The position numbers and the translations under genes are program-made. From positions 1-44,371 of the forward strand of contig JAGCXU010000027.1 in the NCBI GenBank assembly GCA_017961145.1: a stretch of DNA of 44,371 nt, read 5' to 3'. The stretch is from Bacteroidaceae bacterium (GTDB lineage: Bacteria > Bacteroidota > Bacteroidia > Bacteroidales > Bacteroidaceae). The notes under the pieces were generated by a model. That model was not told the origin of the DNA. It saw only the letters and a program-made list of their open reading frames with translations, and ran no database searches. Positions 1 to 44,371 of the stretch are shown piece by piece. How positions within the stretch are numbered: position 1 is the first letter of the stretch; every line of letters starts with the position of its first letter.

Positions 1-2066
1 CCGGGTAGAATTCTCATGGCGTTTGACTTCACATCCCACCATTCGAAAGCACTATCGGGCAAAGGAATGCTTACGGTCTTACTGCTTCCGGCAGCAACAT
101 CGACACGTTGAAAAGCTCTCAAAGTGCGGATAGGACCGTCAACGTCGCCTACCTTACTTATATATACAAGCACCGTTTCTTCGCCATCTCGCTTGCTTTT
201 GTTGCTGATGGAAAGCGTTAACTTACCGTCTGCGAAACGCGGTTTTCCATACACAAACTTGCTGTAACTGAGGCCGTAACCGAAGGGGTAAAGCGGTTCA
301 CCACGGAAATAGCGATAAGTATGCCCTTCCATATTGTAGTCTTCGAAGTCGGGGAGTTGGTCCACATTACGATAGAACGTGATGGGCAGGCGGCCGCTTG
401 GGTTGACGCGACCAAAGAGAACCTCAGCCACGGCTTGTCCGCCAGCCTGACCTCCATACCAAACTTGCAGAATGGCATCAGTGGATTGCTGTTCCGGAAC
501 AAGCCCCATTGCACTACCAGAGCAGATAGCAAGGATGACACGCTTGCCTGCTTTATGGAGCGCAGCGAGTATATCGCGCTGATCCTGAGGCAGTTCTATC
601 ATCGTTCGGTCACCTCCCTTGAAGCCTGGCTCATTGACATTCATCTCCTCACCCTCAAGGCGCGGCGAGATACCACCGCAAAAGATGACTGTCTTTGCAC
701 CTGACGCTGCTTCAACTTGCTGGTTCACATCCCTCTTCCAAGGAATTAAAGTCGCTGACGGGTTGATGGCTTTGATGCCTTCTGCCAAGGTGATTGTATG
801 AAGAGGGAAGCCGTTATAGTTGCCCCACTGCATCTCCTCATCATTGGCATTCGGGCCCATAATGTAAAGTCCTTGTGTGTTGTTCTCAGAAAGAGGCAGG
901 ATGTTTTTCTCGTTTCGCAGTAGAACGATGCTTTTGCGGGCTGCCTCAAGAGCTAGAGCAGCGTGTTCTTCGCAGCAGAGACGACTGTCAGGAATCCTGT
1001 TCCAGGGATTGAGATGGGGGTCGTCGAAGTCGCCCAAACGGAAACGCGCCTCAAGCAAACGGCAAAGACTCTTGTCGATGGTCTCTTCCTTGATGCGTCC
1101 CTCTTTCACACCATCCACAAGGCTTCCATAACTGCCGCCGCATTCGACATCGGTTCCGGCAATCACCGCAGCACTAGTTGCCTCGGTCTTGCTCTGGCTG
1201 TAATGGTGTCCGTAATCTTTCCAGAAGTCGTCGATAGCTCCGCAATCGCTGGTAACCAAGCCATCGAAGCCCCATTCCTCGCGCAATATCTGCTGCAAAA
1301 GGCGGTCGCTACCACAGCAAGGTTTGCCCTCGAAACGGTTATAAGCACACATTACCTCAGCCACTTTTGCCTCTTTCACAAGGGCGCGGAAAGCATAGAG
1401 ATATGTCTCGTGAAGGTCGCGAAGCTTGATGTCCTCTGCATTGAAGCGGTGACGGCTCCACTCAGGACCGCTGTGCACGGCATAATGCTTAGCGCACGCC
1501 AGCAACTTCTGATAGGGAGCATCGGCAGGTCCTTGCAGACCTCGTACCACGCTCTTGCCCATCACGGCCGTGAGATACGGGTCTTCGCCGTAGGTCTCCT
1601 GTCCCCTGCCCCATCGCGGGTCACGGAAGATGTTGATGTTCGGCGTCCAGAAAGACAGGCCCTGATACATTTCTCGCTGTGTCCCGAGACGATGCGCTTT
1701 GTTGTGCTTGATGCGAGCCTCATCGCTCACGGCTGTGAAGATGCGCTCCACAAGCAGCGTGTCGAACGTCGCAGCCATGCCCATCGTGATGGGAAAGACT
1801 GTGGCATTACCGTTGCGACCCACGCCATGAAGGGCTTCGCTCCACCACTGGAAGACTGGCACATCGAGTCGCTCAACGGCACGAGAGTAGTTCATCATCA
1901 GCCCAACCTTCTCGTCGAGCTTCAACCTGCCACAAAGGTCAAGGGCTCGCTCCTTGGGACTTAGCTTTGGATTCTGATAAGGATAAGGCTGCGCTACAGC
2001 CGACAATCCAAATAATACCAGGAAGGAAATCGAAATTAAGCGATGAAATGGACGATTTTGTGTCAT
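1..2066 (-). CDS. Glycoside hydrolase family 3 beta-glycosidase (beta-xylosidase/beta-glucosidase type), 3' end beyond window
   Basis: The minus-strand frame is open from an ATG at 2066 to the window edge, so about 688 residues are visible and the C-terminus is missing. A Sec-type signal peptide ends near a VAQ site. The GH3 N-terminal TIM barrel follows, with NIFRDPRWGRGQETYGEDP and the KHYAVHSGPE stretch. The nucleophile motif SDCGAI places the catalytic Asp at about residue 274. The (alpha/beta)6 domain (ILLR-like NEKNILPLS, then GVxPRLEGEE-type residues) and the start of the C-terminal fibronectin III-like domain (FPFGYGLSY-like) come next. The SDCGAIDDFW context and NxFEGKP loop resemble exported Bacteroidetes xylosidases/glucosidases acting in the periplasm on oligosaccharides. 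Substrate specificity (xylo- versus gluco-) is inferred and cannot be settled. It is divergent from the TonB receptor gene. Confidence 0.93.
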   Translation of the reverse strand, partial: MTQNRPFHRLISISFLVLFGLSAVAQPYPYQNPKLSPKERALDLCGRLKLDEKVGLMMNYSRAVERLDVPVFQWWSEALHGVGRNGNATVFPITMGMAATFDTLLVERIFTAVSDEARIKHNKAHRLGTQREMYQGLSFWTPNINIFRDPRWGRGQETYGEDPYLTAVMGKSVVRGLQGPADAPYQKLLACAKHYAVHSGPEWSRHRFNAEDIKLRDLHETYLYAFRALVKEAKVAEVMCAYNRFEGKPCCGSDRLLQQILREEWGFDGLVTSDCGAIDDFWKDYGHHYSQSKTEATSAAVIAGTDVECGGSYGSLVDGVKEGRIKEETIDKSLCRLLEARFRLGDFDDPHLNPWNRIPDSRLCCEEHAALALEAARKSIVLLRNEKNILPLSENNTQGLYIMGPNANDEEMQWGNYNGFPLHTITLAEGIKAINPSATLIPWKRDVNQQVEAASGAKTVIFCGGISPRLEGEEMNVNEPGFKGGDRTMIELPQDQRDILAALHKAGKRVILAICSGSAMGLVPEQQSTDAILQVWYGGQAGGQAVAEVLFGRVNPSGRLPITFYRNVDQLPDFEDYNMEGHTYRYFRGEPLYPFGYGLSYSKFVYGKPRFADGKLTLSISNKSKRDGEETVLVYISKVGDVDGPIRTLRAFQRVDVAAGSSKTVSIPLPDSAFEWWDVKSNAMRILP

Positions 2067-2084
2067 AGTTATATGTTTTTTTTG

Positions 2085-2092
2085 CAAATATA
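2085..2092 (-). promoter_or_regulatory. Bacteroidetes -7 promoter box for the GH3 gene
   Basis: On the minus strand the box reads TATATTTG, matching TAnnTTTG, and lies about 19 bases before the GH3 start codon. This is a motif match only. Confidence 0.6.
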
Positions 2093-2135
2093 GCAATAAA
2101 TCTTCACATCGCTTCTTTTTTCGTCAAGAAAAGTG

Positions 2136-2143
2136 TACTTTTG
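2136..2143 (+). promoter_or_regulatory. Bacteroidetes -7 promoter box for the TonB receptor gene
   Basis: The box TACTTTTG matches TAnnTTTG and lies 28 bases before the ATG at 2172. With the minus-strand box at 2085-2092 it forms a divergent promoter region. Confidence 0.6.
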
Positions 2144-2171
2144 CGAATGCTAAGGTAAAAAGTCTTGTTTT

Positions 2172-4340
2172 ATGGCACACATTAAGCCGAAAGCGCTGCT
2201 GCTTTCCCTCCTTTGCTTTGCTGCGACAAATCTGCAAGCACAACAAACGGAACGTGCTGACTCGACTTTGATGCAAGAAGTGAGCATCAACGGACAACGT
2301 CAGCGCATCAGTTACCGACTCGACCGCCAGCGTGTCGATGCCTCGCAAGTGCTTACGGCTCAAGGCGGCACAGCCTTCGACGTGCTTCGTTCCGTGCCTG
2401 GCGTCGTTGTGGATGCCGATGGCGGACTCTCTTTTCGCGGCAGCCAGGAGTTCCTCGTCTATGTCGATGGCAAACCCTCGCCGCTCTCAGGCACCGAAGC
2501 CTTGCAGATGATTGGTGCTGCCAGCATCAAGGACATCGAGATTCTCACAACTCCTTCGGCCAAATACAAGACAGACGGCGATGTAGGCATTATCAATATC
2601 GTTACGAAACGAAGCGAAACGGAGGGTTGGGATATTGCCGTCAACGGAACAGCCTCAACTTGGAGGACGCTTTCGCTCGACACGAAAATCAACTATCGGA
2701 CAGGACACCATAATATATATGTAGGCGGACAAGGCTCCGACATCCACAACAAAAGCCAGTTCGAGCAAGAGAAACAGACTTCGGCTAAAGGTACAACAGT
2801 CACGTCTTATGCAGATGGCACTCGCTTCCGCGACTTCCGAACCTACATAGGGCAAGGCGGCTATGAGTTCAACGACGGCTGGCACATGCTCAACATCGAC
2901 CTGCAAGGCGGCAGAACCATCAATCCGAGAGGTGGCGACATGACCTATAAAACTCTCACCTCTACATCGTTTGCCGCTCCTTTGGAAGGGATGGAGGAAG
3001 CTCACGACCGCTACAAGTTGACAAAGAAACTCTTCCAAACTGCCATCGACTATACATGGAAACTCAACGAGCGAGGCGACGAAGTCAGCATCGCCAATCG
3101 CTTCCGTTATGACCGCTTCTCGGAGGAATATACCGAGAGCAACATGTTCGACATGAACGGCGCACGGCAAGAGGGTACTCGCGGCTATGAGACAGAGCAT
3201 CATTGGGACTGCGACGGTGCCTTCGCCTACAAACTTCACTACCGAAAGCAAGGCACGCTGGAACTCGGCTACCAGTACACCACATACAGCGAGCACGGCG
3301 ACTACCGCATCTGCTACTGGGACTTGCCGCAGCAGGCCTTCGTCTGGCAGGACAACCTCTACGCTCCTTTCTACTATCGTCGACAGACACATAGCTCTTA
3401 TGCTCAGGTGAACGACCGCATCGGCCCTCTCCATTTCGATGCAGGACTGCGCATCGACCACCTCAAAGACGACATGGACTTGCCGACCATTACCAGTCGC
3501 CACAAGAAATATACCGAGTTCTATCCATCGGCGCACCTCGCATATACAACCAATAAGGCAGGCACCTTCACGCTAGGCTACTCGCGTCGGACCAATCGAC
3601 CGGGAATCTGGAAGCTCGAGCCCTACATTACCTACGAGGACTACCACACGCGTATCATCGGCAATCCAGACCTTGAATCGGAGTACATACACTCGATGGA
3701 GGCGTCGTGGCGCAAGATGGTTGGCAACACACAACTGGTGCTGTCGGGTTATGCGAGGCGCGAAACGGGAGTAGTCGATTATGTCCGACGTGCCTATGAT
3801 GCAGGTGTGACGCTCGACAGTATCATCAATGCCGGCAACGAGTGGTGCGAAGGGATTGAATTGCAGGTCACGACAAAGCCTACGCGCTGGTGGCAGCTTA
3901 CGGCAAACGGATGCTTGTCCTTCCACAACTTCCGAGCCAAATACGAAGGCTGCACTAATACTCACGCCACCTCAGGCACGGCAGGATGGATTAACACATT
4001 CCGCCTGGCGAAGAACACCGCCTTACAGTTCGACGGACACTTTGTGGGTATGGAGCATCTCACGCAAGGCAAGGAGTCGTCCTACGTCTTTTTCGACCTT
4101 GCGGCTCGCCAGTCGCTACTGCAAGGCAAACTGCAGCTGGGCCTCGTCTGGCACGATATCTTCCACACAGCTCGCTACCATAGCATCCGCACTTCGTCGC
4201 TCTTGAGCAGCGAGACATGGGTGCGTCCAACCTATCCAAACATCGTCCTGAGCGTCTCCTATCGCTTCCGCCAACCTTCCACAAAAGCAAAAGAAGGCGC
4301 AATTAGCAAGGAAGCCGAGTTCGTGGGCAAAGACTTCTGA
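2172..4340 (+). CDS. TonB-dependent receptor / outer membrane beta-barrel family protein
   Basis: The product is 722 residues with a Sec signal peptide ending near LQAQQ. A plug domain spans about residues 45-130 (FDVLRSVPGVVVDADGGLSF, VYVDGKPSPLSG, IEILTTPSAKY, INIVTKR). The rest is a long barrel rich in alternating aromatic strands, ending in VSVSYRF before a short tail. The layout matches the Bacteroidetes family with a plug plus OMP_b-brl_3 barrel. The usual N-terminal carboxypeptidase-regulatory-like domain is absent or very short. It should reside in the outer membrane and import or bind an unknown ligand. No SusD partner is adjacent, so it is not an obvious SusCD pair. Residues about 268-280 (AAPLEGMEEA) are encoded by a stretch resembling the palindromic repeat family described at 16926. 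Confidence 0.88.
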   Translation: MAHIKPKALLLSLLCFAATNLQAQQTERADSTLMQEVSINGQRQRISYRLDRQRVDASQVLTAQGGTAFDVLRSVPGVVVDADGGLSFRGSQEFLVYVDGKPSPLSGTEALQMIGAASIKDIEILTTPSAKYKTDGDVGIINIVTKRSETEGWDIAVNGTASTWRTLSLDTKINYRTGHHNIYVGGQGSDIHNKSQFEQEKQTSAKGTTVTSYADGTRFRDFRTYIGQGGYEFNDGWHMLNIDLQGGRTINPRGGDMTYKTLTSTSFAAPLEGMEEAHDRYKLTKKLFQTAIDYTWKLNERGDEVSIANRFRYDRFSEEYTESNMFDMNGARQEGTRGYETEHHWDCDGAFAYKLHYRKQGTLELGYQYTTYSEHGDYRICYWDLPQQAFVWQDNLYAPFYYRRQTHSSYAQVNDRIGPLHFDAGLRIDHLKDDMDLPTITSRHKKYTEFYPSAHLAYTTNKAGTFTLGYSRRTNRPGIWKLEPYITYEDYHTRIIGNPDLESEYIHSMEASWRKMVGNTQLVLSGYARRETGVVDYVRRAYDAGVTLDSIINAGNEWCEGIELQVTTKPTRWWQLTANGCLSFHNFRAKYEGCTNTHATSGTAGWINTFRLAKNTALQFDGHFVGMEHLTQGKESSYVFFDLAARQSLLQGKLQLGLVWHDIFHTARYHSIRTSSLLSSETWVRPTYPNIVLSVSYRFRQPSTKAKEGAISKEAEFVGKDF
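2977..3002 (+). repeat. In-frame relic of the C/G-rich palindromic repeat inside the TonB receptor
   Basis: This 26-base stretch begins CTCCTTTGGA and ends GAGGAAGCT. Aligned by eye with 17365-17390 at the edge of the DUF559 element, 22 of 26 positions agree and all differences are A/G. It encodes PLEGMEEA in frame. Homology is inferred from alignment without statistics. Confidence 0.5.
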
Positions 4341-4377
4341 ATTTACAACTTGACTAATTACAATTTACAGTTTCATT

Positions 4378-5463
4378 ATGAAGAAAGCGCTTTTACTTAT
4401 GAGCCTGTTGATGTCTATGTTTGCGATGGCTCAAAAGGCTGACAATCCCCTAAGGATTGGTGTTTCAGGTGTGGCTCATGGACATCTCTGGAACCTTATC
4501 AACGCTATGAATCGCGGTGACTTTGTCATCGTGGGTGTGGCTGAGGAGAACGACGACTTCCGCCAGCACAACAACCTCATTGGCCGTCTCCCAAAGGAGA
4601 AATTCTATGCCTCACTTCCTGAGATGCTCGACAAGGAGAAGCCCGAGGTCGTGGTCGATTACGGAAGTATCTTGCATCACATGGCTACGGTAGAGGCTTG
4701 TGCTCAGCGCGGCATCCATGTCATGGTGGAGAAACCGCTTGCTACAACCTACAAGCAAGCCCTCAAGATGCAGGAACTGGCAAAGAAGTATGGCATAAAA
4801 ATCATGACTAATTATGAGACAACTTGGTACGCGACCAATCATCATCTCAAGAATCTTGTGGATAGAGGGCAGTTCGGAAAGGTTCATCGTATCGATGTCT
4901 ATGATGGTCACCAAGGTCCGAAAGAGATTGGCTGCGACAGGATGTTTCTCTCGTGGCTGACCGATCCGAAAGAGAACGGTGGTGGTGCCGTCATTGATTT
5001 TGGCTGTTATGGTGTTAACCTTGCTACTTGGCTGCTCGATGGAGCAAAGCCCAAAAGCGTCTATGCTGTCTTGCAACAGAACAAGCCTGAGGTCTATCCG
5101 AAGGTGGACGACGATGCTACTATTCTCTTGGAGTATGATGGCTGCACAGTTCAAGTGATGGGCTCTTGGTGCTGGCCGATGAACAGGAAGGACATGTATG
5201 TCTATGGCTCAAAGGGTTATGCTTACCAACGCAATGGAAACAGAATGCAACTCCTTGTTAATGACAAGCAGGGCCGCGAGTTCAATGCTCCGAAACTCTT
5301 GCCTCCCTACAACGACTCCTATCGCTACCTGAAGGCTCTCGTCCGAGGTCAGATAGAGGAACAGCCTTCCGACCTCTCTGCTTTGGAGAATAATGTCTTA
5401 GTCGTCCAGATTCTCGAAGCAGCCATTCGAAGCGCCAAGACAGGGAAGGCTGTGAAGCTTTAG
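4378..5463 (+). CDS. Gfo/Idh/MocA family oxidoreductase with a signal peptide
   Basis: The product is 361 residues and belongs to the NAD(P)-dependent Gfo/Idh/MocA family. After a hydrophobic leader (residues 1-18, ending SMFAMAQ) comes a Rossmann fold with GVSGVAHGH as the glycine-rich loop. The family EKP motif (VMVEKPLATT) and a C-terminal alpha/beta domain follow, including GGGAVIDFGCYGVNL. Members act on sugars, inositols or glycosides, either as dehydrogenases or through a transient keto intermediate for glycoside cleavage. The leader lacks a twin-arginine motif, which is odd because folded cofactor-bound relatives usually leave by the Tat route. It starts 37 bases after the TonB receptor and is probably cotranscribed. 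The substrate is unknown. Confidence 0.9.
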   Translation: MKKALLLMSLLMSMFAMAQKADNPLRIGVSGVAHGHLWNLINAMNRGDFVIVGVAEENDDFRQHNNLIGRLPKEKFYASLPEMLDKEKPEVVVDYGSILHHMATVEACAQRGIHVMVEKPLATTYKQALKMQELAKKYGIKIMTNYETTWYATNHHLKNLVDRGQFGKVHRIDVYDGHQGPKEIGCDRMFLSWLTDPKENGGGAVIDFGCYGVNLATWLLDGAKPKSVYAVLQQNKPEVYPKVDDDATILLEYDGCTVQVMGSWCWPMNRKDMYVYGSKGYAYQRNGNRMQLLVNDKQGREFNAPKLLPPYNDSYRYLKALVRGQIEEQPSDLSALENNVLVVQILEAAIRSAKTGKAVKL

Positions 5464-5482
5464 TTTAGAAGAGGAAAACACG

Positions 5483-5592
5483 GCCTGCCAAACTTCCAAA
5501 CGTAACACTATACAATCGCAAACGACACACTATACGATTGCAAACGTAAAACGTTATGTTTGGCAACGACACTGGGGTTGTTTGGCCCTAAT
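5483..5592 (-). repeat. 22-bp repeat array A (five units)
   Basis: Five head-to-tail units of exactly 22 bp start at 5483, 5505, 5527, 5549 and 5571. Units 2 and 3 share ACACTATAC at the left and GCAAACG at the right; the outer units are more degenerate. Orientation is opposite to array C. The array follows the oxidoreductase stop by 19 bases and runs up to the tRNA-Lys terminator hairpin. There is no unique spacer between units, so it is not CRISPR. Confidence 0.75.
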
Positions 5593-5595
5593 AAC

Positions 5596-5625
5596 AAGAG
5601 GAGAGACTTTTGAGTCTCTCCTCTT
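5596..5625 (-). terminator. Perfect 13-bp hairpin downstream of tRNA-Lys
   Basis: Arms at 5596-5608 and 5613-5625 are perfectly complementary with a 4-base loop. The hairpin abuts the encoded CCA end of the tRNA. The following T-tract on the minus strand is poor, so termination is probable rather than certain. It could also serve the plus-strand gene upstream. Confidence 0.7.
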
Positions 5626-5701
5626 TGGTAACCCGCTTGGGGCTCGAACCCAAGACCCCCACATTAAAAGTGTGATGCTCTACCAACTGAGCTAGCGAGT
5701 C
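5626..5701 (-). tRNA. tRNA-Lys (anticodon TTT)
   Basis: Read on the minus strand, the gene starts GACTCGC and folds into a full cloverleaf. The D-arm is GCTCAGTTGGTAGAGC, the anticodon stem-loop carries CTTTTAA (anticodon TTT), and the T-arm contains GGTTCGAGCC. The acceptor 3' strand is GCGGGTT followed by discriminator A. The CCA end is encoded (5626-5628). A G-U pair closes the acceptor stem. Confidence 0.97.
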
Positions 5702-5732
5702 AACCTAGATGCAAATTTTTCATTTGCGGCTG

Positions 5733-5740
5733 CAAAGGTA
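5733..5740 (-). promoter_or_regulatory. -7 promoter box for tRNA-Lys
   Basis: The minus strand reads TACCTTTG about 32 bases upstream of the tRNA 5' end. A short inverted repeat, GCAAAT/ATTTGC, lies between them at 5711-5727. Confidence 0.6.
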
Positions 5741-5764
5741 CAAATAAAAATGAAAAATGAAAAA

Positions 5765-6892
5765 TTATTTGTTTCCCTCTGCTTTTTGTTCTTTATCTGG
5801 TTGTTTTTGTATGTCTTTGTCCGTTTCTTTGAGGATAAATCGTCGATAATATGAAATAAGCAATGTCGTGAGAGGCAGGGCGATGATGAGTCCGATAATG
5901 CCAAGCAAACTACCCCAAACAGAAAGGCTCAGCAGGATGATAGCTGGGTTCAAGCCCATTACATGACCCATAATTTTGGGGGTCAGAAAGACGTCTTGAA
6001 TGGTCTGAACTACGGCAAAAACAGCGAGAGCACAAAGGATGATTACCCAGAAACTCTGGCCTGTATCGGCTGCTTTCACGAGGGCCAGTATGATGGTGGG
6101 AATAAAGCCCACGAGTTGCAGATAGGGGATCAAGTTGAGCAGGCCGATAAAGAGTCCCAGACCAATTGCCATCGGAAAATCTATGATTAGGAAGCCTATG
6201 CTGAAGAGGATGCCGACTATGAGAGCGATGAGCGACTGCCCACGGAAATAGGCGTTCATGCCGCTTTTCACATCCCCAGCCACCATGCTTGCAAAACTTC
6301 TTTGTCCAGTAGGGATGAAGCGAATCCAGCCTTCGGATATCTTCTCGTAATCCATCAAAATGAAAAAGAGATAGAGCAAAACAACCAGACTTCCCAGCAG
6401 TCCGATGGCAAAATTGAGTGTGCCGGAGAGAAACTCCCAAGCCTTCAGGACAAGATTCTCTGCTACATCCATTACACTACTGTGCTGCAAAAGCTTCATC
6501 AAGGAATCGTCGCTGGCATAGCTCTGCAGCATATTCTGAATGTTTGCCATGAACTCAGACGACGCAAAAGTGTCGTGGAAATAGACAGTAATCAGTTTGG
6601 CCATTCGAAGGCTCTCCTCGATGATGGGAGGCACAACGAGGAAGGCTGCAAGAGTAAGTACTGCAAGTACGATGAGCAGGGCAACAGCAATACTCAGGAC
6701 ACGATATTTCAGGCGGCATTTAATCTGCAGAAAACGGACAAAAGGATAGATCATGTAAGCCATGATCCAAGCGATGAAGAATGGCAGCAATACCTTGGAA
6801 AGGCGATTGATGAGCAATACAAGTCCTACTGCTATGAGCGCTGCAATAAGCCATCTTACAACGCGATCGAAGGTTATCTCTTTCTCTAACAT
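5765..6892 (-). CDS. AI-2E family (UPF0118) transporter
   Basis: The predicted protein is about 375 residues, an integral membrane protein with roughly eight hydrophobic segments and the family C-terminal signature (GLNPAIILLSLSVWGSLLG, then IALPLTTLL). The family is named for autoinducer-2 export, but many members are ion or solute permeases of unknown substrate, so no specific role is claimed. The start MLEKEITF at 6892 is chosen because it follows the thymidine kinase stop by two bases behind a purine-rich GAGGAGGAATAG stretch. An upstream ATG at 6946 would overlap tdk by 52 bases. It probably forms a two-gene operon with tdk. Confidence 0.88.
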   Translation of the reverse strand: MLEKEITFDRVVRWLIAALIAVGLVLLINRLSKVLLPFFIAWIMAYMIYPFVRFLQIKCRLKYRVLSIAVALLIVLAVLTLAAFLVVPPIIEESLRMAKLITVYFHDTFASSEFMANIQNMLQSYASDDSLMKLLQHSSVMDVAENLVLKAWEFLSGTLNFAIGLLGSLVVLLYLFFILMDYEKISEGWIRFIPTGQRSFASMVAGDVKSGMNAYFRGQSLIALIVGILFSIGFLIIDFPMAIGLGLFIGLLNLIPYLQLVGFIPTIILALVKAADTGQSFWVIILCALAVFAVVQTIQDVFLTPKIMGHVMGLNPAIILLSLSVWGSLLGIIGLIIALPLTTLLISYYRRFILKETDKDIQKQPDKEQKAEGNK

Positions 6893-6894
6893 TC

Positions 6895-7491
6895 CTATTC
6901 CTCCTCTTTCTTTTCCTTTATGGCTTGAGCATAGCACTCTCGGCAAAGCGGTTCATATTCCTGTTTCTCGCCAAGCAGAACTTGCTTATCGCCTGATACA
7001 ATACGATGGCTGACGTAAGCCAAAGCTCCACAACGAACACAAATGGCATGCACCTTGGTTACCTCGTCGGCAATAGCAAGGAGAGCTGGCATTGGTCCGA
7101 AAGGTACGCCCTTGAAATCGAGGTCAAGACCTGCAACAATCACACGAATACCTCTGGCTGCCAACTCGTTACAAACCTCCACAATATGCTCGTCGAAGAA
7201 CTGTGCCTCGTCGATACCCACCACTTCACTCTCTTGCGCCATGAGCAAGATGCTTGCCGAAGAATCGACAGGCGTCGAGGGAATGCTGTTCCCTTCGTGA
7301 CTGACGACCTCTTCCTCGCTATAGCGGACATCGATGGCAGGCTTGAATATCTCAACCCTCTGCCTGGCAAACTGAGCTCGACGAAGACGACGGATGAGCT
7401 CCTCCGTCTTTCCTGAGAACATCGAACCACACACGACCTCTACCCTGCCTCGACGCATCATCTCACCATTGCTTGAACCAACGTCTTTCAT
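6895..7491 (-). CDS. tdk: Thymidine kinase (type II)
   Basis: The product is 198 residues and phosphorylates thymidine with ATP for pyrimidine salvage in the cytoplasm. The P-loop GSMFSGKT is at residues 22-29, the DEAQF metal/catalytic motif near residue 95, and the lasso loop region after it. Two zinc-binding pairs, CVRCG and CREC, are all present. Length is normal for the type II family. Alternative starts at Met11 or Met12 ([10 protein letters not shown]) are possible because the first ten residues look non-conserved. The downstream permease begins two bases after the stop. Confidence 0.96.
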
Positions 7492-7514
7492 CTTTTCTAC
7501 GTCTTTTTCAGGGA

Positions 7515-7522
7515 CAAATATA
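7515..7522 (-). promoter_or_regulatory. -7 promoter box for tdk
   Basis: The minus strand reads TATATTTG, 23 bases before the tdk start codon. Confidence 0.6.
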
Positions 7523-7537
7523 CAAAGAAATTAAAAA

Positions 7538-7607
7538 TTAAGAGTTAAGAGTTAAGAAAAATACTAAAAAAGCCAAAAACTATGAACTATGAACTATGAA
7601 CTATGAA
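7538..7607. repeat. Heptanucleotide tandem repeats in the tdk/rsmI intergenic region
   Basis: TTAAGAG occurs twice plus a TTAAGAA variant (7538-7558), and CTATGAA occurs four times in tandem (7580-7607). The tract lies between the divergent tdk and rsmI promoters and may vary in copy number by slippage. Confidence 0.8.
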
Positions 7608-7616
7608 CTTTTTTCG

Positions 7617-7624
7617 TACCTTTG
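7617..7624 (+). promoter_or_regulatory. -7 promoter box for rsmI
   Basis: TACCTTTG lies 25 bases before the rsmI ATG. The CTATGAA tract occupies the position expected for the -33 element and upstream DNA, so repeat number would change promoter spacing context. Confidence 0.65.
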
Positions 7625-7649
7625 CAGACGCGTTATTATATAATAAGGT

Positions 7650-8324
7650 ATGGGAACTCTTTACTTGGTGCCGACGCCTGTCGGCAATCTCGAGGATATC
7701 ACGATGCGAGCGCTCAAAGTGCTTCGTGAGGCTGACCTCATCCTTGCCGAAGATACGCGAACAAGTGGCAACCTATTGAAGCACTTCGACATCAAAAACG
7801 CGATGCTCTCATACCACAAATTCAACGAGCACAAAACGGTGGAAAGCATCGTGGAGCGCTTGTTGGCAGGGCAGACAATTGCCGTAGTCAGCGATGCAGG
7901 CACACCTGGTATCAGCGACCCAGGTTTCCTCGTTGCTCGCGAGGCTATCAAGGCAGGCATAGAAGTCATCACATTGCCTGGAGCAACGGCTTTCGTGCCA
8001 GCATTGGTGAGCAGCGGTTTGCCTTGTGACCGCTTCTGCTTTGAAGGTTTCTTGCCACAGAAGAAAGGCAGGCAGACACGACTTCAAGCCCTTGCAGAAG
8101 AGACGCGGACCATGATCTTCTACGAATCGCCCCATCGCATCACAAAAGCTCTGACGCAGTTCATCGAAGTCTTTGGTCCTGACAGGCAAGCAAGTGTCTG
8201 CCGAGAAATAAGTAAGATTCACGAAGAAAGCGTTCGAGGCACACTTCAAGAAGCCCTGCAACACTTCACAGAAACAGAGCCAAGAGGTGAGTTCGTTATG
8301 GTTGTGGCAGGAAAAGACTCATAA
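7650..8324 (+). CDS. rsmI: 16S rRNA (cytidine(1402)-2'-O)-methyltransferase
   Basis: The product is 224 residues of the SAM-dependent tetrapyrrole (corrin/porphyrin) methylase fold. It methylates the ribose of C1402 in the 16S rRNA decoding site. Family motifs are clear: LYLVPTPVGNLEDIT at the N-terminus, LAEDTRTSGNLLKHF, VSDAGTPGISDPG, the LPGATAFVPALVSSGLP stretch, and YESPHRI. It is slightly shorter than the enterobacterial enzyme at the C-terminus, as is usual in Bacteroidetes. It heads a plus-strand run with a lipoprotein gene, hflX and fumarase. Confidence 0.96.
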   Translation: MGTLYLVPTPVGNLEDITMRALKVLREADLILAEDTRTSGNLLKHFDIKNAMLSYHKFNEHKTVESIVERLLAGQTIAVVSDAGTPGISDPGFLVAREAIKAGIEVITLPGATAFVPALVSSGLPCDRFCFEGFLPQKKGRQTRLQALAEETRTMIFYESPHRITKALTQFIEVFGPDRQASVCREISKIHEESVRGTLQEALQHFTETEPRGEFVMVVAGKDS

Positions 8325-8357
8325 ACCGGTAAACATATAAACTTATAAATTAAGGAT

Positions 8358-9212
8358 ATGAAAAAACTTTTATTTTTCGTTGCTTGTGCTCTTGGTTTGA
8401 GCGCTTGTAATATGACAGATGGACAACAACAGGATGCAGTTCAGCAGGAACGCGATTCTCTGCAGCGCATCATCAATGAAAAAGATATGGAATTGGATGA
8501 CATCTTGGGCATCTTCAACGAAGTGCAAGAAGGCATTCGCCGTATCAATGAAGCAGAAGGTCGTGTCACGATTGCCGAAGGTAACCCTGAGAGTGCCAGC
8601 AGCAAGGATGTCATTCGCGACAACATGGACTTCATCAAGCAAGCCATGCAGCAGAACCGCGACCTGATTGCACAACTGCAGGAAAAACTCAAGAACAGCA
8701 GCATCAAGAATACCAAGATGCAAAAGACCATCGAAAGCCTCCAAGCTCAGATTGATGCACAATCTGCCCGCATCCAAGAACTTGAGGCCAGCCTTGCAGA
8801 AAAGGACGCGCTCATCGAGGCACAAGGCGATGCCATTGCAGGACTCAGCAATGACGTAGCATCGTTGACAGAAGAGAATCGAGCCAAGACGGAAAAAGTT
8901 CAGCAACAGGATAAGGAACTGAATAGTGCTTGGTTCGTCTTCGGCACCAAGAGCGAATTGAAGGAACAGAAGATTCTGACGAGTGGAGATGTACTCAAGA
9001 GTGGCGATTTCAACAAGGACTACTTCACAAAGATTGACATTCGCTACGACAAAGACATCAAATTCTATAGTAAGAGCGCTCAACTGCTTTCCTCTCATCC
9101 TTCTGGAACCTATCAGTTGGCAAAGGACAAACAAGGTCAGTATGAGCTTCACATCACCGATCCACAGAAGTTCTGGAGCGTCAGCAAGTACCTCGTCGTA
9201 TTGGTTAAATGA
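8358..9212 (+). CDS. Coiled-coil lipoprotein, possibly Cbp1-like
   Basis: The product is 284 residues. The N-terminus is a lipoprotein signal with LSAC as lipobox (Cys at residue 17). Residues about 25-190 are strongly helical and coiled-coil, rich in Gln, Glu and Asn. A small C-terminal globular region (about 190-284, beginning near SAWFVFGTKSELKEQ) follows. Architecture and the NEVQEGIRRINEAEGRV stretch recall the Bacteroides lipoproteins annotated as Cbp1 collagen-binding adhesins. That link is from memory and weak, and no adhesin function is claimed. It lies 33 bases after rsmI and upstream of hflX. Confidence 0.85.
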   Translation: MKKLLFFVACALGLSACNMTDGQQQDAVQQERDSLQRIINEKDMELDDILGIFNEVQEGIRRINEAEGRVTIAEGNPESASSKDVIRDNMDFIKQAMQQNRDLIAQLQEKLKNSSIKNTKMQKTIESLQAQIDAQSARIQELEASLAEKDALIEAQGDAIAGLSNDVASLTEENRAKTEKVQQQDKELNSAWFVFGTKSELKEQKILTSGDVLKSGDFNKDYFTKIDIRYDKDIKFYSKSAQLLSSHPSGTYQLAKDKQGQYELHITDPQKFWSVSKYLVVLVK

Positions 9213-9271
9213 GAACATCAAGAAGCAAGCACTATAATTCTTCGCGCTCGTCGCTGCCTTTCGAGGAAGGC

Positions 9272-10528
9272 ATGACCAGCACAAAGTTCCACAATGTCGT
9301 CGATGATTCCCCTGAAACGGCTGTGCTGGTAGGTCTAATCACGCCCAATCAGGACGAACGTAAGACAACTGAATACCTCGATGAACTGGAGTTCCTTGCC
9401 GAAACGGCAGGAGCCAAGACTGTCCGCCGCTTCACCCAGCGTCTGAACGGCCCCAACAGTGTCACCTATCTTGGCATAGGCAAGCTGCAGGAAATCCGAG
9501 CTTACATACAGGCTGAAGAGGATGCAGAAAGGGAAGTCTCGATGGTAATCTTCGACGACGAACTCTCTGCCAAGCAACTTCGAAACATCGAGAACGAGTT
9601 GAAAGTCAAGATACTGGACCGCACGACGCTCATCCTCGACATCTTTGCTATGCGAGCACAGACGGCAAATGCAAAAACACAAGTTGAGTTGGCACAATAT
9701 CGCTATATGTTGCCTCGCCTACAACGGCTCTGGACCCACCTCGAACGACAAGGCGGCGGCTCTGGCAGCGGTGGCGGCAAAGGGTCGGTTGGGCTGAGAG
9801 GACCAGGTGAAACCCAGCTCGAAATGGACCGCCGTATCATCCTCAATCGCATGAGCCTGCTCAAACAGCGCCTGGCGGAAATCGACAAGCAGAAAACGAC
9901 TCAGCGAAGCAACCGCGGTCGCATGATTCGCGTAGCTCTCGTTGGCTATACAAACGTAGGCAAAAGTACCCTGATGAACCTACTCTCTAAGAGCGAGGTG
10001 TTTGCGGAAAACAAACTCTTCGCCACCCTTGATACGACAGTTCGCAAAGTCATAGTCGACAATCTGCCCTTCCTACTTTCCGACACAGTTGGATTTATCC
10101 GCAAACTCCCCACAGACCTCGTCGATTCCTTCAAGAGCACACTTGATGAGGTTCGAGAGGCTGACTTCCTGCTTCACATCGTTGATATCAGTCATCCCGA
10201 CTTCGAGGATCAGATAAAGGTTGTGGACAAGACGCTTGCCGATCTGGGTTGCAGCGAGAAGCCACAGATGATAGTCTTCAACAAGATTGACGCTTACACT
10301 TGGGAAGAAAAAGATGCCGACGACCTGACGCCTGCCACCAGTCGAAACGTCTCGCTCGACGAACTGATTCACTCCTGGATATCGCGCCTCGGTGGCCAGT
10401 GCCTTTTCATCTCTGCCCAAGAGCGCACCAATGTTGATACCCTCAAACAAGTACTATATAATAAGGTAAGGGAACTGCACGTGCAGAAGTATCCATACAA
10501 CGACTTTTTATTTCAACACTACGACTAA
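9272..10528 (+). CDS. hflX: Ribosome-associated GTPase HflX
   Basis: From the ATG at 9272 the protein is 418 residues. It has an N-terminal HflX domain, a glycine-rich linker ([20 protein letters not shown]) and a GTPase domain with P-loop [14 protein letters not shown] (G3) and NKID (G4). HflX splits stalled 70S ribosomes during stress. The start is chosen because family conservation begins at [18 protein letters not shown]. An ATG at 9209 overlapping the lipoprotein stop as ATGA would add 21 low-complexity basic residues and cannot be excluded. A 6-bp hairpin (TGCCTT/AAGGCA) sits directly at the chosen start. Fumarase begins two bases after its stop. Confidence 0.94.
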
Positions 10529-10530
10529 AT

Positions 10531-12174
10531 ATGGCTGAATTCAAGTATGCCCCAATGTTCCAGATGGGCGAGGACACGACGGAATACCGCCTCCTGACGA
10601 AGGAAGGCGTCACCGTCAGCGAGTTTGAAGGAAAGGAGATAGTTAAGGTTTCTCCTGAAGCACTTACGCTATTGGCTCAGCAAGCCTTCCACGACGTGGA
10701 GTTCATGCTGCGCCGCGAACACAATCTGCAAGTTGCACAAATCCTGAAAGACCCCGATGCCAGCGAGAACGACAAGTATGTCGCCCTCCAGTTCCTGCGT
10801 AATGCAGAGACGGCTTGCAAAGGCATCCTTCCTTTCTGCCAGGACACAGGTACCGCCATCATTCATGGCGAGAAAGGACAGCAGGTTTGGACAGGCTTCG
10901 AGGATGAGGAAGCGCTCTCTCGTGGCGTGTTCAACACCTTCACGCAGGACAATCTCCGCTACTCGCAGAACGCTCCTCTCAATATGTACGACGAGGTGAA
11001 CACGAAGTGCAACCTGCCCGCTCAGATTGACATTGAGGCTTGCGAGGGCGCAGAATACCGTTTCGTGATGGTCGCCAAAGGTGGTGGCTCGGCCAACAAG
11101 ACCTACTTCTACCCCATGACGAAAGCCACCATTCAGAACGAAGGCACGCTGCTCCCCTTCCTCGTTGAAGAGATGAAGCACCTCGGCACAGCTGCCTGTC
11201 CGCCTTACCACATAGCCTTTGTCATCGGCGGCACATCGGCAGAGAAGAACCTGCTGACTGTCAAACTGGCCAGCATCAAGTACTATGATTCTCTTCCCAC
11301 CACGGGCGACGAGACAGGACGCGCTTTCCGCGATATCGACTTGGAAAAGAAACTCCTCGAAGAAGCCCACAAGATTGGACTCGGCGCACAGTTCGGCGGC
11401 AAATACTTGGCTCACGACATCCGCGTCATCCGTTTGCCTCGTCATGGAGCAAGCTGTCCCATCGGCATGGGCGTGAGCTGCTCTGCAGACCGCAACATCA
11501 AGGCGAAGATTAACCGCGACGGCATTTGGCTGGAGAAGATGGACGATTGCCCAGGCGAACTCATTCCAGAAGAACTGCGTCTTCCTGGCGAAGGTGGCAA
11601 AGGCATAGACATTGACCTCGACAAGGGCATAGATGCCGTTCGTGCAGAACTCAGCAAGTATCCCGTCTCGACGCGCGTTAACCTTCGCGGCACGATTATT
11701 GTGGCTCGTGACATTGCCCATGCAAAACTCAAGGCACGCCTGGATGCTGGCGAGGGAATGCCACAGTACTTCAAAGACCATCCCGTTCTCTATGCAGGCC
11801 CTGCCAAGACACCAGCAGGCTATCCTTGCGGCTCGATGGGACCCACCACAGCAGGCCGTATGGACCCATATGTTGATGAGTTCCAAGCAAATGGCGGCAG
11901 CCTCGTCATGATAGCCAAGGGCAACCGCAGCCAGCAAGTGACGGATGCCTGCAAGAAGCACGGCGGCTTCTACCTCGGCACCATCGGTGGCGTGGCTGCA
12001 GTTCTCTCTCAGTCGAGCATCAAGAGCATCGAGTGCGTAGAGTATCCTGAACTCGGCATGGAAGCCATCTGGAAGATAACCGTCGAAGACTTCCCCGCTT
12101 TCATCCTCGTGGACGACAAGGGTAACGACTTCTTCAAGCAGCTCAAGCCCTGGTGCCCAGGTTGCAACAAGTAA
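10531..12174 (+). CDS. Fumarate hydratase class I (Fe-S, fused alpha/beta type)
   Basis: The product is 547 residues and interconverts fumarate and malate using a [4Fe-4S] cluster. In anaerobic Bacteroidales this step runs in the reductive direction toward succinate. Conserved segments include [12 protein letters not shown] with a cluster-ligand cysteine, [12 protein letters not shown], and [21 protein letters not shown] with further cysteines. The C-terminal domain contains [19 protein letters not shown] and [11 protein letters not shown]. Length agrees with single-chain class I enzymes. It is translationally close to hflX (two-base gap) and ends at a clear terminator. Confidence 0.96.
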
Positions 12175-12199
12175 GAGGAATCACATCCCGAAAAATAAG

Positions 12200-12227
12200 G
12201 CACGCGGCATCTGCAAATGTCGCGTGC
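12200..12227 (+). terminator. Intrinsic terminator after fumarase
   Basis: Arms GCACGCGGCA (12200-12209) and TGTCGCGTGC (12218-12227) pair over 10 bp with one G-U pair, followed by TTTGTTTG. Confidence 0.8.
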
Positions 12228-12315
12228 TTTGTTTGCAATCGTATAGTGTGATGTTTGCGTTTTTAACGTGTGATGTTTACAAACTTAACGTGGAGCATTT
12301 TCCAACACTCCACGT
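12228..12315 (+). repeat. 22-bp repeat array B (four units)
   Basis: Units start at 12228, 12250, 12272 and 12294 with exact 22-bp spacing. Units 1-3 share a TTTGC/TTTAC motif on the left and end in AGTGT, CGTGT or CGTGG. The array begins immediately after the fumarase terminator and fills most of the convergent gap to the minus-strand repeat-protein gene. Confidence 0.75.
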
Positions 12316-12318
12316 TAA
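12285..12318. terminator. 11-bp hairpin formed by array B units, between convergent genes
   Basis: TTAACGTGGAG (12285-12295) is the perfect reverse complement of 12308-12318, with a 12-base loop. Located between convergent stops, it could terminate transcription in either direction, although no strong T-tract follows. Confidence 0.5.
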
Positions 12319-12333
12319 CTTATATATTTACCT

Positions 12334-13392
12334 TTATCTGCGACCACCACGGCTGCTGCCACCGCCACCACGGCTGCCACCCATGCTACCGCCGCGAGAA
12401 GAACCTCCATAGCTGGGAGAACTGCCACGACTCATGCCAACGCTACTGCCGCGAGAAGAGCCTCCATAGCTGGGTGAACTGCTGCGACTGCTGCTCATGC
12501 TGCTGCCACGAGAAGAGCCTCCGTAGTTGGGAGAGCTGCTACGACTGCTACTCATGCTGCTGCCGCGAGAAGAGCCTCCGTAGTTGGAAGAGCTGCCACG
12601 ACTCATGCTGCCGCTCATGCGAGAACTGCTGCTATCAAAAGAGTTACCACGACTCACATTGCCACGATTCATGTTACCTTGATTCATGCCGCCGTGATTG
12701 CCAGAGTTCACGTTTCCATGATTGCCAGAATTCATTCCGCCGCTTCGATTACCGCCGTCTGAACGACCATTGCCGCTGCGACCAACTCCATTGTGATTAC
12801 CATTGCGGCTACCAGAACGATGATTATCCAGATCGATATGATAACCATTGCCACTGATGCGACGTCCTTCATTGCGACTTCCAACATGCCCTACAGCCGG
12901 ACGATGCATGTCATGACCTCTTAGACCTCCGTTCCAGAGCGGACGACGATTGCCGTAGAAGCCATCGCGATAGTAGCTGCGACCATGACCGCCATAGTAG
13001 GAAACCCATACGCTAGGACGGCTATAGTAGAAATAACCGCGATTGTAATAGCTGTAGATGGGGAAGTACCAACCACCTGCACGCCATAAGATGGGACGCA
13101 GGAAGTAGTCGGCTGCCGTCAGAAGGCTGTACTGCCAGTCGTGCAGGATGCAGCGAAGGTCATACAGACGATAGGTGTAGTAGCTGCCATAAAGATCAGA
13201 AGGAGAATCGATACGAAGGAAGTAATCGAGGTTGATCTCGTAGGCATCGTTATACTGCTGCTCATTGAGGTTGAGTTCATACGCCATCTTGTCCGTCAGA
13301 TAGAGAGCCTCAGCCTGAGCACGTTCGAAACTCATTGCGCTGGCACCCATCCAGGCTGCCATCATCATCAGGGAAAGAACTAACTTTTTCAT
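12334..13392 (-). CDS. Secreted Tyr-rich protein with Ser/Gly/Arg repeat tail, function unknown
   Basis: The product is 352 residues with a Sec signal peptide (MKKLVLSLMMMAAWMGASA). Residues 20-145 form a helical then Tyr/Trp/Arg-rich domain (LRPILWRAGGWYFPIYSYY and similar). Residues 150-230 are Asn/Gly/Arg-rich (GNHGNVNSGNHGGMNQGN). From about 255 to the end the tail is Ser/Gly repeats of 19 residues (YGGSSRGSSMSSSRSS), closing with GGSRGGGGSSRGG. I do not recognise a family with known function. Composition suggests an exported, disordered, cationic surface or periplasmic protein. The repeat-coding DNA is a minisatellite. It is convergent with fumarase. Confidence 0.85.
   Translation of the reverse strand: MKKLVLSLMMMAAWMGASAMSFERAQAEALYLTDKMAYELNLNEQQYNDAYEINLDYFLRIDSPSDLYGSYYTYRLYDLRCILHDWQYSLLTAADYFLRPILWRAGGWYFPIYSYYNRGYFYYSRPSVWVSYYGGHGRSYYRDGFYGNRRPLWNGGLRGHDMHRPAVGHVGSRNEGRRISGNGYHIDLDNHRSGSRNGNHNGVGRSGNGRSDGGNRSGGMNSGNHGNVNSGNHGGMNQGNMNRGNVSRGNSFDSSSSRMSGSMSRGSSSNYGGSSRGSSMSSSRSSSPNYGGSSRGSSMSSSRSSSPSYGGSSRGSSVGMSRGSSPSYGGSSRGGSMGGSRGGGGSSRGGRR
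12394..12619 (-). repeat. 57-bp coding minisatellite (about four units)
   Basis: Units begin at 12394, 12451, 12508 and 12565, each opening with (G/A)CGAGAAGA on the plus strand and exactly 57 bp apart. The last is incomplete. The period equals 19 codons, so copy-number change keeps the reading frame. Confidence 0.9.
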
Positions 13393-13438
13393 AGCTTTAT
13401 CGTTTTATTTGTTGCACATTTATTTCTGAATCACAGTG

Positions 13439-13446
13439 CAAAGGTA
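13439..13446 (-). promoter_or_regulatory. -7 promoter box for the repeat-protein gene
   Basis: The minus strand reads TACCTTTG, about 47 bases before the start at 13392. Confidence 0.65.
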
Positions 13447-13474
13447 AGGCATAAAACGACAAGAAAAGGAAGGG

Positions 13475-13498
13475 TTTTCCCTAAACGATAGGGGAAAA
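13475..13498. promoter_or_regulatory. Near-perfect inverted repeat upstream of the repeat-protein promoter
   Basis: TTTTCCCTA and TAGGGGAAAA are inverted around AACGA, differing by one C. It lies about 30 bases upstream of the -7 box and just past the nspC stop. It could be an operator or a weak nspC terminator, but no T-tract follows, which favours a protein-binding site. Confidence 0.45.
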
Positions 13499-13507
13499 TG
13501 CCTAAAG

Positions 13508-14656
13508 CTAATCCATACGGTCCCTATAGTCCTCGTAGGTATAGGTGCGAAGGGTTTCGCGAGTGCCGTCCTCATGCTCCAGGACAATCGAGGGATGCAT
13601 GATGCCGTTGAACATCGTGGTCTTGACCGTCGTGTAGTGTATCATATCCTCGAAGATGATTTCTTGTCCGACAACCAACGGCTTAGGGAAACGCCAGCTT
13701 CCCATGTAATCGCCACTCAAACAGCTGTTACCTCCAAGACGATAAATGTTTCGTTCTTTCGCATCTGTAGAAGAAGCAGCTTCAAAAGGCAGACTCTCGG
13801 CTCCACGAACTTCAGGCTGATAAGGCATTTCGAGGCAATCAGGCATGTGACAAGTGAAGGAAACATTCAAAATAGCCGTCTGGATGCCATGATTCTCCAC
13901 GATATCGACCACCTGTGACACTAGTGGTCCTGTCTGCCAAGCAAAAGCACTACCAGGTTCGAGGATGATGTGAAGATGCGGATAGCGCTGATGCAAACCC
14001 TTTAATAAATTAATAAGGTGTTCGACATCATAGTCTTTTCGCGTCATCAGGTGTCCTCCACCAAGATTTAACCACTTCAATTGTGGAAACCAACGACTGA
14101 ACTTCGCTTCAAGATGCTCAAGTGTATGCTCCAATGCCGAAGCCGGACTTTCGCAATGACTATGGCAATGGAAACCTTCTATGCCAGCAGGAAGCCTTTC
14201 TGGCAATTGCTCTGCAAGTACTCCAAACCTGCTGCCAGGAGCACAAGGATTGTAAAGTTCAGTTTCTATTTCGCTGTATTCTGGATTGACACGAAGGCCA
14301 TAAGACACAGAATGTTCGATGAAATGGGCTATTTTTGGAGCAAAACGCTCATATTGCGAAAGGGAGTTAAAGGTGACGTGACCGCTACATTGCAGTATCT
14401 CGTCGAACTCATCTTCCTCGTATGCAGGACTATAAGTATGTGCTAAGGAGCCAAACTCTTCCAACGAAAGACGCGCTTCGCAAAGACTACTTGCTGTAGT
14501 ATGACCGATGAAATCGCGGAAAATGGGAAAAGTTCGCCATAAAGCGAAGGCTTTAAAAGCGAGAATTATCTCCACATCCGCTTCGTCAGCTACTCGTTTG
14601 ATGAGTTGCAAATTGCGTCGAAGCAGGCTCTCCTGAAGAAGAAAATATGGGCGCAT
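13508..14656 (-). CDS. nspC: Carboxynorspermidine decarboxylase
   Basis: The product is 382 residues, a PLP-dependent fold III (alanine racemase-like) decarboxylase. It converts carboxynorspermidine or carboxyspermidine to norspermidine or spermidine in the alternative polyamine pathway common in Bacteroidetes. The PLP lysine lies in the N-terminal AFKAFA motif. Further family features are SSLCEARL, the GFHCHSHCES segment, LNLGGGH, the ILEPGSAF phosphate/substrate region and the catalytic C-terminal CLSGD motif. The start overlaps the stop of the PCMD gene by one base (TGATG), so the two are translationally linked. No carboxynorspermidine dehydrogenase is in the window. Confidence 0.95.
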   Translation of the reverse strand: MRPYFLLQESLLRRNLQLIKRVADEADVEIILAFKAFALWRTFPIFRDFIGHTTASSLCEARLSLEEFGSLAHTYSPAYEEDEFDEILQCSGHVTFNSLSQYERFAPKIAHFIEHSVSYGLRVNPEYSEIETELYNPCAPGSRFGVLAEQLPERLPAGIEGFHCHSHCESPASALEHTLEHLEAKFSRWFPQLKWLNLGGGHLMTRKDYDVEHLINLLKGLHQRYPHLHIILEPGSAFAWQTGPLVSQVVDIVENHGIQTAILNVSFTCHMPDCLEMPYQPEVRGAESLPFEAASSTDAKERNIYRLGGNSCLSGDYMGSWRFPKPLVVGQEIIFEDMIHYTTVKTTMFNGIMHPSIVLEHEDGTRETLRTYTYEDYRDRMD

Positions 14657-15606
14657 CAGTACACTAGCTTCACGTTATCTATCCAAAGGGTATTGCCGAT
14701 GGTGCCTACATACGCGCCTCCATGACTGCTATCGAACTTCAGGACGATGTGAGTTGGCGTTTCGTCTGGCTCTGCCCAGCCTTCTTCTATAACAGGCACG
14801 TTCTTTCCCTTGCTGTTAAGCGCATAGAAAACATTGCTGCCAGACATCAAGTTCATTCCACTTTGGAAGAAGCTTTCGCCCGTAATATCGCCATAATGAA
14901 TGCTATAAGTCTGGCCTTCTTTCCAATCACAATTCTGGCTGAAGCGTTGAAGCATCGTGCCGATTCGCAAAGCATGAATGCTGCCGTCGGCTTCTTCCCA
15001 ACGTTTCTGTAACAGACAAAGGGCTTGTCCCAGGTCTTTGCCACTCACTTTCTGTCGTTTGCTGAAACCTGTCTCGCGGATTCGTTCCGTTCCAGGAGAG
15101 TTGTATTTATAGTCGAACTTAACGGCTTTCGGCCTCTTTGTGAAGGGAATACCAATGCTCATCTTACTCATTGGATTGCTTGAACCTGTGATGGGCTCCA
15201 GCAAAGTACCAAGAAAGATGCTGCCAGTAGCGAGAACGCTAATATTGATGACTCCGATAGCTTTAGCACTAACGATGTGTGTTGAAAGTTTAACACATTG
15301 GCCACCTTGATGCTTGTCGGGAAAGACGCTGACATTTGTCTTGACCACTCCCGCTACTTTTGCATAAACATTGCTGTTTCCCCAAGGCGAACCACCCTGA
15401 TTGGTATAGGCGCGAGCCCCGTCAAAAGTGCCTTTCGGACCTACTTCATAAAGTGTCTGAGTCTTGCCTCCGACGAGTACACTCTCTTTGATAGAGCGCG
15501 TTATCCACGAGTCGAAATTGCCGAACTTGACGAGTTCCTCCTCCGCAAACATGCTGAAAGAGAACAGACAACAGATTGCTGCGAATATTACTTTGTTTCG
15601 TGTCAT
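14656..15606 (-). CDS. PCMD-domain (putative carbohydrate metabolism) secreted protein
   Basis: The product is 316 residues with a signal peptide ending near FSMFAEEE. The body is a beta-rich domain with the pattern of PCMD family members. It opens FGNFDSWITRSIKESVLVGG, continues with KAVKFDYKYNSPG, a MLQRFSQNCDWKEGQ stretch, and ends WIDNVKLVY, which is typical for this family's terminal strand. The fold is thought to be a carbohydrate-binding jelly roll; no enzyme activity is established. Its ATG overlaps the nadD stop by four bases and its stop overlaps nspC. A -7 box in the end of nadD may give it separate expression. Confidence 0.8.
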   Translation of the reverse strand: MTRNKVIFAAICCLFSFSMFAEEELVKFGNFDSWITRSIKESVLVGGKTQTLYEVGPKGTFDGARAYTNQGGSPWGNSNVYAKVAGVVKTNVSVFPDKHQGGQCVKLSTHIVSAKAIGVINISVLATGSIFLGTLLEPITGSSNPMSKMSIGIPFTKRPKAVKFDYKYNSPGTERIRETGFSKRQKVSGKDLGQALCLLQKRWEEADGSIHALRIGTMLQRFSQNCDWKEGQTYSIHYGDITGESFFQSGMNLMSGSNVFYALNSKGKNVPVIEEGWAEPDETPTHIVLKFDSSHGGAYVGTIGNTLWIDNVKLVY

Positions 15607-16232
15607 TTTTTATCCTTTTGGTCTGCAAATGTACGGACTTTTTGTGAAACATACAAGTCCTTTGCTTTTATTTCATCCCAAACAGCAGCAGGAAGACCTT
15701 CACCATCATAATTGGGGTCGGTTGAAATGCGACGACGTATCTCAGTACTGCTGATATCTATCAAAGGTGTATCGGCTATAGTCACTTTTCGAGGCACTTT
15801 CTGCAAGTCATAACCTGGTCTGGGATAGATGATAATGCGGTATTTCGCGAGGATTGACTTGCTGCGATACCAATCGGAGAAGCGCTCCCAATTGTCTGCA
15901 CCAATAACAAGCACAAACTCTCGGTTGGGGTGTTCCTTGCTCAAGGCTTTCAGCGTATTATACATATAGGAAGGGCGAGGCAGGGAGAACTCGCGATCGC
16001 AAACCTCCACACCAGGCACATCGACAACTGCAAGACGAGCCAGATGCAACCTTTCCTCGTCATCGAGAAGGTTCGCATCCACCTTGAAGGGATTCTGAGG
16101 CGAGACTAAAAGCCACATTTCATCGACCAGACCGCTCTCTGCCAAAGCCTTTGCCAAGCGGAGATGCCCTTCGTGAATGGGGTTGAAACTGCCTCCATAG
16201 ATTCCCGTTACAAGTCTCTCTGAATTAGTCAT
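15603..16232 (-). CDS. nadD: Nicotinate-nucleotide adenylyltransferase
   Basis: The product is 209 residues and adenylates nicotinate mononucleotide to deamido-NAD in NAD synthesis. The nucleotidyltransferase signature GGSFNPIHEGH is at residues 14-24. LVIGADNWERFSDWYR and the ISSTEIRRR motif near the C-terminus are intact. Length is normal. The order yicC-gmk-nadD is conserved in Bacteroidetes. Here the gmk-nadD gap holds a 22-bp repeat array. Confidence 0.95.
   Translation of the reverse strand: MTNSERLVTGIYGGSFNPIHEGHLRLAKALAESGLVDEMWLLVSPQNPFKVDANLLDDEERLHLARLAVVDVPGVEVCDREFSLPRPSYMYNTLKALSKEHPNREFVLVIGADNWERFSDWYRSKSILAKYRIIIYPRPGYDLQKVPRKVTIADTPLIDISSTEIRRRISTDPNYDGEGLPAAVWDEIKAKDLYVSQKVRTFADQKDKK
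15626..15633 (-). promoter_or_regulatory. Possible internal -7 box within nadD for the PCMD gene
   Basis: The minus strand reads TACATTTG, 20 bases before the PCMD start and inside the last codons of nadD. It could be chance, since it is coding sequence. Confidence 0.35.
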
Positions 16233-16259
16233 TTGGTTTCGTGTGAAAATGTGGCGTGT

Positions 16260-16347
16260 TATGATGGCAAACGTATAGTGTTATGATTGCGATCGTATAG
16301 TGTGACGTTTGCAATTTACTAGTGTGACGTTTGTCATTTACTAGTGT
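16260..16347 (+). repeat. 22-bp repeat array C (four full units plus degenerate flanks)
   Basis: Units begin at 16260, 16282, 16304 and 16326 and each ends in AGTGT. Units 3 and 4 (GACGTTTG...TTTACTAGTGT) differ at only two positions. A partial fifth unit (GACGTTTGCGAAC) starts at 16348, and a degenerate one precedes at 16238. The minus-strand gmk stop and its last residues (SSQTSH) are written in units 4 and 5. The array fills the gmk-nadD intergenic gap inside a probable operon. Confidence 0.85.
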
Positions 16348-17402
16348 GACGTTTGCGAACTACCTTGCAGGAATTCGTTCAGCAGGTCAACTGCCTCTTG
16401 TTTTGCGACATCGAGGTCGTCGTTGACAAGGATGCGATCGAACTGCGAGGCGAACGTCATTTCGTACTCCGCTTTAGCCAATCTTTGTTCAATTTGCGCC
16501 ATTTCATCGGTATTTCTGCGTATCAGACGCTCCCTCAAGACCTCCACCGAAGGCGGTTGGATGAAGACGCTCAAGGCATCGTCGCCATAGTATTTCTTTA
16601 TATTTATGCCGCCCTTCACATCGACATCAAATACCACATTCATGCCCGCAGCCAGTTTCTCCTCAACTTGAGACTTGAGGGTTCCGTAGAAACGGCCTTC
16701 GTAAACCTCCTCATACTCGAGGAAATCGTCGTCTTCAATATGGCGACGGAACTCTTCTGGCGAAAGGAAATAGTAATCCACACCATTCTGTTCTTCCCCT
16801 CGCGGAGGCCTGCTGGTGGCACTTACGCTGAATGCAAGCCTGAACTCAGGATGCTCCTTCATCAGGAAATTTACGATTGTGCTCTTGCCCGAACCCGACG
16901 GAGCCGAAACGATAATGACCTTTCCAGCCTCCCCCGACCCCTCCAAAAGAGGGGTGAACGGTTCTGCTCGAAGTTCTTCATTTATTTTATTCATCACTCT
17001 TTCTATATTATCGATTATTTCTTCATTTGTTGTACGTATCACTTTATAGCCCAGCCGCATCAGTTCCTCAGTTCGACGAGCATCCGAAACCTGTTGCACA
17101 GCCTTTTTATGATAACCCCCATCAACCTCAATAATCAGTTTTCGCGACAAACATACGAAGTCCGCAATATAGTCTCCAATGATGTGTTGTCGTCTGAAAC
17201 GAACACCACATTGAGAAGCTCGAAGTGCGTTCCAAAGTATGCTTTCTGCCTCAGTTGGATTCTTACGGTTTTCTTGCGAGAACTTCCGCAACAGATTGTA
17301 AGCCGTACAGTTTGCCGTTTCGCATCCTCGCTTCATTTCTACGATTGGTCCGCAGCCTTCCCCCCTCCTTTGGAGGGGATGGGGGAGGCTACTACAACAC
17401 AT
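16341..17402 (-). CDS. gmk: DUF559 endonuclease-like domain fused in frame to guanylate kinase
   Basis: The open frame is 353 residues. Residues about 35-140 are a DUF559 (Vsr/PD-(D/E)XK-like) domain with NPTEAESILWNALR, VRFRRQHIIGDYIADFVC, IIEVDGGYH and GYKVIRTTNEEI. All hallmark residues are present. Residues 159-353 are a complete guanylate kinase (GMP to GDP with ATP) with P-loop APSGSGKST, SVSATSRPPRGEE, the GVDYYFLS segment and LIRRNTDE. The junction PFTPLLEGSGEA is encoded by a terminal inverted repeat of the inserted element. Guanylate kinase has no ATG of its own immediately upstream; the nearest in-frame start is Met137 at 16994, with Met23 at 17336 for the DUF559 part. Whether the cell makes a fusion, a shorter kinase, or both is unknown. 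It overlaps the yicC stop by 11 bases. Confidence 0.9.
   Translation of the reverse strand: MCCSSLPHPLQRRGEGCGPIVEMKRGCETANCTAYNLLRKFSQENRKNPTEAESILWNALRASQCGVRFRRQHIIGDYIADFVCLSRKLIIEVDGGYHKKAVQQVSDARRTEELMRLGYKVIRTTNEEIIDNIERVMNKINEELRAEPFTPLLEGSGEAGKVIIVSAPSGSGKSTIVNFLMKEHPEFRLAFSVSATSRPPRGEEQNGVDYYFLSPEEFRRHIEDDDFLEYEEVYEGRFYGTLKSQVEEKLAAGMNVVFDVDVKGGINIKKYYGDDALSVFIQPPSVEVLRERLIRRNTDEMAQIEQRLAKAEYEMTFASQFDRILVNDDLDVAKQEAVDLLNEFLQGSSQTSH
16926..17390 (-). mobile_element. 465-bp element with terminal inverted repeats carrying the DUF559 gene
   Basis: Left end (plus strand) opens AGCCTCCCCCGACCCCTCC and the right end read inward on the minus strand opens AGCCTCCCCCATCCCCTCC. The two ends match over about 30 bases with few differences, and each end contains an internal hairpin (CCCCTCC/GGAGGGG type). 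The interior is visibly more A/T-rich than neighbouring genes and encodes only the DUF559 domain. It lies one base past the yicC stop and extends into the N-terminus of gmk. No target-site duplication is evident. Mobility is inferred from structure. Confidence 0.6.
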
Positions 17403-18270
17403 TTAATACTTGTTCCTTAATCTGTTCGAGTTCGTCCTTCATCTTGACGACGATATTCTGCATTTCTGCCTGGTTGCTTTTACTACCCGTTGTATTTATC
17501 TCGCGACCCATCTCTTGAGCGATGAAACCGAGCTTTTTGCCTTGTCCATGCCCCTCTTCCATCGTCTTGCGGAAGTATTCAAGATGGTTCGCCAAACGCT
17601 GCTTTTCCTCGTTGATATCCAGCTTTTCGATGTAATAAATCATCTCTTGCTCGAGACGATTCTTATCGTATTCCACCTCTGGAATTGAGGCAAGTCCATC
17701 CATGATGCGCTGACGAATCTTCTCCACACGCTGCTTCTCGTAATGATCGATGCTGGCAAGCAAAGCACCAATGTTGTCCAACTTCTCTTCGAACTTCTTC
17801 TGGAGAGCCTCTCCTTCCTGCCGACGGAATGCAACGAGCTGATCGACAGCATTTTGCACTACATCCCGAGCCACCTTCCATTCCTCTTCGGAGAGTTCCT
17901 GCTGGGCTTCGTTACGAGACAACACATCTGGCATTCGGACGATTGTGTGCCAATAGTCGTCAGGCTCAGGAATGTCGTACTTTGCCGATATCTCCTGCAT
18001 TTGACGATAATAGGCAGCCACCAAATCGCCATTGATGGGACAGGCATTCGCCTGATCTTGCTGCTCTATCCAGAGGTTGAACTCCACCTTTCCGCGCTCC
18101 AAACTCTGTGTCACCATCGCTCGAACTTCCATTTCCTTCTCGCGATAAATGGAAGCGACACGCGTCGAAAGGTCGAGTGCCTTACTATTAAGCGACTTTA
18201 TCTCTGCAATAATCTTCTTTCCTTGGAATTCGGCAGTTGCTTTGCCGTATCCAGTCATCGATAATATCAT
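17392..18270 (-). CDS. YicC family endoribonuclease / stress-linked protein
   Basis: The product is 292 residues. The N-terminus MILSMTGYGKA is the family signature, so the start at 18270 is preferred over an upstream in-frame ATG that would read through the promoter. YicC_N and DUF1732 domains are both present, the latter with DINEEKQRLANHLEYFRKTMEEG and KKLGFIAQEMGREINTTGSKSN near the C-terminus. YicC proteins are RNases implicated in sRNA decay and genome stability. Its stop codon is one base from the DUF559 element edge. It heads the yicC-gmk-nadD-PCMD-nspC block. Confidence 0.94.
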   Translation of the reverse strand: MILSMTGYGKATAEFQGKKIIAEIKSLNSKALDLSTRVASIYREKEMEVRAMVTQSLERGKVEFNLWIEQQDQANACPINGDLVAAYYRQMQEISAKYDIPEPDDYWHTIVRMPDVLSRNEAQQELSEEEWKVARDVVQNAVDQLVAFRRQEGEALQKKFEEKLDNIGALLASIDHYEKQRVEKIRQRIMDGLASIPEVEYDKNRLEQEMIYYIEKLDINEEKQRLANHLEYFRKTMEEGHGQGKKLGFIAQEMGREINTTGSKSNQAEMQNIVVKMKDELEQIKEQVLNVL

Positions 18271-18290
18271 ATTAACTAACAATTTTGCTG

Positions 18291-18298
18291 CAAATATA
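18291..18298 (-). promoter_or_regulatory. -7 promoter box for yicC
   Basis: The minus strand reads TATATTTG, 20 bases before the yicC start. Confidence 0.65.
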
Positions 18299-18372
18299 GA
18301 TAAATTCCTCGAAATATAAAGCACCTCGACAAAGAAATTTGTCCGATTGGATAACATGTCGCGAGATTTATG

Positions 18373-18380
18373 TACCTTTG
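18373..18380 (+). promoter_or_regulatory. -7 promoter box for dacA, four bases before its ATG
   Basis: TACCTTTG ends at 18380 and the ATG is at 18385. With the usual distance from -7 box to transcription start, the mRNA would begin at or next to the start codon, giving a leaderless or near-leaderless transcript. Confidence 0.6.
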
Positions 18381-18384
18381 CAGC

Positions 18385-19320
18385 ATGAAAAGTCCATTTG
18401 TGTTTCTGATGTGCGCATTATGCATGCTTCTTCTGTCTTGCTTTGCTTGCGGAAGGGGAGACATCGCACTCACCCCTGAACAGCAAAGGTTGCAGAAGAT
18501 TGCCCTTTTAGATACAACTATACAAGACTTCGTACGGCTCGACTCTGTCCCAGGTTACGACCGTCTTGCAGGGCTTACGGCGGAGGCTTGGATGCTCGTT
18601 GATGACTCTACAGGCTTCATCATCAGCCAGAAGAATGCAGACAAGAAGTTGTATATGGCTTCGATTACCAAAATGATGACCTGTCTGCTGGCTCTCGAGC
18701 ACGGAAACATGGCCGACACAGTATTCATCACGGACGATGTCTTTGTGACAAAAGAATCATGGGTGAAGCCAGGCGACGGCTATCTGCTCGACAACCTTAT
18801 CTATGAAATGATGCTTATGAGCGACAATGATGCGGCATACGCCATCGCCAAGCACATCGGAGGCGACACGTTGACATTCTACGACATGATGAACCTGAAG
18901 GCTCAGTACCTGGGCATGGACAGCACGCACTTCGCCAATCCTAACGGAATGCCTAACGACAGCAACTACAGCAGTGCAAACGACCTTATCAGGCTGGCAA
19001 GATACTGTTTGTGCGACAGTACCTTCGCAGACATTGTTGCCACCGCCGAGAAAGACATTCCGCTTCTTGACGGGCGTCACATGCCTTGCCAGAACACCAA
19101 CCTGCTGCTCACTTCCTACGAAGGCAGCATTGGCATCAAAACTGGCTATACCCGAAAGGCAGGCGGCTGTCTGGCATCGGCAGCCACGCACGATGAAACA
19201 ACCCTCTACCTTGTGCTTTTAGGCAGTCGCAGCAGGACATCTCGCTTCAAAGAGTCGGCCCTTCTCATGGATTACGGATTCCATGTTATGAAAGCCTTCA
19301 ACGAAACAAAACTCAAATAA
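18385..19320 (+). CDS. D-alanyl-D-alanine carboxypeptidase (peptidase S11)
   Basis: The product is 311 residues from the ATG at 18385. The three penicillin-binding-protein motifs are intact: SITK at residues 93-96 (nucleophile Ser93), SDN at 146-148 and KTG at 252-254. This class trims the terminal D-Ala of peptidoglycan pentapeptides in the periplasm. The N-terminus is a hydrophobic leader with LLSC (Cys19), so it is probably a lipoprotein. An ATG at 18370 would lie upstream of the promoter box and is rejected. The C-terminal PBP5-like beta domain is absent, giving a short form. It is divergent from yicC. Confidence 0.93.
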   Translation: MKSPFVFLMCALCMLLLSCFACGRGDIALTPEQQRLQKIALLDTTIQDFVRLDSVPGYDRLAGLTAEAWMLVDDSTGFIISQKNADKKLYMASITKMMTCLLALEHGNMADTVFITDDVFVTKESWVKPGDGYLLDNLIYEMMLMSDNDAAYAIAKHIGGDTLTFYDMMNLKAQYLGMDSTHFANPNGMPNDSNYSSANDLIRLARYCLCDSTFADIVATAEKDIPLLDGRHMPCQNTNLLLTSYEGSIGIKTGYTRKAGGCLASAATHDETTLYLVLLGSRSRTSRFKESALLMDYGFHVMKAFNETKLK

Positions 19321-19355
19321 TTCTTAATTCTTTACGTTTATTCTTATTTTCTTTG

Positions 19356-19363
19356 TATCTTTG
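19356..19363 (+). promoter_or_regulatory. -7 promoter box for the tsaB-ispG block
   Basis: TATCTTTG lies 28 bases before the tsaB ATG at 19392. Confidence 0.65.
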
Positions 19364-19391
19364 CAGCGCGAAAATAAAGAAGAAGCGAAGA

Positions 19392-20084
19392 ATGTCCTGC
19401 ATCCTGCATATTGAGACAAGTACAAAAGCCTGCTCTGTAGCTCTAAGCGAGAACGGTCAACTCATCTTCCATAAGGAAGACCTTGAGGGGCCGAACCATG
19501 CTGTCGTATGTGGTGTCTTTGTGGATGAAGCACTTTCTTTTGCAAACTCCCACGCCATTCCTGTTGACGCCGTCGCCGTCAGCGAAGGTCCAGGCAGTTA
19601 TACAGGTTTGCGAATCGGTGTATCACTTGCAAAAGGTGTCTGCTATGGGCGTGACCTGCCACTCTTGAGTGTTCCCACACTTAAACTTTTGTGTGTGCCT
19701 GTTCTGCTCGGCAAAGAGGAGTTGCCTGAAGATGCGTTGCTTATTCCCATGATTGATGCACGACGAATGGAAGTGTATAGTGCCGTCTATGACCGCGCCC
19801 TTCGCGAAGTTCGCCCTATCGAAGCAGATATCGTGGATGCTGAAACTTATATGTCTTTCCTCGAAGAACATCCTGTCTGGTTCTTCGGCGATGGAGCAAA
19901 GAAGTGCAAAAACGTCATCCAACACAAAAATGCACATTTCATCGATGGAATCGTACCTTTAGCAAAATGGATGTTCCCTTTGGCAGAACGCGCACTTCAT
20001 CTTGGAGAAAAGCAAGACGTAGCATACTTCGAGCCCTTTTACCTGAAAGAGTTCGTCGCCATAAAGTCTAAAAACCTACTATAA
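19392..20084 (+). CDS. tsaB: tRNA threonylcarbamoyladenosine biosynthesis protein TsaB
   Basis: The product is 230 residues, an ASKHA-fold partner of TsaD needed for t6A at position 37 of ANN-decoding tRNAs. Motifs HIETSTKACSVAL, NHAVV, and VSEGPGSYTGLRIG are characteristic. The start at 19392 (MSCILHIETS) fits family N-termini; an ATG at 19353 is upstream of the promoter box. DUF4290 follows with no gap. Confidence 0.95.
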   Translation: MSCILHIETSTKACSVALSENGQLIFHKEDLEGPNHAVVCGVFVDEALSFANSHAIPVDAVAVSEGPGSYTGLRIGVSLAKGVCYGRDLPLLSVPTLKLLCVPVLLGKEELPEDALLIPMIDARRMEVYSAVYDRALREVRPIEADIVDAETYMSFLEEHPVWFFGDGAKKCKNVIQHKNAHFIDGIVPLAKWMFPLAERALHLGEKQDVAYFEPFYLKEFVAIKSKNLL

Positions 20085-20681
20085 ATGCAATACAACACAC
20101 AAAAAGAACAACTTGTAATGCCGGAATATGGTCGCGGCATACAGATGATGGTCGATATGGCTTTACAAATAGAAGACCGCGAAGAACGTCAGCGTTGCGC
20201 CAATACCATCATAAAGATTATGTCAAACCTGTTGCCATCCATAACCAGCAAGGAAGACAACGAACATCGTCTTTGGAATCATTTGGCGCGCATCAGCCAC
20301 TATAAACTCGACATCGATTATCCCGTAAACATCGTTCCACAAGAGGAAGTGCAAGCACATCCGGCTCCATTGCCCTATCCGATGAAGGACATAAAACGTC
20401 GCCACTACGGTTATCTTGTGGAGCAAACTTTGGATTATGCAAAGACAATTGAAGACGAAGAGATGCGTAAATACATTACAGAATGTGTTGCCAACCAGAT
20501 GAAACAAGATCTCTTCACTTGGAACCGCGACTCGATGGACAATACTCTTGTGGCGCAAGACATCGAACGCTACTCCAACGGCAAGCTTAACCTTGACCTC
20601 GACAATTTCACCTTCGAGGCTGTGGGAGAATCTCCTTTGCAGCCTTCCGATGGCGGGAAGAAACGTAAAAGAAAGAAATAG
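20085..20681 (+). CDS. DUF4290 domain-containing protein
   Basis: The product is 198 residues, soluble and largely helical. It opens MQYNTQKEQLVMPEYGRGIQ, a hallmark of DUF4290, a Bacteroidetes-restricted family often found next to murA. The C-terminus is a basic tail (GGKKRKRKK) that could bind nucleic acid. Function is unknown. It sits directly after the tsaB stop and two bases before murA, implying coexpression with cell-wall and tRNA genes. Confidence 0.9.
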   Translation: MQYNTQKEQLVMPEYGRGIQMMVDMALQIEDREERQRCANTIIKIMSNLLPSITSKEDNEHRLWNHLARISHYKLDIDYPVNIVPQEEVQAHPAPLPYPMKDIKRRHYGYLVEQTLDYAKTIEDEEMRKYITECVANQMKQDLFTWNRDSMDNTLVAQDIERYSNGKLNLDLDNFTFEAVGESPLQPSDGGKKRKRKK

Positions 20682-20683
20682 GT

Positions 20684-21991
20684 ATGTCATCATTCATCAT
20701 AGAAGGTGGGCACAGGTTGAAGGGCGAGATTGTGCCCCAAGGAGCAAAGAACGAAGCATTGCAAGTGCTGTGTGCCGTCTTGCTGACAGACGAGCCTGTT
20801 CGCATCAAGAACATTCCCAACATTGTTGATGTCAACAATCAGATACAATTGCTTCGTGATATGGGTGTCGAAGTAACACAAAACGACACACACGACTACA
20901 CATTCTCTGCTACAAAACTTGATGACCAATATCTCTGCAGCGATGCTTATATAGAACGTTGCAGACAATTGCGCGGCAGTGTGATGATGCTTGGCCCTTT
21001 ATTGGCTCGTCGAGGCAAAGCAATAGTTGCAAAACCTGGTGGCGACCAAATCGGCAGGCGAAGACTCGACACACACTTCCACGGCATACAAAAACTCGGC
21101 GGCCGCTTCACATATAACGAAGCCCTGCACCTCTATAATGTCGAGGTCGAACAACTCAAGGGAGCATACATGCTTTTGGACGAAGCTTCAGTAACTGGCA
21201 CAGCCAACATCATCATGACCGCTGTGCTGGCTGAGGGTACGACAACTATCTACAATGCTGCTTGCGAACCATATATTCAGCAACTTTGCCAGATGCTTTG
21301 CCAAATGGGAGCACGCATCTCGGGAATCGGCAGCAACCTGCTTACCATCGAAGGCGTCGCAAGTCTTCATGGCGCAGAACACAGCATCCTGCCCGATATG
21401 ATTGAGGTCGGATCGTTCATCGGCATGGCTGCAATGGTAGGTGATGGAGTGCGCGTTCGCAATGTCGCGCCAGAACATTTGGGCATCATCCCAAATACTT
21501 TTCGACGCTTGGGCATCCGCATCGAGACGGATGGCAGCGACCTCTTCATTCCCAAGCAAGAGCATTACGAAATAGAGAGCTTCATCGACGGTTCATTCAT
21601 GACGCTGAGTGACGCACCTTGGCCTGGCTTCACGCCTGACCTGCTGAGCGTTTTACTTGTGGTCAGCACGCAAGCCAAAGGCTCCGTGCTCATCCATCAG
21701 AAGATGTTCGAGAGCCGACTCTTCTTCGTCGATAAACTCATCGATATGGGTGCACAAATCATCCTTTGCGACCCGCACAGAGCAGTCGTGGTTGGTCACG
21801 ACCACGAGCGACAACTTCATGCAGGACGTATGACGAGCCCAGACATTCGTGCCGGCATTGCCTTGCTCATCGCAGCAATGAGTGCTCAAGGAACGAGTCG
21901 CATCGACAACATCGGGCAAATAGACCGCGGCTACGAGAACATCGAAGGACGACTCTGTGCCCTCGGTGCAAAGATAAAGAGAGTGGAATGA
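20684..21991 (+). CDS. murA: UDP-N-acetylglucosamine 1-carboxyvinyltransferase, Cys-to-Asp variant
   Basis: The product is 435 residues and catalyses the first committed step of peptidoglycan synthesis, transfer of enolpyruvate to UDP-GlcNAc. The N-terminal QGAKNEALQ motif carries the conserved Lys-Asn pair. The active-site loop reads KPGGDQIGRRRLDTH, with Asp121 where Escherichia coli MurA has the fosfomycin-reactive Cys115. Later signature segments include ASVTGTANI and GIALLIAAMSAQG. Asp at this position is known to leave enzyme activity intact and block fosfomycin alkylation. rimM begins inside its stop (ATGA). Confidence 0.97.
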   Translation: MSSFIIEGGHRLKGEIVPQGAKNEALQVLCAVLLTDEPVRIKNIPNIVDVNNQIQLLRDMGVEVTQNDTHDYTFSATKLDDQYLCSDAYIERCRQLRGSVMMLGPLLARRGKAIVAKPGGDQIGRRRLDTHFHGIQKLGGRFTYNEALHLYNVEVEQLKGAYMLLDEASVTGTANIIMTAVLAEGTTTIYNAACEPYIQQLCQMLCQMGARISGIGSNLLTIEGVASLHGAEHSILPDMIEVGSFIGMAAMVGDGVRVRNVAPEHLGIIPNTFRRLGIRIETDGSDLFIPKQEHYEIESFIDGSFMTLSDAPWPGFTPDLLSVLLVVSTQAKGSVLIHQKMFESRLFFVDKLIDMGAQIILCDPHRAVVVGHDHERQLHAGRMTSPDIRAGIALLIAAMSAQGTSRIDNIGQIDRGYENIEGRLCALGAKIKRVE

Positions 21992-22497
21992 TTAGCGACA
22001 ACGAAGTCTATAAGATAGGTCAGATTGGCCGGACACACGGCATCAAGGGCGAGGTGACGTTCAACTTTACTGATGACGTCTGGGACCGCGCCGAGGCCGC
22101 ATACCTCTTCCTTCGCGTCGAGGGAATCCTCGTGCCGTTTTTCCTCGAAGAGTATCGCTTCCGCAGCGACACGACAGCGCTCGTCAAGTTCCTCGACTAC
22201 GACTCAGCCAACGACGTGCAGTTTCTCATCGGATGTGAAGTGTTCTTCCCTCACTCCCTGACGCCTGAGGCTGGAGAGGACGAGGAATACACCTGGCGAT
22301 ACTTCACGGGCTTCGAGTTTTTCGACGAGACGGCGGGTCGCATTGGCACCATCGACCGCGTAGATGAGACGACGCAAAACGTCTTGTTCCAGGTCGGCGA
22401 GCGACTCATCCCAGCTGCCGAGGACTGGGTAACAAACATCAACCACAAGGAGAGAACCATCCACATGTCGCTCCCCGAAGGATTACTTGATTTATGA
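21988..22497 (+). CDS. rimM: Ribosome maturation factor RimM
   Basis: The product is 169 residues and assists 30S head assembly by binding S19. The N-terminal domain opens YKIGQIGRTHGIKGEVTFNF, the family hallmark, and the C-terminal PRC-barrel ends with EDWVTNINHKERTIHMSLPEGLLDL. The start at 21988 overlaps the murA stop by four bases, and dxr in turn overlaps its stop by four bases. Upstream in-frame codons lie inside murA and are not used. Confidence 0.95.
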   Translation: MISDNEVYKIGQIGRTHGIKGEVTFNFTDDVWDRAEAAYLFLRVEGILVPFFLEEYRFRSDTTALVKFLDYDSANDVQFLIGCEVFFPHSLTPEAGEDEEYTWRYFTGFEFFDETAGRIGTIDRVDETTQNVLFQVGERLIPAAEDWVTNINHKERTIHMSLPEGLLDL

Positions 22498-23639
22498 AAC
22501 GAAAAATATGCATATTAGGCTCTACCGGTAGTATTGGTACTCAGACTTTGCAAGTCATCGCTGAACATCCTGACCTTTTTGAGGCGTATGTGCTGACAGC
22601 CAACACACAGGCCGACTTGCTCATCCAGCAGGCAAAGGAATTCAAGCCGCAGTGTGTCGTCATTGCCGATGAAAGCAAATACGACTATGTGTGCGATGCT
22701 TTGACGGATGAGCCGATACAAGTTTATACTGGAGCTGATGCTCTCTGCCAAGTGGTGCAGATGGAGCCGGTTGACATCGTGCTGACGGCACTCGTGGGTT
22801 TCAGCGGACTGCGCCCTACCATCAACGCCATCAAGGCAGGCAAACCCATCGCTCTCGCCAACAAAGAAACGCTCGTCGTGGCCGGAGAACTCATCACCCA
22901 GCTTTGTTTGGAGCACAAGGTGCCGTTGTTGCCCGTCGATAGCGAGCATAGTGCCATCTTCCAGAGCCTCATGGGCGAAGAGAGTCCCATCGAGAAACTC
23001 ATCCTCACAGCAAGTGGCGGTCCCTTCCGCACGTTTACGCTCGACCAATTGCGCGACGTCACACCTGCTCAGGCCCTGAAGCATCCGAACTGGGACATGG
23101 GCGCAAAGATAACCATTGACAGCGCGTCAATGATGAACAAGGGTTTCGAGGTCATCGAGGCCCGCTGGCTTTTCGACGTCACCCCCGACAAGATACAAGT
23201 CGTAGTCCATCCTCAGAGCATCCTCCACAGCGCAGTTCAGTTCGAGGACGGCGCCGTAAAGGGACAGCTCGGCATGCCCGACATGCGCGTCCCCATTCAG
23301 TTCGCCCTCTCCTACCCCATGCGCCTAAAGAGCAGCTTCCCCCGTATTGACTGGTGGGACCTCAAGGACCTGACTTTCGAGAAACCCGACCCCGAGAAGT
23401 TCCGCTGCCTGCAGATGGCATACGAGGCAATAAAGATGGGCGGAAACGCAGCCTGCATCGTCAACGCCGCTAACGAGGTGGTTAACCTCGCCTTTCGTCA
23501 GGAGCGATGTGGCTTCCTGCAAATGGCAGACGTCATAGAAAAAACATTGGGGATAGTACTACATCAAGAGAAACCGACCCTACAAGATTACCTCGATTGT
23601 GACCGCGAGTCGCGCATCGTTGCAAACGAATTGATTTAA
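22494..23639 (+). CDS. dxr: 1-deoxy-D-xylulose 5-phosphate reductoisomerase
   Basis: The product is 381 residues and makes 2-C-methyl-D-erythritol 4-phosphate in the MEP isoprenoid pathway using NADPH. The NADPH motif GSTGSIGTQTL is at residues 8-18. LANKETLVVAG, the metal-binding PVDSEHSAIFQ stretch, SGGPFR and the SASMMNKGFEVIEA segment are present, as is the C-terminal NAANEVVN. Together with ispG at 29631 it places two MEP-pathway genes in one block. Confidence 0.97.
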   Translation: MKRKICILGSTGSIGTQTLQVIAEHPDLFEAYVLTANTQADLLIQQAKEFKPQCVVIADESKYDYVCDALTDEPIQVYTGADALCQVVQMEPVDIVLTALVGFSGLRPTINAIKAGKPIALANKETLVVAGELITQLCLEHKVPLLPVDSEHSAIFQSLMGEESPIEKLILTASGGPFRTFTLDQLRDVTPAQALKHPNWDMGAKITIDSASMMNKGFEVIEARWLFDVTPDKIQVVVHPQSILHSAVQFEDGAVKGQLGMPDMRVPIQFALSYPMRLKSSFPRIDWWDLKDLTFEKPDPEKFRCLQMAYEAIKMGGNAACIVNAANEVVNLAFRQERCGFLQMADVIEKTLGIVLHQEKPTLQDYLDCDRESRIVANELI

Positions 23640-23646
23640 CAAGATT

Positions 23647-25068
23647 ATGGAAACAGTACTCATAAAAACCTTGCAGCTGCTTTGCTGCCTCAGTTTGCTG
23701 GTCGTTCTGCACGAAGGCGGCCACTTCGGCTTTGCTAAACTCTTTGGCGTGAAAGTCGAGAAGTTCTTCATGTTCTTCGACTATAAATTCCACCTTTTCA
23801 GTACAAAGAGCAAATGGTTCACCAAACTATTCCCTCACTTTAAGGACAACGAGACGGAGTACGGCATCGGATGGATTCCCCTCGGCGGATACGTCAAGAT
23901 AGCCGGCATGATAGACGAGAGCATGGACACCGAGCAGATGAAGCAGCCGGCGCAAGCCAACGAGTTCCGCTCGCAGAAAGTATGGAAGCGCTTCCTCATC
24001 ATGTTTGGTGGCGTTCTGATGAACCTCATTACTGCTTGGGTGATATATTCCCTTGTTTTGCTTGCTTGGGGCCGCGACTACTATCCTATGACCAACATTG
24101 AGCAGGGCTTTCAGTACAACGAACAAGCTCACAACATTGGGTTCTTGGATGGCGATATCCCCATTGCTGCTGACGGAAAGGAAATTGCCGAGTTCAGCCT
24201 TGGTCCTGTAATGCGCACCATCTCAAATGCAAAGACCGTTACCGTATTGAGACAAGGAGAAAAGATAGAACTGACGATGCCCGAGGAGGGACTCTCCATG
24301 CTGAAAATGCTGCAAGCACAACCACAATTCCTTCAGCTTTTGGCAGAAACTTACATCGATTCTGTCGTTTCAGGTTCTGCTGCAGATAAAGCAGGCATCG
24401 AGAAAGGAATGCGCCTGATGGCAGTAAACGGGAAGGATATCAGCACTTGGGCTGACTTCGATTACGAAGTGACGCTTCGTAGGCAGGATGTGCTTGCTTC
24501 GCCCGACTGTACGGCCGAGGACAGCATCAAGTGGCGTACGCTCGACGCAGTCATTGCTTCGGCCGACGGGAGCCGCACCGATACCATCAGCCTTCAGCTT
24601 GATGAGAACTACATGATGGGAGTCACTCGTCATTTCCCAGACTACAAGAAGGTACACCTCAGCTACAACCTCGCGAACTGCTTCCCCGCAGGACTCAGCT
24701 ATGGTTGGCGTGTACTTAAGAGCTACGTTAACGACTTGAAGTACGTGGCAAGTGCTGAAGGAGCGAAAAGTGTCGGCTCGTTCATTACCATCGGCAACAT
24801 CTTCCCCGATGCTTGGGATTGGCAACAATTTTGGATGCTCACCGCTTTCATCAGCATCATCCTTGCCGTCATGAACATTCTTCCCATTCCAGGACTCGAC
24901 GGCGGCCACATCGTGTTGCTTTTCTACGAAGGCATAACTGGTCGTCAGCCCTCGGATAAAGCGATGGAATGGATAGAAAAGATTGGAATTTTCATCATCA
25001 TCGCACTCATGGTACTTGCTTTGAGCAACGATGTCCGCAACTTCATCCTACCCCTCTTCGGCTTATGA
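23647..25068 (+). CDS. rseP: RIP zinc metalloprotease RseP / site-2 protease
   Basis: The product is 473 residues, an intramembrane protease that cleaves anti-sigma factors and signal-peptide remnants. HEGGH (HExxH) is at residues 22-26 in the first transmembrane helix. A PDZ region is around residues 230-275. The LDG motif (IPGLDGGH) lies in a C-terminal membrane helix, completing the zinc site. Three to four membrane spans are visible. The window also contains two ECF sigma systems that could supply substrates (inference). It starts seven bases after dxr. Confidence 0.94.
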   Translation: METVLIKTLQLLCCLSLLVVLHEGGHFGFAKLFGVKVEKFFMFFDYKFHLFSTKSKWFTKLFPHFKDNETEYGIGWIPLGGYVKIAGMIDESMDTEQMKQPAQANEFRSQKVWKRFLIMFGGVLMNLITAWVIYSLVLLAWGRDYYPMTNIEQGFQYNEQAHNIGFLDGDIPIAADGKEIAEFSLGPVMRTISNAKTVTVLRQGEKIELTMPEEGLSMLKMLQAQPQFLQLLAETYIDSVVSGSAADKAGIEKGMRLMAVNGKDISTWADFDYEVTLRRQDVLASPDCTAEDSIKWRTLDAVIASADGSRTDTISLQLDENYMMGVTRHFPDYKKVHLSYNLANCFPAGLSYGWRVLKSYVNDLKYVASAEGAKSVGSFITIGNIFPDAWDWQQFWMLTAFISIILAVMNILPIPGLDGGHIVLLFYEGITGRQPSDKAMEWIEKIGIFIIIALMVLALSNDVRNFILPLFGL

Positions 25069-25400
25069 AAAAGTATCTTTTTCTGATCATAGTTGCTATC
25101 TCGTTTGCTTCTTGCACGAAGGAGACGCCTGAAGAGCGTGCAGCCTTGATGTTGAGGGACGCCCGTTATGCACTTCATCATCACCTTTATAACGAGGCAC
25201 GCGACACCATCTTCTCGCTTCGACGTAACTGTCCGACAGCCATCGAGGCTCGCCGACAAGCCATTCTCCTGCTCGACAGCATAGAAATGAATGCTGCTGC
25301 CGACAGCCTTAAACTGGTGACTGGCGAAGAGTGGGAACGACTTAACGTGAAAAAACAATTCTTCGAACGCAAATTGCAGGAGGACCTTAAAAGGAAATGA
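25065..25400 (+). CDS. Small lipoprotein of unknown function
   Basis: The product is 111 residues with a lipoprotein signal ending FASC (Cys17). The rest is helical with a TPR-like feel (ARYALHHHLYNEARDTIFSLR) and a basic coiled C-terminus. I do not recognise a named family. The ATG overlaps the rseP stop by four bases, and its own stop overlaps the cca start by four bases, so it is firmly part of the operon despite its size. Confidence 0.85.
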   Translation: MKKYLFLIIVAISFASCTKETPEERAALMLRDARYALHHHLYNEARDTIFSLRRNCPTAIEARRQAILLLDSIEMNAAADSLKLVTGEEWERLNVKKQFFERKLQEDLKRK

Positions 25401-26959
25401 CCATTCAAGACGCCATACAGGAATACGACAACTTCAGGCAACGAACCCGTCAGACCGACTCTGTCTGTGCTATCGACAACCAGTTGCTGCACCACATTGG
25501 CGAGGTTGCTGATGTGATGGGACTGGAGTGTTATGTCGTAGGAGGCTATGTGCGCGACATTATCCTTGAGCGTCCTTCGAAGGATATCGATGTGGTGGTG
25601 GTCAATCCAAAGCAGGAAAAGAACGAGGACGGCCCAGGTATCCGGCTCGCAAAGGCGCTTTCGAAGGATTTGGGACGAGGGGCTCACGTCAGCGTTTTCC
25701 GCAATTTCGGTACGGCGCAACTCAAGTGGCGAGACCAAGAGGTTGAGTTCGTGGGAGCTCGTCGCGAGAGTTATCAGAGAGATAGCCGCAAGCCGATTGT
25801 TGAGGACGGTACCCTCGACGACGACCTTCATCGCCGAGACTTTACCATAAATGCTTTGGCGGTTTGTCTCAACCAGAATCGTTATGGCGAACTCATCGAC
25901 CTATTCGATGGCTTGCTCGACCTCGAGGATGGCATCATCGCTACCCCTCTCGACCCAGATATCACGTTTAGCGACGACCCTCTCCGCATGATGCGATGCA
26001 TTCGATTTGCCACTCAGCTGCGTTTTGAAATAGAGGAAGAGACGCAAGAGGCTTTGAAGCGAAATGCCGAGCGCATCAAGATCATCTCGCAAGAACGCAT
26101 TATCGACGAGTTGAACAAGATTATGATGACTTCCGCGCCCAGCATCGGCTTCATAGAACTAAGCCGAAGTGGGTTGCTGCCCATCATTCTTCCAGAGGTT
26201 GCAGCACTCGAAGGGGTTGAGTCAAGAAATGGACGCGCACACAAGGACAACTTCTATCATACGCTCGAAGTGCTTGATAATGTTGCTTCCACCACAGATG
26301 GAGAGTCTTCGCTTTACCTCAGATGGGCCGCCCTTCTGCACGATATCGGCAAGCCTCGCAGCAAGCGATGGGACAATGTGGCTGGTTGGACGTTTCACAA
26401 TCACAACTATATCGGCCAGAAGATGGTGGCTCCGCTCTTTAGAAGGCTGAAACTTCCGCTCGACGAGCGCTTGACTTATGTCGAAAAACTTGTGGGGCTC
26501 CACATGAGGCCAATCGCTATTGCAGATGACGAAGTGACCGATAGTGCCGTCCGTCGCTTGCTTTTCGAGGCCGGAGAGGACATCGACGACCTGATGCTAC
26601 TCTGCGAAGCCGACATTACAAGCAAGAATCGCGAGAAGAAGCAACGTTTCCTGCAGAACTTCCAACTTGTCCGCGAGAAACTTATCGACCTGCAAGCTCG
26701 CGACAACTACCGCACCTGGCACAACCCCATAACTGGCGAAGAAATCATGGAAACCTTTGGTCTTCAGCCATGTAGAGAGGTCGGAATACTGAAACAAGCA
26801 ATAAAAGACGCCATTTGGGACTCGCTTATTCCGAACGAACACGATGCTGCATTTCAGTTCATGCTGAGCAAAGCAAAAGAGATGAACCTGCTGCCCAAAA
26901 CAACATCACAGCAGGTAAACGAAAACATAACACGTGAAGTTGACCAACGACACACGTGA
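25397..26959 (+). CDS. cca: CCA tRNA nucleotidyltransferase with HD domain
   Basis: The product is 520 residues. The class II nucleotidyltransferase head has GGYVRDIILERPSKDIDVV with catalytic Asp63 and Asp65, then DDDLHRRDFTINALA and the RMMRCIRFATQL helix of the nucleotide-binding neck. An HD domain follows (LLHDIGKP, near residue 315). Such proteins add or repair tRNA 3' CCA; CCA-adding versus poly(A) activity cannot be told apart here. The last eleven residues (ITREVDQRHT region) are written by a 22-bp repeat array, so the C-terminus is probably not conserved. Confidence 0.93.
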   Translation: MTIQDAIQEYDNFRQRTRQTDSVCAIDNQLLHHIGEVADVMGLECYVVGGYVRDIILERPSKDIDVVVVNPKQEKNEDGPGIRLAKALSKDLGRGAHVSVFRNFGTAQLKWRDQEVEFVGARRESYQRDSRKPIVEDGTLDDDLHRRDFTINALAVCLNQNRYGELIDLFDGLLDLEDGIIATPLDPDITFSDDPLRMMRCIRFATQLRFEIEEETQEALKRNAERIKIISQERIIDELNKIMMTSAPSIGFIELSRSGLLPIILPEVAALEGVESRNGRAHKDNFYHTLEVLDNVASTTDGESSLYLRWAALLHDIGKPRSKRWDNVAGWTFHNHNYIGQKMVAPLFRRLKLPLDERLTYVEKLVGLHMRPIAIADDEVTDSAVRRLLFEAGEDIDDLMLLCEADITSKNREKKQRFLQNFQLVREKLIDLQARDNYRTWHNPITGEEIMETFGLQPCREVGILKQAIKDAIWDSLIPNEHDAAFQFMLSKAKEMNLLPKTTSQQVNENITREVDQRHT

Positions 26960-26995
26960 AGTTGACCAACGACACACGCCTAGTTTTACAACGAG
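26930..26995 (-). repeat. 22-bp repeat array D at the cca/rpoN junction (three units)
   Basis: Units at 26930 and 26952 are identical, each opening ACACGTGAAGTTGACC. The third at 26974 opens ACACGCCTAGTTTT. A degenerate unit may precede at 26908. The cca stop codon (26957-26959) lies in unit 2. The tandem copies also create a GTG overlapping that stop, which could be misread as the rpoN start. Confidence 0.85.
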
Positions 26996-27003
26996 ACAAG
27001 ACA

Positions 27004-28413
27004 ATGATACAGAGGAACTTGCAAACACAAGAGCAAACGCAACAGCAAGTGCAAGTACAACAGCTGCTGCCTCAGCAAGTTATGCTTGTTCGTCTGATGG
27101 AAATGCCTGTCGAAGCTTTGCAGCATCGAGTGGAGCTCGAATGCTTGGAAAACCCTTGGTTGGAACGCAAGGAAGAGGAAGAAGGCCCAATATATAACGG
27201 GCAATGGACAATGGATAATGGTCAATCAGAAAAGGATGACGCTTCCTATGACTATCGCAGCGAAGAAGACATACCCGACTTTCTTAGTGGTGTCAGCCAC
27301 AGCAACAATGCTGCCGAGTTCATGTCCTACGATGACACACTCTCCTTGACTGACCGCCTCCGCGAACAAATGGCGGACTTCGAACTCACGGACCACGAGA
27401 AAGAACTCATGGAATACCTCATCGGTTCGCTCGACGAAGACGGACTCCTCAAGAAATCCCTCGCCATCCTTGCCGACGAAGCAGAGATATATCAAGGACT
27501 TAACACGAATGTCGCAGAACTGGAGCGAGTTCTCGAGGTCCTGCAGCAGTTCGATCCTCCGGGCATTGGCGCGCGTTCCCTGCAAGAATGTCTGCTCATA
27601 CAGGTTCGTCGAGACGAGAATAATCCCCATCGCGAACTGCTCATCAAAGTACTGGACAAGTACTTCGACGACTTCATTCACAAGCGTTGGCAACGATTAG
27701 GGCCTCGTCTGCACATCAATCAAGCACAAGTAGAACAACTGCAACGCGAGATTCTGAAACTCAATCCACGTCCTGGAGGCTCCATCGGAGCCAAGACTTC
27801 CGACCGAGCACAAAGCATACAGCCCGACTTTATGGTCGATACAGACGAGGACGGAACTATTACCGTCACTTTGAGTCGCGGCAATCAGCCCTCGCTCATC
27901 ATCAGCTCGGATGCCGATGGACAACAAGACACCTTCGTCCGTCAGTATGTAGAACGCGGACAAATGTTCATCAATGCCTTGCAGCAACGCTCGGAAACAA
28001 TGATGCGTACCATGCAAGCCATCGTTAAGTTGCAGAAGCCGTTCTTCCAAACGGGAGACGAAACATTACTGCGACCCATGAAACTCGAAGATGTGGCTGA
28101 AGCTACAGGCTACGACATCAGTACCATCAGCCGCGTTGCAAACAGCAAATACGTCGAGACAACCTTCGGCACCTATCCCTTGAAATGGTTCTTCACTCAC
28201 AAAGCCACCCAAAGTAATGAAGGCGAAGACGTTACCGCTCGACAGATTATGGCTGCCCTGCGACAACATATAGAAAAAGAAGACAAACGACAGCCACTCA
28301 GCGACGAAAGCCTGACACAACTTCTTCAAGCAGATGGCTTCAATATAGCTCGACGCACAGTCGCAAAGTATCGAGAACAAATGGGCATCCCCGTAGCAAG
28401 GATGAGGAAATGA
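27004..28413 (+). CDS. rpoN: RNA polymerase sigma-54 factor
   Basis: From the ATG at 27004 the protein is 469 residues. Region I is Gln-rich with QTQQQVQVQQLLPQQ and the LECLENPWLE segment. A variable acidic region II follows and includes a heptanucleotide-encoded stretch. The core-binding domain has LDEDGLL and FDPPGIGARSLQECLL, then the HTH and the RpoN box ARRTVAKYRE near the C-terminus. It directs enhancer-dependent transcription. The ATG at 27004 is preferred over a GTG at 26956 inside the repeat array, because family N-termini begin close to this point. PAP2 overlaps its stop by four bases. Confidence 0.94.
   Translation: MIQRNLQTQEQTQQQVQVQQLLPQQVMLVRLMEMPVEALQHRVELECLENPWLERKEEEEGPIYNGQWTMDNGQSEKDDASYDYRSEEDIPDFLSGVSHSNNAAEFMSYDDTLSLTDRLREQMADFELTDHEKELMEYLIGSLDEDGLLKKSLAILADEAEIYQGLNTNVAELERVLEVLQQFDPPGIGARSLQECLLIQVRRDENNPHRELLIKVLDKYFDDFIHKRWQRLGPRLHINQAQVEQLQREILKLNPRPGGSIGAKTSDRAQSIQPDFMVDTDEDGTITVTLSRGNQPSLIISSDADGQQDTFVRQYVERGQMFINALQQRSETMMRTMQAIVKLQKPFFQTGDETLLRPMKLEDVAEATGYDISTISRVANSKYVETTFGTYPLKWFFTHKATQSNEGEDVTARQIMAALRQHIEKEDKRQPLSDESLTQLLQADGFNIARRTVAKYREQMGIPVARMRK
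27202..27229 (+). repeat. Heptanucleotide tandem repeat inside rpoN
   Basis: Units CAATGGA, CAATGGA, TAATGGT and CAATCAG occur in tandem in the acidic linker, encoding roughly QWTMDNGQS. The tract resembles simple heptad tracts elsewhere in the window (7538, 42895). Confidence 0.75.
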
Positions 28414-29021
28414 AACAGACGATTCTCATAGCACGCATCCTCTCCACAGTCTTTCGACCATCGTACTATCCGACAGTCGGAACGTTCATCCTACTGAGTT
28501 TCACTTACCTCAGTCTCTTCCCGTGGGCGTTCAAACTATGGATTCTTGCGCTTGTCTATGGCTTCACTTTCTGTCTGCCAACATTAGGCATCTACATCTA
28601 CCGAAGACTTCATGGCTGGAGCGCATTCGAGCTACGCAAACGGCATAAACGAGCCGTTCCGTACATCATCAACATTTGCTGCTACCTTTGCCTCATGCAC
28701 ATCTTCGCTGCTACACACATGCCACACTTCTTGATGGCAATTGTCGGCATCTCGTTACTCATACAATGCACCTGCATCATCATTAATATCTGGTGGAAGG
28801 TCAGCATACATTCGGCAGGAGCAGGCGGTGTCATTGGAGCATTGATAGCCTATGCGGCCATCTTCGGCTTCAACCCCATCTGGTGGCTCTCGCTGGCCAT
28901 CTTCGTCGCAGGTTGTGTCATGACGAGCCGCATGGTGCTTCGCCAGCACACACTCGGTCAAGTGCTCGGCGGCACTCTCATCGGCATTGTCTGCGGCATA
29001 ATTGGAACAATCCTCATGTAA
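28410..29021 (+). CDS. PAP2-superfamily-like membrane protein
   Basis: The product is 203 residues with five or six hydrophobic segments. Late motifs KVSIHSAGAGG and SRMVLRQHTLGQV resemble the PSGH and SRx5Hx3D motifs of PAP2 lipid phosphatases. The final Asp of the last motif is Gln here. PAP2 enzymes dephosphorylate undecaprenyl pyrophosphate or phosphatidate, and a role in lipid carrier recycling would fit the murA/dxr context, but this is inference. ATGA overlap with rpoN. Confidence 0.78.
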   Translation: MKQTILIARILSTVFRPSYYPTVGTFILLSFTYLSLFPWAFKLWILALVYGFTFCLPTLGIYIYRRLHGWSAFELRKRHKRAVPYIINICCYLCLMHIFAATHMPHFLMAIVGISLLIQCTCIIINIWWKVSIHSAGAGGVIGALIAYAAIFGFNPIWWLSLAIFVAGCVMTSRMVLRQHTLGQVLGGTLIGIVCGIIGTILM

Positions 29022-29029
29022 AATATAAT

Positions 29030-29536
29030 ATGAAACCAATCGTAAGCATTATTATGGGCAGCACAAGCGACCTGCCCATTATGGAGAAAGCAGCCAAATT
29101 TCTCGATGAAATGGGCATTTTTTTCGAGATGAATGCATTCTCTGCACATCGTACACCTCAGGAAGTTGAAGCCTTCGCACGTTCCGCTGAAGAGCGAGGT
29201 CTGAAAGTCATCATTGCAGGAGCAGGTATGGCTGCCGCTTTGCCTGGTGTTGTGGCTGCAAGTACGACGTTGCCTGTTATCGGAGTACCTATCAAGGGAA
29301 TGCTCGACGGACTGGACGCCATGTTGAGCATCATACAGATGCCTCCCGGTATTCCTGTTGCAACTGTTGGCGTGAATGGCGCACAGAACGCTGCCATCCT
29401 TGCTGCCGAGATGCTTGCCTTGAGCGATGAAGCGCTCGCAAAGAAGCTACACGACTACAAGCAAAGTCTCAAGGACAAGATTGTCAAAGCAAACGAGGAA
29501 CTCAAAGAAGTAAAGTATAACTATAAGACGAACTAG
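29030..29536 (+). CDS. purE: 5-(carboxyamino)imidazole ribonucleotide mutase
   Basis: The product is 168 residues and converts N5-CAIR to CAIR in purine synthesis. The N-terminal SIIMGSTSDLPIM, SAHRTPQ and AGAGMAAALPGVVAA motifs are the substrate-binding signatures, followed by GVPIKGMLDGLDAMLSI. The start at 29030 matches the family N-terminus. The stop is immediately followed by a palindromic repeat pair. Confidence 0.96.
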   Translation: MKPIVSIIMGSTSDLPIMEKAAKFLDEMGIFFEMNAFSAHRTPQEVEAFARSAEERGLKVIIAGAGMAAALPGVVAASTTLPVIGVPIKGMLDGLDAMLSIIQMPPGIPVATVGVNGAQNAAILAAEMLALSDEALAKKLHDYKQSLKDKIVKANEELKEVKYNYKTN

Positions 29537-29615
29537 AACCCCTCTCCTTCTCCCCCGAGGGGGGAGTGACTGCCGCTGCAAAGAAGCCTCCCCTCGGGGA
29601 GGTTTGGAGGGGGTC
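29537..29615. repeat. 79-bp paired palindromic element, related to the DUF559 element ends
   Basis: Two C/G-rich palindromes (CTCCCCCGAGGGGGGAG near 29550-29566 and CCTCCCCTCGGGGAGG near 29587-29602) face each other, with outer sequences ACCCCTC and GAGGGGGTC inverted. It begins directly after the purE stop and ends 15 bases before ispG. It looks like a gene-less (MITE/REP-pair) form of the family at 16926. Confidence 0.65.
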
Positions 29616-29630
29616 GTGATTAGTACTAAT

Positions 29631-30809
<1,179 letters not shown>

Positions 30810-30853
30810 TGCAAAGGAGGATACACTGACATCTAGGGACGAATGAAAACACG

Positions 30854-30941
30854 GCACGCCAAGTTGCCCAACATAACGTGTTACGATTGCAAACTTCACG
30901 TGTTAAGTTTGCGATTTACCTGTGGTATGTTTTGTTGAACT
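30854..30941 (+). repeat. 22-bp repeat array E (four units)
   Basis: Units begin at 30854, 30876, 30898 and 30920. Units 2 and 3 both open ACGTGTTA and are inverted internally, so that ATTGCAAACTT (unit 2) pairs with AAGTTTGCGAT (unit 3) around CACGTGTT. The array lies 45 bases after the ispG stop and may end that transcript. Confidence 0.75.
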
Positions 30942-30993
30942 GAGGTGTAGCGCACTCCTTTGAACACCTTTGATGCACAGAGCATAATACAAT

Positions 30994-31024
30994 AAAAAGC
31001 TCCCGTATCTCACGACGCAGGAGC
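30994..31024 (-). terminator. Intrinsic terminator for the anti-sigma/TonB gene
   Basis: On the minus strand GCTCC (31024-31020) pairs with GGAGC (31003-30999), with additional inner CGT/ACG pairing, followed by TTTTT at 30998-30994. It lies 64 bases past the minus-strand stop at 31088. Confidence 0.6.
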
Positions 31025-31087
31025 CTGATGGCGCACCGATTTATTAACTTCTAAAACCAAAGTCTTAGGCGGCAAAAGCCCCCAAAA

Positions 31088-31810
31088 CTATTTCAGCTTA
31101 AATATGAAGGGTATCGTGAAGTGACTGCGGACGATTCTTCCTTCCTCGTCCTTCGCCGGCGACCATCTGGGCATCTCCTTCATGACGCGCTCGGCCTCAG
31201 CATAAAGCAGTTCGCCTATGTTCTGTCCAACCTGCAGGTGCTCCTGATTGTCGGGATAGGCTGCATTGTATTCATCCACCTGTTTCTGCGTCAACTTGAT
31301 GCCTGGACCACGTATCTTCCTGATATTCGAGATGCTGCCATCCTTCTCCACTACAAAAATGACGATAACCCGACCCTGTACGCCGAAGTGTTTGCATGGA
31401 CGCGGATAACGACTATGTTCGTTAATGAAATTAAAGCATTTCTCAAAGCCACCAGGGTACTCGGCATTTACTGCCACGACTTTGTAGATGGAGTCTGTCT
31501 GCGCCACTTTATCTTGCTTTGGAGATACGGCACGGTAAGCGGCAAAAGACAGCCCGCATAGGAAGACGGCGATGAGGATAGCGGCAGTCTTCCAAAGTGA
31601 AGAAGCAAAGCTCAGGCGCGGGCGGAGTCTTCTCTCTTCACTCTTCACTTCTTCGGGCTGGAGCATGTCGAAAGTCTCGCGAAGCTCCTCATAATATGCC
31701 TTGCACTCGGGGCAATTCTTCATGTGCTCGCTCAGTTGAGCCTGAGTCTGCAGGTCGATAGTCTTGTCGAAAAGGTCGGCAACCTTTTCCTTGAATTCAT
31801 TGCACTTCAT
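31088..31810 (-). CDS. Anti-sigma factor with zinc-finger N-terminus and TonB C-terminal domain
   Basis: The product is 240 residues. Residues 1-45 are a zf-HC2 anti-sigma zinc finger with Cys3, then HMKNCPECKAY providing the His and Cys ligands. A transmembrane segment spans about 75-93 (AAILIAVFLCGLSFAAY). Residues about 118-240 are a TonB C-terminal domain (YPGGFEKCFNFI, GVQGRVIVIFVVEKDGSISN). The arrangement suggests a membrane protein that holds the upstream ECF sigma factor and touches a TonB-dependent partner in the periplasm. It starts 17 bases after the sigma gene, so they form an operon. The signal is unknown. Confidence 0.88.
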   Translation of the reverse strand: MKCNEFKEKVADLFDKTIDLQTQAQLSEHMKNCPECKAYYEELRETFDMLQPEEVKSEERRLRPRLSFASSLWKTAAILIAVFLCGLSFAAYRAVSPKQDKVAQTDSIYKVVAVNAEYPGGFEKCFNFINEHSRYPRPCKHFGVQGRVIVIFVVEKDGSISNIRKIRGPGIKLTQKQVDEYNAAYPDNQEHLQVGQNIGELLYAEAERVMKEMPRWSPAKDEEGRIVRSHFTIPFIFKLK

Positions 31811-31827
31811 AATCTTTAATGTTTTAA

Positions 31828-32346
31828 CTATTCAACTTTTAAATTTTTCATGCCACGACGGAGCTTCTCCAGTCCGTAGAGGAAGCGGGACTTGACCGTC
31901 GGTAGCGGCAGGGAGAGGATTTCGGCAACTTGGGCAAAGCTGTTGTCGCCGTAGATTCTCAGGCGGATGACCTCGGCCTGTTCGTCGGGAATCTCCTTCA
32001 GCAGAAGGGCGATGCGTTGGTAGTCGTCCTCGTTTTGTTTGTCGGGAGCGGTGTCGGCCACATCGACTCTTATGTCCAAGGGAACGGTCTTGATACGGTT
32101 GGCATTAGCCTGCCACTTTGTGCAGAGGTTCGCCAGCGTCCGAAACAGGTAGCTCGGCAGGTCGTTTATCTGCCCGCTCTCTGCGTCGGAGAGCCGCGCA
32201 TTCAGTTTCAGGAACGTTTCTTGCAGCACATCTTCCGCATCATCTCTGCTCGAAAGTCTGTAGCAGGCGTACCTCAGCAGTCGTGGCCGCTCAGCCTTGA
32301 ACACTTCTGTGAGCTCATCTTTGGAGATGTCTTTCTCTTTCTTCAT
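31828..32346 (-). CDS. ECF-type RNA polymerase sigma factor
   Basis: The product is 172 residues from the ATG at 32346 (MKKEKDISKDEL). Region 2 contains RYACYRLSSRDDAEDVLQETFLKL, and region 4 ends PTVKSRFLYGLEKLRRGM, the HTH that reads the -35 element. The start is chosen because upstream in-frame ATGs would place the start before the promoter box at 32387. The partner anti-sigma lies immediately downstream. Confidence 0.92.
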   Translation of the reverse strand: MKKEKDISKDELTEVFKAERPRLLRYACYRLSSRDDAEDVLQETFLKLNARLSDAESGQINDLPSYLFRTLANLCTKWQANANRIKTVPLDIRVDVADTAPDKQNEDDYQRIALLLKEIPDEQAEVIRLRIYGDNSFAQVAEILSLPLPTVKSRFLYGLEKLRRGMKNLKVE

Positions 32347-32386
32347 CGTTTCGCTTGTTTCTAAAGATGCATCTACCTTAAAGACC

Positions 32387-32394
32387 CAAAAGTA
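32387..32394 (-). promoter_or_regulatory. -7 promoter box for the ECF sigma gene
   Basis: The minus strand reads TACTTTTG, about 41 bases before the start at 32346, separating this operon from the upstream TlpA-like gene. Confidence 0.55.
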
Positions 32395-32530
32395 AGCAAA
32401 AAGATTTAACCTGCGGCAACTTTTTGCAAGAAAAAGGGACATCACCTGCATTTTGCAGCCAATGCCCCTTTATTCCAATGTGTTTCCTATGTACTTTATA
32501 TTATATTAGGTTTGAGAAGTCGAATTTTCT

Positions 32531-33991
32531 TTATTTTACTTTATCTATTTCCTGCTTCATTTCTTCCAAGCCAGGCCAGCCCGTGATGGTTTTTACAAGT
32601 TTTCCCTCGCGGTCGTAGATGAGGTAATGGGGTATGGCATTTTGGTAGTCGGGAATCTGCATCTCCTTCATCTTGTCATCGGGAACAATGTAATGGGAGC
32701 CTGCGTGCTTGGTGATATGCTTCAGCCAGTCATCAGTATTGCTGCTGGAATCGGTGATGTAGATAAAATCGACACCCCTCAACATCAGTTCGTCCTTCAC
32801 GCTCTCCATTTCCTCCATTCCCTTCAGACAGGGCCCGCACCATGTAGCCCAGAAATCTACGAAGACAATCTTGCCTTTGTGCTCGCTGACAATTTTCGGC
32901 AGCCATTCCTGCGGCTCACCTTTGGGCAGGTCGCAGCGCTTACCTTCGCTGCCCAGCGCTTCCTTTTTCAATTGATCCTGCACTTCTCGTATCTGTACTT
33001 GGAACTCTGGCGAAAGGGCGCTCAGCTCGCTTTCCGATATGGCTTGCATGGTCTTGGCACGCGCCATCACAGCCTTGGCTTCATCCAACTCCTTGAACCA
33101 GCGTCCCAAGGGTGAGTCTTCCAACCCGTTGGCTTCGATATAAGCCTTTCCCTCATCAAAAAGATTCTTATGCAAACAGGCGTAGAATCCTGTGGTTTTG
33201 CGATAGTATGTCAATTCGGAAGCATGAGGGTCTTTGAAGGTCATTTGCTGCTTGAACATCTCCAGCGAGTCCTTATCGCTTATGCCTCCGACTTTTTTCA
33301 CAAACGAGAATTGGCGTAACTTGCTAATGTAATCCTGTTCGATGCACATTCTATGGAATTCCAGTTCCGCAGGCGAGAGGTCGAGAGAATCCAGCTGCTT
33401 CACAATATCCTGAAACTCGTTCCAACAAAAATCCCGCCATTCTTCGTATGTGTCCCGCACATGAGCTTGCCCATATTCCTGAGTATAACCAAGCTCCATA
33501 CGTTTCAGGTGAACAGGCAAGGGTAGCTGAAAGGTTCCGCCATCTATGTGTATGGCCTTCTTCCAGAGTTCCTGCAACTTCTGGGTAGTGACGCTGTCGT
33601 GTGGCGTTTCCCTGTTGTAGGCTTGGTATTCGGCAAATGCGTTGTTGTCAATGTCCACTTTTACGGTATCGCCAGGAAAGAGCATAACATTCCATCCATG
33701 AAATGAATGTAACAGAGGATAGCAGATGTCCCATACGAGTGTGAACGTGCCAGCTATAGAATCCGCTGTCACTTCAGGGAATATGGTGTTTTTCAATGAG
33801 TTCTTGTTTCCCCAAAAATTTGGCAAGCACTTGTCGCCAGGCTTCCAGCCAACAAATCGTCCAAGAATAACAGCAGGGTCACTCTTGCGCTCCCATGATG
33901 GAAGGGCAGTCGTAGGCCTGGAAGTCTTAGGAGAACAAGCTTCGATGGCGAGAACGACTGCGATAATGAGGATGATGCTTTGCTTTTTCAT
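32531..33991 (-). CDS. TlpA-like thioredoxin-fold lipoprotein
   Basis: The product is 486 residues with a lipoprotein signal (IEAC, Cys19). A long N-terminal region of about 340 residues, with beta-rich then helical parts, precedes a thioredoxin fold. VDFWATWCGPCLKGMEEME carries the CxxC redox pair near residue 385, and a cis-Pro appears in NAIPHYLIYD. Such Bacteroidetes proteins are anchored in the periplasm and reduce or isomerise disulfides. The N-terminal part has no recognised function. It is transcribed toward the ECF sigma gene but separated from it by 184 bases. Confidence 0.88.
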   Translation of the reverse strand: MKKQSIILIIAVVLAIEACSPKTSRPTTALPSWERKSDPAVILGRFVGWKPGDKCLPNFWGNKNSLKNTIFPEVTADSIAGTFTLVWDICYPLLHSFHGWNVMLFPGDTVKVDIDNNAFAEYQAYNRETPHDSVTTQKLQELWKKAIHIDGGTFQLPLPVHLKRMELGYTQEYGQAHVRDTYEEWRDFCWNEFQDIVKQLDSLDLSPAELEFHRMCIEQDYISKLRQFSFVKKVGGISDKDSLEMFKQQMTFKDPHASELTYYRKTTGFYACLHKNLFDEGKAYIEANGLEDSPLGRWFKELDEAKAVMARAKTMQAISESELSALSPEFQVQIREVQDQLKKEALGSEGKRCDLPKGEPQEWLPKIVSEHKGKIVFVDFWATWCGPCLKGMEEMESVKDELMLRGVDFIYITDSSSNTDDWLKHITKHAGSHYIVPDDKMKEMQIPDYQNAIPHYLIYDREGKLVKTITGWPGLEEMKQEIDKVK

Positions 33992-34097
33992 GTTCTTTTT
34001 TCCTTATTTTTACTAATAGACCTTTGAGAAATCGAAATGGTCCTTCTTCTGGCGTTAAATAATTCCTTTCCCTTCCGAAAACCATTCATTCTGTCTG

Positions 34098-34105
34098 CAA
34101 ATATA
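34098..34105 (-). promoter_or_regulatory. -7 promoter box for the TlpA-like gene
   Basis: The minus strand reads TATATTTG about 107 bases before the start at 33991, implying a 5' leader of roughly 100 bases. Confidence 0.5.
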
Positions 34106-34290
34106 GCACAAAATCCCTAATCATTCAAAAAAATCCTGTTCCATCTTGTCCTGTTGAAACACTTTGGAACAAAATGCTAATTTCACAATCTCAATTTTCA
34201 CTTTTCACTTTTTTTCGTATCTTGACTTCGTCGAGCCACTTCTGCGCTCGGAAAAAACCAAATAAATTTGTTTTTTCTCTCACTTATTCG

Positions 34291-34298
34291 TACCTTTG
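34291..34298 (+). promoter_or_regulatory. -7 promoter box for rmuC
   Basis: TACCTTTG lies 27 bases before the rmuC ATG. Confidence 0.65.
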
Positions 34299-34324
34299 CA
34301 CTGAACAATCATCAAACAACAACT

Positions 34325-35740
34325 ATGGAACTCATATATCTTCTGTATCTCATCATCGGCATTGCTTTGGGAGCCATTGCTGTCTTCTTTGCCATGCGGT
34401 CGCAGGTGCAGGCTGGCAAGGAACGTATCGCCCTGACCGAACAGCAGAAACAGCAGGAAGGAGAGTCACTCCGCCAACAGATGCGCGACCAGCAGGAGAC
34501 GTACCGCCAGCAGATACAGGCGATGCAGGAGTCGCAGCAGCAACAGGTGCGCGAGCAACGCGAATCACTTCAGCAGCAGTTGCGTTCGCAGCAAGAGTCT
34601 CAGCAACAGCAGATGGCACAGCAGATGGCACTCCTGCGCGAGCAGATGAGCACCACCTCCGAGCGCGTACTCAAGGAACGTGCGGCAGAGCTTTCTATCG
34701 TCAACAGCGAACAGCTCTCCAAGATACTCGACCCGCTGCAGGATGACCTACGGCAAATGCGCTCGCAGACGGAAAAGATGCAGAAGGACCACAACGACTC
34801 GCTGCTCCAATTGAAAGCGGCCATACAGGTCAACATGGAACGCGAGCGGGCGATGGGCGAGCAGACGGAACGACTGGCACAGGCCCTTACCGGTCAGAAC
34901 AAGATACAAGGCAATTTCGGCGAACTCAAGTTGACGCAGATACTGGAACAGATGGAACTGGAACGCGGCCTGCAATACGACACGCAGGAGACAATGCGCG
35001 ACGAGCAGGGCCGCACCATCACAAGCGACGAAGGACGCCGCATGGTGCCCGATGCCGTGCTGCACTTCCCTGACGGTCGAGATGTCATCATCGACAGCAA
35101 GATGTCCTTCACGGCCTTCGTCGATTACCAGAACGCCGAGAGCGAGGCAGAACGCGAGGCAGCTCTGCGCCGTCACCTTGCCAGCATGAGGCAGCACGTC
35201 CGCGAACTCGCACAGAAGCAATACTTCCGCTATGCCAAGACGGACAAAGGCAGGCTCGACTTCGTGCTGATGTACGTCTTTCAGGAGAGCGCCCTACAAC
35301 TTGCCCTGCAAAGCGACACGACACTATGGAAAGATGCTTACGATCAGGGCGTTGTCATTTCCGGCAGCCAATCGCTCTACATGACCTTGCGCGTGCTCGA
35401 ACTTACTTGGAAGCAGACGCGACAGGTGGAGAACCAAGAGAAGATGATGCAGTGCGCCAACACCCTCGTGGAGCGCGTGCAGCTCTTTGCCGAACGCTTT
35501 GCCCGTGTTAGCGACCTCCTCGACAAGACACGCCGTAGCTTCGACGACCTTACGACCGTCACTGCCCCTTCCGGCCCCAGCATCACCACCGCCGCCCGCA
35601 ACCTCCTTCGCTTTGGCGCTCAGGAAAACAAGAAGAAGAAATCTCTCGCTTCGCCAACTTCGCTAGAGGAAAAAGAAGAAGGAAGCGACGATGCGGCTAA
35701 TCAAGTTGAGCAACTAGGCGTGCCTAATTCGCAAACTTAA
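34325..35740 (+). CDS. rmuC: DNA recombination protein RmuC
   Basis: The product is 471 residues from MELIYLLYL at 34325. It has an N-terminal membrane helix, then a Gln-rich coiled coil (about residues 35-130). The RmuC nuclease-like domain follows with QGNFGELKLTQILEQMELERG, PDAVLHFPDGRDVIIDSKMSF, DFVLMYVFQE and the SPSSLYMTLR-like GSQSLYMTLRVLE. RmuC limits recombination at inverted repeats, which is notable in a repeat-rich region. The final residues (GVPNSQT) are encoded by 22-bp array F, so the true conserved C-terminus lies earlier. Confidence 0.94.
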   Translation: MELIYLLYLIIGIALGAIAVFFAMRSQVQAGKERIALTEQQKQQEGESLRQQMRDQQETYRQQIQAMQESQQQQVREQRESLQQQLRSQQESQQQQMAQQMALLREQMSTTSERVLKERAAELSIVNSEQLSKILDPLQDDLRQMRSQTEKMQKDHNDSLLQLKAAIQVNMERERAMGEQTERLAQALTGQNKIQGNFGELKLTQILEQMELERGLQYDTQETMRDEQGRTITSDEGRRMVPDAVLHFPDGRDVIIDSKMSFTAFVDYQNAESEAEREAALRRHLASMRQHVRELAQKQYFRYAKTDKGRLDFVLMYVFQESALQLALQSDTTLWKDAYDQGVVISGSQSLYMTLRVLELTWKQTRQVENQEKMMQCANTLVERVQLFAERFARVSDLLDKTRRSFDDLTTVTAPSGPSITTAARNLLRFGAQENKKKKSLASPTSLEEKEEGSDDAANQVEQLGVPNSQT

Positions 35741-35783
35741 CGTGCCTAATTTGGAAATTAGGCGTGGCATGTATTGGAGCGTG
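35718..35783 (+). repeat. 22-bp repeat array F (three units) overlapping the rmuC stop
   Basis: Units begin at 35718, 35740 and 35762. Units 1 and 2 share CGTGCCTAATT. The rmuC stop (35738-35740) falls at the unit 1/2 boundary. GCCTAATTT and AAATTAGGC (35744-35763) form a 9-bp perfect hairpin with a two-base centre. Confidence 0.8.
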
Positions 35784-35831
35784 TTTCATCGATTTTTCTC
35801 TTATTTGCTTGCACAGTTCGATATTTAATAC

Positions 35832-35839
35832 TATCTTTG
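35832..35839 (+). promoter_or_regulatory. -7 promoter box for the FAD oxidoreductase-GH20 operon
   Basis: TATCTTTG lies 50 bases before the ATG at 35890. Confidence 0.6.
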
Positions 35840-35889
35840 CAACGAAAGTATGCAATTTTTATCAAAACTAAGCAAATAAATACTACCAA

Positions 35890-38800
35890 ATGACAATGAA
35901 ACTACAGGGATTACTCAGCACGTTTTTGCTCACGGCAATGTGCCTAATGACTTTTCAGGATGTTCAAGCCGACGAGACTCAGGGCACTATCAAGGATGTT
36001 GACATCTGCATCTACGGCAGTACGCCAGCGGGCATCATGGCAGCTTATACTGCGAAACAGAAAGGCAAGAGCGTGCTGCTCATCTCGCCGACGAAACGCC
36101 TCGGAGGCTTGACGACAGGTGGATTGGGCTATACCGACATCGGTGACAGTACGAGTCACCGCCGCATCATCAAAGGCTTTGCCCGCGAGTTTTACCGCCG
36201 CATCGGTCAGCACTACGGCATGGCTTCGCCGACGTTCTTCTTCGAGCCAAAGGTGGCGCTCGCGACGTTCAAGGGATTCCTCAATGAGGCAGACATCAAG
36301 GACTCGACCGACATTTGGTACGAGTGGCGCATCGTGAGCGCTGAGAAGGAAGGAAACGAGGTGAAGAGCATCACATTGGAAGATGGAACAAACCCCAAAG
36401 TGACGCCTCATAGAACTGTCCGCGCCAAAATCTTCATGGATTGCGGCTACGAGGGCGACCTCATGGCAAGGGCCGGCATCACTTATACCGTAGGTCGTGA
36501 GGCAGCGTCGAAATATGGCGAGCCGGAAAACGGAGTGCAATGCCTTGACAAACACCAGTTCGTCAATGGCGTTGACCCTTACGTCGTCCCTGGCGACCCG
36601 TCGAGTGGTTTGCTGTGGGGCATTATGCCCGAACCGATGGGCAAGAAGGGCGACGGCGACAACCATATCCAAGCCTACAACTACCGCCTGACACTCACCA
36701 AGACGAAGCCCTTCCGCTCCATAACGGCAAAGGTGCCCGACAACTACGACCCGTCGAAATACGAACTATTGTTCCGTTGGATGGCGAAGAAAGGATGGAG
36801 CAGCGGTGGCGACTGCCTCAAATGGACATACATGAAGGACTCGTCGGGCCCCAACTCTTGGAACGCCTACAAGACCGACAACAACAATAACGGCGCGTTC
36901 TCGACCGACATGATTGGCTACAGCTGGGACTATCCCGAGGCAACCTACGAGCAGCGAGACTCCATCGCAAAACTCCACGAGGACTACACAAGAGGCTTGC
37001 TCTATATCCTTTGGACTGACCCGCGCGTGCCGCAGAACATCAGGGACGAATACAACCTATGGGGTTATCCGCTCGACGAATACGAGGACAACGAGAACTT
37101 CACGCCGCAACTCTACATCCGTGAGGCACGTCGAATGATAGGCCGAATGGTGATGACCGAGGACTATTGCCTCAAGAACAAGGTTGCCGAAGACCCGATT
37201 GCCTGGGGCGCATACACGATGGACTCTCACAATTGCGGCCGCTACGTCGTGAACGGCATGGTGAAAAACGAGGGCGATGTGCAGAGACACTTGACCAAAG
37301 GTCCGTACAACATCTCCTATCGTGCCGTGACTCCAAAAGAAAACGAGGCAAAGAATGTCATTGTGCCCGTCTGCCTGTCTGCCTCGCACATCGCATACGG
37401 CAGCATCCGCATGGAACCTGTCTATATGGTGTTGGGCGAAACGACAGCTCTGGCTGCCATTCAAGCCATCGACGAGCACAACTGTTGCGTGCAGGAAGTT
37501 GACGCCTCGCGTTGCATCGCACAACTTGAGAATGGCCTCGATATAGACCGCGACGAGACGCCAGCCCAAGCCTTGAACTCCGTCACAGTCGATATCACGA
37601 GTCGCGTCCTGACGAATCCCTCTTTCGAGGAAAGTTACACGAAAACTACGCTTCCGCCAACCGGCTGGACAGAGTTGCCGGCAGGCATGACCTTGCAGCG
37701 CAGCATGAACAAAACTGCGAAGAACAAGGACGGAAAGCAAGCCTATGTCTGCAAACCTGCTTCGGGCGGCACCATCACTAAGCCCTTGAAACTCATGCAG
37801 CAGATACCTGCAGAGAAGCTTGGTGCAGGCATCTACAAAGTCAGTTGCCAAATGTGGGTAGAGAAGGACTTTTACGGCACGGCTTGTCTTTTTGCTGACA
37901 ATCAGCGCGGCGACAACTGCAACGTGCAGTATTGGACGACGGAGGTTTACTATCGCAACGGCTCTCAAGGCTACGACAACATCACCTACACCGACTATCG
38001 CACCACGTTCGCCAGTCACGCAGGTGGCTTCAACTCTTCAACAGCGCAGAACATGCAGCGCATGGAGGTATATATCACTCTTCAGGACGGCGACGACCTC
38101 GTGCTCGGCATCCGTACGAGCAGTGCCAACCAAGGTGCAGACAAGAGTGGCGCAGGCTACTTCATCGTCGATGATTTCCACGTGGAGAAACTCGCGGAAA
38201 AGCCCGTCGATAAGGATAAGTTCAACGACGAGGTCCTGATTAACTACGACTTCGAGAAGAATCCGCAGGGCGACAGTTACGATTGGAACATCAAGACAAC
38301 CATCAACGAGGCAAACAATGGTCCCATCTACGGTTGGCAGAGCAACGCGTGGACGGACAACTACGGTGGCGTCAGCGACGGCACGAACCTCGAATGGAAG
38401 TGGGCGGGCTATGTGGCAAGTACGAACAGCGTCATCCCCAACGACTTTCGCCTCTACCAGACGATACCCGCCGAGAAACTTACCCCAGGCATTTATGAGG
38501 TGACTGCCCGTATGTGGCAGTACGCATCGAAACTTGGCATCACGCGTCTCTACGGACAGGCCGGCGACAAGTGCTCCGTACAATACTATGGCGTGGAGAA
38601 CAAGTACCCTGCTGCTCTTCTGACAGAAGGCGAGACGGCAACCTTTGCAGGTCTTTCTGCCAACACGACGACGGGGCGTGTCAACGATATGGCGCTCGAA
38701 ATTGAAGTGGGCGAAGGTGAAGACCTCGAGATAGGTGTAAAGAGTGGCTACGGAGCGGAAAACAACAAGACAAACGGTGCCAATCACGGCAAGTTCTACG

Positions 38801-39348
38801 TTGACCTCGTCCGCACGTGGAAAGTGTCCGACCTTCCCGTCACTTACGACGAAGATGCAAGCGACAACGCCATTATCCCTCGCGCGTATAACAATAAGGT
38901 AGTGCTGAACAAGCAGTTCACCAACAACGAGTGGCAATACGTCTGCTTCCCTTTTGCACTTAATGCCGATGATATCGAGACTATCTTCGGCAAAGGAACA
39001 GAAGTGGAAGGTGAGACAGAAGCAGGAAAACCTTTCCGCATTCGTCCGACCGATGTCTTGTCCTCGCCTATTGTCTTGGAGCACGTACGCATCACGACCG
39101 ACAAACCGCAGACGGTTTTAGCTGGCAACTACATCATCACAGGTATCTTTCAGAAGACAGACGGTGTTCCTGCCTTCTCTGCCACGCAGACCGACAACCC
39201 AAATGGCATTGGAGAGATTAAAAATGAAAAGTTAAATAACAACGATGGGGATACTTCTTGGTACGACTTGGGAGGTAGTCCCGTCCCTTTTTTCTCTAAG
39301 GGTGGCATCTATGTCACCAAAGGCAAAACTATCTACAAACAAGACTAA
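35890..39348 (+). CDS. Secreted FAD-dependent oxidoreductase with carbohydrate-binding-like repeats
   Basis: The product is 1152 residues with a signal peptide ending near VQADE. Residues about 35-560 are an FAD-dependent oxidoreductase domain: VDICIYGSTPAGIMAAYTAK is the dinucleotide-binding fold and RLGGLTTGGLGYTD the adjacent loop. Two beta-sandwich repeats follow (about 590-765 and 775-945), both with YQTIPAEKL/MQQIPAEKL-GIY and Trp/Tyr-rich strands. A C-terminal region ends with the Prevotella-type WYDLGG...KGGIYVTKGKTIYKQ motif, perhaps a surface-sorting remnant. Proteins of this family are often found with glycan-degrading enzymes; the reaction is unknown. GH20 follows after 27 bases. 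Confidence 0.88.
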   Translation: MTMKLQGLLSTFLLTAMCLMTFQDVQADETQGTIKDVDICIYGSTPAGIMAAYTAKQKGKSVLLISPTKRLGGLTTGGLGYTDIGDSTSHRRIIKGFAREFYRRIGQHYGMASPTFFFEPKVALATFKGFLNEADIKDSTDIWYEWRIVSAEKEGNEVKSITLEDGTNPKVTPHRTVRAKIFMDCGYEGDLMARAGITYTVGREAASKYGEPENGVQCLDKHQFVNGVDPYVVPGDPSSGLLWGIMPEPMGKKGDGDNHIQAYNYRLTLTKTKPFRSITAKVPDNYDPSKYELLFRWMAKKGWSSGGDCLKWTYMKDSSGPNSWNAYKTDNNNNGAFSTDMIGYSWDYPEATYEQRDSIAKLHEDYTRGLLYILWTDPRVPQNIRDEYNLWGYPLDEYEDNENFTPQLYIREARRMIGRMVMTEDYCLKNKVAEDPIAWGAYTMDSHNCGRYVVNGMVKNEGDVQRHLTKGPYNISYRAVTPKENEAKNVIVPVCLSASHIAYGSIRMEPVYMVLGETTALAAIQAIDEHNCCVQEVDASRCIAQLENGLDIDRDETPAQALNSVTVDITSRVLTNPSFEESYTKTTLPPTGWTELPAGMTLQRSMNKTAKNKDGKQAYVCKPASGGTITKPLKLMQQIPAEKLGAGIYKVSCQMWVEKDFYGTACLFADNQRGDNCNVQYWTTEVYYRNGSQGYDNITYTDYRTTFASHAGGFNSSTAQNMQRMEVYITLQDGDDLVLGIRTSSANQGADKSGAGYFIVDDFHVEKLAEKPVDKDKFNDEVLINYDFEKNPQGDSYDWNIKTTINEANNGPIYGWQSNAWTDNYGGVSDGTNLEWKWAGYVASTNSVIPNDFRLYQTIPAEKLTPGIYEVTARMWQYASKLGITRLYGQAGDKCSVQYYGVENKYPAALLTEGETATFAGLSANTTTGRVNDMALEIEVGEGEDLEIGVKSGYGAENNKTNGANHGKFYVDLVRTWKVSDLPVTYDEDASDNAIIPRAYNNKVVLNKQFTNNEWQYVCFPFALNADDIETIFGKGTEVEGETEAGKPFRIRPTDVLSSPIVLEHVRITTDKPQTVLAGNYIITGIFQKTDGVPAFSATQTDNPNGIGEIKNEKLNNNDGDTSWYDLGGSPVPFFSKGGIYVTKGKTIYKQD

Positions 39349-39375
39349 CTAAGAAAAGACTTAACAACTATTATA

Positions 39376-40962
39376 ATGAACAAGAGATTTACATTTTTGA
39401 CTGCCTGTCTGCTCTTATGCGTCGGCACAGCGATGGCAGCAGTGAACATCATTCCCAAACCCACGTCGGTCGTGGAGAAAGAGGGCGAGTTCGTGTTCAC
39501 AAAGGGCTTCACCATCGGTTACAGCGATGTGAGCCTCCAACCTGCAGCCACTTATCTGCAAGAAGTGCTGACGAAAGCAACGGGGTTATCGTTTAAGACA
39601 AAACTTGGCAAGGGCAAGGTTCAGATCAGCCTTGTCCTTCCCGACGAAAACGACGAGAGCTATGAGCTTGTCAGCGATAAGAAGGGCGTTCTCATCACTG
39701 CTCACAACTATCGCAGCATCATCAACGGAATTGCGACTTTAAGGCAACTGTTACCACCCGTAGTTAAGGTTCAATATGACGTTCCTGCTGTCACCATCAA
39801 GGACAGCCCTAACTTCCATTGGCGCGGACTGATGCTCGACCCTGTCCGTCACTTCTTCTCCGTCGAGGAAACCAAGAAATTGCTCGATGAAATGGCGCTT
39901 TATAAGCTCAATAAGTTCCATTGGCACCTCTCGGACAACGAGGGTTTCCGCATGGAGGTAAAGGCTTATCCGGGCCTCACGTCTGATACTGTCGCTTGGC
40001 GTCGCTTTAACTACCACGACCGTCAGTGCCTCGACCGAGCAAGCAAGGAGAACAACCCCTCGATGCTCCTCCCTTGGAAATTCTTCAAGGAGGTGGAGGG
40101 CTATGGTGAACTCTATGGCGGTTTCTATACGCAGGAGGAGATTTGCGACGTGGTGAAGTACGCAGCCATTCGTGGCATCGACATCATCCCCGAGATTGAT
40201 ATGCCTGGACATAACGGCGCGGCCTGCTATTGCTATCGTTGGTTGAGTTGTACGCAGAATGGCGTTGAGCCGCTATGCCTTGGTCGCAACACGACCATCG
40301 AGTTTGCAGAGAAGGTCTATGACGAGGTCTTCCAGCTCTTCCCCTACGAGTACGTGAGCATCGGTGGTGACGAGGTGAATCGTCGTCGTTGGTCGGAGTG
40401 CAGTGAGTGCAAGAAGCGCATCGAGAGTGAAGGCTTGAAGGATGTCAGTGAGTTGCAGGCTTGGTTCACGAAGAAGATGGAGAAGTACTTCAACGCTCAC
40501 GGACGTCGCATCCTCGGTTGGGACGAGATTCTCGAGGGCGGACTCTCCAAGACGGCTACCGTGCATTGGTGGCGAGGCGACCATCCCGACGTGACGCAAA
40601 AAGCAACGGCTATGGGCAACGAGGTTGTGCTTTGCCCCTTCACCTTCCTCTATTTTGATTACGCGCAGGACGACAATACCCTCCGCCACATCTACGACGG
40701 CGACATCGTGCCCGTCGACCTGACTGCCGAACAACTCAAACTCATCAAGGGTATGCAAGCAAACATTTGGTGCGAGCGCATTCCGACAGAGGCTCGAATG
40801 GAGTGGATGGTGTTCCCGCGTGTGTTGGCACTTGCTGAGAAGGCTTGGACGCCTCGTAAAGACCAGAACTGGGACGACTTCCTACCTCGCTTGCAAGCAC
40901 ACCTGCAACGCCTCGACGCGATGGGCATTCAATACCGACCTTTACAAACGAAACGACCATGA
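39376..40962 (+). CDS. Beta-N-acetylhexosaminidase (GH20)
   Basis: The product is 528 residues with a Sec signal peptide ending CVGTAMAA. The N-terminal GH20b domain (residues 25-140) precedes the TIM barrel. HWRGLMLDPVRHFF, FHWHLSDNEGFRMEV, EIDMPGHNGAACY and SIGGDEVNRRRW are the family signatures, with the Asp332-Glu333 catalytic pair. It removes terminal GlcNAc or GalNAc from glycans by substrate-assisted catalysis. The next gene overlaps its stop by four bases. The context suggests host or microbial glycoprotein/mucin glycans, as inference. Confidence 0.96.
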   Translation: MNKRFTFLTACLLLCVGTAMAAVNIIPKPTSVVEKEGEFVFTKGFTIGYSDVSLQPAATYLQEVLTKATGLSFKTKLGKGKVQISLVLPDENDESYELVSDKKGVLITAHNYRSIINGIATLRQLLPPVVKVQYDVPAVTIKDSPNFHWRGLMLDPVRHFFSVEETKKLLDEMALYKLNKFHWHLSDNEGFRMEVKAYPGLTSDTVAWRRFNYHDRQCLDRASKENNPSMLLPWKFFKEVEGYGELYGGFYTQEEICDVVKYAAIRGIDIIPEIDMPGHNGAACYCYRWLSCTQNGVEPLCLGRNTTIEFAEKVYDEVFQLFPYEYVSIGGDEVNRRRWSECSECKKRIESEGLKDVSELQAWFTKKMEKYFNAHGRRILGWDEILEGGLSKTATVHWWRGDHPDVTQKATAMGNEVVLCPFTFLYFDYAQDDNTLRHIYDGDIVPVDLTAEQLKLIKGMQANIWCERIPTEARMEWMVFPRVLALAEKAWTPRKDQNWDDFLPRLQAHLQRLDAMGIQYRPLQTKRP

Positions 40963-42173
40963 AAAGAACATCCTTATCAATCATCTTCCTTGCTTTTCTC
41001 GCGATGACAATGCAAGCGCAGGGGTGGGTCTCTGTGCAGAAAGTGGGAGTGTTGCCGAGCAATAGTGCTGAAGTGAACCGTCAGCACCTTCAGGCAGCCA
41101 TCGACAAGATGAGTCCCATGGGTGGTGTGCTGTTCGTTGAGCCTGTAGAGGGCGGTTATCCTATGGAAGGCGGTCTCGTCCTCAAGCGAAACGTTTCGCT
41201 CCTTGGTGCTCAGGGCCCTACAGGACGCGGCACAGCACTGCCCGACCGCTCTGGTCCGACTGGTTCGCTCTTTGTCATTACCGACCGCGAACAAGCCTTC
41301 CTCACCGTGGAATCCGCGACACAAGTCCGAGGCATACAGTTCTACTATCCCGAGCAGACGTGGCAGGACGGGAGTCGCATCATCCCCTATCCGCCTACTA
41401 TTCGTGCTGCACAAGACCAGAGAGTGCTGGGCGTCACCCTGAGCTGCCTGTCGTTTTACGGCGAATACATGGCGATGGACTTCCGCACAAAAGCGCCGCA
41501 ATATGTGGAACAGATACTCTTCGAGCATTGTTACGGCTATCCGTTGAGCGGAGAGTTCATAGCCATCGAGCACTGTACCGATGTGCCGCGCATCCTCCAC
41601 TGTCACGTCAACCCCGCCAACATGAGGGAGTTCGGACGGTCTTTCCATTCAAACGTCATCGATGCGGTAGTTCGCAAGAAAGCCTACACGTATTGGATTG
41701 ACTACACCGACAATGCCGTCTTGATGGACATCTTCACCTTTGGCAACTATGGCGGTATCTATCTCGGAAGAGAGAGTTACGGACAACTGACCAACTTCAA
41801 CTTCGACTGCGTCACCATAGGCATCTACAAGACAGGCAGCAACTGGAAGAACCGCAACTGGCAGATAGCCCAGGGAAGCATCATCGCCAACGTGGGCGAG
41901 CGCATAGAAGACGTCCATCCCATCCTCATCGAAGGCATCGGTCACACTTCGCTCTCGAATGTCGAGTGTTTCAGCGGTCCTAATGGCGCCCTCACGAACC
42001 TTGGCGCCTCGTGGGACTACATGACTGTCCGCGGCGAAGCCACAGTCTTCCTCAGCGGTTGCCGCATGCAAGGCTATCAGGCAGACACGCCTATCAACGT
42101 CTCAGGCGGAGCCAAGGTTCGAGCCGTGGGCTGCTTCGACAAGAATAACAACCTGTTGGAACTTGCTCCTTAA
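40959..42173 (+). CDS. Secreted right-handed beta-helix protein
   Basis: The product is 404 residues with a signal peptide ending TMQAQG. AINTAIxxxxxxGGVLFVEP-type sequence (LQAAIDKMSPMGGVLFVEP) opens a parallel beta-helix, followed by repeated short strands through FNFDCVTIGIYKTG and SGCRMQGYQADTPINVSGG. This resembles pectate-lyase-3/GH28-like helices that bind or cut polysaccharides, but catalytic residues cannot be assigned. The ATG overlaps the GH20 stop, so it is the third gene of the operon. Confidence 0.82.
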   Translation: MKRTSLSIIFLAFLAMTMQAQGWVSVQKVGVLPSNSAEVNRQHLQAAIDKMSPMGGVLFVEPVEGGYPMEGGLVLKRNVSLLGAQGPTGRGTALPDRSGPTGSLFVITDREQAFLTVESATQVRGIQFYYPEQTWQDGSRIIPYPPTIRAAQDQRVLGVTLSCLSFYGEYMAMDFRTKAPQYVEQILFEHCYGYPLSGEFIAIEHCTDVPRILHCHVNPANMREFGRSFHSNVIDAVVRKKAYTYWIDYTDNAVLMDIFTFGNYGGIYLGRESYGQLTNFNFDCVTIGIYKTGSNWKNRNWQIAQGSIIANVGERIEDVHPILIEGIGHTSLSNVECFSGPNGALTNLGASWDYMTVRGEATVFLSGCRMQGYQADTPINVSGGAKVRAVGCFDKNNNLLELAP

Positions 42174-42191
42174 AAAAATTTGTTTTCTTAC

Positions 42192-42220
42192 TTGACATTT
42201 CGTGATGTCGTGCGTTATAT
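42192..42220 (+). promoter_or_regulatory. Possible TTGACA/TTATAT promoter upstream of the ECF sigma gene
   Basis: TTGACA (42192-42197) and TTATAT (42215-42220) are 17 bases apart, with the ATG at 42227. This is the spacing of a proteobacterial-type promoter, unlike the TAnnTTTG boxes elsewhere. An inverted GACAT/ATGTC sits within it. It may be chance; the gene is only 53 bases after the upstream stop. Confidence 0.3.
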
Positions 42221-42226
42221 AGGCAG

Positions 42227-42721
42227 ATGACACAGACAGAGTTCGAACATTTGCTCCTCCAGACGCGCGACGAGATGATGCGTGTCGCCATGAGTTTCTT
42301 CCACAATAGGGAAGATGCTGAGGACGTGGTGCAGGAAGTATGTATGCGAATGCTTGAAAGAGGTTGGAAGAGCGGCGACAACACAGAAGCCTTGCTCATC
42401 AAAGCAACAAAGAACCTGTGTGTGAGCGTCTGGCGAAGGCAGAAACTGCAACAACAGGCATCGCCGTTCATTCCTCCTTTGGAAGGAACGGAGGAGGCTG
42501 CAGACGCTCCTCTCCTTCAGCAAGAACAAAAAGAGCAGCTAGACAAAGCCATCGCCGAACTGACCCCTTCCGAACAAAGGTTCATCCGAATGAAAGGTGA
42601 AGAACTGAGCATCGAGGAGATGGCAGAACAGACAGGCGTCTCGAAGCGAACAGCAAGCACAATGCTCTGGCAAGCCAAGAAGCGATTACTCACTTTCCTA
42701 AAGATAAACAAAGATGATTGA
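42227..42721 (+). CDS. ECF-type RNA polymerase sigma factor with repeat-encoded linker
   Basis: The product is 164 residues. Region 2 contains MRVAMSFFHNREDAEDVVQEVCMRML, and region 4 contains AELTPSEQRFIRMKGEELSIEEMAEQTGVSKRTASTML. The linker between them holds PFIPPLEGTEEAADAP, encoded by DNA closely resembling the palindromic family at 16926. Region 4 is preceded by a Gln/Glu-rich stretch. The downstream gene overlaps its end by eight bases and has a single membrane span, so it is a candidate anti-sigma or regulator. Confidence 0.9.
   Translation: MTQTEFEHLLLQTRDEMMRVAMSFFHNREDAEDVVQEVCMRMLERGWKSGDNTEALLIKATKNLCVSVWRRQKLQQQASPFIPPLEGTEEAADAPLLQQEQKEQLDKAIAELTPSEQRFIRMKGEELSIEEMAEQTGVSKRTASTMLWQAKKRLLTFLKINKDD
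42474..42499 (+). repeat. In-frame relic of the palindromic repeat inside the ECF sigma gene
   Basis: The stretch opens CTCCTTTGGAAGG and ends GGAGGAGGCT. By eye it agrees with the TonB-receptor copy (2977-3002) at 23 of 26 positions, and it extends leftward as CCGTTCATT, like CCGTTCACC at the gmk junction. It encodes PLEGTEEA in the linker. Confidence 0.6.
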
Positions 42722-43058
42722 CAAGGAACTGATTCACCAAGCAGCCGAAGACATCGACATCTTCGAGGCCGACCTCACCGAAGAGTTCGAGCAGTTGACC
42801 AAGCCGCATCGAACGATTCGCCTCTGGCCGCTGGCTGTCGCAGCCTGTGCCGCAGGCGTCGCCTTCATCCTTCTCATGCCGCCACGAACAGATGATGGAC
42901 AACAGACAACGGACAACAGACAATGGTCAACAGACAATGGTCAATGGCGGGTGGCAGGCGGGTTGGAAGCCCAACTCGCACACCAGCAAGAGATAAAGGA
43001 AAAGGGCGAAAGGCTTGCCGCTTACGTCCGGGAATATACGACAAACGAAATGCAATAA
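42714..43058 (+). CDS. Small single-span membrane protein, candidate anti-sigma partner
   Basis: The product is 114 residues. An acidic N-terminus (about 1-38) precedes one transmembrane segment (LWPLAVAACAAGVAFILLM), then a periplasmic tail. The first part of the tail (TDDGQQTTDNRQWSTDNGQW) is encoded by a heptanucleotide tandem repeat. Position and topology suit an anti-sigma factor, though no zinc-finger motif is present. No family was recognised. It overlaps the sigma gene by eight bases and the lipoprotein gene starts 14 bases after it. Confidence 0.75.
   Translation: MIDKELIHQAAEDIDIFEADLTEEFEQLTKPHRTIRLWPLAVAACAAGVAFILLMPPRTDDGQQTTDNRQWSTDNGQWRVAGGLEAQLAHQQEIKEKGERLAAYVREYTTNEMQ
42895..42943 (+). 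repeat. Heptanucleotide tandem repeat inside the small membrane protein gene
   Basis: Seven tandem heptamers alternate ATGGACA, ACAGACA, ACGGACA, ACAGACA, ATGGTCA, ACAGACA and ATGGTCA. A single-unit change would shift the frame, while a three-unit change would not. Confidence 0.85.
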
Positions 43059-43072
43059 GACAATAAGACACT

Positions 43073-44074
43073 ATGAGACGTTTATATATTATTACAACTG
43101 CCGTGCTCGCCATCTTGAGCCTTGCATCCTGCAAACAGCCCCTGCATGAGCGGCAGATTGAGACCGTGGGCGAACTGATGGACAGCCTGATAAACAGAGG
43201 AGAGCAAGTGTATCGCTACATCATCTGCGAAGGGGACTCCACTTACCAGGACGAGCGTTGGTTCTACTATATCTCTAATAGGGGGAACAGCTATGTGCAG
43301 CAGAGCAGCCTCCTCTTCCTGGCTGACAAGACGCCCGACCTGCTGGACAAACTTTGCCGGAAAGCGGAGAAGAGCTATCGCTACTGGGAAGGCGACTCGC
43401 TCGACTACAGCATCACCATGCACTCGAAGCCTCTGGAACTGCTCAGCTTCAAGCACTACAAGAACGAAAAGGACGAGGAAGTCGTTAGCCTCTCTCATAC
43501 GACCATGAAGTATGCCCAGCATCTGTCTGCTCTTTACGACCCCCAACCTATCCAAGCAGTCTTGCAGAAGTTCCTCTCCGAGCAGAAAGACGTGAAGACC
43601 TACGACGTCTGCTACGAATGGGACGAAGGCGTTCCCTTCACCGACCTCAACGGTGGAAACTTCCAGCTCGGCGGCCTGTGGAAAGGTCAGGGCATTGATT
43701 CTTTGGCCGCAGCAAAGATTACGGGCACACTCTACGACGTTACCTTCAAGGAAGAAAGCCGTGCCGACTCAGCGAATGCAGACCTTAACCGACGCATGAC
43801 GAAGCTCATTACCGAACGGCCCATCAAGGGGGCATTCTTGTCGTCATACTATCCTGGGAGAGAGAAGAAGTATTCTTATCTTCAAGGTATCAAGATTTGC
43901 GACTGGCAAAAGCGCAAAGTATTCTACGACCTGAACGCGCATGTAGAAGGCCACAGACTCCATATCCTCGAGCTTCAGGCAGCTGATGCGCCACGCTTCG
44001 CCAAGCCGATAAGCTGGTGGGTCGTGAAGGGAATCCACAACGACAAACTCGTCTATATGAACTTAGAACGGTAG
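43073..44074 (+). CDS. Lipoprotein of unknown function in the sigma operon
   Basis: The product is 333 residues with a lipoprotein signal ending LASC (Cys20). The mature part is mixed alpha/beta with many Tyr and Trp (GDSTYQDERWFYYISNRG, KKYSYLQGIKICDWQKRK) and a C-terminal WWVVKGIHNDKLVYMNLE. It has no recognised domain. It lies 14 bases after the small membrane protein gene and is probably the regulated output of the operon. A repeat-array terminator follows. Confidence 0.8.
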   Translation: MRRLYIITTAVLAILSLASCKQPLHERQIETVGELMDSLINRGEQVYRYIICEGDSTYQDERWFYYISNRGNSYVQQSSLLFLADKTPDLLDKLCRKAEKSYRYWEGDSLDYSITMHSKPLELLSFKHYKNEKDEEVVSLSHTTMKYAQHLSALYDPQPIQAVLQKFLSEQKDVKTYDVCYEWDEGVPFTDLNGGNFQLGGLWKGQGIDSLAAAKITGTLYDVTFKEESRADSANADLNRRMTKLITERPIKGAFLSSYYPGREKKYSYLQGIKICDWQKRKVFYDLNAHVEGHRLHILELQAADAPRFAKPISWWVVKGIHNDKLVYMNLER

Positions 44075-44109
44075 ATCAGAGACAGCCCAGCAGAGCGTCG
44101 GAAAACTAG

Positions 44110-44197
44110 GCGTGCCACGTTGGCAAACGTAACGTGCCACATTCGCAAACATAACGTGCCACGATTGCCAACGTGGCACGTTATGTTTTATCATGAC
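44110..44197 (+). repeat. 22-bp repeat array G (four units)
   Basis: Units begin at 44110, 44132, 44154 and 44176. The first three share CGTGCCAC and a (T/C)GCAAAC or TGCCAAC core. This is the most regular copy in the window. Confidence 0.85.
44151..44184 (+). terminator. 13-bp hairpin formed by array G units
   Basis: ATAACGTGCCACG (44151-44163) is the perfect reverse complement of 44172-44184, with loop ATTGCCAA, followed by GTTTTATC. It probably terminates the sigma-lipoprotein operon. Confidence 0.7.
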
Positions 44198-44253
44198 ACT
44201 TGCCTAAAATCTAAAATAAATACAATTTATTTTGAATTTTGCTTTCCTTTTCG

Positions 44254-44261
44254 TATCTTTG
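44254..44261 (+). promoter_or_regulatory. -7 promoter box reading out of the right edge
   Basis: TATCTTTG followed by GCACCC has the usual context of a promoter. The gene it would serve begins beyond the window. Confidence 0.5.
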
Positions 44262-44267
44262 CACCCG

Positions 44268-44365
44268 CATTAGTCGTTAGGGATATTAGTCGTTTGGTCG
44301 TTTAGGTACAGAAAACATGGCCTGAGATCATCGGTAACTTCCCCCAAACGACTAAACGACTAGAC
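44268..44365. repeat. Direct and inverted copies of TAGTCGTT at the right edge
   Basis: TTAGTCGTTAG, ATTAGTCGTTTGG and GGTCGTTTAGG occur between 44270 and 44306. The inverse CCAAACGACTAAACGACTAG occurs at 44344-44363. The stretch follows the last promoter box, so it may be a structured 5' leader or a repeat boundary. No gene is visible between 44075 and the window end. Confidence 0.5.
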
Positions 44366-44371
44366 AACAAA

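What the first reader, a model, noticed from the sequence alone, without database searches (positions are those of the whole stretch)
5483..44197. Dispersed family of 22-bp-period arrays at gene 3' ends
Seven arrays (5483, 12228, 16260, 26930, 30854, 35718, 44110) have 3-5 head-to-tail units. Units diverge strongly between and within arrays, yet every one holds exactly 22 bp, two turns of B-DNA. A shared core resembling CGATTGCAAACG follows a variable ACGTG- or ACACTA-type end. Arrays occur in both orientations and always at or just after a stop codon. There are no spacers, so they are not CRISPR. The fixed period with drifting sequence suggests selection on helical phasing, for example for a DNA-binding or nucleoid protein, or an expansion mechanism with 22-bp steps. 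Arrays C and D sit inside probable operons, so a pure terminator role is unlikely.
Basis: seen in the sequence. Interest (0 to 1): 0.85.

Follow-up and report, generated by a model that had tools for sequence, protein, structure and literature searches.

The report
Genus-wide 22-bp palindromic DNA arrays
This gut-type bacterium and several of its close relatives carry, between their genes, short rows of palindromic DNA sites set 22 letters apart; the letters differ between species while the spacing stays the same, which suggests docking rows for a protein not yet identified.

Summary
A profile built from 169 arrays outside the window finds exactly seven arrays in it at pitch 22, none at 20, 21, 23 or 24, none in 20 shuffles and none in 308 kb from other families of the order. 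The family is spread through the window's genome. Lag 22 also stands out in several other species of the genus, some with unrelated palindromes. Arrays tend to be dyad-symmetric. Orthologous arrays often differ by whole 22-bp units. Orthologous places can hold another dialect or family, and unrelated families can follow each other in register. 'Always at a stop codon' is overstated: 33 of 189 lie between divergent genes. There is no transcript-strand preference. Best reading: DNA-level rows of dimer-binding sites two in-vivo helical turns apart, changing in 22-bp steps; no binding protein was found. Nearest known kinds are REP/BIME mosaics and the BrickBuilt minisatellite; a defining feature of each was tested and not met. 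A mobile or neutral palindromic minisatellite is the main rival.

The parts
5475..5584 (.). Array A, between convergent genes (GFO/IDH/MocA oxidoreductase 4378-5463 +; AI-2E transporter family 5765-6892 -), beside tRNA-Lys 5626-5701
   Evidence: profile score 68.3; TRF period 22; Pfam; tRNA
12192..12323 (.). Array B, between convergent genes (fumarase-type 10531-12174 +; 12334-13392 -)
   Evidence: profile score 59.7; lag score 13.5; an array also lies at the end of the orthologous gene in G008
16224..16377 (.). Array C, between two minus-strand genes, overlapping the 3' end of 16341-17402
   Evidence: profile score 70.2; query with 47 matches in the own genome
26900..27009 (.). Array D, over the stop of 25397-26959 (poly(A) polymerase head domain) and before 27004-28413 (sigma-54), both +
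   Evidence: profile score 52.3; TRF; Pfam
30824..30933 (.). Array E, after the GcpE gene 29631-30809 (+), convergent with 31088-31810 (-)
   Evidence: profile score 60.4; Pfam
35688..35797 (.). Array F, over the stop of the RmuC-family gene 34325-35740 (+)
   Evidence: profile score 29.7; TRF; Pfam
44080..44211 (.). Array G, after gene 43073-44074 (+); last module inverted, giving a long hairpin
   Evidence: profile score 58.4; fold z -6.05

Best explanation
The arrays are DNA-level rows of dimer-binding sites. Each 22-bp module is two 11-bp half-sites facing each other, so half-sites alternate in orientation along the array. A sequence-specific protein (or a family of paralogous ones) binds each dyad as a dimer, and neighbouring dimers touch on the same face of the helix; that contact fixes the pitch at two in-vivo turns. 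Because the contact, not the letters, is the constraint, half-sites can drift into species dialects and even be replaced by another palindrome, while pitch cannot change. Arrays gain and lose whole modules by slippage or unequal exchange. They sit mostly just behind stop codons and away from starts, as a chromosome-architecture or insulating element would. Shown: pitch, dyad tendency, gain and loss by 22, dialects, swaps at a few orthologous places, a few in-register mosaics, no strand preference. Inferred: the protein, its dimer-dimer contact, the architectural role.
For: Pitch 22 only. Best dyad phase 0.63 on average against 0.51 for column-permuted arrays; 47 of 103 arrays exceed the control's 95th percentile. 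Unrelated palindromes keep pitch 22 in sister species. Of 14 neighbouring array pairs, 6 had dyad scores of at least 0.5 and unlike sequences; 4 of those 6 are exactly in phase modulo 11 bp (this filter was set after seeing the table). Gaps in 38 orthologous pairs: 19 of 61 inside arrays are multiples of 22, 2 of 49 outside. Orthologous substitution is position-specific: 0.071 and 0.081 at two half-site positions, 0.264 at another. Partner half-sites within a module (0.461) or across modules (0.476) are no more alike than other pairs up to two modules apart (0.450-0.481), as expected for independent contacts rather than base pairing. No strand bias: 35 against 35; sense strand more stable in 66, antisense in 75 of 141. 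In 68 orthologous regions of other-family species an array is present in 6 of 11 where a TTGCAA-family species has one and in 0 of 57 where it has none; regions of at least 100 bp: 6 of 10 and 0 of 19, p 4e-4. 22 bp is two turns at 11.1 bp (PMC1762422, passages).
Against: No protein identified; HU-HIG, the one DNA-binding family counted, is in all 8 genomes tested (4 in array-poor G004, 12 in array-poor G001, 6-10 in the others). Substitution inside arrays overall (0.134) is not lower than outside (0.108, which includes coding DNA). Module order favours whole-array folding slightly (mean z -0.60, s.e. 0.09, 156 arrays), and in 23 T arrays the two outermost half-sites agree better (0.70 differences) than any other pair (1.35-2.09), which independent dimers do not predict. 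T comes in bursts (142, 109, 43 pattern hits in three genomes, none in 122 of 139), like a mobile element. G004 has no lag-22 hit in 80 kb, so arrays are dispensable in the genus. Two of the six unlike neighbouring pairs are out of phase.
Confidence: 0.45

Rival explanations
1. Non-autonomous mobile or neutral palindromic minisatellite (BrickBuilt/BIME-like). Arrays spread as small inverted-repeat elements, then expand and contract by 22 bp; the shared pitch is inherited from one ancestral unit or set by the copying machinery, with no cellular function.
For: Neighbouring modules are most alike, 0.70, falling to 0.41-0.49 at six modules and more. Whole-unit differences between orthologues. T family: mostly three modules, bursts in few genomes, and in G076 part of longer dispersed repeats. 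Strong PF01797 transposase genes were found in 7 of 27 genomes searched, and 6 of those 7 hold T pattern hits; but so do 11 of the 20 without a strong one. K family in 24 of 139 genomes. Two phage contigs carry the same array, of the window's dialect.
Against: Unrelated palindromes share the pitch and can be in register; no array of constant pitch 20, 21, 23 or 24 was found in the window; arrays recur at orthologous places across families; flanks of the window's family share little and no target duplication was seen, though only one arrayless orthologue was looked at closely; no PF01797 match in G000.
Confidence: 0.3
2. RNA structure: arrays are transcribed at 3' ends and act as hairpins (terminator, stabiliser or processing signal).
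For: 3' bias. Window arrays A, C, E, G fold better than dinucleotide shuffles (z -2.3, -3.3, -3.0, -6.1); B, D, F do not clearly (0.2, -1.8, -0.6). Outer arms of T arrays stay complementary.
Against: No sense-strand preference in 141 co-directional arrays. 33 of 189 lie between divergent genes. Separate terminator-like hairpins stand beside arrays at L061 and L120/L147/L085 (read by eye). No Rfam match at gathering score in the window except a tRNA. The terminator scan found none in 12100-12400, round array B.
Confidence: 0.12
3. Mutational bias: replication template switching in quasi-palindromes perfects inverted arms and adds units, so arrays are a by-product of replication (mechanism recalled, not from a call).
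For: In nine distinct G076 T arrays the arms are mostly identical (half-sites 1 and 6 in 6 of 9, 2 and 5 in 8 of 9) while the central pair never is (0 of 9). Neighbours most alike.
Against: Does not explain one pitch for unrelated families, nor position-specific conservation, nor absence of the 35-base pattern from the 294 genomes of other genera of the order that were searched.
Confidence: 0.08
4. Chance or low-complexity artefact.
For: None.
Against: 0 hits in 20 shuffles and in 308 kb of other families.
Confidence: 0.01

Closest known systems
REP elements and bacterial interspersed mosaic elements (BIMEs), PMC2817692 (passages read)
   Same: Extragenic, abundant, palindromic, species-specific, regularly spaced in alternating orientation, sometimes hybrids of two repeat types.
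   Different: Unit is 22 bp with invariant pitch shared by unrelated palindromes; no RAYT-type (PF01797) match in the window's genome or in G008, G005, G036, G024, which share the family; G027, which also has it, does have one.
BrickBuilt minisatellite/MITE of Porphyromonas gingivalis, PMC4596501 (abstract, sections 5, 8, 9 and part 1 of 2 of section 7 read)
   Same: Spacer-free tandem repeat between genes, imperfect units, whole-unit gain and loss between strains, long stem-loops predicted, patchy host range. The paper also mentions 22-nt repeats in strain W83, which were not compared here.
   Different: BrickBuilt has 23-nt units, 19 copies in ATCC 33277, leader and tail with IS5-like terminal repeats, one sequence family; here 22 bp, about one lag-22 array per 10 kb, no shared leader or tail seen in the window's family, many families with one pitch.
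22-bp iterons of plasmid origins (recalled, not from a call)
   Same: Repeats of about two turns as protein-binding rows.
   Different: Here many chromosomal places in both orientations and dyad-symmetric; a Rep gene was not looked for.

Membership tests
REP/BIME with RAYT | extragenic palindromic repeat in over 100 copies | tested here: met
   2 of 210 arrays inside ORFs; 24 lag-22 hits in 242.5 kb of the own genome, about 260 per genome by extrapolation
REP/BIME with RAYT | cognate RAYT transposase in the genome | tested here: not met
   PF01797: no match in G000 nor in G008, G005, G036, G024, G012, G001; 7 of 20 genomes match. G000 is 86% complete, so a missed gene is possible
REP/BIME with RAYT | repeat flanks the RAYT gene | tested here: inconclusive
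   12 loci scanned: no T-like module in any; lag-22 repeats in 5 of 12, none of the window's family by eye; 4 read in full show other palindromes next to the gene, but L293 (G085) also has, near 2109, a sequence like window array F
REP/BIME with RAYT | binds gyrase, IHF or Pol I | not testable with these tools
   needs a binding assay
BrickBuilt | 23-nt unit | tested here: not met
   22 only; 0 hits at 23 in the window
BrickBuilt | leader and tail with IS5-like terminal inverted repeats | tested here: not met
   340 array ends: flank columns carry at most 0.40 bit within 10 bp of the edge and at most 0.16 bit from 11 to 44 bp; the T family in G076 does lie in longer repeats
BrickBuilt | whole-unit expansion and contraction | tested here: met
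CRISPR array | unique spacers between repeats | tested here: not met
   units abut
MITE | terminal inverted repeats with target-site duplication | tested here: inconclusive
   arrays tend to be inverted repeats, but the one own/G008 place without an array in G008 (L061/L075) is not a clean empty site

The most novel reading that the evidence does not exclude
A pitch code: one genus uses a set of paralogous, fast-diverging DNA-binding proteins that assemble side by side on chromosomal rows of palindromes; only the 22-bp pitch is fixed, so any palindrome for which a paralogue exists can stand in any slot, species evolve their own dialects, families replace each other at the same place, and mosaics work. 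It would be a bacterial counterpart of a combinatorial, sequence-swappable chromatin element.
Probability: 0.25. Interest if true: 0.92.

Novelty: new variant of a known kind. Interest (0 to 1): 0.74.

Why it matters
If pitch is the conserved trait and sequence is free, these arrays are a natural experiment on what fixes spacing in bacterial chromosomes, and related species provide several independent versions. They would make it testable whether bacterial interspersed repeats are selfish or architectural, a question open for REP and BIME elements. Even if purely selfish, a set of elements that shares a step size but no sequence would call for a new copying or mobilising mechanism.

Tried and rejected
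CRISPR: no spacers. RAYT as mobiliser: no PF01797 match in G000; in relatives the link with T copies is loose (6 of 7 genomes with a strong match hold T, but so do 11 of 20 without), and no T-like module lies in 12 loci round such genes; not settled, but not pursued. RNA role: no strand bias, weak order effect. HU-HIG expansion: not discriminating. Rfam: only a tRNA in the window. Family-blind spacing of dyads: too sparse for perfect 12-mers (58 in the own-genome sample); for relaxed dyads 22 is the commonest spacing in other genus stretches (29) but not in the own genome (5), which adds no support there. The long flank palindrome at L279:1-208 lies at a contig start and is probably an assembly fold-back; the T array inside it (L279:72-137) was still counted. 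Literature: searches listed no report of such arrays (only one search listed papers, six, seen as a listing); most subscription papers are not in that library.

Rows dropped: 8 of 14 neighbouring pairs (weak dyads or alike sequence), 2 of 210 arrays in ORFs and 19 not between two called genes. In the 20-genome sample lags 14, 18, 21 and 27 are also raised (15, 12, 11, 7 against 15 at lag 22), and some lag-22 hits there are not palindromic (L219, L234). Loci L111-L190 were fetched because they hold arrays, so the concordance counts (67 of 69 rows with an array in the target; both 35, one only 7, none 195) are biased; one search counts on the unselected side. Of its 6 shared places, 4 are dialects of the TTGCAA family and 2 unrelated palindromes; in one of these (L173/L289) the intergenic region is much longer and the position only loosely the same. 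The T search required three modules; that three is usual rests on the lag scans, where L274:6818 has a degenerate fourth. The 169 profile arrays include a few of other families picked up by the same rule.
Full report
Observation. The seven arrays are real. Tandem Repeats Finder gives period 22 at five of the seven places. A lag scan that knows nothing of the sequence gives 4 hits at lag 22 in the window (none at 15-27 otherwise) and 20 in 198,148 bp from 20 further contigs of the same genome, with at most 1 at any other lag from 15 to 26; those contigs were chosen by number, leaving out three already fetched for arrays. A profile built from 169 arrays outside the window finds exactly seven arrays in it at pitch 22 and none at pitch 20, 21, 23 or 24; it finds none in 20 shuffles and none in 308,162 bp of 20 stretches from other families of the order. 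Array C alone, used as a BLAST query, has 47 matches in the window's genome, only 40 of 205 first-look candidates being scored.

Anatomy. Arrays tend to be dyad-symmetric. In the window's family one centre is TTGCAA and the other, 11 bp on, is ACACTA or a relative; a 22-bp period with one dyad must have a second at half period. The best dyad phase scores 0.63 on average against 0.51 when the 22 columns are permuted, and 47 of 103 arrays exceed the 95th percentile of that control. Modules run from one TTGCAA centre to the next: 173 arrays, 137 of them with 4 to 7 modules, starting (C)AAAC, ending GTTT(G), with little shared flank. Neighbouring modules are most alike, 0.70, falling to 0.41-0.49 at six modules and more. 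Read in order, many arrays show a gradient from AAATTG|CAAACG on one side through CGATTG|CAATCG to CGTTTG|CAATTT on the other (by eye), so arrays tend to be inverted repeats as wholes. Window array G folds as one long hairpin (z -6.05), A, C and E are at -2.3 to -3.3, and B, D, F at 0.2, -1.8 and -0.6. Against permuted module order the effect is real but small, mean z -0.60, s.e. 0.09, 156 arrays.

Genus-wide. The same period appears with unrelated palindromes in other species: AAGACGCGCGTCTT, GGTTAACC, GGGACGCGTCCC, TTGAACATACATGTACATTCAA, TCTGCAGAGAAGT, GCTCCACGGAGC, TCGCACCGTGGTGCGA, TTCTGCTGCAGAA. In samples of 80 kb, lag-22 hits were 8 in G012, 9 in G035, 1 in G001 and 0 in G004, and 4 in 73 kb of G016. 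G076 has 41 hits at lag 22 in 369,541 bp and at most 6 at any other lag from 15 to 30, with at least six palindrome families by eye. In a mixed sample of 20 genomes lag 22 gives 15, but lags 14, 18 and 21 give 11 to 15 too, so the excess is not shown for every species; the order control gives 0 at lag 22. The 35-base pattern of the window's family is in 1 of 295 genomes drawn from the order, the window's own, which was also the only one of its genus in that draw. A scan of named genomes stopped at its limit with 82 stretches; the 80 listed are all from MAGs labelled Bacteroidaceae, Bacteroidales or Prevotellaceae bacterium.

Families with one pitch. The T family (TTGCACATACATGTAGATGCAA type) is mostly three modules. 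It has 142, 109 and 43 pattern hits (up to two per array) in G076, G035 and G005 and occurs in 17 of 139 genomes. In 23 T arrays the outermost half-sites differ by 0.70 letters on average, every other pair by 1.35 to 2.09. In G076 some T arrays lie in longer dispersed repeats. The K family (GTACTGGAGTTTTCCCACGG type) is in 24 of 139 genomes. In G076, at L281:12632-12790 and L267:1078-1247, modules of two unrelated palindromes follow one another without loss of the 22-bp register; of six unlike neighbouring pairs with strong dyads four are exactly in phase modulo 11 bp and two, both at L272, are not.

Evolution. Species have dialects: the centre ACACTA makes up 40-60% of modules in G000, G005, RUG12460 and RGIG9745, ACACGT about 50% in G008 and G036. 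Orthologous arrays often differ by whole units: regions of 320, 298 and 276 bp at L033/L149/L080, 276, 254 and 232 at L041/L116/L113. In 38 orthologous pairs, 19 of 61 gaps inside arrays are multiples of 22, against 2 of 49 outside; other lengths inside include likely alignment slips (six of 20, six of 2) and eight single-base gaps. Substitution within modules is uneven, 0.071 and 0.081 at two half-site positions against 0.264 at another, though the mean (0.134) is not below the flanks (0.108, coding DNA included). At L064, where the window's genome has a K array, the record of G008 has a TTGCAA-type array in the aligned place. In the fairest test, 68 intergenic regions of other-family species (G076, G125, G122, G065 stretches) with an orthologous gene pair in TTGCAA-family species: array in both 6, only in the TTGCAA species 5, only in the other 0, none 57; for regions of at least 100 bp 6, 4, 0, 19, Fisher p 4e-4. 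Two of the six are unrelated palindromes, four are dialects.

Where they sit. Of 210 distinct arrays, 2 are inside ORFs although 87% of the DNA is coding; 189 lie between called genes, 42 convergent, 114 co-directional, 33 divergent. In unselected stretches 12 of 35 convergent, 23 of 123 co-directional and 8 of 51 divergent regions of 120-600 bp hold one; convergent against the rest p 0.04, against divergent alone p 0.07. Co-directional arrays are nearer the upstream stop in 87 and nearer the start in 26. Divergent ones keep a median of 130 bp from the nearer start. In the window all seven are at or just past a stop. Gene calls are from a simple caller of my own, so some starts and small genes may be wrong.

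Mechanism. The RNA rival predicts a preferred strand; there is none: 35 arrays read ACACTA in sense and 35 in antisense, and the sense strand folds better in 66 of 141. Partner half-sites of one module do not covary beyond background, so each half-site behaves like an independent contact. Pitch that survives change of sequence, and can hold between unlike neighbours, points to contact between neighbouring bound dimers on one face of the helix. In-vivo fits of the helical repeat in E. coli gave 11.1 and 11.6 bp (PMC1762422, passages), so 22 bp is close to two turns in the cell. The protein is not identified; this step is inference. The main rival, a selfish or neutral palindromic minisatellite, explains bursts, whole-unit changes and an array on phage contigs with a terminase gene, but not one pitch for many sequences.

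Known kinds. REP/BIME mosaics are the nearest in style, but no match to their transposase family was found in the window's genome or in four relatives sharing the family; a fifth, G027, has one, and the loci round such genes give no clear cognate link. BrickBuilt is the nearest minisatellite, but has 23-nt units and transposon-like ends (PMC4596501). I therefore file it with neither, and rate it a new variant of the broad kind 'bacterial interspersed palindromic repeats'.

Noticed in passing
window 16341-17402 (-): One ORF matches DUF559 (residues 39-144) and guanylate kinase (161-339), an unusual-looking fusion.
   Followed up: no
window 12382-12609: Four copies of a 57-bp repeat inside the ORF 12334-13392 (-), which has no Pfam match.
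   Followed up: no
window 42887-42944; L083:11473-11565; L099:13587-13692: Heptamer-type repeats (AATGGTC/AACAGAC kind, periods 7, 14, 21), a second repeat class in the genus.
   Followed up: no
L213:12860-12937, L214:7680-7757: Two IMG/VR contigs carry the same array, of the window's dialect; L213 has a terminase large subunit gene.
   Followed up: partly
L258, L292, L256, L293: Y1 transposase (PF01797) genes of relatives flanked by other palindromes such as CCTGGGGC..GCCCCAGG, a probable ordinary RAYT/REP system; L293 near 2109 also has a sequence like window array F.
   Followed up: partly
L258:615-697 and L292:613-695: Lag-22 arrays of differing sequence beside similarly placed ORFs (717-1193 and 715-1191, -) in G035 and G076, a possible further dialect change in one place.
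   Followed up: no
L219:18097-18302: About nine copies of a 22-bp repeat that looks non-palindromic, so not every 22-bp array in the genus is dyadic.
   Followed up: no
L279:1-208: Near-perfect 208-bp palindrome at a contig start, probably an assembly fold-back through a T array.
   Followed up: partly
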